Positions 1 through 64,000 of a stretch of DNA of 64,000 nt are shown one piece after another. Origin of the DNA: Owenia fusiformis. Lineage: Eukaryota > Annelida > Polychaeta > Sabellida > Oweniidae. Below the pieces are notes generated by a model. It saw nothing but the letters and a program-made list of their open reading frames with translations. It was not told the origin of the DNA and made no database searches. The first letter of the stretch is position 1, and every line of letters starts with the position of its first letter. The translations under genes and the position numbers were made by a program. The DNA is taken from positions 45,031,885 through 45,095,884 of the forward strand of contig CAIIXF020000001.1 of the NCBI GenBank assembly GCA_903813345.2. Direction: 5' to 3'.

Positions 1-285
1 ACTAAAACTCGTTTAATCATGAGGAGGACTGCAAGATAAGTGGTGACAGTAGAAGAACATAAATATATGTAAATCCCATATGTTTCATAGTGTGCACAGT
101 ATAACAGTTGTAAAATACACTTTGAACAGTACTTACTGATGCTCTTGTGTGAAAGTAGTAATAAAAATCAATTGTTTTTATTAAAATAACAGCTGATTGG
201 CGTTATGAGTAGAGCAGCTTGCTTATCATATGAGTAAACGAATTTTGATTGGTTGTGTTGAAAAGATGTTTATTTTTTATTTTAG

Positions 286-1273
286 ATGCCACTCCATTTA
301 TCATTAGGGATCAGGAAAATGAGAAGAAATTTTCTTTCTCTATGGAGACGTCTTTGAAAAAGGCCACACAGAGGCAACTATTTGAAGGCTACCAGATTCA
401 TGCCACAAAATCAGTCAAGCCTGATGCATCACAAATTAAAGGTAACTTAGATAATATTTACTCCGAAGATTGAAAGACACCTACGTGAATCTTAAGGGAC
501 AATGTAAAACCATAAAAACAAAGCTGAATGTGTAGATTTGGACAAAAAAAAGTTCCCCAAAATTTGCAGAATTTTATGTGATCATTCTTACATCTATAAA
601 GTATTGAGAGTTATCCTATTATGTGGATATTAGAATTCACAGAAAACCTTACACTGCTTTTTATTTTCAGAAATAGTAGAAAGTGCTGGAGGAAAGGTGA
701 GAGTTATTATTCACAATTAATTTATTATCCATAAATTAAAATGATGCACTGATACTTATTACTTACATGTACATGTAAATGATTTGGAAAATATTCACAA
801 ATAGATGAAGAAACTAATTTTTTGTTCTGATCACCAGGTTTATTTAGCAGACACATTTTCTTTTTATGCTAATTTAATCTTTTTATGCACATTTACTTGA
901 AATGTATTTTCTCTAAAAGAGTGATACTGTACCTGGGTTTGAAAGCTTTCTAATGTTTTATGGAATCAAACTATTTGTAAATCTTACACAGAATTTACTG
1001 AACTGTGAACTGCTTTCAGTTTTGCAATTCAAATATTTAAAACAAAATTTGATTGGTCTTCAGTACTTAAGCAGCCCTATGAAGAAACCTGGAAACAAGT
1101 ACGTTGTCATAGCAACAGAGGATGACCACAAGTTATGCCAGCCAATGATTGACATGGGAATCACTGTAGTCTCCAATGAGTTCATTCTCACAGGAGTGCT
1201 TCAACAAGAACTCAGTATGCAAATGTATCCTTTGAGTAAATACCATTACTCCTCAGAAAGTGTTGAATGTTAA
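286..1273 (+). CDS. MDC1: C-terminal exons of MDC1/PAXIP1-like BRCT protein (5' part outside window)
   Basis: Three exons are visible: 286-441, 671-696 and 1064-1273 (stop 1271-1273). Each is bounded by AG and GT, and the phases join into one frame. The translated end reads ATPFIIRDQENEKKF, then LFEGYQIHATK, EIVESAGGK, YVVIATEDD, and NEFILTGVLQQE. This is the last BRCT domain of a DNA-damage adaptor; the GG and the FILTGVL block are typical of the C-terminal tandem BRCT pair of MDC1 and PAXIP1. The EKKFSFS, LFEGYQIH and GGKYL stretches resemble MDC1 more than PAXIP1, but the choice is not certain. Such domains bind phosphoserine tails, gamma-H2AX in the case of MDC1. The upstream exons, with the first BRCT and any FHA domain, lie before base 286. 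A polyadenylation signal AATAAA is at 1689-1694. The gene is convergent with CLW-1. Confidence 0.75.
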
Positions 1274-2350
1274 CATGAAAACCATCATTCAAATCATCAT
1301 TTGTTGAGTTAAATGTATAGTATAAGAATGATGAAAGGCAAACTGTATTCAATATACTTGTAGTTATGCTTTGAAAAGACTGTACTGGCAAACTAAACTC
1401 TGACTTTATAAAGAGTGCTTATACCAGTTGTAAAACAGTTTTCCTTGACCTTACTTCAGGTACAGATTGTTTACATCAAGCAAAAGGAAGAGATGAGAAA
1501 GTTCGGTTCAAACATTAACAGTGAACGGTTTTAATCATAATTTGAACATTTATAGTACATATATAATAGTGAACTGAATTGAGGAATTGGACTTTGTTTA
1601 TGAACTGAATTGCAATGCAATGGAATGAGGATATAATGAAATGGCACAAGTTTTATTATTATAATGTTTTAGTTTGTGAAATCAAGAAAATAAAGATGAT
1701 ACAGTGAATAACAACAAATATTAATATATTTTTCAAATACTATATATCAGCGGCTATGTTTTTATCAAAATATTTACAAATTCTAGATAATACCACATGT
1801 ATACTGTACATGGCATCGTATTACTCTAAAGAAAAATTTCAGAATTTTCTTCTGAAGAAACATTATAAAGCACAGTTTATATGTACAATATATTTCTGAA
1901 ATGAAGATTTTGATAGTTTTAGAATACTACCAACTGATTCCTGAATTATCTATTTTATTGTAGCTTTCTATCTAAAACAATACATCATATGAGTATTTAA
2001 TGGCAAAAGTCAACGGAGATACAAACAAATCAGATCACGGTTTGAATTAGTTTCATATTCATTTTGCAATGATTTTCCCCAAAATAATCCTGTAGACGAG
2101 ATGCATAAGAAAAAATATGTATGAATTACCATAACATGTAGGCTACAACATTCGCCAACATTGTATCTCCATTGACTCTGCCTTCAAGTTTGATGATTCT
2201 ACTTTTAAAATAAATAAAAATGATCACTTAATCAACTTACAAATCACATTTTGATAATTTTAAATGTCACAGAGAATGGAGCATTAATTGAAGTCAGATT
2301 AACAAATAGTTTTGAATTTCCATGTTGTTACAATATGAGAACTCTAAAGT
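1274..2350. other. Intergenic gap between convergent genes
   Basis: Holds the likely 3' UTR of the BRCT gene (AATAAA at 1689) and that of CLW-1. No further gene seen. Confidence 0.6.
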
Positions 2351-5300
2351 CTAAAGATCTGTTCCCTGGTTTACTTGTCCAGGAATATTTTCAGCACTGT
2401 TAAACACGTCATGTCCTATTGCCCTGGCCCTGTTCTTAGACTTTACTGCCCTTATACGTTCAGCATTAACTTTATTCCTCTCAAGGTCTTCATCGTTATG
2501 TTCGTTGATTACCTCCGTATTGGCATACTCTGATTCATTAGGAGGTTCAGCATATTCATTCTCAGTGTTATCTTTAACTTCAACCCAGTTTGTTTTAAGT
2601 GTAGTGTCATAGATGTTGTCATCTGGTTTCACTTCTTGTTTCGCTGGTGGGTTAACATAATTGGTGTTAAGTTCATAAACGTTGTGGGGTTGGGGATTCT
2701 GGTGATGTGGATTGTTGTTCTTGTATCCATTGATTGGACTGGGACCGTCATCAGTCAGTTTTCTACCACCACTAATTGAAGAAACAAGTTCAGAGATGCT
2801 TACTCAGAAGATTCTCAACCATAGGAGTTCTGTGAACTTTTACATCGGCTATGATTAGCAGGTTTTAATTTAAACAGTGCAAAATATCGATTCACTCTCA
2901 ATCTTGTTCATTTAAAGATTTATGACAAAAGTATTCAAAATATTTATTCCAAAATCTAATTACAGAGATATCTACATGTAAATGATAGTCACTTTAGATA
3001 AATTGCTTTCAGTATTTTTGTGTTATTCTTACCGTGATTTCTTCAAAGCTCGATGGCAGACAAAGGCGCCAAAGATACAAGTAAAGATCAACAATGCCCC
3101 AGCAAGGGACAAGGCTATGACAACGCCAACATCCAAACCGCTGTACGTTCCCGAATCATCATCTCCAGACTCAGCGGGTCCTGGTTCAGAGGTAGGCCAA
3201 TTATTAAATTGATCTTCGGTTGTAGTTTCTGGCTCAGGGGTCGGTGGTTCAGTGGTTGGTTTCTTTGTGGTAGTAGGCACAGTGGTCGTCGTGGTAGTGG
3301 TAGACGTTGTAGTAGGAGCTTCAGTTGTGGTTGTTTCTTCAGGCATCACAATCTGGCAGAGATAGTTCCTAGGCTGATCACAAGGAGTTATCTGCCACAT
3401 ATACCGGCCCTCGTTTTCCACCATTGCTACACATTGGTCTGTAGATACGTTGGGATGGTTTTCTGACCAGTGGAACTCCATTACAGGATCACCTTCAAAG
3501 AATACAAGCTGTAGTAGGTTCATATTATCATTTTATTATGTCACCACCGCAAGTGATGACATTGTTATACTCCAACTCTTCAACTTTTTTGGGGACGGTG
3601 TTCGGCGTTCGGATTTCGCCTTCTGTAAAAAATGGCTGGAGGTAACATTTTACATGTTATCCAAGGCCTTGTTTCATTTATTGTAACGTGAATTCAATGC
3701 TAAAATTTCAATAGCTCAAGGCACACTCGACTTTACCTGTACTCCATTGCCAGCGTGTTTTTACCAAATTAATCCAGTATTTTTCTCTATCACCAATACG
3801 AGATCGTAATCGTTGTTTAAGATCATCTTGAAATTGTTCTGATTCGATTTCTAAAAGATTGCCCATCTTTGACTGGCATGCATTAGTAGCTTCAAACCAG
3901 GAACGTTTCTCTGTGGAAAGAGTAACGCAGCTACTGTTTATAAAGATTCCATCCATTCCCCTACAGTCTTCCTCACTCCGATCTATAACATATCATATAC
4001 GTTGATTAGATATTGAAATATTATTCATTTTCGACACATTTTGAAAATAAATAATTCTCCATTGGGATTTTAGTGTCACTCTCAAAATGTCCTTTCTTGA
4101 CTGTGAATGATGGATTAGGTGTGGTCACCATACAAAACAATCGTGAGCCCGAGTGAGATACCACATTTGGAAGGGACACGAATTACACTAAAGAGTACGA
4201 GATTAAAGCAACATGATATATTTTGTAATCATGAATAAATTGAACTTGAAGGCTATTTCCTCTGAAGCTAGTGATGCTTAATTATGTGTATTGACATTTA
4301 CCTATGTCGCAGAGATAATAAAATGACATTGTGCATGTCTCATCAAACCAAATCCCTTCTCTATTAGTAGCTGCACAGTCCTGGTGGTTTTTGTAGTTGT
4401 TTGGCTGGGTCTCTGCCCATGATGTGAACAAACCTATTAGCAAGTAAAATATACAAATGCATGCAAATACTTAGTCTATGTATTCCTACATTCTGTTGAT
4501 ACACTGAAAGGTTCAGATCAGTCATGAACGTCCAACCGTGTGACAAAAACATGAAATCAGAAGAGGGGCGCCCTCATATTTCGACCTCTTAACGTTTATA
4601 ATAGATACTATATCTAGTAGAAGTATACAAATGAAAGGTGTTAACACTTCGCAAATATGATATTCCCTTTCATATTCGATAAGATTTTCCTGCAGTACTC
4701 AAATACAGGGGTGTATGATTATTAACTGTACGAACCACCAATGGCCAGAACTGTATTTTTCCAACTATCCCCGCATAACCTATCCCCCTGTCCGGAGCAT
4801 GGTGTGGCACACCATTCCTCCCTGCTCTCGGGAACACCATACTTGTTGAAGCTATTTCCACACCAACATTCTCGTCCAGCCTAGAATATTAAAAATCAGC
4901 ATAGTACGTATTAGGGCATAGAAAGAAAATGATTCTTGGATTGATAGAAAGATGATATAGTTAATGTTATGGTCACGCTATGTTGGAGTATTGTTTGTTT
5001 GTGGCGTTATCAAGCTCATCGTGTTATTTGTATGGTCACGCTATGTTGGAGTATTGTTTGTTTGTGACGTTATCAAGCTCATCGTGTTATTTGTATGGTC
5101 AAGCTATGTTGGAGTATTGTCTGTTTGTGACGTTATCAAGCTCATCGTGTTATTTGTATCGTCAAGCTATGTTGGAGTATTGTCTGTTTGTGGCGTTATC
5201 AAACTCATCTTGTTATTTTTAGGGTCATGCTGTGTTGGAGTGTTGTTTGCTTGTGGCGTTTTCAAGCTCGTCGTGTTATTTGTATGGTCACGCTATGATA

Positions 5301-7068
5301 AAGTATTGTTTGTTTGTGGCGTTATCAAGCTCATCGTGTTATTTGTATGGTCACGCTATGTTGGAGTATTGTTTGTTTGTGGCGTTATCAAGCTCATCGT
5401 GTTATTTGTATGGTCACGCTATGTCGGAGTATTGTTTGTTTGTGGCGTTATCAAGCTCATCGTGTTATTTGTATGGTCAAGCTATGTTTGTATGGAGAAG
5501 CTACGTTGGAGTATTGTTTGTTTGTGGCGTTATCAAGCTCATCGTGTTATTTGTATGGTCACGCTATGTTGGAGTATTGTTTGTTTGTGGCGTTATCAAG
5601 CTCATCGTGTTATTTGTATGGTCAAGCTATGTTTGTATGGAGAAGCTACGTTGGAGTATTGTTTGTAATGGCGTTAATAATCAAACTCGTCGTGTACGCT
5701 GTATTTGTATATTTTTAATAAAGTTATCAATATGCATCCTTTTTATGATTAGTCTTTTGTCTCGCCTAAAGCCTTACCTGTAGACCTGCGAATTTGTATG
5801 TGCTGCATTGGTCAATACAATAGTCATATGTGAGGTTCCCTGCGTTACTTAGCGCGCGTTCTTCGAAATCTCTTGTTTCAAAGTCCAAGTAACAGCCCTG
5901 TTCCAGAATAGGAGCTCCTAATAAAAAATATACAATTGATCATGAAATAATCCAGCTAAATATTACCGACAAATAAAAGTATACAATGCTATTTTCCAGC
6001 AATCTCACTCTTGATTTTCCACGCTTCCGTATATCATTCTGTGAATGTCAAAATAGTTATGTGATTTTACAACATCACTTTTAATTCTTGTTAGGGTTGA
6101 AGTGAATGCATTGTATTGGGATATAACCTTGGAAAACATTTCGTGAATATGTATTATATTCCCGCGAGCGTTTAGACCAAAATATAGCAAAATAACATTT
6201 AATAGAATAACCGGTTATACGGAAACAAATCCCCTGCATTCCAAATTAATTTTCTTAACGGGGTGTCTAGTACCAGCGTTCACATATTATTAGAAATCAT
6301 GACGAGGGGGGCATTTTTGGTTGCTTTGCCATCCGCAACGATGGAGGCATGGTGGAAAGGAAAATGATTTTCTTGAGATAAATCTAGAGTATACTTACCA
6401 CTTAGCCAATGCCAATGTGAAGCTGTTTGGTTTGCTCCAATCCAAATGTCATCCATGCTTTCTTTCCTTAAAGCGTTAACAAAGAAGTCATTTCTGTGGG
6501 CATCGCTGAGAACTGGTAGTTCTCCGCCTTTCTTACCACAATCTTCCCCAGCTTTAGACCATGAGGCCGGACTGTCTGATTTGAGGTAACATACTCTGTC
6601 CTCATTGTCTATGATTGAGGCATCGTCGCATAGGCTCTCTTGTTTCAAATTATAAAAATTGTAATCAATGAATATTTTGTGTGCATGGACAAAAACTCAC
6701 CATTCACCATTTACATAGGGGTCCCGGAGGTAAGACTCCCAAATGGGGCATAATTTTAATTTCCCATTTATCAAATAATACACAGATATGTTACATGCTC
6801 CTTTGTATCCCAGCCAGTTAAACAATGCTTTAACACAGGAAAATTTGACGAGACCGTCTTCCTTCCACCGCGTGACAATCTCAGCGATATCGGTTCACTT
6901 TACATGACTTAACATGTCCTTCATTGTATGACACTCGAAATAATTATTTTACTCTTTTAATGAAATTATTATATAAAGTAAGGTTAACATACCTGCAGAG
7001 CAATGTCCCGAACTATACAATAATAGCGCAATATTTATTAGCACCAATATCCAAGATGTAATATCCAT
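2351..7068 (-). CDS. CLW-1: transmembrane receptor, CTLD with nested WSC, second CTLD, mucin stalk
   Basis: Eight exons: 6993-7068, 6399-6638, 5778-5917, 4739-4880 (the donor could be 3 bases further), 4302-4433, 3737-3982, 3033-3492, 2351-2771; 1857 nt, 618 aa. Residues 1-25 are a signal peptide (MDITSWILVLINIALLLYSS). Residues 26-105 are the N-terminal CTLD half (DDIWIGAN, WHWLSG). Residues 106-199 are a WSC domain (ILEQGCYLD, YKFAGLQ, ECWCGNSFNKYG, RLCGD). Residues 199-243 are the C-terminal CTLD half (TQPNNY, IWFDETC, YYLCD). A second CTLD follows (244-378; KYWINL, WQWSTG, HPN, YMWQITPC), then a Thr/Pro-rich stalk, a TM helix near 446-471 and a 147-aa tail with tyrosines in YKN, YVN and YAN contexts. 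All ectodomain introns are phase 1 except the one inside WSC (phase 0). Function is inferred as a surface lectin-like receptor; the ligand is unknown. Confidence 0.85.
3533..3660 (+). repeat. Small dispersed repeat, copy 1 (TTATTATGTCACCAC family)
   Basis: Begins TTATTATGTCACCAC, then GTTATACTCCAACT, GGTGTTCGGCGTTCGG and TTCTGTAAAAAATGGC. It matches the reversed segment near 7975-8130. Located in the CLW-1 intron between 3492 and 3737. Confidence 0.55.
4965..5700. repeat. 63-bp minisatellite, about 11-12 units
   Basis: The unit contains GGTCACGCTATGTTGGAGTA and GGCGTTATCAAGCTCATCGT. Starts at 4969, 5032, 5095 and so on give an exact 63-base period. Because 63 is a multiple of three and the unit has no stops, all three plus-strand frames stay open. 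It lies in the CLW-1 intron between the two WSC exons. Confidence 0.9.
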
Positions 7069-8444
7069 TTTTAAAAAAGTGGATTCACTTTATCATGATC
7101 TTTTTATGCTACTTCTGCTTGTACATAGTCTACACTCTAAACTGTTAATAATTAAGTGGAATCGTAGAATAAATTATACATTTGAGTAAAAAGTTGATGC
7201 CCAAAAGGGAAGGTCAAATGCCAAAGTTAAAGCGTATGATGTTTAAATAATCATGCGGTCTTCATCATGATGCATTTTCTTCAGGCAAGATACTCGACTG
7301 TTCGGGAAACGTACCTCAGCTCATTGCAACCTTTTGATATGTAAACGTCGGAAACAAATTAAATACAATTATCTTAAATAGCAAAATTAATGATTAAAAT
7401 ATGTCTCATTTTCACAAATGTTTCAATGGCAATAAATTTATGGCATTTTCCAGTTATCGTGACTGTAAATAATCTCAGTTATTAAATATATATTCGACGC
7501 AACATTTTTATTGGTTAATACCATGTACTCCGTAACATTCAGAAACGACAATAACACAAATTATATTTTAATAATTATATTTCATTTTCAATTCGATCAG
7601 TTAAGTGAACATTGTTAACAATAACTCACAGAGTTAAATTATTCTTTTTAAATACAGGATACGATTGCTCGTATGAATACAAAGATGCATCGCTTGCAGT
7701 GAATTGAATACTAAGAGATAGTGAACACATATCACATTGACGTATTTGTAACAAAGGTATATGATTTCCACTGTGGTACATTACCGATGATACGGTACAA
7801 CTAGCAGGGAAAACGCATAATAATAGGCCTCGATGATTTGTGCCACGAGACTTCATTATTTCAGTTCATTTACAGCACGAGGTTGTTTTGGTAGTGACGT
7901 AAAAATTGAGATTCAACCATTAACTTTTTGCAAGGTACTGTAATGTGTAGCCTAGGTCCTAACATGTTAACAATAACACAAACATAAGGCACTAAAGGGC
8001 AAAATGTCCACCACCTGCAATTTGTTACAGACGCTGAACTCCGAACGCCAACCACCGAACGGCGAACACCATCCACATAAAAGTTGGGGACTATAACAAT
8101 TTGTCAACACTTAATGTGGTGACATAATAAGCGCATCTTTGACATAGATTTAAGTATTCACAATGTCACGTGTTTTCTTATGACAGATTTTCCCCTCATC
8201 AACCATGCTTTTATTTTTTCCTGATAAATCAAAGGCATCCTGTCTTCTGATTGAGCGAAAGGGAATGATAAATGCCTAGCTATGTGTGAATATTAACCAG
8301 GTTTAGTAATATTTACATATTGTATAAAGCATTTATTATGAATCCGACATGAACATGTAAAATGATAGAAGTGACAAGTCGTCCTTTACATGGATTATTA
8401 TCAATAAACTAGCATCTCAATCACTAGAGTTTTATTGCTCTTTA
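7069..8444. other. CLW-1/CLW-2 intergenic gap
   Basis: AT-rich. Contains the dispersed repeat near 7975-8130 and the CLW-2 3' end (AATAAA on the minus strand at 8431-8436). No gene seen. Confidence 0.6.
7975..8130 (-). repeat. Small dispersed repeat, copy 2 (TTATTATGTCACCAC family)
   Basis: Read on the minus strand it starts TTATTATGTCACCAC and then has GTTATAGTCCCCAACTTTTA, GGTGTTCGCCGTTCGG and GTCTGTAACAAATTGC, parallel to the copy at 3533. It occupies part of the CLW-1/CLW-2 intergenic gap. Confidence 0.55.
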
Positions 8445-11400
8445 CTAATCATTATGATCGTTAACCCTATACACGTAATCATTATCAACTGCAATGTGTG
8501 TATCCTGGTCATCACTGGCATATGTATCATCTCTTTCTGCAGATCCTGCTTCATCAACTGAACTGCCGTGAGAGGAGACAGTATCACAAGCTGATATATC
8601 TGTCGACATGTCAAACATTCCTCTAGCTTGAGATTCGTTCGAAGAATTTTTATCAAATGCAGTGTTTTTCCAGCTCCTATTTTTATCAACGGGGTATGAA
8701 TATTTGTTTTGGGAAGCATGATCTTCATGTGTTTCGTTGTTCTTTGATTGCAGTATCTCGTTTTCATTGTTTTCATGTATTGCACTATTGACATGTTTAC
8801 TTTGTGCTAGTTTCATATCATCATTAATTATTGCCTTACCATCATTATTATTACTCTCATCTTTGTCACTTGTGATATTAATTTCAGTATCGCCTTTATT
8901 GTTGATAACGTTATTGTGGTCTTTATTTTCTTTGTTGTTTGAAGGTAAATCTAGGACACCTTGTAACACTGAATCTAAAGTGATAGATGGGTATGACTCT
9001 TCGTCATATTCAAACGCATTGTTTTCGTATTGAATAGAGTCTTTGTCTAGTGTTTTAATCTCGTCATCTTTGTCATCAATAAAATCATCTTTCTGAGTGT
9101 TTGTTGTTCCCATTATTCTGCTGTTAATTTCAACGTTTATTTCTGTTTGATTTCTTTCGTGTGGGTCTCCATCTATCGTTTCGTCATCTGAATCTTTATA
9201 AGCTACTGCAATGTTCTCTAACTCCATATCCTCATCAATATTGTCTCTGGAGTTTGTCTTACTTGATCTGCTTAGTATACTGCTTACTTTTCTCGTCTTA
9301 CTCTTGGAGTGTTTCCTCATTTGAACTTTGTGTTGTTCTATATTGTCTCCATCTTGTGTAGATGTGACTGTCACCCCATCTATTGCATGAACTCCATTTT
9401 GTTCGATATCTCCATTTGCATTGCCAGTTGATTTCATGTTGCTTTCATGTCTGAAATGATAAAAATTCTAGTCTTAACTTCTTCTATTGGGTTTTGTTTT
9501 TAAGTTTTTCAAGTACAAATCGTTGGTAGTTTTCAATTAATGGGCTATATTTGTTTAAATTGTCTACTCACGATTGCTTCCGTCGACCACAACAGTACGC
9601 CATAACAGCCGCAACTATCAACAACAAAAACGTCCCCACAACGGCAATCACAATGATGACACCTGTAAAATACATTTAAAACAAGTTTGAACTATAGTTT
9701 GGAGTGTTTTCTTGCTCTTTGCAATACTCTTTGATCTTTTCACTTACCACTTTAATAAACACTTTAAATAATCGTTCAATGCTACATAACATCTGAGACT
9801 AAATACTTCTGTATTGTATCTAGTATCCAGAACTTACTACTTTTGAGGAGATCGGTCACTCGAGATTTTATCTGAATGAATAGATCAAAATCTTCGAGTT
9901 TGTTCAATCCCTTGTTTATGACTAGTTATACTTTTCAATGTCTTTTTCTGTCTTTAATTGTTGTACTTGAAAGGTTTTCTCCAGGACCGTCAAGAGATAA
10001 CTTCGTCATTTTCAGAAAGCCTCTCTATAACTATAACCTTTTCTTGGGGCTGTCCAGTTGGCCGAGAGGGCTTTAGCGCCAGCACGTTCAGGCTAGGCGA
10101 TTGGGCGCCGTAACCACGAGGTTGCGAGTTCGAGACGTCTGTGCTCCTTGTGTTTTTTTCATTTAGGGTTGAGATGATATATTATCAAAGGATGTCAGTA
10201 AAAGCTAATGCCATACTTACTCAATGGGACGGGTACATCAGAGCCATGAAGAGGTCCTACATTAATCCCAGTGTTGTTGCCATTACCCACAATCGTGTCT
10301 GTTGTGCTAGAACCCAACATTACAGTTGGATTTGATATCATACTGCTTGTGACATTTTCACTGTGTACACTCCTTGTCTGTCCACTACTGGTATTAGATA
10401 CAGGGGACGTGTTTTCTAAATCTCCTGAAATATTCGTCGTTTTGTCATATGTTCTCGAGGTTGTCATGCCTTGTGTTGTCGTTGAGCTTCTAGTCGTCAT
10501 TTTTGCTGTAGTTTCAGTAATTGACTCCGATGGAGTATTATTAGATACATTTAAAGATGGTGTTGAAGTCGGATACGTAGTTTGATTCCTAAATAGTGTC
10601 GTTTCCCCTAGATGTTCTGAGCTTGTTTTGTTTGAAATACTTTGTGTTGTTTGTAATATAGTTTCTGTTGCACTGGATGATGTTGTATTTGGAGTAACAC
10701 CAGACGCTATTGTGCTGGGCACAGTTGTTGCATCAGGTAATGCTGTTGTATTTGGGAGTAGAGTTACATTGGGGGATACTGCTGTATTAGACGATACTGT
10801 TGTATACCGTGGAACTGATGAAGCTGGCCCAATACTTGAATTGTATGACATCGTAGCGTTTGGTGAAATAGTTGCATTGGATATTGCTGTTATGGTTGCC
10901 ATTGTTGTACTTTCCGATATTGTCATATTCGGCGTTATAGTTACATTAGACGACATTGTCGTTTTCGGTGAAACAGTTGCATTGGACATTAAAGTATGTG
11001 TTGCTATTGTTGTACTTTCCGATATTAACGAAACATTTGGCGCAAAACTAGTTCCATTAGATGACATTGTCGTTGGGTTTATTGTTGTTAGACTAGGAAT
11101 TCGAATATCACAAACAATGTTCGAGGTATCTGTACACAGTGCATCTCTCCATAAATATTCACCATTGTTCTCTATAAGCTGAACACACAAACCATTCCTC
11201 TCATCAGGCTCACCCTCGGCCCATTTACTGAACGTTACTTTCTGACCTGGAATACACAAATCAAAGTATGCACACTTTGTCTTTTATCTGATAGGACCAT
11301 CAGCTACATCTACATCTGTATTCTGTATATACAGGGTGGTAAAAAAAATGGAAACCCTGTCACCATTTTCCTCATATCTTTGTTATTTTAGGGAATTACT

Positions 11401-14400
11401 CCCTGATATTTAGCGCATTTGTACATCATTTAATTTCCTACCGGCCTACTATATTTCATGACCATCAAATTGATAGTCACAATGTTACAGCACTTTAAAA
11501 CAACATGCTCCATTGGCCAATATTGCTCTTTCGGCAAACCTGCACCTATCATCCAAAATGTCCCTACCTAACTTCAACCTGTGGTGATAAACCAAAAAAG
11601 AGTGTACGAGAATAGGACAACTGCAGACCTCAAAAAGCAGATCATCCATGTCATTCAGGCCATACCTGCTGAAAAATGTAGTCAGATCATTGACAACCTG
11701 TTCAGATTTGCCAATAGCGCGATGGTGGCCACACTGGGGTATCTTGTTCAAAGTGCTGTGACTATCAATCTGATGGTCATGAAATATGGTTGGCTGGTAG
11801 GAAATTGAATGTTGCTGTCAAATTTCAGGGAATAATCACCCAAAATGACGAAGATATGAGGAACATGCAGGGTTTCCATTTTTTTGACCACCCTGTACAA
11901 AATATTTTGAGATATTGTCGTTGTGATAAATGGTGTTGTTAGTTTGAAATCTTCTTTTGTTAAAAGTTAGTGACACGAGTTACAGGTAAGCGAGGGAATG
12001 TAAAAAGCTCATTTCAACATAATACCGACTGTTCACAATGATATAGTTCGAGTTTTTAAAATCGTACCGTCCCTAAGAAGCCAATCTCCCTTGAATAATC
12101 CTATCCAATATTTGTTCTTGGGGAAATTATTTTCATTAATGATTTGTGTAATATGTTGTTGAACCATTGCACTATGTACAGTGACCAGATCTCCTCCAGT
12201 TTCTATGCAGTCAGATCTGGCATCATACCAACTTCTTGCCTCAACTGATATGAAGTAGCAGTTGTCTTCCATTGGGTATTCCACCCCGTAACATGATGGA
12301 TCTCTCTCTGAAATACATTTATATAATCATTAAATGTCTTTCATGTTTTCTGTTTCACAGTTTCACGTAAACACATAGTGGTCTGTCAGATTGTTGTTGT
12401 TTTGATTGGCCACTCGTGTCAACGACTTAGATAGTATTTAAAAACACATGATGGATTTCTTTCCGAAATATATTTCAAATAATATTACTCATTCAATGTG
12501 TTGATGTTCTCTCTTTGTTTTCTGTTTCTCATTTTCACGTAAACACATTATTTTGTCTACATCAGTTTTTTGTTGTTGTTTTGATTGGGCACTGGTGTCA
12601 ACGACTTAAAAAGTTATTTAAAAAACATGAGTGTATTGCCCACTGATCTACTGCTACTGCATCGCAATATAATACACAGCAATAAAGTATTACCCCTTCT
12701 GCAGATATATGGCAGTTTTGTATTACATCTCTCATCGTTCCATGCGTAGCCGTATTCTCTGAACGCCTCCAAGTCATCAATGGCTCCACATGCCTGGTAA
12801 CCGTCATAGTTGTTTGGCTGGGACGCTGCCCAGTTACTGTACATACCTAAGATAGGAGATGAGTGAGGGATGTACTTTTTTGCGTCTATAAATGAGAACG
12901 AGCCGCGTGTGAAGGTGGTTTATTCGATCTTTCATGTTTTTGTCACGTTTGATTATTCGTTTGAATGTTTGGTTTGGTTCATTATGTTGTATAACTCGTT
13001 CGTTGGTAGTGGTTTTCAATGTTTCCGTTTTCTGAGTGTTTGAACATTTGAGCTTTTCATTTGGCTTTTATGCTTACATATTTAATCTGGATATATTAAA
13101 GCGATGCTCATTAACAAGAAGAAATCATATACTCTCCTTTTAGGTCAGAATTTTAAGGCAACAAGACTAATTTTTTAGATCTTAAAGGACCGCGGGTTGT
13201 TTGTAGAATGAATCTGGGGAGCTTTTCCATGCATTTCGGTTGTGTTTTTCTCTTTGAGGTTGTGAATTCTCTCTTTGAGGAATTTCCCATAGTAATCCAA
13301 TGGTATAAGCTTAGTTCCAAGCTGATTCTTACACATCTTATTGGGTTGTTTTGGTTTAGATCACAAGCCAATGAGGTGTGTATTAATGATTAACTTTCCA
13401 GTTATCTCAAAATCTGCTTACTAATCATACAATTGGATTACTATGGGAAATTCCCCAAAGAGAAAATTCTTGGGAATAAGGAAGGGGTACCATTTACACA
13501 ATTTGAGAAATTATTGGCAAACATGAAACCTATTTAAAACAGCATTAATATTATTCAAAAGGGATCGTAATAATGATTCCCAGCCCTCTGAAGTTTGAAA
13601 AAGAACAATACCTGGGTGTTAATCCATAGATAATCCTTGAAAATGAGAAATATTTTTTAGGATTATATGGTGCAATCTTATAGTCAATAAAATGTTTTGA
13701 AGTGTATTGATGTTTTTTAGATGAAAAACACAAGCGAAATGCATGAAAAAGCTCCCCAGATTCATTCCACTAACAACTCGTGGTCCTTTGATTTTAATGT
13801 TTGACCGTCTAAATATGATAAACGCATCATACCATCTACAGCGATAACTTGGTTTAAATACTTTCCACCACACGTTTCTGTTTCATCTCCGGCACATGGC
13901 AGATCACATTTAGGATCAGTTGGTGATGGTGGACCAATTCTTTCAAAATCAAAGTTATCACTGCAATAACAGTCTTTGCCTCCCTGTAGTCCTGCGAACA
14001 ATGAGCCGACTTGTCGACATGTATTAACACACGTGGTTCTTGTCATGCCATGGAAGTCATCGATAATCAGTGTCATTGTTCGATCGTTTCGGTTGTCCCA
14101 AAAACAACCTTGTTCTTCAATGATTCCACTCCCTGAGATCAGAATGAGTAGGGGATATGATACAATATAAACAAATTCTTCTACTTCCAGCTTTACACTA
14201 CAATATCCCATGTGGTTTTGCATAAAATGGAGAATAAAAAGATGAAGAATAAAAGATCAGCTTCAAATAGAAGGAAGTTTCAACATTATCTGACAACACA
14301 GAAAGATGATAGTTTGTGATACATACCTGCCGCCCATTGCCATGGCGTTTTCGTTTCTTTGACTCCCAACCACACGTTGTCCCATCCATTGCTCGTAAGT

Positions 14401-17400
14401 ATTTGTCCCAGCGCAGCAGTGTCATTGTCATCCATAGGCACTGTCATATCACCATGTACTACGATGCTATTACATAGGAGACTTGCATAATGCCACGTTC
14501 CAGTTGTTTCGGGGTTGAAGTACCCCTTTGTTTCATCATATTGATGTTTTACTATATTGTCCCATGTGGGCTTGTGTAGTTGGCACACCAATGGTTGAGT
14601 AGTATTACATAATGTGTCATACCATGCATATGTATTGTCCTGTTGGTGCTGAACTATAGCACACGGCTCTGCTGAATTGCTTGGCTCTTTGGGGGCCCAT
14701 TTAGTGTACATTACTTCACCTGAAATGTAAAAAAACGTTTAACCATTTAACCTGACGTCCATTCATTTTGTTATTTATGACTCTTACAATTTCGATTTCA
14801 ACAGTCGTCCAATAATCAATAAGTAAACTATTAAGAGACGAGAAATGAAGCAATTTTCGGGATATGCATTGTGTCTCATTATTACTCAAAGAATACTATT
14901 TTGTTGTTAATAAATAGACCCACCGTTCGATTTTCTTGACCATTTGCTTCTAACTAGGCCAATCCAGTACTTGAATTTATCAAAATTCTCATTTAATAAA
15001 GTCTTCAGGATGATCTGCTCTTCTGGGGAATCGATCGTCACAAGGTATCCATCTCTTTTAATACATTCATAGTGTGATTCAAACCAGCTGAACAGTCCAG
15101 CAGAGACATAGTAACAGTTGTCCGCTCGTTTAAAGTAGCCATCTTCCGAGCAGTTTGAATTAGCTAAAATTATTATTTTATTACTTCTTTTCACTAATTA
15201 ACATGGTCACTTACAACTACATGTTGATAATTGCAGATACTTTTTGAAATCATGCAGCAATACTATTCGCGTTTTTTTATAAATGAGACTACAAAAAGGT
15301 TTAATGCAATGCAAACGACAGAAAGTTAATTAATGATAACTTCATTTAATTCTCCTGCAAACCTTGACTTTCCTGATGATTTTGAGCACTCACCTGTTTG
15401 GCATATATATCCAAGTTTCTCTATGCATGCCTCGTCATTCCAGTTATAGTCGTAGTACCGCCACCACTCCAAGTCGTCCATTGCCGCACATGCCTGGTAA
15501 CCATTGTAATTATTCGGCTGACCACTGGCCCACGATCTGTACATTCCTAATTTGCAATCAAAATTAATTTCATTCGAGGCATTTGTAACAGGTGTTGATT
15601 AATGAAAATATATGATGCAAAGTTGAAATTCTGTCTACTTGGTACCAGTGTAACTCATCTCGTGATAGCTCAGTTGGTAGAGCGGGGGACTGTAGCGTCT
15701 AAACCTGTTATCCCTAGGTCACTGGTTCGACTCCGGTTCGCGAGAGAGATTCTGTTTTAAATGTCTCTTCCTTTTATTATCTTTCATTGTATTCAAAATC
15801 CATATATCAACTCATGTAGTTGTTTTCAATTAACTCATCTCGTGATAGCTCAGTTGGTAGAGCGGGGGACTGTAGCGTCTATACCTGTCATCCCTAGGTC
15901 ACTGGTTCGACTCCGGTTCGCGAGAGAGCACCCTTTTTTAAATGTCTCTTCCGTTTATTATCTTTCATTGTATTCAAAATCCATATATCAACTCATGTAG
16001 TTGACCCCACGTAACTCATCTCATGATAGCTCAGTTGGTAGAGCGGGGGACTGTAGCGTATAAACCTGTTATCCCTAGGTCACTGGTTCGACTCCGGTTC
16101 GCGAGAGAGATTATGTATTAGATGTCTCTTCCGTTTATTATCTTTCATTGTATTCAAAATCCATATATCAACTCGTGTAGTTGATCCCACGTAACTCATC
16201 TCGTGATAGCTCAGTTGGTAGAGCGGGGGACTGTAGCGTCTATACCTGTCATCCCTAGGTCACTGGTTCGACTCCGGTTCGCGAGAGAGCACCCTTTTTT
16301 AAATGTCTCTTCCGTTTATTATCTTTCATTGTATTCAAAATCCATATATCAACTCATGTAGTTGATCCCACGTAACTCATCTCGTGATAGCTCAGTTGGT
16401 AGAGCGGGGGACTGTAGCGTCTAAACCTGTTATCCCTAGGTCACTGGTTCGACTCCGGTTCGCGAGAGAGATTATGTTTTAGATGTCTCTTCCGTCTATT
16501 ATCTCTCATTATATTCAAAATCCATATATCAACTCATGTAGTTGATTTTAATTAACTCATCTCGTGATAGCTCAGTTGGTAGAGCGGGGGACTGTAGCGC
16601 CTAAACCTGTTATCCCTAGGTCACTGGTTCGACTCCGGTTCGCGAGAGAGATTATGTTTTAGATGTCTCTTCCGTTTATTATCTCTCATTGTCATTCAAA
16701 ATCCATATATCAACTCATGTAGTTGATTTTAATTAACTCATCTCGTGATAGCTCAGTTGGTAGAGCGGGGGACTGTAGCGTCTATACCTGTCATCCCTAG
16801 GTCACTGGTTCGACTCCGGTTCGCGAGAGAGATCTGTTTTAAATGTCTCTTCCGTTTATTATCTCTCATTGTATTCAAAATCCATATATCAACTCATGTA
16901 GTTGATCCCAAGTAACTCATCTCCTGACAGCTCAGTTGCAAGAGCGGGGTACTGTAGCGTCCAAACCTGTTATCCCTAGGTGTCTGGTTCGACTCCGGCT
17001 CGCGGGTGAAAGATTATTTTAAACATTTGTTAGACGTTAAATATTTACTGTCATGAATGCTCGTCCAGAATAAAACTTTCATAATCAATGGTAGATAAAC
17101 TCATATCGTGATAGCTCAGTTGGTGGAGCGGGGAACTATAGTGTCTAAACCTGTCATCTCAAGGTCATTGGTTTGACTCCTGTTCGCAAGAGAGGTTTTT
17201 TAATGTTCCTTTAGAATGGAAACTTTCATAATTCATAAACAATTAAGTCATGATATTAATTTGATCACTAGTTCGACTCCGGTTCGCGATATAGGCATAT
17301 TTTCAAGTTTTTAGTTTAATCATTGAGAGTGAAATTCTCCTGAGACAATAGCTTTTGGTTTTATACAACGTTCTGTTAAAGACTATTGTAAATTAAATAA

Positions 17401-18938
17401 TATACATTTATGTTCAATCAATGAAAACCATCAATGTTTACTAGTACTCGATGTTTGATTAGGGACATACTTATGGGGTGGACTTCTGTATTTACCTGAT
17501 CCATTTATCCATCCCCAGTCCAGGCTCCTTTCCTGTATCATCAGCCATGTTGACTGAACTTTAAAGTTGGCTAATGCCTCCTCGAGATTCGTTTCCTGGT
17601 AAGGTGAGGTAACATCAGGAATGTATCCGAAGCTGTTGTAGCACACTTCAGCCGCACGTTGCCGGGTAACTGTAGTGTTTATGTGCATGAACACTGACCA
17701 ACCTTTCTGGACGATGGATGCTGCTTTAACAATAAGATGGTGTTGCTATATCAATAAGTAAGAGCAAAATCTGATGGGCATTGAGACAAGATATGTCCAG
17801 TGAACAATTTGTTGAGCTCTTTCTTGTTATTTTAAGACATTTTGTTGACCTCCAAAAAGAAAATACTAATATTTGTCCTGATGATTCCCATTTGGTTATC
17901 ACTTGAGCAATAACACACTTTGTGAATTGCATTGAGTGCATGATGGTCTCAGGTGCAAGTAGCATACCTTAGCTTACTATATAAGTATTGCCTAGGATGA
18001 CTAGATGAATGTACAAATAAGCGTGATTTTCATCATTAATCATATTCAAAAGTTAGTCAGTGTGATATCATTTTTGTTTGTACATGAAAAATTGAAAACA
18101 TCAAAATATATTGAGATTACAAATTTTCGATTTATTTCTCTTCAGGTAAATGACAGTTTACCTGAAGCTTGTGAAAATAAACTAGAATATAGTCCCCAAG
18201 AAGTAGAAGACCTGACATTTTTTCTGCTTTAATAGTTGAAAATTATCTGAAAATAATTAGACTAAAATAATTTTCTTCCTGAACACGCGTTATTATAAAA
18301 ATGGACTTGGAAAATGGCGACACAAATACGCGAATATATTTTAAGTTTTGTGCTAGAATCCAAACCAGACTTTGAAATGTAAAGGAATTCAATGAATTCA
18401 TCGACACTATCATCTATTAATATGAAGGATGTGTGGAATCCATTTCAAGAACTATTCCAACACTCTCTATTCTTACATTTGAATCAGATGTAAGGTATAT
18501 TTGTTCAGGATTACCTCGTATAAAACAAGTGCTAACCACCTTGTAAGTCTTGTATAGCAGTATACCATGTTGCATGTGCAGGGTATATGCAGTGTATACA
18601 AGTTCTATAGACTATTGAAGTTTTTATGAAAATCCTTCAGACTGAGCTATTTGATGTGACTGTTTGCATATTAAGTATGAAGAGCGCTTCAAGGCCATGT
18701 TTATGCCATGTAGCCTACTAAAAATATATTCAATGTTATGATAACAACCCAAGGCATATTTTACGTGCACGAACATTTAACTCCATATGCATTAGCTTCA
18801 CTTCCTAGTAAATGAAATATGTCTTATATGAATATATTCACTTGAGTTAAACAGATACATATACTTGCTATACCCACCTTGACATGTGTAGGAAATGAAG
18901 ATCATAAATAAAATACTGTTGATGATCATCCTTGTCAT
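8445..18938 (-). CDS. CLW-2: giant four-CTLD receptor with one nested WSC, long glycosylated stalk and long tail
   Basis: Eleven exons: 18878-18938, 17496-17723, 15394-15546, 14924-15163, 14327-14719, 13833-14132, 12694-12846, 12068-12307, 10221-11246, 9572-9662, 8445-9450; 3891 nt, 1296 aa. Signal peptide (MTRMIINSILFMIFISYT). CTLD1 is 21-147 (WLMIQ, WGWING; QPNNYNG, NWNDEAC). CTLD2 is 148-about 275 (YWIGLVRSKW; EPSN, AWYDTLC). CTLD3 N-half (VWLGVKETKTPWQWAAG) is fused in the same exon as the CTLD2 C-half. WSC is 359-458 in one exon (EEQGCFWD, LFAGLQGGKDCYC, TCGGKY). CTLD3 C-half has QPNNYDG and AWNDERC. CTLD4 is 510-about 640 (YWIGLFKGDW; GEPDERN). A stalk of about 290 residues, rich in Asn-x-Thr/Ser, precedes a TM helix (932-956) and a 335-aa Asp/Asn-rich tail containing QYENN and DYVYRV. 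Stop codon 8445-8447. The two halves look like duplicated units. Whether all exons belong to one transcript needs RNA evidence. Confidence 0.75.
10046..10160 (+). repeat. tRNA-derived sequence, probably a SINE head or tRNA pseudogene
   Basis: A box A-like TTGGCCGAGAGG and a box B-like GAGTTCGAGAC are spaced as in Ser/Leu-type tRNAs. The flanks do not form a clean acceptor stem, and the stretch ends in a TG/T-rich tail. It lies in the CLW-2 intron between the stalk and TM exons. Confidence 0.45.
11331..11896. mobile_element. Tc1/mariner-type relic with long terminal inverted repeats
   Basis: The ends read TACAGGGTGGT and ACCACCCTGTA, with TA at both borders as expected for a TA target duplication. 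The inverted arms run about 190 bases (ATGGAAACCCTG, CTCATATCTT and TTTCATGACCATCA recur in both). Between them lies an out-of-context fragment (RTTADLKKQIIHVIQAI) resembling the C-terminal end of mariner-like transposases. It is too short to be active. It sits in the CLW-2 intron 11246-12068. Confidence 0.7.
12349..12640. repeat. Tandem duplication of about 180 bp in CLW-2 intron
   Basis: TTTCACGTAAACACAT, TTGTTGTTTTGATTGG and GTGTCAACGACTTA occur twice in the same order, about 180 bases apart, between the exons at 12307 and 12694. Confidence 0.6.
13184..13790. mobile_element. TIR element of about 600 bp, non-autonomous
   Basis: The two ends form an inverted repeat of about 70 bases: AAAGGACCGCGGGTTGTTTG and GAATGAATCTGGGGAGCTTT on the left recur reversed near 13720-13790. 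No coding capacity. Its right end is 43 bases from the splice donor of the WSC exon of CLW-2. Confidence 0.7.
15659..15745 (+). tRNA. tRNA-Tyr(GTA) with 14-nt intron, array copy 1
   Basis: Acceptor stem CTCGTGA pairs with TCGCGAG. D-arm GCTCAGTTGGTAGAGC, anticodon stem GGGGA/TCCCT, loop CTGTAG then intron then A, T-arm ACTGGTTCGACTCCGGT. The 14-nt intron CGTCTAAACCTGTT sits after base 37, the canonical eukaryotic position. A T-run follows as a Pol III terminator. Confidence 0.9.
15839..15925 (+). tRNA. tRNA-Tyr(GTA) with intron, array copy 2
   Basis: Mature sequence as copy 1. The intron is the second variant, CGTCTATACCTGTC. It starts 180 bases after copy 1 and is followed by TTTTTT. Confidence 0.9.
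16020..16106 (+). tRNA. tRNA-Tyr(GTA) with intron, array copy 3
   Basis: The acceptor stem reads CTCATGA, which leaves an A-C mismatch at the fourth pair. Otherwise as copy 1. Intron CGTATAAACCTGTT. Function may be weakened. Confidence 0.8.
16200..16286 (+). tRNA. tRNA-Tyr(GTA) with intron, array copy 4
   Basis: Intact cloverleaf with the same mature sequence as copy 1, and the CGTCTATACCTGTC intron variant. The T6 run that follows and the downstream spacer match copy 2. Confidence 0.9.
16381..16467 (+). tRNA. tRNA-Tyr(GTA) with intron, array copy 5
   Basis: Intact cloverleaf. Intron CGTCTAAACCTGTT as in copy 1. A TTTT terminator follows. Confidence 0.9.
16561..16647 (+). tRNA. tRNA-Tyr(GTA) with intron, array copy 6
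   Basis: Intact cloverleaf. Intron CGCCTAAACCTGTT, one change from copy 5. The spacer upstream carries TTGATTTTAATTAACTCAT in place of the TCCCACG form. Confidence 0.9.
16742..16828 (+). tRNA. tRNA-Tyr(GTA) with intron, array copy 7
   Basis: Intact cloverleaf with intron CGTCTATACCTGTC. It is the last intact member of the array. Confidence 0.9.
16921..17006 (+). pseudogene. Decayed tRNA-Tyr, array copy 8
   Basis: Still recognisable (CTGTAG, intron CGTCCAAACCTGTT, GGTTCGACTCCGG), but with CTCCTGA at the 5' end against CTCGCGG at the 3' end, a changed D-loop (GTTGCAAGAGC) and a disrupted T-stem (TGTCTGG). Acceptor pairing is poor. Confidence 0.7.
17105..17191 (+). pseudogene. Decayed tRNA-Tyr, array copy 9, anticodon changed
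   Basis: The anticodon loop reads CTATAG instead of CTGTAG. The anticodon stem (GGGAA against TCTCA) and the T-arm (ATTGGTTTGACTCC) have decayed. The intron remnant TGTCTAAACCTGTC is still present. A lone T-arm fragment (GTTCGACTCCGGTTCGCGA) follows at about 17270-17290. Confidence 0.7.
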
Positions 18939-19756
18939 ACCGCTATTTCGTAAATAGACCTCCCATAATCACAATACAACTCTCAGCATCAGCTCAATCC
19001 AGTTTCATTTTTGTTGTATCCTTAATCCATGTTATTAAGTGGTGAATAAAAAGAACTAACTTTTGTTTTGGATTCTTCGAACCCAACTATATCGCCGCAT
19101 ATTTTCTTAACTTTCTTGTGTATTTAATACAAATAAGTGAACTACCGATTCAATATTTGCTTGCTTATATGCAGTTTTATGTGTACTAGGGCTTCTCCGG
19201 CTCAGCGTGTCCTGATCTCCATTCAAAACAAATTACATTCCTTTTAAAGGTATTTTGACGGAGGACTCTGAATCATTCGTTAAATGCTCAACATGATTTG
19301 ACTTGTATAAAAACCATAGCAGAGATACACGTACTTAAGCTTTGATACGACTTGTTGTTTCATTTATTGTATTAAAATTTTGATTTTATATATCTGAGGG
19401 ATTAATATTTGGTAACTGTGGTATGATGTCCACATAGAGCCCAGCAGTTAAATCACTGAACACAACATGCCTTTTATCCCAAATTTTTTTTTTACAGTTG
19501 ACCGATTGCTCGAATAGTTTACATATACTGCTTGGTATTATAGATTCTCAGTTAGGAAAATCAGGGAACGGTAAAAAATATTGAAAAACAACAATAATGT
19601 GATTATTTTCAATCATTTTTTTTATATTTGTTCAAAAATGAAGTACGCTAAATGAGATTTCATGCACCACCCTTTCCAGGTTCATTAGTGTAAAAGATTA
19701 AATATAGTATTACATGAATTATACATTTTTTATTACAATCATCCTAGTTATCATAT
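18939..19756. other. CLW-2/CLW-3 intergenic gap
   Basis: Presumably holds the CLW-2 promoter and CLW-3 3' UTR. No coding or repeat signal recognised apart from the minus-strand AATAAA at 19729-19734. Confidence 0.5.
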
Positions 19757-22700
19757 TTAAACACAATAATCATAAAGTTCTATTCTTCCATTCCGGCCGT
19801 TCATATTGTTACGATCATCACGTGGGTTTTGAATTCTCTTGCTAGAAACACTGTAAATACCCTCCTGAACAGCGTTGTCTTTACTTTCGCGCTCACGATC
19901 AGCAGCTGTCACCTTATTGTTCTTTTCCGTAGCATGCTTATAGCTTGTACTTCGAAGTACTTTACTTTTCGTCTTTACTTTGTTTTCGAGCTCCGCATAG
20001 AGAGCTTCAAGAGGGTCGGGCCGAATTTCAGAGGCAAAACTTGGATTCTCATATTCTTGTCGTTCGTTTGTATACTCTCGCTTTGGTTTGTTCCTAGATC
20101 GCGATCTCTTGTAACGATCGGTTGGTGTGTACACATCTGATGACTTATCATTGATAATATCTTCAGTGGATCCCTGAGTAGTTGATGGGGCACTTGTAGA
20201 GGGTGTACTCTTTCCATCTGAAATTGTAGCCACCGACTCAGATGTGGGGCTACCATTTTCTTTGTATTTCCTTGGGCTTAATTTCAGCGTCCTGTCCCAC
20301 AGTGATCGCATGATGGAACTGTTTCGCTCTAATTTCGGATCCTCAACATTAGCTTTGGCTTCTTCCTTGATTTCAAACCCAGTCATTGGAATTTCAGAAG
20401 TTTGTTTTCTGTAATAAACCAATTATGCTGTCACTGTATAATTACTCAAGCATTTATTCTTTAATATTCGCTTCTACACCTCTATCGAATTCAAGCTCGA
20501 TCTCAATCTAGCAGTTGCAACCTAACTGTGCTAAGACCAACAGTCACAACACAACAACATTACAACACTTTTTAAAACATTTATAAATGTAGTTAATTTC
20601 TAATTACATTTTTGGCCAAGATTTTACACAAGACATATTTAAAGATTCCCTTTAATGGGTACGAGCTACTCACTTTTTCCGCGTGATGCAGATCCCAATC
20701 AGCATTATTGGAATGATGAGCAAGAGCAATGCCGCAATGATCAACCCTACAAGAAACCCTGAAATATAAGTAGATATTTAGCCCATCCGTTCATTCGTTA
20801 GAGACTAGAGTCCTATCATAGAACCTTAGCAGCCCAAAGCACCATGCATGGTTCTATTTTAACCGACCATGTGGGTAACTTACCGATTTTCCTGACCTGG
20901 TCCTTGGAAGCCAATACTGGTTGCGTCAAGGGCCCGGTGCTATTGTCAGCTGAAATTAAAAATATATATTTCTTACACGCTTTTTCTATTCGTCATCTTT
21001 TTGGAAATCTTTCTAGCAATATTACGGAATGTTAGATGTAAAATGATTATGGCTATAGTTTTTTCTATGTCCCTCAATGATTTATTTCACTACCTACCTA
21101 TTTGGCAGATAAAGTATTTGGTTGAGTTACAGTCCTCGCTAAACCATTTGTTATTCTGGAGTCTGTTGAAACTAAGACATTCTTTCAAGGAGTTAGGCTC
21201 ATTAGTAGCCCAATTCTGGTAGTATCCCACCTCTATGTCTGTAAATACATTTTCTCAAATTCAAGAGACATTCTCTGAAAATATCGTTGTTATAATGTAC
21301 GTTATTATATACCTTGCACCAAAAGGCTAATAATATTGGCTAAAAGTATTGATGTTGACCCACCTTCTTTCCACGCCCAATGCCTGTTAGTAAGACCTAT
21401 CCAAAGCGAAACACCCCTCATAGCACTCCCAGACAGCCATGTCTTTATGACGTCCTGTTCCATTTCGTTGTCAATCGTCACCAAATCCCCATTCATCTGG
21501 AGGCACAATTGCCTCGATGTAAACCAAGACATCTTACGGACTTTTTCGTCCATCGTATAACAACTTCGCTCGTAGTATTTGCTTTTTGGTATAGCGTTGC
21601 ATTCTTCCTCAGAAATGTCTGTAAATATAATTGAGTATATGAATATGATGATTTATGCTTAAATTTTAAGTTAAGGATTGTTATGCAATGAATCTCGTCA
21701 TGATCAACACAGAGAACAAATAAAACTGATAGGAAACCAATAATTCTTTCGATGCACTCAACGTTTTCAGAACTTTACTATAGTAAAATATATGCAAATA
21801 CATACATTTAAATTTACCAAGTTCCGAACCGTTAACGTTAATGGAAATCAAAGACTTAAAGTGTACACGTGTCTTTAATGTCATTTTATGTAGTTTAAGG
21901 GCCGATACTCATACAGAGTTAATAAAATGAATCTGGCTTACATATTTCACAAATGTATCCATGGGCTTCAGTGCAGACCTCAGGGCTCCATTGATAGTGC
22001 AGATAACCAGCCCCTTTATTCATCACTCCACAGTTTCTTCCTCCTTCAGGGTCACGAGGTTCTTCTCCGTACCAATTGGAATATGCAAGACCTGTAAGGT
22101 TACGTACGGGGTATATGATATCATGAATTGTTAATGAATTATAAAATGTATATTCAAAACGAACATTAAAAATAATTCTCTCTAGTGAACTCCAGAGTTT
22201 TCATGTCATAAAAGCCTTGTTTAGTTCAAATATCAACGCAGTCCCCAGCTATAATAACTGAACTATCACGAAATTAGAGTTAGCAGTTAAAACTATTAAT
22301 CACATGAATTGATATAAGGATGGATTATAAATTGATTTCAAATTGAATACAATGAAAACATTTAACAGAATTAACAGGAATTTTCTCTCGCGAACCGGAG
22401 TCGAACCAGTGACCTAGGGATGACAGGTATAGACGGTACAGTCCCCCGCTCTACCAACTGAGCTATCACGAGATGAGTTACTTGAGCACAACTACATGAG
22501 TTGATATATGGATTTTGAATACAATGAGAGATAGTAAATGGAAGAGACATTTAAAAAAGGATGCTCTCTCGCGAACCGGAGTCGAACCAGTGACCTAGGG
22601 ATAACAGGTTTAGACGCTACAGTCCCCCGCTCTACCAACTGAGCTATCACGAGATGAGGTATCCTGATAACTTATTAAAACATTATATTCATATTAATAT

Positions 22701-25208
22701 AGTACTCGTATAGCGTCCCTTTTTTTTAATTGGCAATCAAACATTGAAGTGTAATTAAAAAAAATTGTGGAAAAGTGATTGGTTTGTCTAGCAATTTCAT
22801 TAATTACATTTCTCAGTGTTAATTGTTTTAATAGGAATCACCAGGAAAAACATTTTCATTTGTTTGCTACCAACTAAAATACTCTGAGAATACGTTTAGG
22901 ACAGAGCTTCATAACACGCTCATCTGGCTCATAATTATGCAGATTTTTAAATATTTTAGAGCAAGAGCTCTTAACTGAAGTGATCAATCAAATGTTTTTT
23001 TACGTGAGGATTACCTTGTATATTGAACACATGGTTGGCCCCAGTTTGGCCACATGTCTTCGAGGCGTCACCTCCACAAGGCGTACTACAGCAAACACTA
23101 TTGTCGTTAGCAGTGCATTGAGGATGTATTCCGTACTTGTTATATGTGTTGCCACACCAACATGTTGTCCCAGCCTAGAATCAGACATTTTAACTTCAAA
23201 GCTGTTGGTTTACATTATAAATATCGGGTCTTGAATAATTCCTCATAATTAATTAACGAACAGCTATTAAAACAAATGACTCTATTTTGCCGCCTGAGAC
23301 ATTAAGATAACAATATACAATGTACCAATAAAGATACAATACACTAATCGATAATTTGCAAAATATATAATGTTTATTTTAGCACCATAAGTAAAATTGA
23401 ATCGAACCGTGTTGTTAACTGGTCATTTTATGAAATATATTCATTTGTTTAAAATTGCGCATTAATCTAATCTTGTTAGTTTTTGTAAGTAATTAAGTGT
23501 GTTTGTTTTAAAATGTTGCTCTTTGGCCACAGGATTTTATCTTAGAATTATTATCTTTAAATGTTTATGATTTATTAATTCGATGTCATTCACTACCTGT
23601 AAACCTGCATATGTAAAGTTTGCCATGCGACACTCTCTCATGCATTTCTCTGGTGTGATATTGTTAAGACGTATCTGGTATGGCAAGTCACGTGGTACAG
23701 AATCTTTGTAACAGCCCTGGCTCTGAATTGTTGCATTTCCTTTGGGAGAAACAAAGAAATAATGATTCATCAATGAAAGATTAATTATCATGTACTCCTT
23801 CAAAAACATGGTAACATTGACTCATTGGACATCATGTTTTGATAGATGTTTCTGTTTGAATTCCATATTTTTCCTTGATATAAACACGTACATTAATTTG
23901 GTCGGTCACTTGTGACATAAACTGGCTAAAATGTAAGGTACGTTACAACATTTTTGGAAGAGAGTGTAGGAGAAATATAATACCTCGTAATAAAAGTCGA
24001 AGTACACGATGTACATGTATAGCTAATGTCAATAAAAATGTATGCTGATAAAATCAGTCTGATGTGTGCTAATAAAATCAGTCTGTCTGACTTCGTATTC
24101 TTATTCTCTAAATATCAGATTCTGCATTTTCACAAAATTATCGTTTAAAACACAGGTAATTATTCACCTGTTCAAAGAAGTGTACATTGTGATCAACATT
24201 AGCAATAAGTATAATGATTTCCAATTGCAACCACCGCACCTCGTGATAGCTCAGTTGGTAGAGCGGGGGACTGTAGCGTCTATACCTGTTATCCCTAGGT
24301 CACTGGTTCGACTCCGGTTCGCGAGAGGTGTGATTTTTTTTAATTTAATTATTTTTGTTATTTGTGTTTTGATCAATTTTGAAATATTTCTTGAATATAA
24401 CGATGAATGTTAATACATACCATTAACCCATCGCCAGTCAGTATTCCACCTTCTTCCTCCTACCCACCCATCACTCCAGCCACCTTCCTCTAGTTTTTCA
24501 GCCAGGAATCCTTGTGTATTTTCTGTATTAATGACAGCAAGTTCCATATTTTCGGAATGGCAATAGTTGCTCGCTTTTTCCCATGTCATCTCAGTCTCGA
24601 AGAACGTGTAACAGAAGCCACCCGTGCAACAGCTCTGTACAAGAATACCTGTAGAAGTAACGTAAAACTCAGCGAAGAATTTCACTGTTTCACAACTAAT
24701 TACTTTGACGGAACGTCGATGTAACAAAATGGATGAACTTCCTGGTCATGAGTTTTTTTCTGTGAACAGTGAATATAGAATTTAATTTATAACAGCAACA
24801 TCGGTTTCCACACAGTAGTTTGACAATTGCTTTGCTATAAGGTTAACAGTTAAAATCTTTATTTACGCAGTAAATATTCAGATTTTCCTTTTAATTAGTT
24901 ATCAGAGAGTCGAAATTTGGAAAAAATATTTTAGAAACATTTTTATGCAACAAGAAAATGAAAATATTATTTAATTATTACAAAAATATAAAATATTTGA
25001 ACAAAAATGGATCTCCATTATTTAACTATATGTAGGCCTAATTGTCATTTGTGATATTATAAATTACAGCAGTTTTTATCAATGTTGTCTTATCTTCCGA
25101 TCGTCAAACCTAAAAACTTCTGTCATATCTTCTACATATACTTTTTCTCTTACCTTGTTTACTAGCAATCATAATGAACCAAAATGTAAATAAATTGATG
25201 GTATCCAT
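19757..25208 (-). CDS. CLW-3: transmembrane receptor, CTLD with nested WSC, second CTLD, no mucin stalk
   Basis: Ten exons: 25154-25208, 24421-24648, 23597-23739, 23015-23174, 21942-22091, 21364-21618, 21098-21238, 20884-20949, 20674-20758, 19757-20408; 1935 nt, 644 aa. Signal peptide is 1-18 (MDTINLFTFWFIMIASKQ). CTLDa N-half is 19-94 (GWVGGRRW, WRWVNG). WSC is 95-195 (IQSQGCYKD, FTYAGLQ, TTCWCGNTYNKYG, KTCGQTG). CTLDa C-half is 196-245 (EEPRDPE, YQWSPEVC, YICEI). CTLDb is 246-377 (LWIGLTNRHWAW; NEPNS, KWFSEDC). The long Thr-rich stalk of the sister genes is replaced by a 66-nt exon. TM is 400-426 (GLIIAALLLLIIP). The 217-aa tail has EYTN, EYENPSF and ALYAELEN; the last is close to an ITIM but with Ala at position -2. 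AATAAA for this strand is at 19729-19734. tRNA-Tyr copies lie in two of its introns. Confidence 0.85.
22386..22472 (-). tRNA. tRNA-Tyr(GTA) with intron, inside CLW-3 intron
   Basis: Acceptor CTCGTGA/TCGCGAG and all arms are intact. The intron is of the CGTCTATACCTGTC class, but base 37 is C (CTGTAC). It carries the same spacer sequence as the 15.7-16.8 kb array. Confidence 0.8.
22567..22653 (-). tRNA. tRNA-Tyr(GTA) with intron, inside CLW-3 intron
   Basis: Intact cloverleaf with the CGTCTAAACCTGTT intron. It lies 181 bases from the previous copy, the same period as the main array but in opposite orientation. Confidence 0.9.
24240..24326 (+). tRNA. tRNA-Tyr(GTA) with intron, inside CLW-3 intron, solitary
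   Basis: Intact cloverleaf. Intron CGTCTATACCTGTT is a mosaic of the two array variants. It is flanked by a long T-run terminator but not by the usual array spacer. Confidence 0.9.
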
Positions 25209-26735
25209 GATGACAGCTCCTCTCTACTCTCCGACTCTCAATAAATTGTCAGACTGACAATGAACGGTCAAATATCGAGACAAATCCAACCCTCAAATGA
25301 GTTCTTCCTGTTCATGACTCAAGCCAAATATCAATGGAGGATTTGTGGCTTCTTATCAAAGCACTGAAGGCAATAGAAACAAGAACTTATCTCACTAATT
25401 GGATGAAGATGGATAAGGAATCTTTGAAATATGGCAAACATATTAATTCCTCCACCTAACTTGCAATAATTAGGTAGTGACATCAGGTCGACACATTCGG
25501 CATATTCATTTGAAACCATTCAGCGATTTTACTATTTCAAACTGTTCAATAATATACGAGAAACGTTGATGATTTCAAAAGAATGGTACTTTTTGCATAA
25601 AATTCACTGATAAAGACTTCATGATTGTTTATGAACCAAACTTTATCACTATTCTTTCCCAAATTTATAGGTCGCAATTCCAGTCGAATGGGAAGATAAA
25701 GAGGAAGAGCAAAAGGCTGTGGTAATACCATCATGTTTGAACGAGATGGTTAGTAAACATACGTTTCGTATCAGCAGACAAAAATGAGCAAAGACCGTGT
25801 TGTTTAACGAAGAAACAAAGAATATACTATTCAGTACATACGAATACCTTTATATGCGTCATCGATCCGGAATTACTGACACTTTTACAATAACGCAGAT
25901 GCGAGTAAGTAGTTACCAGTTTCGCCACCAGGTGGCTCGTTCGGGTCAGATAGCATGGCGGGTATTGTAGGAATTCCCTTTAACTTGAATTACATCTGTT
26001 TTCCATATAAGCCTTATGTATCTAATTGTTATGTAAATTAAAATATGCCCAGTAAAAGAAAATGTTACCTGTACAATGCAAGAAAAGATATTTCACGTTT
26101 TGTGATTTCGTAACATGGGCTCTATGGGGAATCAACCCGAACTAGAAGTCACATTTTCATAAAAATTAGTTTTTCAAAGTTGATAAACAATTTTCGAAAC
26201 CATATTTCTAGATGTACTTTCACATGTAGATTTCAAATATGACATCATTTTGACTGAATTTTGAATATTTAATGACGTAAATCAAGATTATTTCTACTCG
26301 CATCTAGTCTATTTCTGGTATTAGATCATAATTTATTGAGGTAAATTCAAATTGTTTTTCAAAGGACTGCCCATCACTACTTTGTGTCGATTACATTGAA
26401 ACCACACGGTATGCATAACCTAGGCCTACCACTTATACAATGGCATGGCATCTGATATAAATATCATCTAGTACTATACAATTACGATTAAAATGGTGTT
26501 ACAATTCTTATTTGACTTTTGCCACCGTTTCTCCGATTGAAATGATCCGATCTCTTCGTATAGGGTGTAAATACAATAGTCTGCTACCGTATTCATATGG
26601 ATATGGTCTATTCTCTTTGTATAGGGTGAATTAAGAAAACAAAATTATGATACAAATATTAGCAGGCTTTCATATGCTATCCGATAAAAACTTCCGGTTG
26701 AAAACTTATGGATCTGAGTTATTAAATTTATTTGG
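25209..26735. other. Intergenic region upstream of CLW-3
   Basis: Nothing recognisable beyond AT-rich sequence and short chance ORFs. Confidence 0.5.
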
Positions 26736-29700
26736 TTAAATGTCCTGGACTGCTGGTTTTGATTCAACTTCCAAGGCTTGGTCAACTCCAGTCAATTCAC
26801 GACAGTCATCATTTGCACTGTGAAGTCTCCTCCGTCTATACATGGACTTATTTGCTAATTTAGTGTCAGCAAAAGCAATTTTTGTAACTACAGGTCTTTC
26901 AAAGACGCCCGTGTGTGAGATCTTTCGTTCTTTGAGACTTGATGCTCTCGTCAGTGGTTCAATGAGTCCACTGGATGATCGGTTGAAGGTTGGAGAGTTA
27001 TCACTTAACGATAATGGATGACGTGAATGTTTTTCCTTAAGGCTGGATGCCCTACTTAGGCACTGGCGAGACCCAGGTGAGAGAGATCTCGGAGATGTCG
27101 GGGTGCCATCTGTAGGCGATCCATCACCATGACTACCCTTTGAACTTCCGGCACTGCTCGAACAAGGTGATTTCGCATGCTCATATATTTGTTTTGTTCT
27201 TTTACATCTGTCTTTCAAGCTCGATGCCCTCAACATTGGTCTGTCAGATGGACTGAATACTTTCAATGAGCCCCTACCACCAAAACTAGCCGATAGGTTA
27301 CAGTTATTCATACTTCTTGCCATACTCATAAAGGATGAGGTCGTGCTGGCAGTTTCACTTCCATTCCTTGCACTTATGTGGTCAATCCGTTGTTGTGCAA
27401 TCGTTCTCCTAGGTCTTCGTATGGATGATATTGCCCCCGGATCACCAAGCCATTCCGCTCTTTGGTCACCTAACCTACTTACATCACTTCCCAATCTTGA
27501 AACAGTTGACCCTTCTCGACTCGGACCACCTATAGGTGGCAGTACGACATGTGACCCTGACGTATGAGATCGAACAAGGCTGTTTAAACTTCCCAGTTCT
27601 CTAAGCTCCCTTTGAGATCTCGCTTTCCGTCTTACTGAAAGACAAAACACGATTAATGAATGATAATGGTCCATATTGCCATTAAGTCACTTTGAACCAC
27701 GCCTGTTTCATTTGGCCATGTCTATGTTGAGCAGCTTTTTTTTCGAATTCCAGGTTCACAAACTATAATAAAATAATCCTGAAAGAGAGTATAACTGCGG
27801 TAGTACTAGATCTGAACATGGGATGCATATGAATTCTAAAAATAATTTACAAATGTTGCTTTCTGATTCTCTTGCATGCTCTAATTTGATGACCTTGAAA
27901 TATAGTCACAAAGCCCAAAGCTTCGAATTTCTTATTAATTAATAGACGTACAGTAGTCTCTGACTGACGGACTAATTATAACATATTTACCTATGGCTTG
28001 GTGGTTTATGTCAGATCCTCTCAAAGGGGACGTTGGGGATCCTGGCTTGTCGGGAGATGTGGAGAATAACGCGGTTGTTATGACAACGGGGTAGGGGTTG
28101 ATGAGTGGTTCCTCCTCTTGTTGTGTAAAATCTTCTTCAGTAAAATCATTGATATTTGCAACATCTTCTATCAGCCGACCATCTGTATAAGAATAGATCA
28201 TAACATTGAGCCTATTCTATAACTGTACGAAAAAATTATACATTTCAAATTGTCACCTAAAATATATCATATGCATATATCATGCATGTGATAGTTATAT
28301 ATCGTAATTAGGCGAAAAATGAACATTTTGTACATTAGACTTGCCCCATTAATGGCTAACTGTATGGACTTTTGGTTGGAGTAAAATATGACGATTTTGG
28401 TTGGAGTAAAATATAACGGATACTGAATATATTTTTAGAAATGGGTATTAAAGTCGAGTATATCTAAAGTATTATGGATATCAATTTTTATTAATGTCTG
28501 GGTTTTGCTGACTTTTATGAGTTATAAAATGTTTCCCCATTCAATATCTAGTTGTAGGGAGTGGAAATGTCGGAATTTATTTCCAAAAGAACAAACATAG
28601 CAAAAACTGGTTAATCGCTTCATATTTCATCATCCGATACTTGCGAGCAAAACAATTCCATATTCGACCAGCAAACTTCTGAGCGGATATTTATTTTCTA
28701 GTTGGGGAGCGTGGGGACAGAGCCTTGATTCAATACTAAAATATACTTTTGTATTCATGTAAGGACGCTCAAGATCGAAAGTATTAACTTCGATGACTAT
28801 ATATCTTACTTCTTACTTAGGTCAAAGACAATGTATATTAGGTAATGAAGGTTGTGCACTTCAAGCTAAACAGGCATTATTGAGTATTTGAATTATTAGC
28901 TATAGCTACATGGTGATCTTGATTGATATTGATTGCGAACGTGAAGCAATAATATTACCATGAATCTTTAAAATCCAATTCAAATATATCGTTCACTGAT
29001 TGGGCAATGGCTGATGAGACTCACTCTGATTGGTCAATGGCTGATGAGACACACTCTGATTGGTCAAGGGCTGATGAGACACACTCTGATTGGGCAATGG
29101 CTGATGAGACACACTTTGATTAGGCAATGACTGATGAGACACAATCTGATTGTTAAATGGCTGATGAGACACACTCTGATTGGGCAATGGCTGATGAGAC
29201 ACACTCTGATTGGTCAATGGCTGATGAGACACACTTGACATATTTGAAAGTCTCATCTCTTCTTCCAACCATTTAAATGCGCATTTGGAACTTCATCTAT
29301 TTCAAGGCGAATCTGAGAATATGAGTGCCTATAATACACCCCATGCAGACAGATATCTTTGAAAAACTAAGAAGTATACATCTCATCCCCCTGGTAGCAT
29401 TACCATTGGTCTCGTATACAATTAATATTTGTAACACAACTATTATTCGAACTTATGATCGGACATACGTATGATGTTACTTTATTACCTTGAAGTACAC
29501 ATCATACTTATGTCCGATCTTAAGTTCGAATAATAGTGAATGACCATGTTACGCTTGTGACAAACTTGCAAAATTGCCAAAAGGAGCTGGAAAATTCTGT
29601 TAAAGTACACAACCGTTTACTACAAGTTAGCTTGGAGTTTACGTCATACATTGCTCCATCATAGATTAGTGGACTCAAACAATGCAAAGATAGTATCATT

Positions 29701-30493
29701 TTACAGCCCCGTACTCAAGTAACACAACAAGACACGGCTGTAATACACTTTCTAATTAACAATGACCCACATCCAGTATTTAATTAAAAAGTGCTACACT
29801 GAAGTCAGAACTGATGCCTTATTTTCTGGTTTATTTTAACAAATTGCAACTTTGAAGCAGATTTTCGTTGTTAACCTGTGCATTGGTGTCAATGCAATTC
29901 TTAACATAACTGTCATAATCACGCTATATTAAGAGATGATTGATAGGCTACTTGATGAATAAATCATGTGTTAAGTTCATTAGCTTTCCTTAGAACAAGG
30001 TATGTTTGATATGAAACGAAAGCACTTCATTTGAGACGCAATTCACACCAAGATTACCTTAGTATCCATGTTATGTCCAAGACGACTGGTAGAAATAGAA
30101 GTGGACTGCATGTAAATCTGTCATTTGGAAAAATATCGTCAAAATAATATTTACGCTATGGTTAACGTTGTTTTTTTTAATTGCTAATCTTGTATTGAAA
30201 TTCAAGAATTGGTAGTAATGAAGCGATTGCATATGTTTCAGCCAATGATTCGTAGTTTGTCGTAAAATGTACATACCATCTTGTATCTCAGTTCCCGACA
30301 GATATTTCTGTGTCTCTCTCAGTTTGCTCAACTGCTGCTTCACTTCCCTTTCCTCACGACTCCTCTGCTGCTTCAAGGCTCTCATCTGATTGTCCAGGTC
30401 GCTCTTCTCCCTTGTACACGCCGACTTTTGTAGCACATTCTTCGCGAACACACTCCTATAACCCCTTGTCGTCTCCGCATCATGGTCAGTCAT
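26736..30493 (-). CDS. Unrecognised coiled-coil protein with three RASSLK phospho-site repeats
   Basis: Three exons: 30277-30493, 27991-28182 and 26736-27634. Both introns are phase 1 with good splice sites; 1308 nt, 435 aa. The start MTDHDAETTRGYRS is the first ATG of an open exon; no upstream exon was seen. Residues about 28-66 form a charged coiled coil (SREEREVKQQLSKLRETQ). The middle is acidic, then Pro/Ser-rich (SPDKPGSPTSP). The C-terminal exon is Ser/Arg-rich and holds three spaced copies of RASSLK followed by D/E and a basic residue, plus SPTDGTPTSPRSLSPGS. RASSLK fits basophilic-kinase or 14-3-3-type sites, so a regulated cytoskeletal or scaffold protein is possible. I do not recognise the family. 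No signal peptide or TM helix is seen. A 30-bp minisatellite lies in intron 1. Confidence 0.7.
28993..29240. repeat. 30-bp minisatellite, about eight units
   Basis: Unit CTGATTGG(G/T)CAATGGCTGATGAGACACACT. Read on the minus strand it would encode a ten-residue repeat (SVSHQPLPNQ), but no splice acceptor joins it to the RASSLK-repeat gene: the frame has stops just upstream. Confidence 0.85.
29439..29537. repeat. Near-perfect hairpin of about 99 bases
   Basis: ACTATTATTCGAACTTATGA at the left matches the reverse complement of the right end, with stems of about 39 bases around a short AT-rich loop. It is probably a palindromic MITE. Lies in intron 1 of the RASSLK-repeat gene. Confidence 0.7.
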
Positions 30494-32581
30494 TACCCAG
30501 ACGTGAAGGCACTAGTTAACATATGACTATTCAGAATTCCGTATAATGGCTGGGTGTCGTTCCTAAATTGTACCTCAGAATACTTTTGTCTATCGTACCT
30601 GACAGTGACGTCGTTCTGAAATGTTTGTTATTGTAACACTAGTTCCCCCTTATTCTACGTAATCAGGATGGATATCACTGAATTCGTTTTCATTTGCGGT
30701 GATCCATGAACGCGCATTTCTTATAATCGCTCCGTGGGGTGACTGTGCTACAACTCTGTGATTTATGTCCTTAACCAGGAACAAGTTAAGTGTTTTTCTT
30801 GAATAATTCTCGATTAGTAAGCATCATATTTGTATTCCTAGATCGCTTGACTCTGTTTCTCGAGATTCAATACGTTTGTTTACCAGGGTTCTCACATCAA
30901 GTTTTGATTTAAGTCTTTCCCACCTACGTCATGTAACTGATTAGAACAATTAAAGCCATCTCAATTGATAGCCCAGGCCATTGGAAGATCATGTTCGGAT
31001 AACACCAAGAAATCTTGCGTAGTGTTTACGTTCATTCAAACGTAATCTAACGTCATTTTCCGAGGGACTCGAGACTGCACATTTTGTGTGAACCCCACCA
31101 ATTTTACGACAACATTGTCAACCCAAAAATTGTTAAAACTTGAACAAATGAAAGGGAGATTTTTTAGGAAGAGCAGACGCTTCCATCAAAATTAAACGTA
31201 ATGCCATCTATTTAAATATCCTATGTTCATGCTGCATAAAGAACATGTTGAGGAAGATTTATGAGACAAGCTGTACAAAAGTTGAGTTAACATCAGTTTT
31301 TTAAAGAATGGGATTGGGGAACTTACAACCTGACAATTTTGGAAAAATCACTCAAAATTGTGAAAAAACTGCATGATTTTGAAATAATTTTGTTCATCAT
31401 TGCGACGTCACTGTCAGCCTTATTGTGTATTGCTATTGCAATCTGATTAAAATTCAAACGGAAACAGGGCCATTTTGCAAATTTCATTTTACAAAAAATG
31501 TGAGGAAAACCATATTTCCATCTTTAAAATAGTTAAGTAAATAAAATCCAAGCTTAAATAATCAAGACTTAAAATGCAATGGGGGGGGGATATAGGGAGT
31601 CTAACTTATGCGTACTTGATATGTCGACTTTGTGGTTGAAATCAAAGACGTTATCAATCGTTCTTTATTATTCCTAATTAATGGTATCAATTAATGAAAG
31701 ATAGTAAGTGGTTTTACTCAATAAATCTGCTGATCACCATAGCATTTATGAATATAAATTATAATGTCAATGTGGTTAGCTTATGACGATTCTCAGGTAG
31801 GTTAAAGATTTTACTAAACTGCGACCACTTTTACTTTTAGTTAATTATTAGAGCGTGTATAGGTAGTAATTATACAACAAAAGGAGACACATTGAAGAAA
31901 TCAAATATTGTTATTAGTACTGTGGTTTATTGTGTTGTCTTTTCACGTGTAATGATCTTGTTAAACAAGGGCACGTGCAATGTCGTCAAGGGGTGATGCA
32001 GTGAGAATCCACAGATGCACTGGCATCTCAACGTCATCATATAATCACGAGTCATTATTAACAGTTTTTTTAATTACATTTTGTCCTCCTTTTATAAGTA
32101 TGAATATAGATTATTAAAATCAGAGTTAGCCCACTCTAGAGGTATATAAAACACCCCGTTCTAGAAAACGGAGACTATAACCCATAACCTTGCCCATAAC
32201 AGTATAGGAAAGTAGCACAAAATTACTTCTGGACAGAAAAAACAGAAGATGGAAGACGACTAGTATAAAAGGGACATTTTTAAAACATCAATATTAACCA
32301 ATAACCTATCGAAACATTTTCCCATGTTTCACAAAAGTTATGCACCAGGAGGGATTTGATATGGGGAATATCACAAGGATGCTATCAATTTTTACCGAGC
32401 GAACGCAGTGACTGAGAAAAATATTGATATCATACTAGGGATATTCCTCATAAACTCCCGACAGGTGAATAACGACCTTATACCATTGCATGGTCGAGAG
32501 CAATATCTACCTAAAATCCTCTGTTGAATGAGAGAAAAATTACATTTAAATTTTTGAAAAATGAATTTTTTTTAATGTATA

Positions 32582-32943
32582 CCGGGTTGATATCCATCAT
32601 GATATCGTAATGATATACTCCGGGCGGAGGATATCGTGACGATATACTCCGGAAACCCCAATATGCGGAGGATATTGTGACGATATACTCCGCTTGTTGA
32701 TTTCCCGCCAAATTGACTCTATTTGGCATGAAATTCATTTTGGAATGATATAATACATTTAGTATACTCCTTGTAAGTGTTGGATAATTAGAACACATCC
32801 TTTGATTTTTCAGAATATCATTTTAGTCTACTCAGTGATATTGATTTATGCACTCGTTCGCTTTGCTCTCTCGTGCAGATAACAATATCACCTCGTAGAT
32901 AAAAATGATATTCCTCAAAATCATAGGATATCCTATAATTATC
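32582..32943 (+). repeat. Dispersed palindrome-bearing repeat, copy A
   Basis: Contains three near-palindromic 27-mers of the form CGGAG-GATATCGTGACGATATA-CTCCG, then ATTTCCCGCCAAATTGACTC, GTGCAGAT and AGGATATCCTATAATTATC. Copies B and C share the same order. No ORF of note. Confidence 0.75.
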
Positions 32944-32949
32944 ACTTGC

Positions 32950-33165
32950 TATCATATACCTGATATTGCTCTGACCATGGTATAAATAGAGGTTACTTAA
33001 TGGGAGGTATGGAATATGAATTTTATTTCGAGGGAAAATATGATATTGACCAAGGAAAATATCATATTGACCGAGGGCGACAGTCCGAATGTCAATTTGA
33101 TATTTTCGGAGGCCAATATCATGCTTTCTCGAGGAAAAATTCATATTCCATCACGACCATCAATA
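32950..33165. repeat. Inverted-repeat region next to copy A
   Basis: GGTATGGAATATGAATTTTA near 33005 and its reversed partner near 33133-33155 (AAAAATTCATATTCCATCAC) frame a GATATT-rich core. Probably part of a composite repeat with copy A. Confidence 0.5.
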
Positions 33166-33334
33166 ACCTATTTATTCAATAATATTTTCTGAAACTTAAA
33201 TAGTGTATGTCGTCACCAAATGATAATTTAATGACATTTTCAACTTTTACAAACAAGTTTTAAGATAGAAATAATTTATAATACTAATATGGATCATAAT
33301 ATGCCATAATAACAAAATATAAGCCTCGCATGCT

Positions 33335-33420
33335 AGTTCTGATACGGGATTTTGGCTGATACGGGATCCAATACGGGATCTGATACAGGACTTTGGCTGA
33401 TACGCGATCTGATACGGTTT
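33335..33420. repeat. Short tandem repeat of TGATACGGGAT type
   Basis: Six degenerate repeats of (C)TGATACGGGAT with TTTGGC interspersed. No coding role is apparent. Confidence 0.6.
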
Positions 33421-34880
33421 TTTATTAATATCAGTTTTATTTCCAGTTTATTTCGAAGGGAAAACATGTTATTATGGAATAAATAGTTAAATTCCATATT
33501 AAGAGAGATATAGTCTGGCAGGGAACATTCCTTTAAGGTACGTTGACCATATTATATAAATTGCCGTGGTCAGTGATGATTTCCTGTGAGTTTTGCCACC
33601 TACTGATTTTTATTATCTGACATTATATTGTTGTTAGCGAAAAACTTAATTGCTTTGTTAATTAGTAATATGTTTTACCCAATTCTTACTGATGCATACG
33701 TTAAGGATTTACCATTTCCCCAAACATATTAAAATCGGAAATATTTTCTTTAAATGTCTACTTAAAAGTCAATGTGTGCATCCACGACCTAATTGATTTT
33801 AACTCCATTTTCCTTAGACCTAGCAAGTTACTGAATTAGATCTTGGACAATTGTCTGCCATAGATCACTTCTAGCAGTGGGTTACCTAACAACCATGTCT
33901 TTAGTGCTCTACATGATATAAAATGGAATTTTATCTTCTATTTTAACAACTTGGTTGATTATAGTTCTTCTTTTAAGATTAATGATAGGGTATCTATCAT
34001 TGGCGAATCTTCTATAAATCACCCGGCCCAATTACCAATAGAATTACTAGATTGAATTTTAAATAATTCAACGTAATGATGATTAACAAGATCTTTAAAA
34101 CAACAAAATAGCACAGATTCATAAATAGTAATGACCATTAACATTTCTATGAATTAAACTTTTAAATGGCTGTACTTAATTTGATTAATGAAGGTAAACG
34201 AGTTCGGTACTTAATACTCATAAACAAGTTTAGCAATTGTATTCCTCTGATGGATGAGCTAACGCAAAGCTCGTTTTGCTATTGTAAATTTTCTGGGAAT
34301 ACGCAATAAGTGTAATGATTATTTTGTTTTAAATTGAGTAGATTGTTAGGTGGTTCCCGGGCAGTAAGAGCAGGTGCTGCTAGAATCACATCATTACCGG
34401 CGGCAGGAACTCTCTGTCGAAACCACCAATAGAAATACCTCCCTTAATTAATAACACAAACATCTACAGAAGAAGTAGTTTCAATTTATCCTAATTATCT
34501 TAGTTATATATTCATTATTCGCAATACATTTGGCTGGTGACAATGCCTGGCTGCGTTAATGAGTGGATGATGCTATTGGACGTCTGTTTTTTAATTGTCC
34601 GCACACTTGATGGTTCTCAGGAATCTCCTTGCAGCTTCTGCGATTAGTCTGTCTATTGATTCTGATGAGACAACCGGAGGATCTCTTCTTGGAGAAAACA
34701 TTCCGAACACTTTATATAAATTAGTTAAGTAGGAATTGTGATTTAATACTTCAGAACAGTTAACTGGTTTACACAATAGTATAAGACAATAGTAAACACC
34801 AGTCGAAGGGATTAGATAAACTCGAAAGTGCGAAGTTATCGAATTCGGATCTAACATCTTTTTGATTCAAGAAAATAGCT

Positions 34881-36541
34881 ATGGAGGATAATAATGAAAA
34901 TAATAATGAAAAGGCTGACATCGTTAGAAGTATATACGTTCATGAAGATGGGGCAAAGGACATCAGCACAACCAAAGAGTTGCGCAAAAGTCCGATTTCC
35001 TCATCAGAAACTTTAGAAAGCAAATCGCAAACCAAACATGACAGTATAAGACACGAAATGAAACCAAAAGAAACCACAGAGCAAGCCAGAACACCCTCCC
35101 CAACTCATAGACGTCAAGACATTCCGACGTCGGCATACCCAGAAGCAAGACTATCTGCGTTCACAACAATAAAACCGATGAGGTCACCTATGAAGGCTGA
35201 AATGGACTTATCGAGCGTGCATCGTCAGCTTGCATTGGACCCGTTAAGGACACAACACCCCGCGTTATACCCTTATGCCACACAGTCAATTTTCGCAAAC
35301 TTTCCAGATATTCCACTTCCTCCAGGCTTGGCTAGTTTCTGTAAGTTAATATAACTTTTCATAATGATATGATTGAAACTTCAACATTTTGTGAATAATG
35401 CTGACACACACCACACGTTTAAAATTTAAACAAAATCAAAACATACTTGCACCATCAATTGACTTGATACAAGCTGTCCATTCTGTTACATAATGTAAGA
35501 AGTTACCAAAGAAAAAATGAAGTTAAATAAAGTTAAAAATGAGGTTAATTTGGATGAGCAATTCTTTTAAGTATTTAATATCCACCGAGACAAAACAGAA
35601 CTAAACTAAATGCAATTCAACAACTTGAGTTTGGCTGTTTGAAAATAAAATGTTTACTGACATGTTTTAGTCCCAAGACGACGTCGTAAGGAGAATCAGC
35701 AGAGGAGACAACGAACTACATTTACGAGCGAACAGACTTTGAAACTGGAGCTAGAATATCACCGAACAGAGTATATCACTCGACCAAGGTACTGCGATAT
35801 TTCAATTCAATTTTAATTTGATGTTAATGCAATTATAAATTGTTCGATATGCATATTAAGAGATCTGAATTATATCTTAAATTTTACTTACTATTTTTTA
35901 TTCTAGGAGATTTGAACTTGCAGAAATGTTAAATTTGACAGAGACTCAAATCAAAATATGGTTTCAAAATAGAAGAGCTAAGGACAAACGCATTGAAAAA
36001 GCACAGATGGATCAACATATCAGGTAAGACAGATCTAAGTTTTGAAATCATATAATATTTTATCATATGAAATTGAAATACTAAAATGTAATGTAAAATG
36101 TAGTTTCGATATTTAATAACCCATGTAGTTCACCATTCAGAAAAAATCTAAATTACAATCTTTAGGCCTGCTTTAAAAAAACGTTTGTCTTTGAAATCAG
36201 AATATCTATTTAAGATCTATTAAACATAACTCATCTTGTCAATTTTATGAAGTACAGCTTATTAGTTTTGATTTGATTTTAGCCAACCATTTTTATATTT
36301 CATAGATTGATTCTCAGTAGATCGTTTGTGTGTTAATGTTATGTAATGGCATTTCAGATCGCTGGGGTTACCTTCAAATGCAGCACCGAACCCATTTTCT
36401 CTACCACCAAATTATACCAGTGGACTTTATAGCTCATATTTCAAGCAGCACTCTGGCTCCCCACCGCCTAATATTCCAGTTTCAACAGTATCAACGTCAG
36501 CCCCAGTTGCAAATGTTTCACATCCTTTTGGGTTGGCGTAA
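34881..36541 (+). CDS. ro: Rough (ro) family homeobox transcription factor
   Basis: Four exons: 34881-35340, 35671-35788, 35907-36023 and 36358-36541 (stop 36539-36541); 879 nt, 292 aa. The homeodomain is at about 164-223: [20 protein letters not shown], then [16 protein letters not shown], then [19 protein letters not shown] and the extension AQMDQHIR. The lysine-rich KDKRIEKAQ(M/I)DQH tail and the RFELAEML helix are diagnostic of Rough. An intron splits codon 30 of the homeodomain. The N-terminal 153 residues are low complexity, with a proline-rich end ([12 protein letters not shown]); the C-terminus is Ser/Pro-rich. ro is an ANTP-class gene, known in Drosophila for photoreceptor patterning and missing from vertebrates. 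The gene stands alone on the plus strand between minus-strand genes. AATAAA is at 37320-37325, so the 3' UTR may reach there. Confidence 0.9.
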
Positions 36542-36752
36542 CCGTATTCAATGACCTTGACAGATAATGCCCAAGTAGACCTATGCTTTGACACACAATG
36601 CTCGACATCTCTCTCTGTGATTGGACTTGAATCCAGGTTTTGAAAAAGAGAATCAACTTTCTTGCTAGGAAATCAAGTGAATTACGAGGATGATGATGCA
36701 GATGAAGTAAAACTGTAGTGGTCATCAAATAAGTGTATGCTGTATAAACAAT

Positions 36753-36967
36753 AGGGAGGTTAAGATACACGTTTAAAAAACGTGTACGTGTAGAATTATT
36801 CTCCTGTGTATTTTTTACTTGGCCGATTGAGTATAAAGGTATTCGGAAAATAATTGTAATTCGGTTCCTGGGAAAAATGAATTGAGCTGAGAGCGGGACA
36901 GTAATCCCCGGGGGTCGAAATATTACACGCCCACGTAGCTTTTTTCAACGTGTAACTTAACCTCCCT
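36753..36967. mobile_element. Short TIR element downstream of ro
   Basis: AGGGAGGTTAAGATACACGT at the left end is repeated inverted at the right end (ACGTGTAACTTAACCTCCCT). About 215 bases, no ORF. It lies between the ro stop codon and the AATAAA at 37320, so it may be transcribed in the ro 3' UTR. Confidence 0.6.
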
Positions 36968-37985
36968 AATATCTAGTCAATGAAACGCGCATGATATTTG
37001 TTCGGATGTTTGTATGCTTGTTCGTAAACTATGATTCGAATTTGTAAATCAAATGCGTGTTTTGATGCCTCGATTTACTAGATTGGGTTTATCATATCTC
37101 AAATAATTATTGTATACCATACGTCTTGCCATATATGTTTCTTAATTAGGAAGCTCGATCAAAGACAATCTGTCCAATTAGGTGAAATAATTGGGGGTCT
37201 ACATTACAATTGATATCATAATTTGTAAGTTCCAAGCGAGGGTGTCGTGACTGGATACAAAATAATGGATATATTCTATTACCCATCAGTGCAATATCAT
37301 TACTATAATATTTATTGTAAATAAACAGTTAATGAACAGAAAAATTCAGAGTTGAATGAATTGTGTATATACATATAGATTTTCTTGTAAATATATATAA
37401 TCTGAAATAAAACACAATAAATACTGAATATATATACAAGACACATTCTTGTGCAATTTTTGCGTGATAGTAATAAATCAGTTGAATATCTATAGAATTG
37501 TAATGACAATTTGCATAAAATCTATCTCTACCTAACACACAGCGTTCATAGACAAATATGTTTGACAGGACCTGATAGAACTGATAACAAATAGATTATT
37601 GAATGGTGCCTATTAGTGGCTAGAGATGCGATATCGGCAAATAAATCACGAGATTAATGAGAAAACATCACCTGCTGTAATAGGGGGAAATTATACCTTC
37701 CTTGTCCCACAATTGTCCAATTAATAATTGAACAGCCCTCCAATTATACTTCAATAGACAATTTAGACATACACCATGATTATACATTGAGTGTCTTTAA
37801 ATGGCACCTGTAAACATTGGACAATATTTCTGATCCATTGGGCATGAATATCACATGCAGTAATATCACCGGGAATATCACATGCATAAAGCTGTCCACC
37901 GTGATCTAATTAAACTCTTAGACGCACTAAGTATTTGAATTTATACGCATGTTCGAATGTACTTATCAATATTTAAAATACACAT

Positions 37986-39708
37986 TTACAAAATTGTGTA
38001 CAAACAGAAGAGGACTGTAACTACGAAAGAGGAAATTCCATTTTTACAGCTACCAGATTTTCTGCTATTTTGTGGTCCATTACTTCTACCATTTAATTCA
38101 TTTTTCTTGCTGTATTTGTCACCACTGTGAATTTGACTTTTACTAGATAGCTCTCCATTACTCTTTTTCTTTTTGTCCATATATCTTTTGTCATAGATTC
38201 TCGGGGCGGACCCTATATCTGGAAGGTATTTTGATTTCTTTCCACCTGATCCCTTGCCCCAGTCTCCGGTTATACCAGTATCTCCATTACAACCATCTTC
38301 TGTGCAAGTGGTGTAGCATGTATAGAAATAGTGGTCACGTGTGCATTTGTTACCACGGTCAACATTATCACATCCTCTTGAAAATGATCGTAGTTTCCCA
38401 GTTGCTAGAGAAAAAATATTGAAGAAATATAATTAAAATTGATTTAGAATTATATTTTGGAAACTATGAAGATTTGTGTTGCACACTGAAGTAGGCTGAA
38501 GTTGAACTAACTAAAGGCTGCTCATTGGTCCAGATAGACTCACCAATGTTGTTTTAAAATTGTATAGCCATTAGTAAACAGAACAAAATCAGCATTTATT
38601 TTTAAGAGATGAAATTTCCAACTCTAATTGTAGAATTATTTTGAAAAAGTTTAATTGCTACTGCTCTTACACGACACACTGTAATCTTATGTATATATTT
38701 TGGAGTTAATTAAAAACTTTCATTGTGGATATATATACGAAGAACATTTCTTCAAGTCTGGTTGAATAACTTACATATGAACATTTGTCTTTTGATTATA
38801 CAATAAGCTTTGTCGGGAAAACTGCAAGTAACTATGGGTTGTCCTTGTTTCACGTTCTCAGGGTCAGCAACGCATTCATATGTTGCCGTTGGATCATTTG
38901 TCTGTACATATGTACAGGCAAAGCACTTCTTGGAATCAAATGTCAGGCCATACAGCTCTGAATAGAAATACAAAGTCGGTATTACATCATTTCAAAACAT
39001 ATACTAAGTAACCATTTGACGGTTTGTCTTGTCCTAAGGGGAGGCATCAAAAGTTCGATGTCGGATCGGAAACTAAATAAATCTAGTTTTGGCTCTGACC
39101 CCCCCTCCCCCCAAAACTAAATACCATGAAAGTTGATCGCTGACTTCCGGTTTGAGAATTTGAAAAATTATTGCTAAACAAGATCTAGTTTTTGTTAATT
39201 GCTATCGTAATTTGTGGCTTTTAACAACTATCGATAGAATATTTAGAATCCATTGGAATGATCTTGACGTAGAAAGCATCAGGTAAAATCTTTATTTTTA
39301 AATCATTCCAAGGCATTCTGAGTCGAAATTGGCAAAAATTTCGATAGTTGAAATTTGTCGGATAGCAAACTGAAATGGATTTGATACCCCTCCCCCCAAC
39401 TAGATTTATTTAGTTTTCTACATCGACATCGAACTTTTGATGCCAAGTACTCACTATCCGACATAAAGTATAACATTAATCGATTTTAAAACTATAAGAT
39501 TGTATTTGTTCGCTACAAGGCATATATGATTGTACATGCCGAAATCAATCAATAAATAAATATGTGATTAAGTAAATAATTATATAGAAACATAAATATC
39601 ATGTAATATGTTTCTCCTTCGTATGTTACCATAAAGTAATGTATGTAGTTTACCTGAACTCCATGATAGAATCATCCATGTTAAATTGAGTAGTGACAAT
39701 GTCTTCAT
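37986..39708 (-). CDS. Ly6/uPAR-like secreted or GPI-anchored protein (copy 1)
   Basis: Three exons: 39654-39708, 38775-38957 and 37986-38404; 657 nt, 218 aa. The 55-nt first exon encodes a signal peptide (MKTLSLLNLTWMILSWSS). Ten cysteines follow in Ly6/uPAR spacing: CFAC, YEC, VTC, YC, then RGCDNVDRGNKC, YTCYTTC and the family signature DGCNGD. After the domain comes a hydrophilic Lys/Ser/Gly linker and a C-terminal hydrophobic tail (GISSFVVTVLFCLYTIL) suited to a GPI signal. It is likely an outer-leaflet membrane protein; the partner is unknown. Both introns are phase 1, as in the next two genes, which argues for tandem duplication. The first intron holds a TIR element at 39043-39444. Confidence 0.8.
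39043..39444. mobile_element. TIR element of about 400 bp in Ly6 copy 1 intron
   Basis: GGCATCAAAAGTTCGATGTC and AACTAAATAAATCTAG at the left end recur inverted at the right end. C-runs lie just inside both ends. No coding potential. Confidence 0.7.
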
Positions 39709-40353
39709 CTTATTGAAGTATCAATTATGAAGCATTCATTTTTAAAGTCACACCTCGATATCCATTTTATGACAATAATTCCTTGTCATGATTTTATCAA
39801 TTATCTCCATACAAGTAATTCTTATGTTCCGTAACAGTCTGTTTAGACATTAAGAATGCACCATGTGTAATTTATTAATAGTGTGTTAAAATTTATCCAA
39901 TTATGTTTTAATAATTAGTGATTGTCAACACATGGTCAACATATATGTAACACGAAACATATGTGAAGTATCTATAGACAATAACTGATGATGAAATAAT
40001 TTTGCAACGGTTTATTTTAAGTTAATACACCAGAACATCAAAAACATTAAATAGGTGATATAAATATGATTTAAATGCATAGAAATGTTTATCATAAGTT
40101 ATGATACTCGGGAAACGCATATATATATCATGGCGAGTCTCTATACGAAAAATAGGACTCGAGGCGCCAGTTGGCGCACTTGTGTTTTTGAAGTTGAATC
40201 ATTTTGCTCTAAATATGGTATATATACTGTTTCACTGTAACTTTTGCAGGAATGTAATCAATATAATATGTACGTTATATAAAATGCGCGTGTTATCTTG
40301 AGTTACATGTATCATTGTCATCAAGTATGTACAGATCAGTCTCAGAGGCTCAC

Positions 40354-41646
40354 TCATTGTATCACAAAGATCAGGGATAGTCCAATCATAGCCAGAAGAT
40401 ATATATGACAGTTTAGAGACAATGCGTTGTTTTTCTGTCCATCAAAATCGCCGAGCTCTTCTGTATCATTTGGCTCAGTTGTATTCATGAACACTTCGGG
40501 AGTGGATTCTGTCGTCATCTTTGAGCTAACATCATTCTCCATAGCATAATCCCTACCATCAGCGCCCTTTCTACGTGCATTGGCACCCTCCTTCCTTCCA
40601 CTATCAACACTCTCCCTGTAGTTTCCTCTGTAGTCAATCACATCATTCTGTTTTGTACTTTTGGGTGGTCCGTATGTAGTCAGCAATTCCATTGATGGTC
40701 GTCTAGGGGCGTCTGAGTTGCATCCATCGCTGGTACATGTTGTCCAACAAGTGATGCCAAGACCGTCCCAATCCCGATCACATGTGTTGCCTCTATCTAT
40801 GGTATCGCATGATCTCGCGATAGAGCTAATTTCGTAGTCGTTGATGGTTAGAGGACGAGTAGTTGCTGAAATATATAAGGTGGATTTAAGGTTTGGTCGG
40901 TAAACCGGCGCTCTTTGATAATGTGAAAGAGTGCGTGTAGGTATACTATTCAGAAGAAAACATTGATGACAATAACAACACATATTACAAATGATTTTAA
41001 TTGTTATTGAATTTTTCTTCAACAATTATATTAACATTGACCTGTGTGATATGACTTATTGTATATAACTTTACTGGAATTTGTAAAACTCAATTTAGTC
41101 ATTTTCAAATGAGGTCAATAATCTGATTGAACGAATAACTATCTCAAGGCGAGTAAGGACTGTCGTAGGAATTTTACTCAACTAACCAATGGGTCGTCCT
41201 TTCATTGTATCCAGTCTTCCATATCTTCCCATATTTCTTCCAAAATCTAACAAATTCTCCCGTGGGACGTATCTTACGTGGGTTGTACAGAAACTCTTCG
41301 AACATCCAACTTTTCCACCGTAGCCATTGGCAACACCGGTTGGGTTGTTTTCACATTCCCTGTCGGGTCTCTGTCCGGAGCACACATAACATGTTCTTTG
41401 TGCTTCTATGCCTGTACAACCAGGCAAGGAAATACTTGTGAATATATATTTTCGTTTGGAATGATATAGTAAAAATTTAAGTTTAGATTGTACATGCAAG
41501 GGTATCAGTGTTTAAAATAAAACGAACTGTAAAACAATTAAGATTACTGAATAAAACGTAAGATAAAGGATGAAGCAAAATGATGTTTACTTACCAGCAT
41601 AAAGAAAAATCCCGGAAAGGATCAAGGTTATGACAAAAATATCCAT
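40354..41646 (-). CDS. Ly6/uPAR-like secreted or GPI-anchored protein (copy 2)
   Basis: Three exons: 41595-41646, 41187-41411 and 40354-40865; 789 nt, 262 aa. Signal peptide MDIFVITLILSGIFLYAG. Ten cysteines: CYVC, REC, GCSKSFC, then SCDTIDRGNTC, ITCWTTC and DGCNSD. The DRGN-x-C and TC-x-TC-x-x-DGCN blocks are shared with copy 1. A long polar linker, rich in Arg, Asp and Thr, separates the domain from a hydrophobic C-terminus (IYLLAMIGLSLIFVIQ), the usual GPI-attachment layout. Exon 2 has an extended central loop (ENLLDFGRNMGRYGR) not found in the neighbours. Function beyond the family level cannot be read from the sequence. Confidence 0.8.
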
Positions 41647-41915
41647 TTTTGAAATATCCAAGCATTCAATATATCACAACAATGAAATAAACGCTTAATT
41701 AAAATGCTATATAACTCTATCATGTTTTAATTTATATATGGGCGTGCCCATTTCTGGTAAGATAATTACTTGTGCACGAGCTGTTCTGAGTGACAGCTTG
41801 TGATATTGTCACGGCAGGTACTGGACACTAGAATTTGTATGCCCTCTGTATACCAAAGGACTAACGACTGGATCTTACATTTTGAAATTTTAATTGTATA
41901 AGCACTATATACAAG

Positions 41916-43233
41916 TTATGCAATCATAAGCTTAACTACAATAGCAATGTACAAAATAATATATGCAAATGTCTCGATGTTTCCGCCTTTTGAGTCAAGA
42001 GATATTGCAGCATTACGCGTAATCGAGGTCCCATTTTCCTTTTCAACATCTACAAATGCATCACTAGTTGGTCCATAGTTATTATCAACCATGATATCAT
42101 TGTCCCAGAGTTTATCATTATGTTGATTTTTAGAATTGCCTTTAGAATCAGGTACCCATACGTTATCTGCAACACGTTCACCAGAAGGGGATTTCTTGTA
42201 GTATGGAGTAGTTTGGACTGGATCTGTTTTCTTTGGCATATTCATATATTTAGGATTGACATCATTACAGAAACTTGTGGCACATGTAACGTAACAAGTT
42301 ATATAGCGTTTGTCGTAATAACACCAGTTCCCTCTATCCTCATTCTCACAGAGTCTTGCTATTGAGTGAGTTGCTCTATTATCTGTAATGATATATAGGA
42401 TATAATTAAATATGAAGCTAAGATATCTATCATTTCTAACAGGATTATGATTGAACTAATTTCCACTTCTCATTCTTGTATCGTATATTGTATAACATAT
42501 ATTCTTTACTTAGTGACGTCGGTTTTTGTAAGTCTAGACTAAATTACATAAAGCTGCAAAACACAACCTCCTTCACTTTCCAAGAGAGAGAGAAAGAGGT
42601 TAAGGAATCCTAGGTTGAAATGATGACGTTTCATATGAAGTAAGCATACATACCTCTGTGAGTCACTTTGATTGCTGTGCAGAAGTTATTCGTACAGTTG
42701 ATGGCTTTTGGACCAACTGTAACTGATTGTGGACTCTCTTCACACATCTTGTCTTCTCCTACCCCAGTGCATACATAGCACCAGTGCCAACCCCAGCCTT
42801 AAAATTATCAAGGTAATCATAAATCAAGGAATTCACCTTTATATGAATACGAATAATACACGTACAAAAATATAACAATATACATAATGTATGATTTAGC
42901 ATACAGAACGACAATGGCAAACTGAAGTTATAATCATATTTTAGCGAAAGTTATAGTATACAAATATTCTACGCATGCAACAAATATCAGAAATGATAAT
43001 AAAGTGTCATCTAACTTAATATTACGCTGCTCATTTAATCTGGCGCTCATGCCTCCTTTATGTTGACTTTATTTCGAACCAGGTGCTTGTGCACCGTGAA
43101 TGGGAATCAGTTCTATGAAATGAATGCCTATATGATGCTATACTACACACATTATCAACCATAATGATTTATATTTACCTAATTGCAACTCTGCTAAAAT
43201 AATAACTAAACCAACGACACACATTTGTCTCAT
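41916..43233 (-). CDS. Ly6/uPAR-like secreted or GPI-anchored protein (copy 3)
   Basis: Three exons: 43179-43233, 42654-42797 and 41916-42382; 666 nt, 221 aa. Signal peptide MRQMCVVGLVIILAELQ. Ten cysteines: CYVC, KMC, NC, NNFC, then LCENEDRGNWC, ITCYVTC and SFCND. The CN-D ending is the Ly6/uPAR signature; this copy has SFCND where the others have DGCN. The C-terminal segment (FAYIILYIAIVVKLMIA) is hydrophobic and without a cytoplasmic extension, as expected for a GPI precursor. It is the most upstream of the three tandem copies and the one nearest CLW-4, whose stop codon lies about 1 kb beyond its start. Confidence 0.8.
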
Positions 43234-44258
43234 GATTGTTATCTCAGTGTTGCCCAAATCATAATTTTCAGTTGATTAAGCACTTAATGCCGATCCAGTT
43301 TTTAGATTTTAATCTAACTTTTATCCAATGCCCTGGGTCATTGTCTCATCTCTCATAAATTCACTGTTTAATCAAGGATTTTGCGTTTGTGTCTTCTCGT
43401 GTTGTTCTTCGGCGATCTTAAGACAAAAACTTTATCACTGCAATAAAAGTCCGAAACAATTCATCACACAATTTAGCAGTATAATTACGATGGCAATTAT
43501 ACTTATTACGCTTCTTTTTAAGTGATATAATTAAAAAATAGTTTTATATCCTTAAATACAATCTTCTGATGTGTCAAAATCCAAGCTAAACTTCAAAAAT
43601 TGTCGATATTTATTTTTAAGAATCCATTTAAAAAATGTTTTCATGAATTTTGTTTTCTCATGACTTTTGTTACTTCACATTGTGGAATAACAACTGGTCA
43701 TATGTTTACTGTTCTTAGGGTGTCATCAAAATTGTTCTGTGTACCTGTTATTCCGCACAGGTGCAAATGACAGCAGCATTTATCATCTCCATGGCCAGGT
43801 CATAATTTGTGAATCATTATTTCTAACCGGAGAGACCTTTTATGTGTCTAAACATAACAGGCAAATTATTTTAAGGTTTTATTAAACTTTATTTACAAAA
43901 TTATTACAAAAATATAACAATTCAGCTCGAACTGGAGCTGTTCACCTAGCACCACCATATTTTAGGAAAACAAACTTCTACTCTCGTTATAAATATAATA
44001 TAATAGCTGTTTTGTTTTTATTTATAAAATACATATGACTTAATTTCTTTGGCGCCAATGACTTTTATCTTGATCTCTCTTGAGTCTACATAATCAAAAC
44101 ATGGAATGACTGCGATTATGCAAATAAATTATGAAATACTGCAGATTAAATATAAGTGAAGATCTTTTGACAGTTTCTCCTTGTTGCGTAACTATGAACA
44201 CTGACTTCAGCACATTCTTACAAAACTATTTACACTTTATATGGTACAATAAAAACAT
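43234..44258. other. Gap between Ly6 copy 3 and CLW-4
   Basis: AT-rich, nothing recognised. Must include the promoter of Ly6 copy 3 and the CLW-4 3' UTR. Confidence 0.5.
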
Positions 44259-47200
44259 TTAAAACGACGTTAGAGTTTCATTAGTCCTCGGAGATCTGCT
44301 ATTACTTGGTCGTGCTTCGTCTGAATGCGTGTCAGAATTCGAATTTTCTAGATTATGTACACCAGAGTCTTTATCATCCGCGTGGTTATGTTGATTTATA
44401 TTAGTTCTTGCATAGTCAGGTTCATTGGTTTCATTTTCAACCATATAAGTCTCATATTTTGTATTTCCCTCATCAAACATAACACCAGGATTATCATGAC
44501 TATCATATGTCTTTTCACCTCTAGGTGCACCTGCTCCTGCGCTGTTTAAATAACGTCTCCTTCTCTCAATCCTGAGTTTGTCTCGCTTACGTTTTTTGAT
44601 ACAACAGATGCAGACGATGAGGCAGATGACGAGGAACACAAGAACTACTATTGCCACAATTACATAAATACCTGGAAAGAAAATTAATTTACATTTAGAT
44701 TTCAGTAGTTTATATTATCCTACACTTAGTGTGCTAAATGTATAATAACATCAAAAAATAAATTTGATATTTATTGGCAAAATGAATAACCGGAGGATAT
44801 CGTGATGATATACTCCGGGCGGAGGATATCGTGATGATATACTCCGTAAAACCCAATATGCGGAGGATATTGTGACGGTATACTCCCGCGGTGATTTCCC
44901 GCCAAATTGACTCTATTTCGCATGAAATTTATTTTGTAATGATATTATACATTTAGTACACTCCTTGTAAGTGTAGGATAATAAGAACATCCTATGTTTT
45001 TTCAGAATATCATTTTAATCTACTCGGTGATATTGATATATGCACTCGTTCGCTTTTTTTCTCGTGCAGATATCAATATCACCTCGTAGATAAAAATGAT
45101 ATTCCTCAAAATCATAGGATATCCTATAATTATCCATTTTTAATAAGCATGATATTGTTATTATGAACAAGGTAAAAATATACACTTTGTATATTAAAAA
45201 TATGTTGACCTACACAAACACATAGTACAAGTACTTTTATTGTGTTAAGAGCCATTGATAGATGGCATAACTATTAATGTTCATTTGAGTCTTGTAAAAT
45301 AATGAATCATCGTCGTGAATAAATATATATTTTGGATTTACATAAATATAATTAAAAAATAACGAGCATACCTTCGTTTTCCCAACTAAATGTTGTAATT
45401 CCACCAATAGGTGCATCAGTTTTACCGCTTCCAGCATCTGTTGTTGTATCTGTGCCGTCTCCACCATCTATTCCAGTTTGATTCTCTCCTTTTTGGGTTG
45501 CATCGGTTGTGACGGTGGTCGTTGGAGCTTGGGTTGATTCAATGGTTGTAATTTCTTCAGTTGTTGTCTTGATCGTGGTCAATGCTTCTGTTGTTGTATG
45601 AACTGTTGTAGGCTCAATTGTAGTCAATGCTTCTGTCGTGGTTTGAACTGTAGTAGGCTCAGTTGTGGTTGCTGCAGATGTGGTAGGCTCTGGAGTGGTA
45701 GTAGTTGTTGGTGGAGGAGAGGTTGTTGTGGTAGTAGTTGGAACGGGTGTGGTGGTGGTGGTTGTTGTGGTAGTAGTTGTAGTAGTCGTTGTGGTGGGCA
45801 TTACATATTCACATATATATTGGTCGACGCTCGTATCATCACACTTCCAATCAGACCACCCAGCTCGTCCTGCAGCAGCTCCGATCATCAAACAATTCTG
45901 ATCTGGCTTGTTTGGCTGATCACCCGGGAGATCCCAAAAAGTGTAGACAAAAGGCTCGCCTAATAGAAAAAAAGGTGAAAAATTAAGGTTGATAGTACTT
46001 TAGGCGTAATACAACGATGTATTTAGTTTAAGTATATGTGGGAACTGATACATGAATGTATTTTTCCTATGTGTACATTGACAACACTAACCTCCAACCC
46101 AGTTCCATTTTGTATTCATTGCTCCAATCCAAAATCGCCTCAGAGATGGATATTCATTTGTATAATTCGACATTTTTGTTTGAAGAGAAATTTGTCTCTC
46201 TTCTGAGTCTATTACAGCCAAATCACCTCCCATCTCAATACAGCTCTGTCTCGCCTGGAACCATGTCACCTTTGTCATCTCGTCACTCATATAGTAGCAC
46301 ACATCGAGGTTGGTATCATAGAAATGTTGAGGGTTGTTCTCGTCACACGTTGAACCAGCTATCAGCAAATAAATTCAAAATTGATTTATATTGGTCTATC
46401 ACAAACATTTTCCATCATGACAAATAGGTAATAACTACCACAATTGTTCGTTATATGGATAGACTTAGCGCACACAAGATTGCGTTCAGCAGTTCCTTCG
46501 ATCCCTTTAGGGTTGTTTTTTGTTAAATAATTCATTTTTATTAACTCACTTGATACAAAAATAACATGGCAGAATCTGGTTGGTAATGAATAAATAATAT
46601 ATTTACTAGGTGGAAATTGTACCTTTTTGACAAATGAAGCTGTTATTCTTATAGCAGAACTCATCATTCCACTCGTTATTCTCCACTAGAATTGTGGCAC
46701 AAGTTTCATAGTAGTTATCGTTACTTGGTTCGTCAGGCTTCAACCAATTGGAATATCCACCTAAAATGAGATCACATATTTTACATGTGGCGCAATTGCA
46801 TTATTTTTTCACTTTTCTTTTCAAATCTCCAATATGTTCTAGGTTGTATAATGTTGTACGCGATGCCATCTATTCTATTTGCTATTTAATGACAAATTGA
46901 TTTGATTATAACTACCGATCGCGATGATAGCCCATTGATAATGGTTGATATTGAATAACGACGAATACGTCATTGTTGGTTCTATATCGACACACAGAAG
47001 AGGTTTTATCCTTATTTCTTATGCAAGAAAACAATCCATAGCTAGCTAGAAACACATGTACACCCACCTCCGACTTTATACACTGAACATCCTTCAAGAC
47101 CTCCACATATACGAGTTGCGTCACCAGCACACGGCGAGGTACAGCCGTCGTAGCTCTGGATGTTACCATATGAATTACCACACCAACAGTCTGTACCATT

Positions 47201-50047
47201 CTGTAACACACATTACGGAGAACATTATTGGCCAATCAATCGGTTTGCGTGTTGATTCGTAACTTAATATTGTGATTGTATTTTAGTAAATGGATTTGGC
47301 AATAGCAGTGCTGTTAAAATGGATGCTATTTTGTAGCGCTAAGCATAGAATATCTAGAAATGTTCAAAATGGATATAAACTTTCATCGGAATTAACACAT
47401 TTTTATCTCAACTAACAACTTGCAGCTTGAATGTTATTTTAATCTGATAAACGAACAAGGGATAAAGACAGCTGTGCAGGTTTTTCAAATATCAGCATTG
47501 ATTTTTTAATTCGTTGAAACATGTTCAATACGAATTTTCAGTTGGCGAATATGGTTTTATGTTGGTCATATTGACTTTCACCAGGGAAGTCCTATATGTG
47601 AAAGATGATATATCGCCTAGTTTCTATATTCCTTACAAAACCTCCCAATTATGATGTTATCAAGTTTGTTTTAGCTTTAAGCTAAATACATACTCAAACA
47701 CTTTCCTTGTGCAAATTTATATTTCTACACAAATCGTGTAAACTATCACCATAGACAGATTACACTCCAAGTTAAAATTCTAATTTTGGTTCACTGATAA
47801 GTTTTTGATTTGTTTGGGGGTTATCCACTTATTCACCAAAAGTACCCACGGCAGTGATCATGACGTTCATCGAGATTGTCTGTACCTACCTACACTAACC
47901 TTGTGATCTATATCTATACAAGTACACGAAATATATATATATTAATATGTGGAGAAGATGTGATCAATGTTTACCTGGACACCTGCATACTTGTAGTTCA
48001 GGCTTTCACATTCAATGATACATTTGTCCGGTGTAGAGTCTTCACGTCTATATACCATTTTTTCCAGATCTTTGTTCTCCTCTGTGTTTTTGAAGCATCC
48101 CTGGAGGCTCATGGACCTGGTATTTTCTGAAGTGAAAGATGTAATTTATCATTAAATTTTAAAAGACGAAATGCTGCTGTAATGCATACAAGAAGCTAAA
48201 TTAAATAGCATGAATTTCCAAGGCATGAAATAAGGGTTTCAAACTATTCTAAAGCGAGCAAAGAATTATTTCAATTTTCTAATTTTATTCATAGTTCAAA
48301 TACATTTTAAGATTCATCCAAACGTGAGTCAATGTATCACTATTCAGGAATGTCAGGTATCAATTCACAAATGTCATTTACATTTATAGGCCTAAAATAA
48401 TCTTTACCTAAGGATAGCTAGAGGCATTAATTAAAATACAAATATTTCCGTACTATTCGTGAATACCCTTCAATTGTACAAAAGACTCAATGTTTGTTCA
48501 ATACTCTTGACAAAAATGTGATTTTGTTAGTTTAATACTTCATCTGTCATTTTCTTATGATGCATCGCTGAGGTCCACCAACCTTCATTTCAAAGGCAGA
48601 CGGATTTGATAGTATGTAACTATTGGAATACTTCATTTGGTATTAGTTTTAATATGGTACAGAATATGGTATTTCAAAATGGCATCGCAATGTTTGCAAT
48701 AGTCTGCAATTTAGATGATGGACTGTTTGAATATGGGTTCTATATTTCAAAATCTTGCTACATACATGTACTCCCAACTACGTATCGATTCATTTCAAAA
48801 TTATGAACACAAATTATGAATAGGATATTGATTTTTTACAATAATTCAACATGGTCTGAAGACATTCTAAGATAAACACTCGCTGAAGGTGCAGATCGTG
48901 ATACGATGCTATCATCCTAGTTGCACCTTTACGCTAATCACTAGATTGTGTTCTATCAAGATACATCGAGATCAACATATTTTTTTAGTGAAGGTATCTA
49001 TGGCCATTATGACATTACTCAAAAAGTGTTACCATCTTTTTTAATAACCCTCTTTAATCTGACAAATATTACATGATATAATCATTAGTGCTTCCAAAAA
49101 ATAGTTTTTTAATCCTTAACTTGCATGTTTTACGAATAATGAAATATATGAGATACAGTGTATTCCCCTTAACAAATACACGCCTGTTATACATAATCCA
49201 ATTGCCTTAGCTTGGTATTGGGTTTTCATTTCCCCACACGGCCACACCCAAACGATATGTCGACTTTCTATTAGCAAATTGATTTTCATCCTAGAGCAGT
49301 TGCTCCTTCGTGACAGGAACAATAGCAATGATTAATCATGATAAAATAAATAATATGAAACCTTATTAGGAACTGTCAACTGTTAAACACGCATTACGTA
49401 AATATTGTTTTGTCCCCCCCCCCTTTTTAAACTGTAGATCTTATTTCGATATTGTCTGGAGATTTACATCAAGTTTGGCTTTACTTAATTTTTAAAAAAA
49501 GATCCGTGGATACATTTATATTTTGTATTACCTGAAACCCATCCCCAGTCCATTTTCTGTTCTTGCCCACCGATCCACGTCTTCCCGTTGATCCAGTTCC
49601 TCTGTTCAAGTTCATCAACTAGCTCATCTTGTATTGTCTGTGAGGTTATAGATGCTAGATGGCCATTAACGGCCACACATGCTTCTTCTGCCTCAGTCCA
49701 ACTCTTGCGATCATTTCTGAAGCCATAGCATGTCCTACCCAGCACACGGCCATCACAATCTGAAGAAAATTTGTCATTATAAAACATTTGTTATGTGACG
49801 ATGATCTTTTGTTATTCTAGTATTAACATCAATTATTATTTAAGTATATTATCAATTCTTTTCATGGTGAGAATTAACTCTATAAAATTATGATAAAAAT
49901 TGTGAATATTTTTATATGGATCGTTAAACAAGTACCGCCTTTATCTCAAAAATAATACTTTACATCAAATATTTCGGAACACTTACCTTGTCCATGTACT
50001 GCCTGTAAAATAGTATATATTATTCCAAATATTGTAATTTGTTTCAT
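44259..50047 (-). CDS. CLW-4: transmembrane receptor, CTLD with nested WSC, second CTLD, poly-Thr mucin stalk
   Basis: Eight exons: 49987-50047, 49532-49759, 47975-48126, 47068-47200, 46623-46760, 46092-46358, 45372-45959, 44259-44671; 1980 nt, 659 aa. Signal peptide is 1-20. CTLDa N-half is 21-96 (TWIGGQEQKMDWGWVSG). WSC is 97-191 (SLQGCFKN, YKYAGVQ, TDCWCGNSYGN, RICGGLEG). CTLDa C-half is 192-237 (DEPSNDN, EWNDEFC, FICQK). CTLDb is 238-378 (FWIGAMNTKWNWVGG; DQPNKPD, GWSDWKC, YICEY). The stalk is almost pure Thr/Pro with TTEALTTI repeats, as expected for dense O-glycosylation. TM is near 525-545 (IVVLVFLVICLIVCICC), followed by a very basic KKRKRDK stretch and a tail with RYLNS, KYETYMVE and DYARTN. 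It lies about 19 kb from the other three CLW genes, beyond ro and the Ly6 genes, on the same strand. Exon phases match CLW-1 exactly. Confidence 0.85.
44756..45137 (+). repeat. Dispersed palindrome-bearing repeat, copy B
   Basis: Same order of blocks as copy A, with the left border TTTATTGGCAAAATGAATAA. It lies in the CLW-4 intron between stalk and TM exons. Confidence 0.8.
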
Positions 50048-51218
50048 CTTGGTTATCTTTGATATCACTGCTATTGTGTTCGTTCACTGATTATTTACTA
50101 CTGTTTGAAAAATCCATAAACTTTTATATATTTTAATGAAGTGCAACTTAGGATGACACAGCCGTCTATTTTTAGAGCGAGGAAGCCGAAGGTATGCTCC
50201 GGGTGTTTGACTGGGAGGTGGAGCTTATATTCCGTCAGTTTGCACTACGAGTGAATCATACCTATACTTGTGTTTATCGTCGGCAAAAGAATATCGATTA
50301 ATCGAATAACTTATTCACACAATTAATGCGGCGGTTCATGTTTCATTGCTAGAAGTTTCTTTCATATTTAAATAAAAAGTAATCAAAGCGGGACGTCAGT
50401 TTTTTACGGTTCCACCGGAATACCTTATATGGCCAAGTAGGCGGGCCTCACTCTCCTTGTTTGTGTGGTAACGTAGATAAACGTAAGGTATTCAATAAAA
50501 ACTGATTTATGAATGAAAAATGTTAAGGAAGTGAAGGTGACCATCTTTTATTCGTTTTATGTTGGAAATAAAAGAATGTCCAGTTTAAACAACTTCACAT
50601 TTTGACAACACCCATGCTTACTTAAGGAATTGAATAAAAGTTTTGAAATCCAAAATTCACCACCGCTATAAATACGGGACGCTAGATTATTATAAAACTA
50701 CAAACTAATGTAGATATTTATGCTAAAATATATTATAAAAATTCCAAACCTAAAGTTTTCTTGGAATGACAAAATTGTGGTTTTTCAAAGCTGATAGAGA
50801 ATGTTCTTAAAAACTAGGAAAACATTAGAGATCGAGAGTGAAGATGATTTTTCATCAATGCATATCAACTATTAGTTTTTCTGCAAATACATGTTTGCTT
50901 TTTATTTAGCCAAAATTAACGTTTCTAAACCATATGTTTATTTGCATACTTCGCAAAAATGTTAAGTCATTTTAAGAATGCCGGATTTTTAATGCTTAAT
51001 AGACCCGTTTTTGTTCGCTATCTTCGTTATATATATGGAATTGAAACTCATCCTCTACACTTTTCAAACAGTTCAATCAAACGAAAACAACATCCCAAAT
51101 CATTATGAAAAACAACAGCAACGCCAAGGCAGTAGCAAATCCCATTGATGTCAACAACTTTTCAAAATGGTCCCCGATAGAGCCAACCAAGTATTTCAAA
51201 AGGTCTTAGTTACCCCCC
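50048..51218. other. Region upstream of CLW-4
   Basis: No gene or clear repeat. Contains the presumed CLW-4 promoter and borders the 7.3-kb element. Confidence 0.5.
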
Positions 51219-51539
51219 TATCACACCAAACTAGTTCTTACCCGTTCTTGCCAGTCCTACGAAAACGTCGTCAAACGGGCTCAATCTGGCTGTGGTCGGG
51301 AAATATGTCTGAAATAATTTACTCGGGGTGGAAAATTTTCTAAGAGGCTCCGTTAAGGAAAAAATGACTTTATGAGCTGGATGGAATTTCTGTGTATTTT
51401 TTATTCTATTAGGGTGTCCTGCATAAAGGATTTCGCCTGCGAAGCATATAACTCTTGCGAACATATCTAAATACTGGTCCGAAGAAGACATACCTTGAAT
51501 TTTTTAGAAAAAATTGGCTAAAAATGGAAACTACAAGAA

Positions 51540-53100
51540 GTCAAAATGTTCAACTCAAACAAAGTTGTAGCTATTCTATATCAATATTTTGTGTTATGTA
51601 AGGTTTCGCAGATGTTTCAAGACCTTCATTAGTATACTTGTGTCTAGAAATGTGACATTTAAGGACAAAATTTGGCATTTTTAATCATTTTCGCTTTCAG
51701 CATTAACATATAGTTCCTTATATCTCGAGTTTAATGCTGACTGGTTGTTGCATTTTTGATTAAATCTGTGCTTGTACATATGTTCTTCCATTTAAGGTGT
51801 AGAAAATGTATAGTGGACAACCATTGTTCATATGAGAGCTTTCAGATCTCCCCTACCCCATTTATTATGGAAAATTACCGAAAAATATGAAAAAATAAAA
51901 TAACTTGAAATTATAAACTTTAACAAAGTTGTAGCTATTCTATGTCAATATTATGTGTTATTTAATGTTTTTAAGATATTTCAGAACCTATAGCGGTATA
52001 CAAGTGGCTAGAAATGAGACATTTAAGGACAAAACTTGGCATTTTTTTTATCATTTTTGCTTTCAGCAGTAATATATAGTTCCTCATATCTTGAGTTTTA
52101 TGCTGTCTGATTGTTGCATTTTCAATCAAATCTGTTCTTGTGCATGTCTTCTTCCATTTAAGGTATAGAAAATGTATAGTAGACAAACAATGTTCATATT
52201 AGAGCTTTCAGATCTCCCCTACCCCATCAATTATGGAAAATAAACGAGAAATATAAAAAAATAAAATAACTTGAAATTATAGACCTTCATAAAGTTGTAG
52301 CTATTCTATTATCAATATTATGAGTTATTTAATATTTTTAAGATTTTTCAGAACTTTTATTGGCATTCAAGTGGCTAGAAATGAGACATTTAAGGACAAA
52401 ACTTGGCATTTTTTAATCAATGCTGCTTTCAGCAGTAACATATAGATCCTCATATCTTGAGTTTTATGCTAACTGGTTGATACATTTTGGATTAAATCTG
52501 TTCTTGTACATGTTTTATTCCATTTAAGGTACTGAAAATGTATAGTAGACAAACAATGTTCATATTAGAGCTTTCAGTTCTCCCCTACCCCATTTATTAG
52601 GGAAGATGACTGGAAAATATAAAAAATAACTTCAAACTACCAGTATAAACTTTAACAAAGATGTAACTATTCTTTATGTGTTATTGATTGCTATAATTAA
52701 TGTTTCAGGACCTTCATTAGTATTCTAGTGTAGAGAAATTAGACATTTAAGAACAAAATTTGGCATTTTTTCATCATTTCCACTGTTAGCAATAACATAT
52801 AGTTCCTTATATCTTGAGTTTTATGCTGATTGGTTGATGGATTCTTGATCAAATCTGTTCTTTTGCCTGCCTACTTTGATTTAAGGTATTTAAAAAGGTA
52901 TATTGGAAAGCCTGTCATTATATTAGAGCTTACATATCTCCCCTACCCCATTTATTTTGAAAAAATAACCAGAAATATAAAAACCAAACAATTTCAAAGT
53001 ATAGACTTTAACAAAGTTGTCGCTATTCTAGATCAATACTATGTATTATTTGATATTTTTCAGATGTGTCAGGAACTTCATGAGTATACAAGTCTAAAAA
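51540..53100. repeat. Left-arm tandem array, ~360-bp units
   Basis: Four to five diverged units, each with AAAGTTGTAGCTATTCTAT, GACATTTAAGGACAAAA, CATATAGTTCCTCATATCTT and TCAGATCTCCCCTACCCCAT in that order. Confidence 0.8.
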
Positions 53101-53640
53101 TTAGACATTTAAAGTTGAGTTGCAAATGGGGCGGGTATTCTGTATCTTTGTCCATTGGGCTTTTCTGGTTATGATATATTGCAAACTGCTCATGAATCTA
53201 TGCAATGTATAGCACAATACTTGGAATATATTTAAAAATAATGGGGTAGAGTACTGTGATAATTATAACCAGTGATCAAGCCATATTGGTTGAATTCCCT
53301 CATATCAAATGCAATGTTGTCAAATGCTTGGTGATTTCCATATTACACCTAAGGGTGGTGTAATTAGGAAGTTCATGATAGATATTGGGCTTTGGGATAT
53401 TTTGGTAAATGTAAACATTGTGAAATGAAGAACAGCCAACAATATGATTTTGGAAAGGATTACAAAATGGTAAAGCTGTCTTTGGTTTGTGAAGCAATGT
53501 TACTGTATCTCTAAAATGGGATGAATTTCACTTATGGCAGAGCTGCTATTGAACTTTGCAAAACTGATAGTTGCAACTTATCTATCAAATACTGATCATG
53601 AAGAAGTTGACACTCTCCTTATGGCCCATGTCTATTACAG

Positions 53641-54425
53641 TTTTTTTTTTTTCATCAAGAGATTTTATTGCCATTAATCATTAAAAGTACATATCATACA
53701 TGAGGGACCCAATCGCCAGTGGCATTATAGGTGTCCCTCAATGTAGTAATTACAATTTGTAAACATGGTTTTAATACACAATTATATATTAGAAAAAAAT
53801 AGAAAAGAAAGCATCTGCATTTTAATTGGAGTGTGGGGGGGGGGCTGCTGCCTCTGCCTGTACTTTCTATGTGGCACAAAGAAGACTTCATGGTGCTACA
53901 GTATAATATAAGAAAATGAAACAAGGGGAGAAAAGCAGTAGAGATAAGGAGTGGTAGGCTGAGAACAAAAGTAGACCAGCTTCCAACTACATGTAACTAT
54001 GCATGCTCAATAAGATATAGGCTCACCACTGATAAAAGATTGTCAATTTGTTCCTGAGTAAGTGAAGGGTGAGCAAATAAGTAAAGATTTATTTTGTCCA
54101 TTTGGGTCCTAAACTGAGATTGGTTTCCAGTGATTAGTTCAATATCTCTATTAAATTTAAGAATTTGTTCAGTTTTCAATGGGCATTTAAAAAACAAATG
54201 GCGGAAAGTCTCAGGGGCTCCGCATTCGCAGTTTGGAGAGTCAACAGTTGTCCAGTTGTGGGCCTTGAGTTGTGATTTGAGAATGAGATCTGATCTGGCA
54301 CGATTTAGAAAAATTTCTTGTTTTTCTATTACAGTGCTGCAGACAAGACAAAGGAGTTCAATGTTGAGAGAATTTGTATTCAGTCTGATGATACAGAATG
54401 TTGCTTGCAAAGAAGGATGAGAGTT
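53641..54425 (-). mobile_element. 5'-truncated LINE (non-LTR) 3' end
   Basis: A minus-strand ORF (54410-53997) contains CECGAPETFRHLFFKCP, the C-x-C...H...C finger found at the end of many LINE polyproteins. Downstream on the same strand come AATAAAA and then a poly(A) run (the T-run at 53641). It is inserted into the 7.3-kb inverted-repeat element. Confidence 0.75.
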
Positions 54426-54805
54426 AAAAAGTGCTCTTAAAGTTTCTTATGTCCTTCAAGGTAGCATTCTAAATTACTATATGAATCTCAAAGTGCAATA
54501 CCTATTTGAAGATATATCAAAGATGGGTGTCTTGTACCAGTACTCACAAACAAACCTTCGTAGCAACACAAGAAACATATGTCCTTGGCAATTCGCAAAT
54601 GTAAAATGGCAAAAGGCAGCGAAAATTGCTATACAAAGTTTCTAGTCAAGAGTGTATTGCTACTTGTCCATGTGGCAATAAACAACATAGTGCACATCGT
54701 TGGACAATATTTAAGGATGAGTTTCTCAGAACTATAAAAATTATTTAGAGATCTTACATATCTGAATAGCTTGTGGTGTCATGAGCAACTTAGACCTTTA
54801 AAATG

Positions 54806-55791
54806 CTTCCTAGTCAACTGGTACCCAAGACAAGTCGTACACAAGATAACTGGTACCCAAGACAACTTGTACCCAAGATAACTGGTACCCAAGACAACTC
54901 GTACCCAAGTTATTTCCAGTATTATGGGTGGATATTAGGAAAAAAAATTGAGTTTGTATAATTATGTTTTCATGTTATAATGTGACTCAAATAAGCCTCA
55001 ATATTTTTTTGAATTTAGAAGACATTTTTTCTCAATGGATTAAGTAAAGCATTTTGATTTAACTTGAATCACCTTTTTACTAATAAAACAAGTGCTTGAA
55101 GTGCTTGTTCACAACATTTTTTGCCAAACATATATATAAATAAATATAATTACAACAGTGACTTTTCTACAAATGAATCAAACAATTAATTTGAGCATTT
55201 TGAGAAAGTTTAAAGGAAGTTTAATCTGTTAATTTTTTTCCAATTGGAACTAAATTGGATTATGCACATGCATACTAAGTGTAATAATATATCATGTATG
55301 AATAAGTACCAAAATAATATTTGATATTAATATTATACTATATTATTACTTGTATACTATTATTATATTATTCAAAATATTTTATTGCTAAATTTCATGA
55401 ATATGACTTCTGATAATATGAAATCCTAGACAAATAGATTATCTGTTTAATAAGAAATTAGGCCCAAGATTTGATGAATCAATACATTTATAATAATACC
55501 ATCTTCCAAGATGAATTAAATCTGACACTTGTTCCAAACACTCATAAACATACAATATTTAAAAAAATGATTATGAATGTGTGGAATAAACATATATCTC
55601 TTCACTCGAACATCCAATATAAAATAATAGTCAAAATAAATTGACACTCAAAGCTCAAAATGTTACAAAATTATATCAATTTCTTCTGATTATATCAATT
55701 TCTTCTTCTTTACACATTCCCAGTCCAACACTTGATTCAAAACAAAATATATGCTTGGGTACGACTTGTCTTGGGTACCAGTTCACCAGTT
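54806..55791. mobile_element. Nested TIR element flanked by a 12-bp direct repeat
   Basis: ACCTTTAAAATG occurs at 54794-54805 and again at 55792-55803. Just inside lie inverted copies of AACTGGTACCCAAGACAAGT; on the left this is part of a short tandem array (GGTACCCAAGACAACT) up to about 54911. The interior is AT-rich and non-coding. Confidence 0.6.
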
Positions 55792-56399
55792 ACCTTTAAA
55801 ATGACTTAAATGCAGCTCTAACATAGAACCAGGGAGATTTGAAAAATCAGGCTGTTGCTGGATTAAGTTCGAGAGTTGTGAACAATCATGTCTATATAAA
55901 GACATATCCTTTGATTCATATGAGAGTAAACTGCGAAATTACAAAATTATTTCGCACTATGCTATTTTTGAGTAATCTTTTAAAAATATAGTAGTGTAGT
56001 AATTTTATCTCTAATATGTATATTTGTGTTTAAAACACATTTTCCATGCTTTGAAGATAACAAGACACATTGTTGAATATATATGATCTAAAATATGTCA
56101 ACTAATCACCATTCAACTAAAAATATAAACAACTATTGCTGAAAGTGAAACATTGGTCATTTTGCCCATTTATGTGTCATTTTTTGATTTTAGGGTGCTA
56201 ATAAATATGCTAAACTTTTGAAAAGTTTAAGAATATTATCATGCAATAATAACATTTGTGTTGGTTTTCTCATTTAATGGTGGAGGGCAGATCTTAGACC
56301 TCTAATAAAAACATTCGTTGTCTTACATACATTTTCTTTAAGTTAAATCAGAGAAGACAGATTCAATAAAAAACATATATGAATCTATCATCAAAGAAT

Positions 56400-57600
56400 T
56401 ATAATTGTGGAAAATTATATGCTACTGCTAAATGCAGAATGCTAAAATGCCAAATTTTAGACACATGTAATCAAATGAAGGTTACATTAAATAATACATA
56501 GTATCAATAGAGAATAGCTACAATTTTGTTAAAGTTGATGATTTGAAATTACTTTTTCATTTACATAAATGGGGCAGGGGAGACATGAAAGCTATAATAT
56601 CAACATTGGTTGTCCAATATACATTTTCTATATCCTAAATGGAAGAAGACATGTACAAGAACAAATTTGACTAAGAATGCACCAACCAGTCAGCATTAAA
56701 CTCAAGATATAAGGACCTATATGGTATTGCTGAAAGCGAAAATGGTCAAAAAAGCCATGTTTTGTCCTTAAATGTCTCATTTCTAGGCACTAGTTTACCA
56801 ATAAAGGTTCTGAAATATCTTAAAAACATTAAATAACACATAATATTGATATAGAATAGCTACAACTTTATTAAAGTTTATAGTTTCAAGTTATTTTATA
56901 TTTTCATATTTTTCTTATATTTTTCATGATAAATGGGGTAGGGGAGATCTGAAAGCTCTAATATGACCATTGGTGGTCCACTATACATTTTCTATACCTT
57001 AAATGGAAGAAGACATCTACAAAAACAGATTTTATTACAATTGCAACAACCAGTAAGCATAAAACTCAATATATGAGGAACTATATGTTACTGCTGAAAG
57101 CTAAAATGATTTTAAAAAATGCCAAGTTTTGTCCTTAAATGTCTCATTTCTAGGCACTAGTATACCAATAAAGGTTCTGAAATATCTGAAAAACATTAAA
57201 TAATACATAATATTGATATAGAATAGCTACAACATTGTTAAAGTTTATAAATTCAAGTTATTTTATATTTTCATATGTTTCAGTAATTTTTCATAATAAA
57301 TGGGGTAGGGGAGATCTGAAAGCTCTAATATGACCATTGGTGGTCCAATATACATTTTTTGTATCTTAAATGGAAGAAGACATGTACAAGCACAGATTTA
57401 ATCAAAATTGCAACAACCAGTCAACATTAAACTCAAGATATAAGGAACTATATGTTACTGCTGAAAGCGAAAATGATCAAAAATGCCAAATTTTGTCCTT
57501 AATTATCTTATTTCTAGACACTAGTACACTAATGAAGAACCTTAAACATCTGAAAAACATTAAATAATACATAGTGTTAATATTAAATAGCTAGAGTTTT
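56400..57600. repeat. Right-arm tandem array, ~360-bp units, inverted
   Basis: Three to four units with the same blocks in reverse complement (ATGGGGTAGGGGAGATCTGA, AAGATATAAGGAACTATATG, TTTTGTCCTTAAATGTCTCA). Confidence 0.8.
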
Positions 57601-57829
57601 GTTTGAGTTGAACATTTTGACTTTTTGTAGTTTCCATTTTTAGCCAATTTTTTTCTAAAAAATTCAAGGTATGTCTTCCTTGGACCAATATTTAGATATG
57701 TTCGCAAGAGTGATATGCTTCGCAGGCGAAATCCCTTATGCAGGAAACCCTAATAGAATGAAAAATACAGAGAAACTCCATCCAGCTCACAAAGTCATTT
57801 TTTGCACAATTCTCACACCTTCCACCCCG

Positions 57830-58531
57830 AGTAATTAGCTTCTTCGTTCTTAAACAGTCTTCAATACATCCATCTCGTTCGCAGTTCGTTCAGGTCGCAC
57901 ACGTCGGAGTGCAACGTCGTAGAACGCGTCCCTTAGTCAAGAAGGTCAACATGACCTGATTACAGAACGGTATGGTCGTCATCGAATTTTGAATCGATTC
58001 AAAATTCGAAAATTACATTCCCGTCTGAGAACGTTCATAAAGTTCGTAAATAGACCTTGGAAAGTTGCAGCTACGTTCATTCCGTTCGCAAACAGTTTAA
58101 AACCAGTTTTGAAGAACGCAGTGGCAACTTGTTTGGTGTGATAGCTATATTTTTGCTAACTCGTTCATAAGCAGTGTTAAATACGTTCTTAATCAGTTTA
58201 AACCCGTTTGCAATTAGTTTTACCTCGTTCTCAACACGTCCGCAGACAGTTAAACTCGTTGTTAAAACGTCCCTAGTAGGATTGAAGTACGACGGTTCCG
58301 TTCGTAGTACGTCCAGCTCGTCGTTAGTACGTTGTCACTCGTTCTAATTGTAGAACGTGACGACCACGAGAATATTTTGAGCATTGTCTAAGTTCTGGAG
58401 GACCTTCCCGTTCGAGTACGTTCGATGAAGTTTGTAAATAGATCCCAAACGGTTCTTAGTAGGTCCAGTCCGTTCGTATGCAGTTGAAGCCCGTTTTCGA
58501 GAACGCAGTGAGAACTAGTTTGGTGTGATAG
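57830..58531. repeat. GTTCGT-rich subterminal region of the right arm
   Basis: Dense irregular CGTTC/GAACG motifs (CTCGTTCGCAGTTCGTTCAG, CTCGTTCTCAACACGTCC). The left arm has only a short equivalent. It may hold protein-binding sites. Confidence 0.5.
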
Positions 58532-59815
58532 TAAGGTAAAGCTTTAATGTACTGTAACGTGTTTAAGAACCCCATCTCGTTGAATTTGGATTCTAGCAAT
58601 ACTATCCCACATGAATGTACTAATTGTGTTTGTTGAGACTCGATCAACTTGGCTTCTTCCGAGGAAATGAGGATTTTGTATCTATCCCCATAGTTACATA
58701 CATAAGGGTTATGTTAAGTAGGTTTTGGATATGGGGCATATCCTGAGGGAAATTTATATATCTTACCGGTGTCCCATGGGCTCATATCCCATATTCAAAA
58801 CCGAGCATCACATAACTAATTTATCCTATGACAAGTGTGGTTCACGAGTGAAGTTTTCATCAGGACACACATATCCAGGTTTGTTTTCTTTAAAGTGTTC
58901 TCATTCTCATTATCTTCAAGAAATCTACCAACATGCTGGTAAAGAAAAATTCTACCGTCTGCTTTAGTTTCCAGTTTGACTGTCTTCGCCTAATGCTATA
59001 ATATATTCGAACTTTACCGTTTCTAGATACATACATGCAGCATTCACCGAACAAAAGAATTTCCCTGGAATATTGGAACGGGAGATATACAACGGAAGAT
59101 ATATAATAATCTGTTCCGCACCTTAAATATATCAATTCTATATCCTCATTTTCTCAGAAGAACTCAAGTTGACCGAGTCTCAACATGTAGATTCATTTTG
59201 GATAGAATTGCAAGAATCCAATTCCAGTAGTAAAAAGAGGAGTTCTTAAAACAGTACATGAAAAAATTTCAAAACTAATACAAGAATAAATTCAGAAGAA
59301 TCGGTAGGTATAGGATATGTTATGAACGGTTGGTTTAGGATAAACAGTAAGCGGGTATAGCCTGTATCCAAGACTCCCAATTACATTATCTTCATACACT
59401 ATTCAAATGGACAAATTACATTTAACATATAAACTAAAAACAATCAAATCTGTCTAAAATATGTTGTCTATGTAGCCTATAGGGAGTTTTTAACACCAAA
59501 TACAAAGGTTAAAGGTTTAAAAAGTAAAACGCATGCAAACGTCTCATGAAAAATAGCATGACAACTACTTGTAATTGTTTCCTTTCGTCCACACCAACAT
59601 TTACTCAGGTATTATGAACTTATTGTTGACATGGGTGGGATATTAATTTGATACGTGATCTTGAGGTTATCCCAACTCGGTTAAACATCTAATTGTGTTT
59701 AAGTTATATTGATGTTTTACAGTCCAATTTTGTAATTGGTCTGAGATCATTTTTTTGTCCGTTGTTAAGGATAATTTATCCTTAGTTTTTTGTCTGGCAT
59801 TTGAACATTATCAAA
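58532..59815. other. Region upstream of the astacin gene
   Basis: No supported exon. Short ORFs here lack family features. The astacin promoter is expected close to 59.7 kb. Confidence 0.5.
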
Positions 59816-62800
59816 ATGTTTTGGAAAACGAAGCTGATCACCAACATGCTTGCCGTGATGGCATTTCTTAAAGTAAGTAATAATTTCAAAATTCTGTGTA
59901 CATTTTAGATCATTTTCATAAAATTACATTTCCTTAGCTAAATGTTGACACGGTCAAAGAGACAAACATATAACTCATAAAAATATACGATCATTATTTC
60001 TGGATTTTCACTGTATATAACATTAATATATTGTCAGTAAAATGCAGAAATACAAAAGAAACAATCAATTTAAAGTACATTCATGCTCGTGTTTAGTAAA
60101 TGCTTAGTTTTAGAGAAAATGTACTCTTTTGATCTATTTTCGTTTGGATTTACTTCATACACATTATTAGATGTCGCTGAGGGAATATTTTACACATCAT
60201 ATTTTGTCTGATTTGTTTCCCTGTTTTGAAATTACATTGTAATTCTTACAGGATATCCTATGATTTTGAGGAATATCATTTTTATCTACGAGGTGATATT
60301 GATATCTGTACGAGAGAGAAAAACGAACAAGGAGTGTATATGATATAATTGTAAAATGCCAAATAGGGTCAATTTAGCGGGAAATCAACAAGCGGAGTAT
60401 ATCTCATCACAATATCCTCCGCATATTGGGTTTCCGGAGTATATCGTGGCAATATCCTCCGCATATATATTGGTTTTCCGGAGTATATCGTGGCGATATC
60501 CTCCGGTTATTCATTTTGCCAATAGATATCAAATTTACTTTTTAATGTTATTATACATTTAGCATGTACTAAGTGTAGGATAATTAATATTATATTATCC
60601 TATTTTTAGATAGTTGACAGTAAGCCACTCGGTGAACACCTTCATGGAAGTGATAAGTGGACACCACCAGATGGGAGGAGTAGGGATGAGTATATGGCGA
60701 CAATGGGATTATCGCAACAGGAATGGAATACGATTCAAACAATCAATAAGGAAATTAATGAAATCATCAAGACCCAACATATCAGTCCAAGCCAGAATGT
60801 AAGAGAGTAATTTTTGTAAGTTTGTATATCTGTAAGCATGCATACACGTGATACAAAATTTTAAAGCCAACATACGAGCATATCATAACTAATTACAATT
60901 ATAGCTGAATATTTTACTAAATTTTGCAGAATGAGTTAGACCTGTCAGAATTCATCAGTGCTGATGATTACCAGGGCAACGAGCCTTTTCAAACACTCTA
61001 TCAAGCAGATGAGGGTGAAAATGGAGATGTCTATTTTGGAGATGTTATACTGAATGCAGAGCAAGCTTCGGTGATACTCACTTCACTAAAAAATAGGTCG
61101 AAAAGAGATACAATGAATTTTCTTACTTATCCTTCATATAAATGGACGGGAGTGATACCATACAAGATCATAGGGGAGAACTACAGTAAGTAAATGCATT
61201 ATCCAAAATGACACTGGCCAATAGCTAGGTGTATCGTTAATATGTTAAAATCTGGTTTGATGTTCTTTAATGTCTACCTGTCTTTTGAATACCTTGAAAT
61301 TTTTCCCTGCTACGTCTACATTTTTGTAACGGAGGAGTGAGTTCCCTGATCATGTTCATGTTTTTGGCGATTGTTTAAACTGTTCTCTTAACTTTTAGCT
61401 GACCTAGAGAGAACCATGATATATAGAGCATTCCAACACTGGGAAAGTCACACGTGTCTACGATTCCAAGAAAGACCAATAAATGATATCGTTGGTGCCC
61501 CACACCTCCTGATAGAAAATCCAGCCAATTCGTATGTGCATATTTCAAAATGATATCTACTTTTAGAATCAACTCTGTATCCTTGTCGCATACCATAGAA
61601 TGTAGTTTCCCATTAAGGTTATATGATTTTACCTTTATTAAAAAGGTACAGTCATCCACATTTACCATGGATGCAAGATGAAAATAACATCACTTGTATT
61701 TTCCTCGTATGAATGTGTATCACTTTGCTGAATTCTTCCCAGACCTTACTTAATCATTTAGACGTTTTGAAAAGAGCCCTTCTTTTCTTATCAATAAAAA
61801 ACAAAAGTCTTGTTCTCCAATTCTATTGTTCAATTTGGATTTCAAAAATCATTACTCTGGCTTTGAGATAGACGATTGTCGCCAAATGTAAGTAACGTAA
61901 GCCAAAACTGTCATATCACGTTAAATGTCTTAATTTAGGGCAACTTGCAATTCGTTTTTTGGACGTCAGGATACAGTCGATGGCCAGGTGATCAATTTGG
62001 GTTCGACATGCTTTGGATCGGTATGTAACACCCTATCTATATATATAAGTCTGAACACGTCATCATGTATAATTAATTTTTTCACGAAATATGTTTCGAG
62101 GATACACCATGAACATTTTATTTTAGGATGGTACTCCTGTCCATGAGATAGGACATGCACTGGGGATGTACCATGAACATCAAAGACCTGACAGGGATGA
62201 TTATATCAATGTGTATGAGGACCAAATCAGACCTAGTGGTTTAAGAAACTTTATCAAATATGAGTACACGGATGCCGTTACACATGTGCCGTATGACTAT
62301 GGTTCTGTTATGCATTATCATGCGAAGGTAATTTGTAAATAACATCAGTAATTATATCCAAGATGTCCAGTCAAATTGACTTGACGTTATAAATCAAATC
62401 GATATTCGCGGAAACGTAACAGTTGTGTCTTGCAATATGCTTCGACGTTATGAATAACGCTTTATATCAATCAATTTTCAATAAATTTTAGGCGTTTTGG
62501 ATCGAAATAATGCCCTCTATAATACCAAAAGATGGATCATACTTAAGTACGATAGGACAGAGAACTGGCTTGTCATTCTTTGATGCAATGGCTGTCAACA
62601 TTGAATACTGTAAGTCATATTATGATTTACAAACTTTCACTCGACACTAAAATTAGGAATATAATCAGATATAATAATCCAAAACCATATGACATATAAC
62701 ATGTCTAATGATATAATATGTATGTCTGCATATAACAATATAGCTACAAGGGTAATATTTCTATTGATGACTTAACATACTTCTTGGCATTGTTAAGGTA

Positions 62801-63328
62801 TTTATACATCCACAACTCCTTTGTTTGAAGTCATCATATTCGTTTGGTCATATTGTAGGCAGTGAAACCTGCCCTGGTCCTCTACCACAACCTTGTAGCA
62901 ATGGGGGATACCAAGACCCTAACAACTGCGACCTATGTAAATGCCCAGATGGCCTAAGTGGTGATACATGTGGAGATATACAACCTTCTAATGTTGGTAT
63001 GGAACCATAATGGTATTCTAGACGTAATATATAATAATATATAATCTGGAAAAGGATACATTACATTTTGATCAATTTCTAAAAGACCACTTCTTTGTTT
63101 GAACTAAATTGTGCGTTTAAATTGTAATTTATTGTATGTTTTAATCGTGACAAATTGTATATTTTAATTGTAATGAATTGTTTTATACTTCGATCAGTGG
63201 ATGCAGGAGGAGTTGTATCATTGGATGAAACTACACCGTCATATATAACATCACACCCAACATACAGCGACGCATCATCTTATTATGAAAATTACCAAGA
63301 GATCAACTGGGAAGTAATGGTAGGATAA
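59816..63328 (+). CDS. Astacin-family zinc metalloprotease with EGF-like domain and start of a CUB-like domain
   Basis: Nine exons: 59816-59872, 60610-60798, 60930-61185, 61399-61531, 61939-62020, 62127-62327, 62492-62609, 62859-62996, 63198-63328. Residues 1-19 are a short signal peptide. The propeptide contains YFGD, which resembles the astacin aspartate-switch motif (F-x-G-D), and a furin-like RSKR site near 138-141. The mature protease begins close to KWTGVIPYKI. The zinc site HEIGHALGMYHE (245-256) is complete and followed by RPDRDDY. The Met-turn is SVMHY near 299-303. Cysteines TCLRF, ATCNSF, STCF and EYC are in place. Residues 346-391 are EGF-like (PCSNGGYQDPNNC, CKCPDG). Exon 9 resembles the first strand of a CUB domain. 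Its end is uncertain: a stop at 63326-63328, or a donor at 63320 leading to exons outside the window. It is likely secreted and catalytically competent. Confidence 0.8.
60250..60543 (-). repeat. Dispersed palindrome-bearing repeat, copy C
   Basis: Reverse orientation: begins AGGATATCCTATGATTTTGA and ends CCTCCGGTTATTCATTTTGC, the mirror of the left border of copy B. It lies in intron 1 of the astacin gene. Confidence 0.8.
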
Positions 63329-63389
63329 ATTAGATTTTTGTTGTTTTTACTTCTTAATTCGATCCATGACAACAATGTTGATATTTCAG

Positions 63390-64000
63390 ATCCCGTTACC
63401 CTGCTCGATTAAGATCGTAATTTGTACCATGTACAGTTGAAATCATAATGTGTCTCGTGTTCAATTGAAATTATAATTTGTTCCATATTCAATTGAAATC
63501 ATAATTTGTACCATGTTCAATTGAAATCATAATTTGTATCATGTTCAATTGAAATCATAATTTGTTCCATATTCAATTGAAATCATAATGTCTCCCATGT
63601 TCAATTGAAATCATAGTTTGTACCATGTTCAATTGAAATCATAATGTGTCCCATGTACAATTGAAATCATAAATTGAACCATGTTCAATTGAAATCATAG
63701 TTTGTACCATGTTCAATTGAAATCATAATGTGTCCCATGTTCAATTGAAATCATAATGTGTTCCATATTCAATTGAAATCATAATTTCTCCCATATTCAA
63801 TTGAGATCATAATTTGTCCCATATTCAATTGAGATCATAATTTGTACCATGTTCAATTGAAATCATAATTTGTACCATGTTCAATTGAAATCATAATTTG
63901 TATCATGTTCAATTGAAATTCTAATGTGTCCCATGTTATGCCACGTCCTCTTGAAATCATAATGGGTTCCATGAAATCATAATCTGTTTCATGTTCAGTT
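63390..64000. repeat. 28-bp minisatellite running to the window end
   Basis: Unit TTCAATTGAAATCATAATTT-GTACCATG, about 20 copies, with the palindrome TTCAATTGAA in each. It continues past the window. Confidence 0.9.

Follow-up and report, generated by a model that had tools for sequence, protein, structure and literature searches.

A WSC domain encoded inside a C-type lectin domain in four neighbouring genes of Owenia fusiformis

The stretch of the Owenia fusiformis genome analyzed here (64,000 nucleotides, the window) raises the question of whether a WSC domain, possibly a small sugar-binding domain, is encoded inside a C-type lectin domain (CTLD). On the minus strand, within positions 2351-50047, lie four neighbouring genes, A, B, C and D, that encode, after a signal peptide, a CTLD N-half, a WSC and the CTLD C-half, followed by another CTLD and a membrane helix (Table 1), and their predicted products seem to be cell-surface receptors. 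The original prediction that the exon of a CTLD N-half is followed by the WSC exon or exons and then by the exon of the C-half holds in 4/4 genes, as judged by exon order, phases and Pfam matches. Since N- and C-halves alternate along the genes, no alternative N-half partner is at hand for a C-half, and the Pfam scores, together with an order and phases identical in the four genes, indicate that the nested order is not due to chance. The nesting of the WSC in the CTLD is confirmed as the architecture that the genomic DNA encodes.

Table 1. Positions in the window of genes A to D, predicted to encode CTLD/WSC receptors, and of their parts
Gene	Feature	Positions	Strand	Remark
A	whole gene	50047-44259	-	encoded CTLD/WSC receptor
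A	signal-peptide exon, ends phase 1	49987..50047	-	
A	CTLD1 N-half exon	49532..49759	-	Lectin_C 2-59
A	WSC exon 1, phase 1 in / phase 0 out	47975..48126	-	Pfam WSC
A	WSC exon 2, phase 0 in / phase 1 out	47068..47200	-	Pfam WSC
A	CTLD1 C-half exon	46623..46760	-	Lectin_C 68-107
A	CTLD2 N-half exon, no WSC after	46092..46358	-	
A	CTLD2 C-half and Thr-rich stalk	45372..45959	-	
A	transmembrane helix and cytoplasmic tail, up to stop	44259..44671	-	
B	whole gene	25208-20670	-	encoded CTLD/WSC receptor
B	signal-peptide exon	25154..25208	-	
B	CTLD1 N-half exon	24421..24648	-	
B	WSC exon 1	23597..23739	-	Pfam WSC
B	WSC exon 2	23015..23174	-	Pfam WSC
B	CTLD1 C-half exon	21942..22091	-	Pfam Lectin_C (rejoined)
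B	CTLD2 N-half exon	21364..21618	-	
B	CTLD2 C-half exon	21098..21238	-	
B	juxtamembrane exon (20949-20884) and membrane-helix exon (20758 to first stop)	20670..20949	-	3' end 20670 counted from translation
C	whole gene	18938-8445	-	encoded CTLD/WSC receptor
C	candidate signal-peptide exon	18878..18938	-	heuristic scan
C	CTLD1 N-half exon (approximate start)	17496..17720	-	
C	CTLD1 C-half exon	15394..15546	-	
C	CTLD2 N-half exon	14924..15163	-	
C	CTLD2 C-half fused to CTLD3 N-half, one exon	14327..14719	-	
C	WSC, one exon, both ends phase 1	13833..14132	-	Pfam WSC
C	CTLD3 C-half exon	12694..12846	-	Pfam Lectin_C (rejoined)
C	CTLD4 N-half exon	12068..12307	-	
C	CTLD4 C-half and Ser/Thr-rich stalk (3' splice end not set)	10195..11246	-	
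C	membrane helix	9616..9675	-	
C	probable cytoplasmic tail (splice junction not set)	8445..9467	-	open frame
D	whole gene	7068-2351	-	encoded CTLD/WSC receptor
D	candidate signal-peptide exon	6993..7068	-	heuristic scan
D	CTLD1 N-half exon (approximate start)	6399..6638	-	
D	WSC exon 1	5778..5917	-	Pfam WSC
D	WSC exon 2 (donor 4739 or 4736)	4739..4880	-	
D	CTLD1 C-half exon	4302..4433	-	Pfam Lectin_C (rejoined)
D	CTLD2 N-half exon	3737..3982	-	
D	CTLD2 C-half, Thr-rich stalk, membrane helix	3033..3492	-	
D	probable cytoplasmic tail (acceptor not set)	2351..2803	-	open frame

The Pfam scores of the WSC (PF01822) were 62.9 bits in A, 56.7 in B, 57.2 in C and 59.6 in D, with a cut-off of 27.8 bits. 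When the two halves of the interrupted CTLD (CTLD1 in A, B and D; CTLD3 in C) were joined without the WSC, they matched Lectin_C (PF00059) with 59.7, 52.4, 45.0 and 61.2 bits, respectively, the cut-off being 22.6 bits. The halves of gene A, the one gene in which they were scanned singly, covered complementary stretches of the profile (N-half 2-59, C-half 68-107), which bears out for this gene the claim that neither half is complete by itself.

The WSC cassette, encoded by one exon in gene C and by two in each of A, B and D, has phase 1 at both ends in 4/4 genes, and the inner intron of A, B and D is in phase 0. The cassette sits in a phase-1 intron common to the WSC-free CTLDs of the same genes: all six of these (CTLD2 of A, B and D; CTLDs 1, 2 and 4 of C) show a phase-1 split at the same place within ~2 residues. 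Fish genes, too, can have an intron in the CTLD that lies "downstream of the WIGL motif" (PMC514892). The strands of the WSC are antiparallel in the order b1-b5-b3-b4-b2 (PMC9024836), and from this order the ends of the domain should adjoin, as an insert requires. The WSC was predicted to lie where the long loop of the CTLD begins, a position that is supported, since it fits the gene structure, the reading phase, the cysteines and the WSC-free CTLDs. The related claim that a second, WSC-free CTLD is present in the same genes is correct for A, B and D but has to be amended for gene C, which has four CTLDs and bears the WSC in the third. CTLD1 of gene C shows the same kind of split at a 1.9-kb intron, in which local profiles detected no WSC, so that a CTLD of the cluster persists without this domain.

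The phase-1 ends of the cassette also mean that skipping of the WSC preserves the frame in all four genes. The WSC could then be a cassette exon, or pair of exons, found in some mRNAs only, the product being a tandem-CTLD receptor without it and a nested one with it. The good Lectin_C match of the rejoined CTLD and the natural WSC-free version represented by CTLD1 of gene C are in line with such skipping; however, the CTLD halves are phase 1-1 as well, so phase symmetry is not peculiar to the WSC. We give this alternative a minor though appreciable chance, and it is compatible with the nested reading for the form that includes the WSC.

The W-I-G motif and the cysteines C1-C4 are canonical marks of the CTLD. 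A W-x-G motif is present in 4/4 genes, C1 precedes the WSC and C2-C4 follow it, and these four cysteines and several tryptophans are invariant across both halves in 4/4 genes, the identity of the other genes to A being 28-31%. The eight cysteines of the WSC are also invariant in the four genes and have the Wsc1 spacing, a pattern described in PMC9024836. At the CGG motif of the WSC, the genes have CGG in A and C, CGQ in B and CGD in D. The calcium/sugar motif of CTLDs is EPN or QPD, plus WND, and the predicted QPN/EPN-type loop with a WND-like motif is not uniform in the four genes: A has EPS...WND, B EPR...WSP, C QPN...WND and D QPN...WFD. Gene B has lost the canonical residues, and the rejoined CTLD3 of gene C has the lowest Lectin_C score; both facts would agree with a CTLD broken by the WSC, whose halves make no single lectin fold and serve just as spacers round a working WSC. 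Such a loss of the fold is decidedly unlikely, given the invariance of the cysteines and tryptophans of both halves at that level of identity.

The nested WSC domains of A-D form a single clade with support 98/95.7 against 27 other WSC domains of this genome, in a tree that has long branches and whose rows were chosen by a window-derived profile, weak rows being omitted and two L023 rows sharing one first half. This clade makes a single insertion, followed by tandem duplication, likely. In the CTLD tree, a common origin of the WSC-bearing position was not rejected as a grouping (p-AU 0.465) but does not appear in the best tree, the supports being 60-81. When splice phases were scanned in the remaining WSC genes of the genome, few donors were found, and only L011, L013, L015, L024 and L025 had a phase-0 acceptor where the inner intron is expected. 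Independent insertions of the WSC at the same intron, more than once, might be suggested by the one-exon WSC of gene C and by its WSC-free CTLD1, but they are highly improbable in view of the single clade, and intron loss in C accounts for the one-exon form. Misassembly, or the interleaving of exons from separate genes, is hardly credible even for a reading based on genomic DNA, as order, strand and phases are identical in the four genes and gene A can be read in a single open frame, signal peptide through tail, of 659 aa and a stop. All 7 introns of gene A have GT-AG borders.

No further nested WSC/CTLD was seen at the 32 of 57 other WSC places that were readable in the 498-Mb genome, with flanks of up to ~5 kb. 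Among the other 25 places, those on C3, C1 (54.9 Mb) and C10 (12.3 Mb) have nearby CTLD exons. Two loci of the same genome (L024 and L028) have a WSC and several CTLDs in line, each probably as one gene; unlike in genes A-D, the WSC is followed by the N part and then the C part of a CTLD and is not nested. Of the 1588 candidates in a homologue search with the alignment of the four proteins, 2 matched; each has a WSC, one being named from a fungus and the other coming from Tara, neither of them named as animal, and a search with the WSC of gene C gave no matches. In a PDB profile search, the best 60 of 254 matched sequences all name CTLD proteins, none of which, to our knowledge, has a WSC. The view that the nested family is undescribed agrees with the open-access full-text literature, where, in the text available and among the matches listed, no case of a WSC nested in a CTLD is described.

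Polycystin-1 (PKD1) resembles the products of A-D in having WSC and CTLD in the same surface protein (PMC5318412 and PMC1934368). Its two domains lie side by side, as had been stated earlier: in zebrafish Pkd1a the WSC spans 201-273 and the lectin domain 454-551 (PMC5318412). For the sea-urchin REJ kin, CTLD and WSC are listed for different proteins (PMC1934368). Polycystin-1 is, however, a very large multi-pass protein, whereas genes A-D would encode small single-pass proteins with the WSC inside the CTLD. Membership in its family, marked by side-by-side WSC and CTLD plus PKD/REJ/PLAT, was rejected, as the domains of A-D are nested and, in the scanned parts (the proteins outside the stalks of A, C and D and the tails), Lectin_C and WSC were the only profiles to score above threshold, except for a match of Chordopox_A33R to a gene D CTLD.

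The mannose receptor, PLA2R and DEC-205 are similar in being type I membrane proteins with CTLDs in tandem, and the rejoined CTLDs of A and D had their best sequence matches in the PDB within this family. In its members, ricin and FN2 domains precede 8-10 CTLDs, and, as far as we know, there is no WSC; genes A-D were not assigned to it, as their scanned extracellular parts contain no ricin or FN2 and they have 2 or 4 CTLDs. Kremen and yeast Wsc1 share the eight-cysteine WSC with A-D, but as an independent domain, and at E 0.001 no solved structures other than Kremen1 and Wsc1 were found to be related to the WSC of gene A.

The exon order, the phases, the full domain signatures and the single clade of nested WSC domains are the observations behind the explanation that we hold to be quite probable, namely a WSC cassette inserted once, tandem duplication of the gene, and a type I receptor with the WSC in the CTLD long loop. 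A cassette with phase-1 ends, made of two exons in every gene but C, would have entered, a single time, the phase-1 intron that splits the CTLD just past the W-x-W end of the N-half, and the gene would have been duplicated in tandem afterwards. The product would be a type I protein of the cell surface that crosses the membrane once, and its first CTLD (the third in gene C) would bear a whole WSC. This domain would lie in the N-terminal part of the long loop, ~10 residues ahead of the calcium/sugar motif, and the CTLD would fold around it, closed by the C1-C4 disulfide. CTLDs vary most in their long loop. We infer that the WSC may add to or gate the binding face of the CTLD, resulting in a composite glycan or ligand receptor. 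A bolder version, to which we give little chance, makes the WSC a switchable lid at the root of the long loop, included or skipped by splicing so as to alter the ligands of the lectin, each gene then giving a sugar receptor in a plain and in a composite form. The nested and un-nested CTLDs of one cluster are a ready set for testing how a loop insert affects ligand binding, and the entry of a whole disulfide-rich domain through a resident intron would indicate that exon shuffling can build a domain inside a lectin fold while leaving the fold unbroken.

Exons were found by six-frame translation, splice sites were placed manually, using phase and the AG/GT context, and the joined exons were translated. 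Gene A is a single 659-aa open frame encoding, in order, a signal peptide, the N-half of a C-type lectin domain (CTLD), a WSC domain, the CTLD C-half, a second CTLD, a Thr-rich stalk, a membrane helix and a tail. This domain order is repeated in its paralogues B, which has no long stalk, and D; the signal exons of genes C and D are candidates from a heuristic scan. Gene C has four CTLDs, its WSC being a single exon that splits CTLD3, and one common exon holds the CTLD2 C-half and the CTLD3 N-half. The predicted exon order in all four genes is N-half, WSC and C-half, and the architecture ascribed to them stands in that a WSC splits a CTLD in each; gene C departs from it in its CTLD number, the WSC lying in the third.

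Genes with a WSC domain inside a CTLD
Gene	Position	Strand	Model
A	50047-44259	minus	joined, translated exons
B	25208-20670	minus	joined, translated exons
C	18938-8445	minus	joined exons; signal exon candidate; tail probable
D	7068-2351	minus	joined exons; signal exon candidate; tail probable

On the plus strand, an open frame at 917-1273 matches BRCT_2 (36.4 bits, Pfam) and is perhaps part of an adjoining gene. Between genes A and B (37989-43275) the minus strand has further open frames, some showing a Ly6-like spacing of cysteines; the four scanned, from 43275-40357, gave no Pfam match.

Taken separately, the gene A halves cover Lectin_C (PF00059) positions 2-59 and 68-107, corroborating the original prediction that neither is whole alone. 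The CTLDs rejoined without the WSC scored 59.7 (A), 52.4 (B), 45.0 (C) and 61.2 (D) bits in Pfam, and the WSC domains (PF01822) 62.9, 56.7, 57.2 and 59.6 bits, respectively. Local profiles built from the window's own ten CTLDs show N- and C-halves alternating along it, and four of the ten N-to-C gaps hold a WSC; coming from these exons themselves, the profiles establish order but do not detect the domains independently. Two isolated matches of 9 bits (28962, plus; 30740, minus) were taken as noise. Genes B to D share 28–31% identity with gene A, yet the four genes keep every one of the eight WSC cysteines and the canonical CTLD cysteines, C1 ahead of the WSC and C2, C3 and C4 behind it; canonically, C1 pairs with C4 and C2 with C3. 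The gene D CTLD2 N-half (3737-3982) also matches Chordopox_A33R (26.9 bits; Pfam cut-off 22.5), probably through a CTLD-like fold common to both.

All four WSC cassettes begin and end in phase 1, and three contain an inner phase-0 intron. The six WSC-free CTLDs of the window carry a phase-1 split at the same place, within about 2 residues, and an intron lying downstream of the WIGL motif has been described in the CTLDs of fish genes (PMC514892). The four nested WSC domains form one clade (98/95.7) in a tree of 31 WSC from this genome, which omits rows with a second-half score below 20 bits or under 38 residues, has long branches and nine rows filling under half of the columns, and includes two rows from region L023 with an identical first half assigned by script. 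In the ten-CTLD tree, gene C CTLD1 groups with CTLD3 (80/81) and CTLD2 with CTLD4 (80/74), as though a unit of two CTLDs had been doubled within the gene; the simplest reading of the WSC-free first unit would be loss. The WSC-bearing CTLDs as a group are compatible with the data (p-AU 0.465) but were not recovered as such.

The genome (498 Mb, 525 contigs) contains 61 WSC matches, four in the window and 57 outside, and flanks of up to about 5 kb were examined for 32 of the latter. Among the 28 regions read as L009-L036, two, L024 and L028, gave clear matches to the local CTLD profiles, and in both the WSC is followed by the CTLD N part and then the C part, side by side; being fitted to the window, these profiles may overlook more divergent CTLDs. 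Single 9-bit matches in L031 and, on the opposite strand, L018 were taken as noise. In L023 (5652-6732), a complete second WSC exon is preceded by a tandem array of eight truncated copies spaced about 134 bp. Using 148 scored Lectin_C matches (from 150 of 565 candidates scored), five of the 57 outside WSC, in L024, L028 and three other places, have a same-strand match within 20 kb. The CTLD exons scored within 20 kb of the WSC on contigs C1 (54.9 Mb) and C10 (12.3 Mb) start at 2, 37, 49 or 50; on C3, the WSC is flanked 9.9 kb upstream by a 67-107 exon, cut at the point expected of a nested C-half, and 8.4 kb downstream by one spanning 53-107. At these three places, where nesting is possible, no N-half before and C-half after the WSC was seen among scored matches within 20 kb. 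The gene D protein gave 114 matches (116 of 157 candidates scored), none of those scored showing the nested order outside the window, and none of 11 half-CTLD matches checked there flanks a WSC within 20 kb. CTLD matches split by a WSC were found in the window and in none of the other places scored or read.

The introns of genes B and C hold tRNA genes (15650-17004, 22386-22653 and 24240-24326), ten by Rfam and nine, with mixed names, by ARAGORN, which look like intron-bearing tRNA-Tyr. Seven lie in a 180-bp tandem array within the intron dividing CTLD1 of gene C, and the unit recurs as an array on contig C2 (33.65 Mb). A 63-bp tandem array (4968-5488; 8.3 copies, 92%) occupies the gene D intron between two WSC exons.

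Polycystin-1 also has both domains, but side by side, as the original prediction held and as the literature agrees. No described WSC nested in a CTLD appeared among the open-access matches listed, most subscription journals lying outside them.

The WSC would enter the CTLD about 10 residues ahead of the EPN-type motif and thus lie near the calcium/sugar site, as had been proposed, judging from alignment and the known structure of CTLDs. Gene B has EPR/WSP at this position and so may not bind sugar through calcium. Work on yeast Wsc1 gives the WSC a PAN/Apple fold with antiparallel strand order b1-b5-b3-b4-b2 and names glucans or proteins as ligands of WSC domains (PMC9024836). From this strand order we infer that the two WSC ends are close together, as an insert needs. 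Nesting would probably yield a receptor whose binding face is composite or gated.
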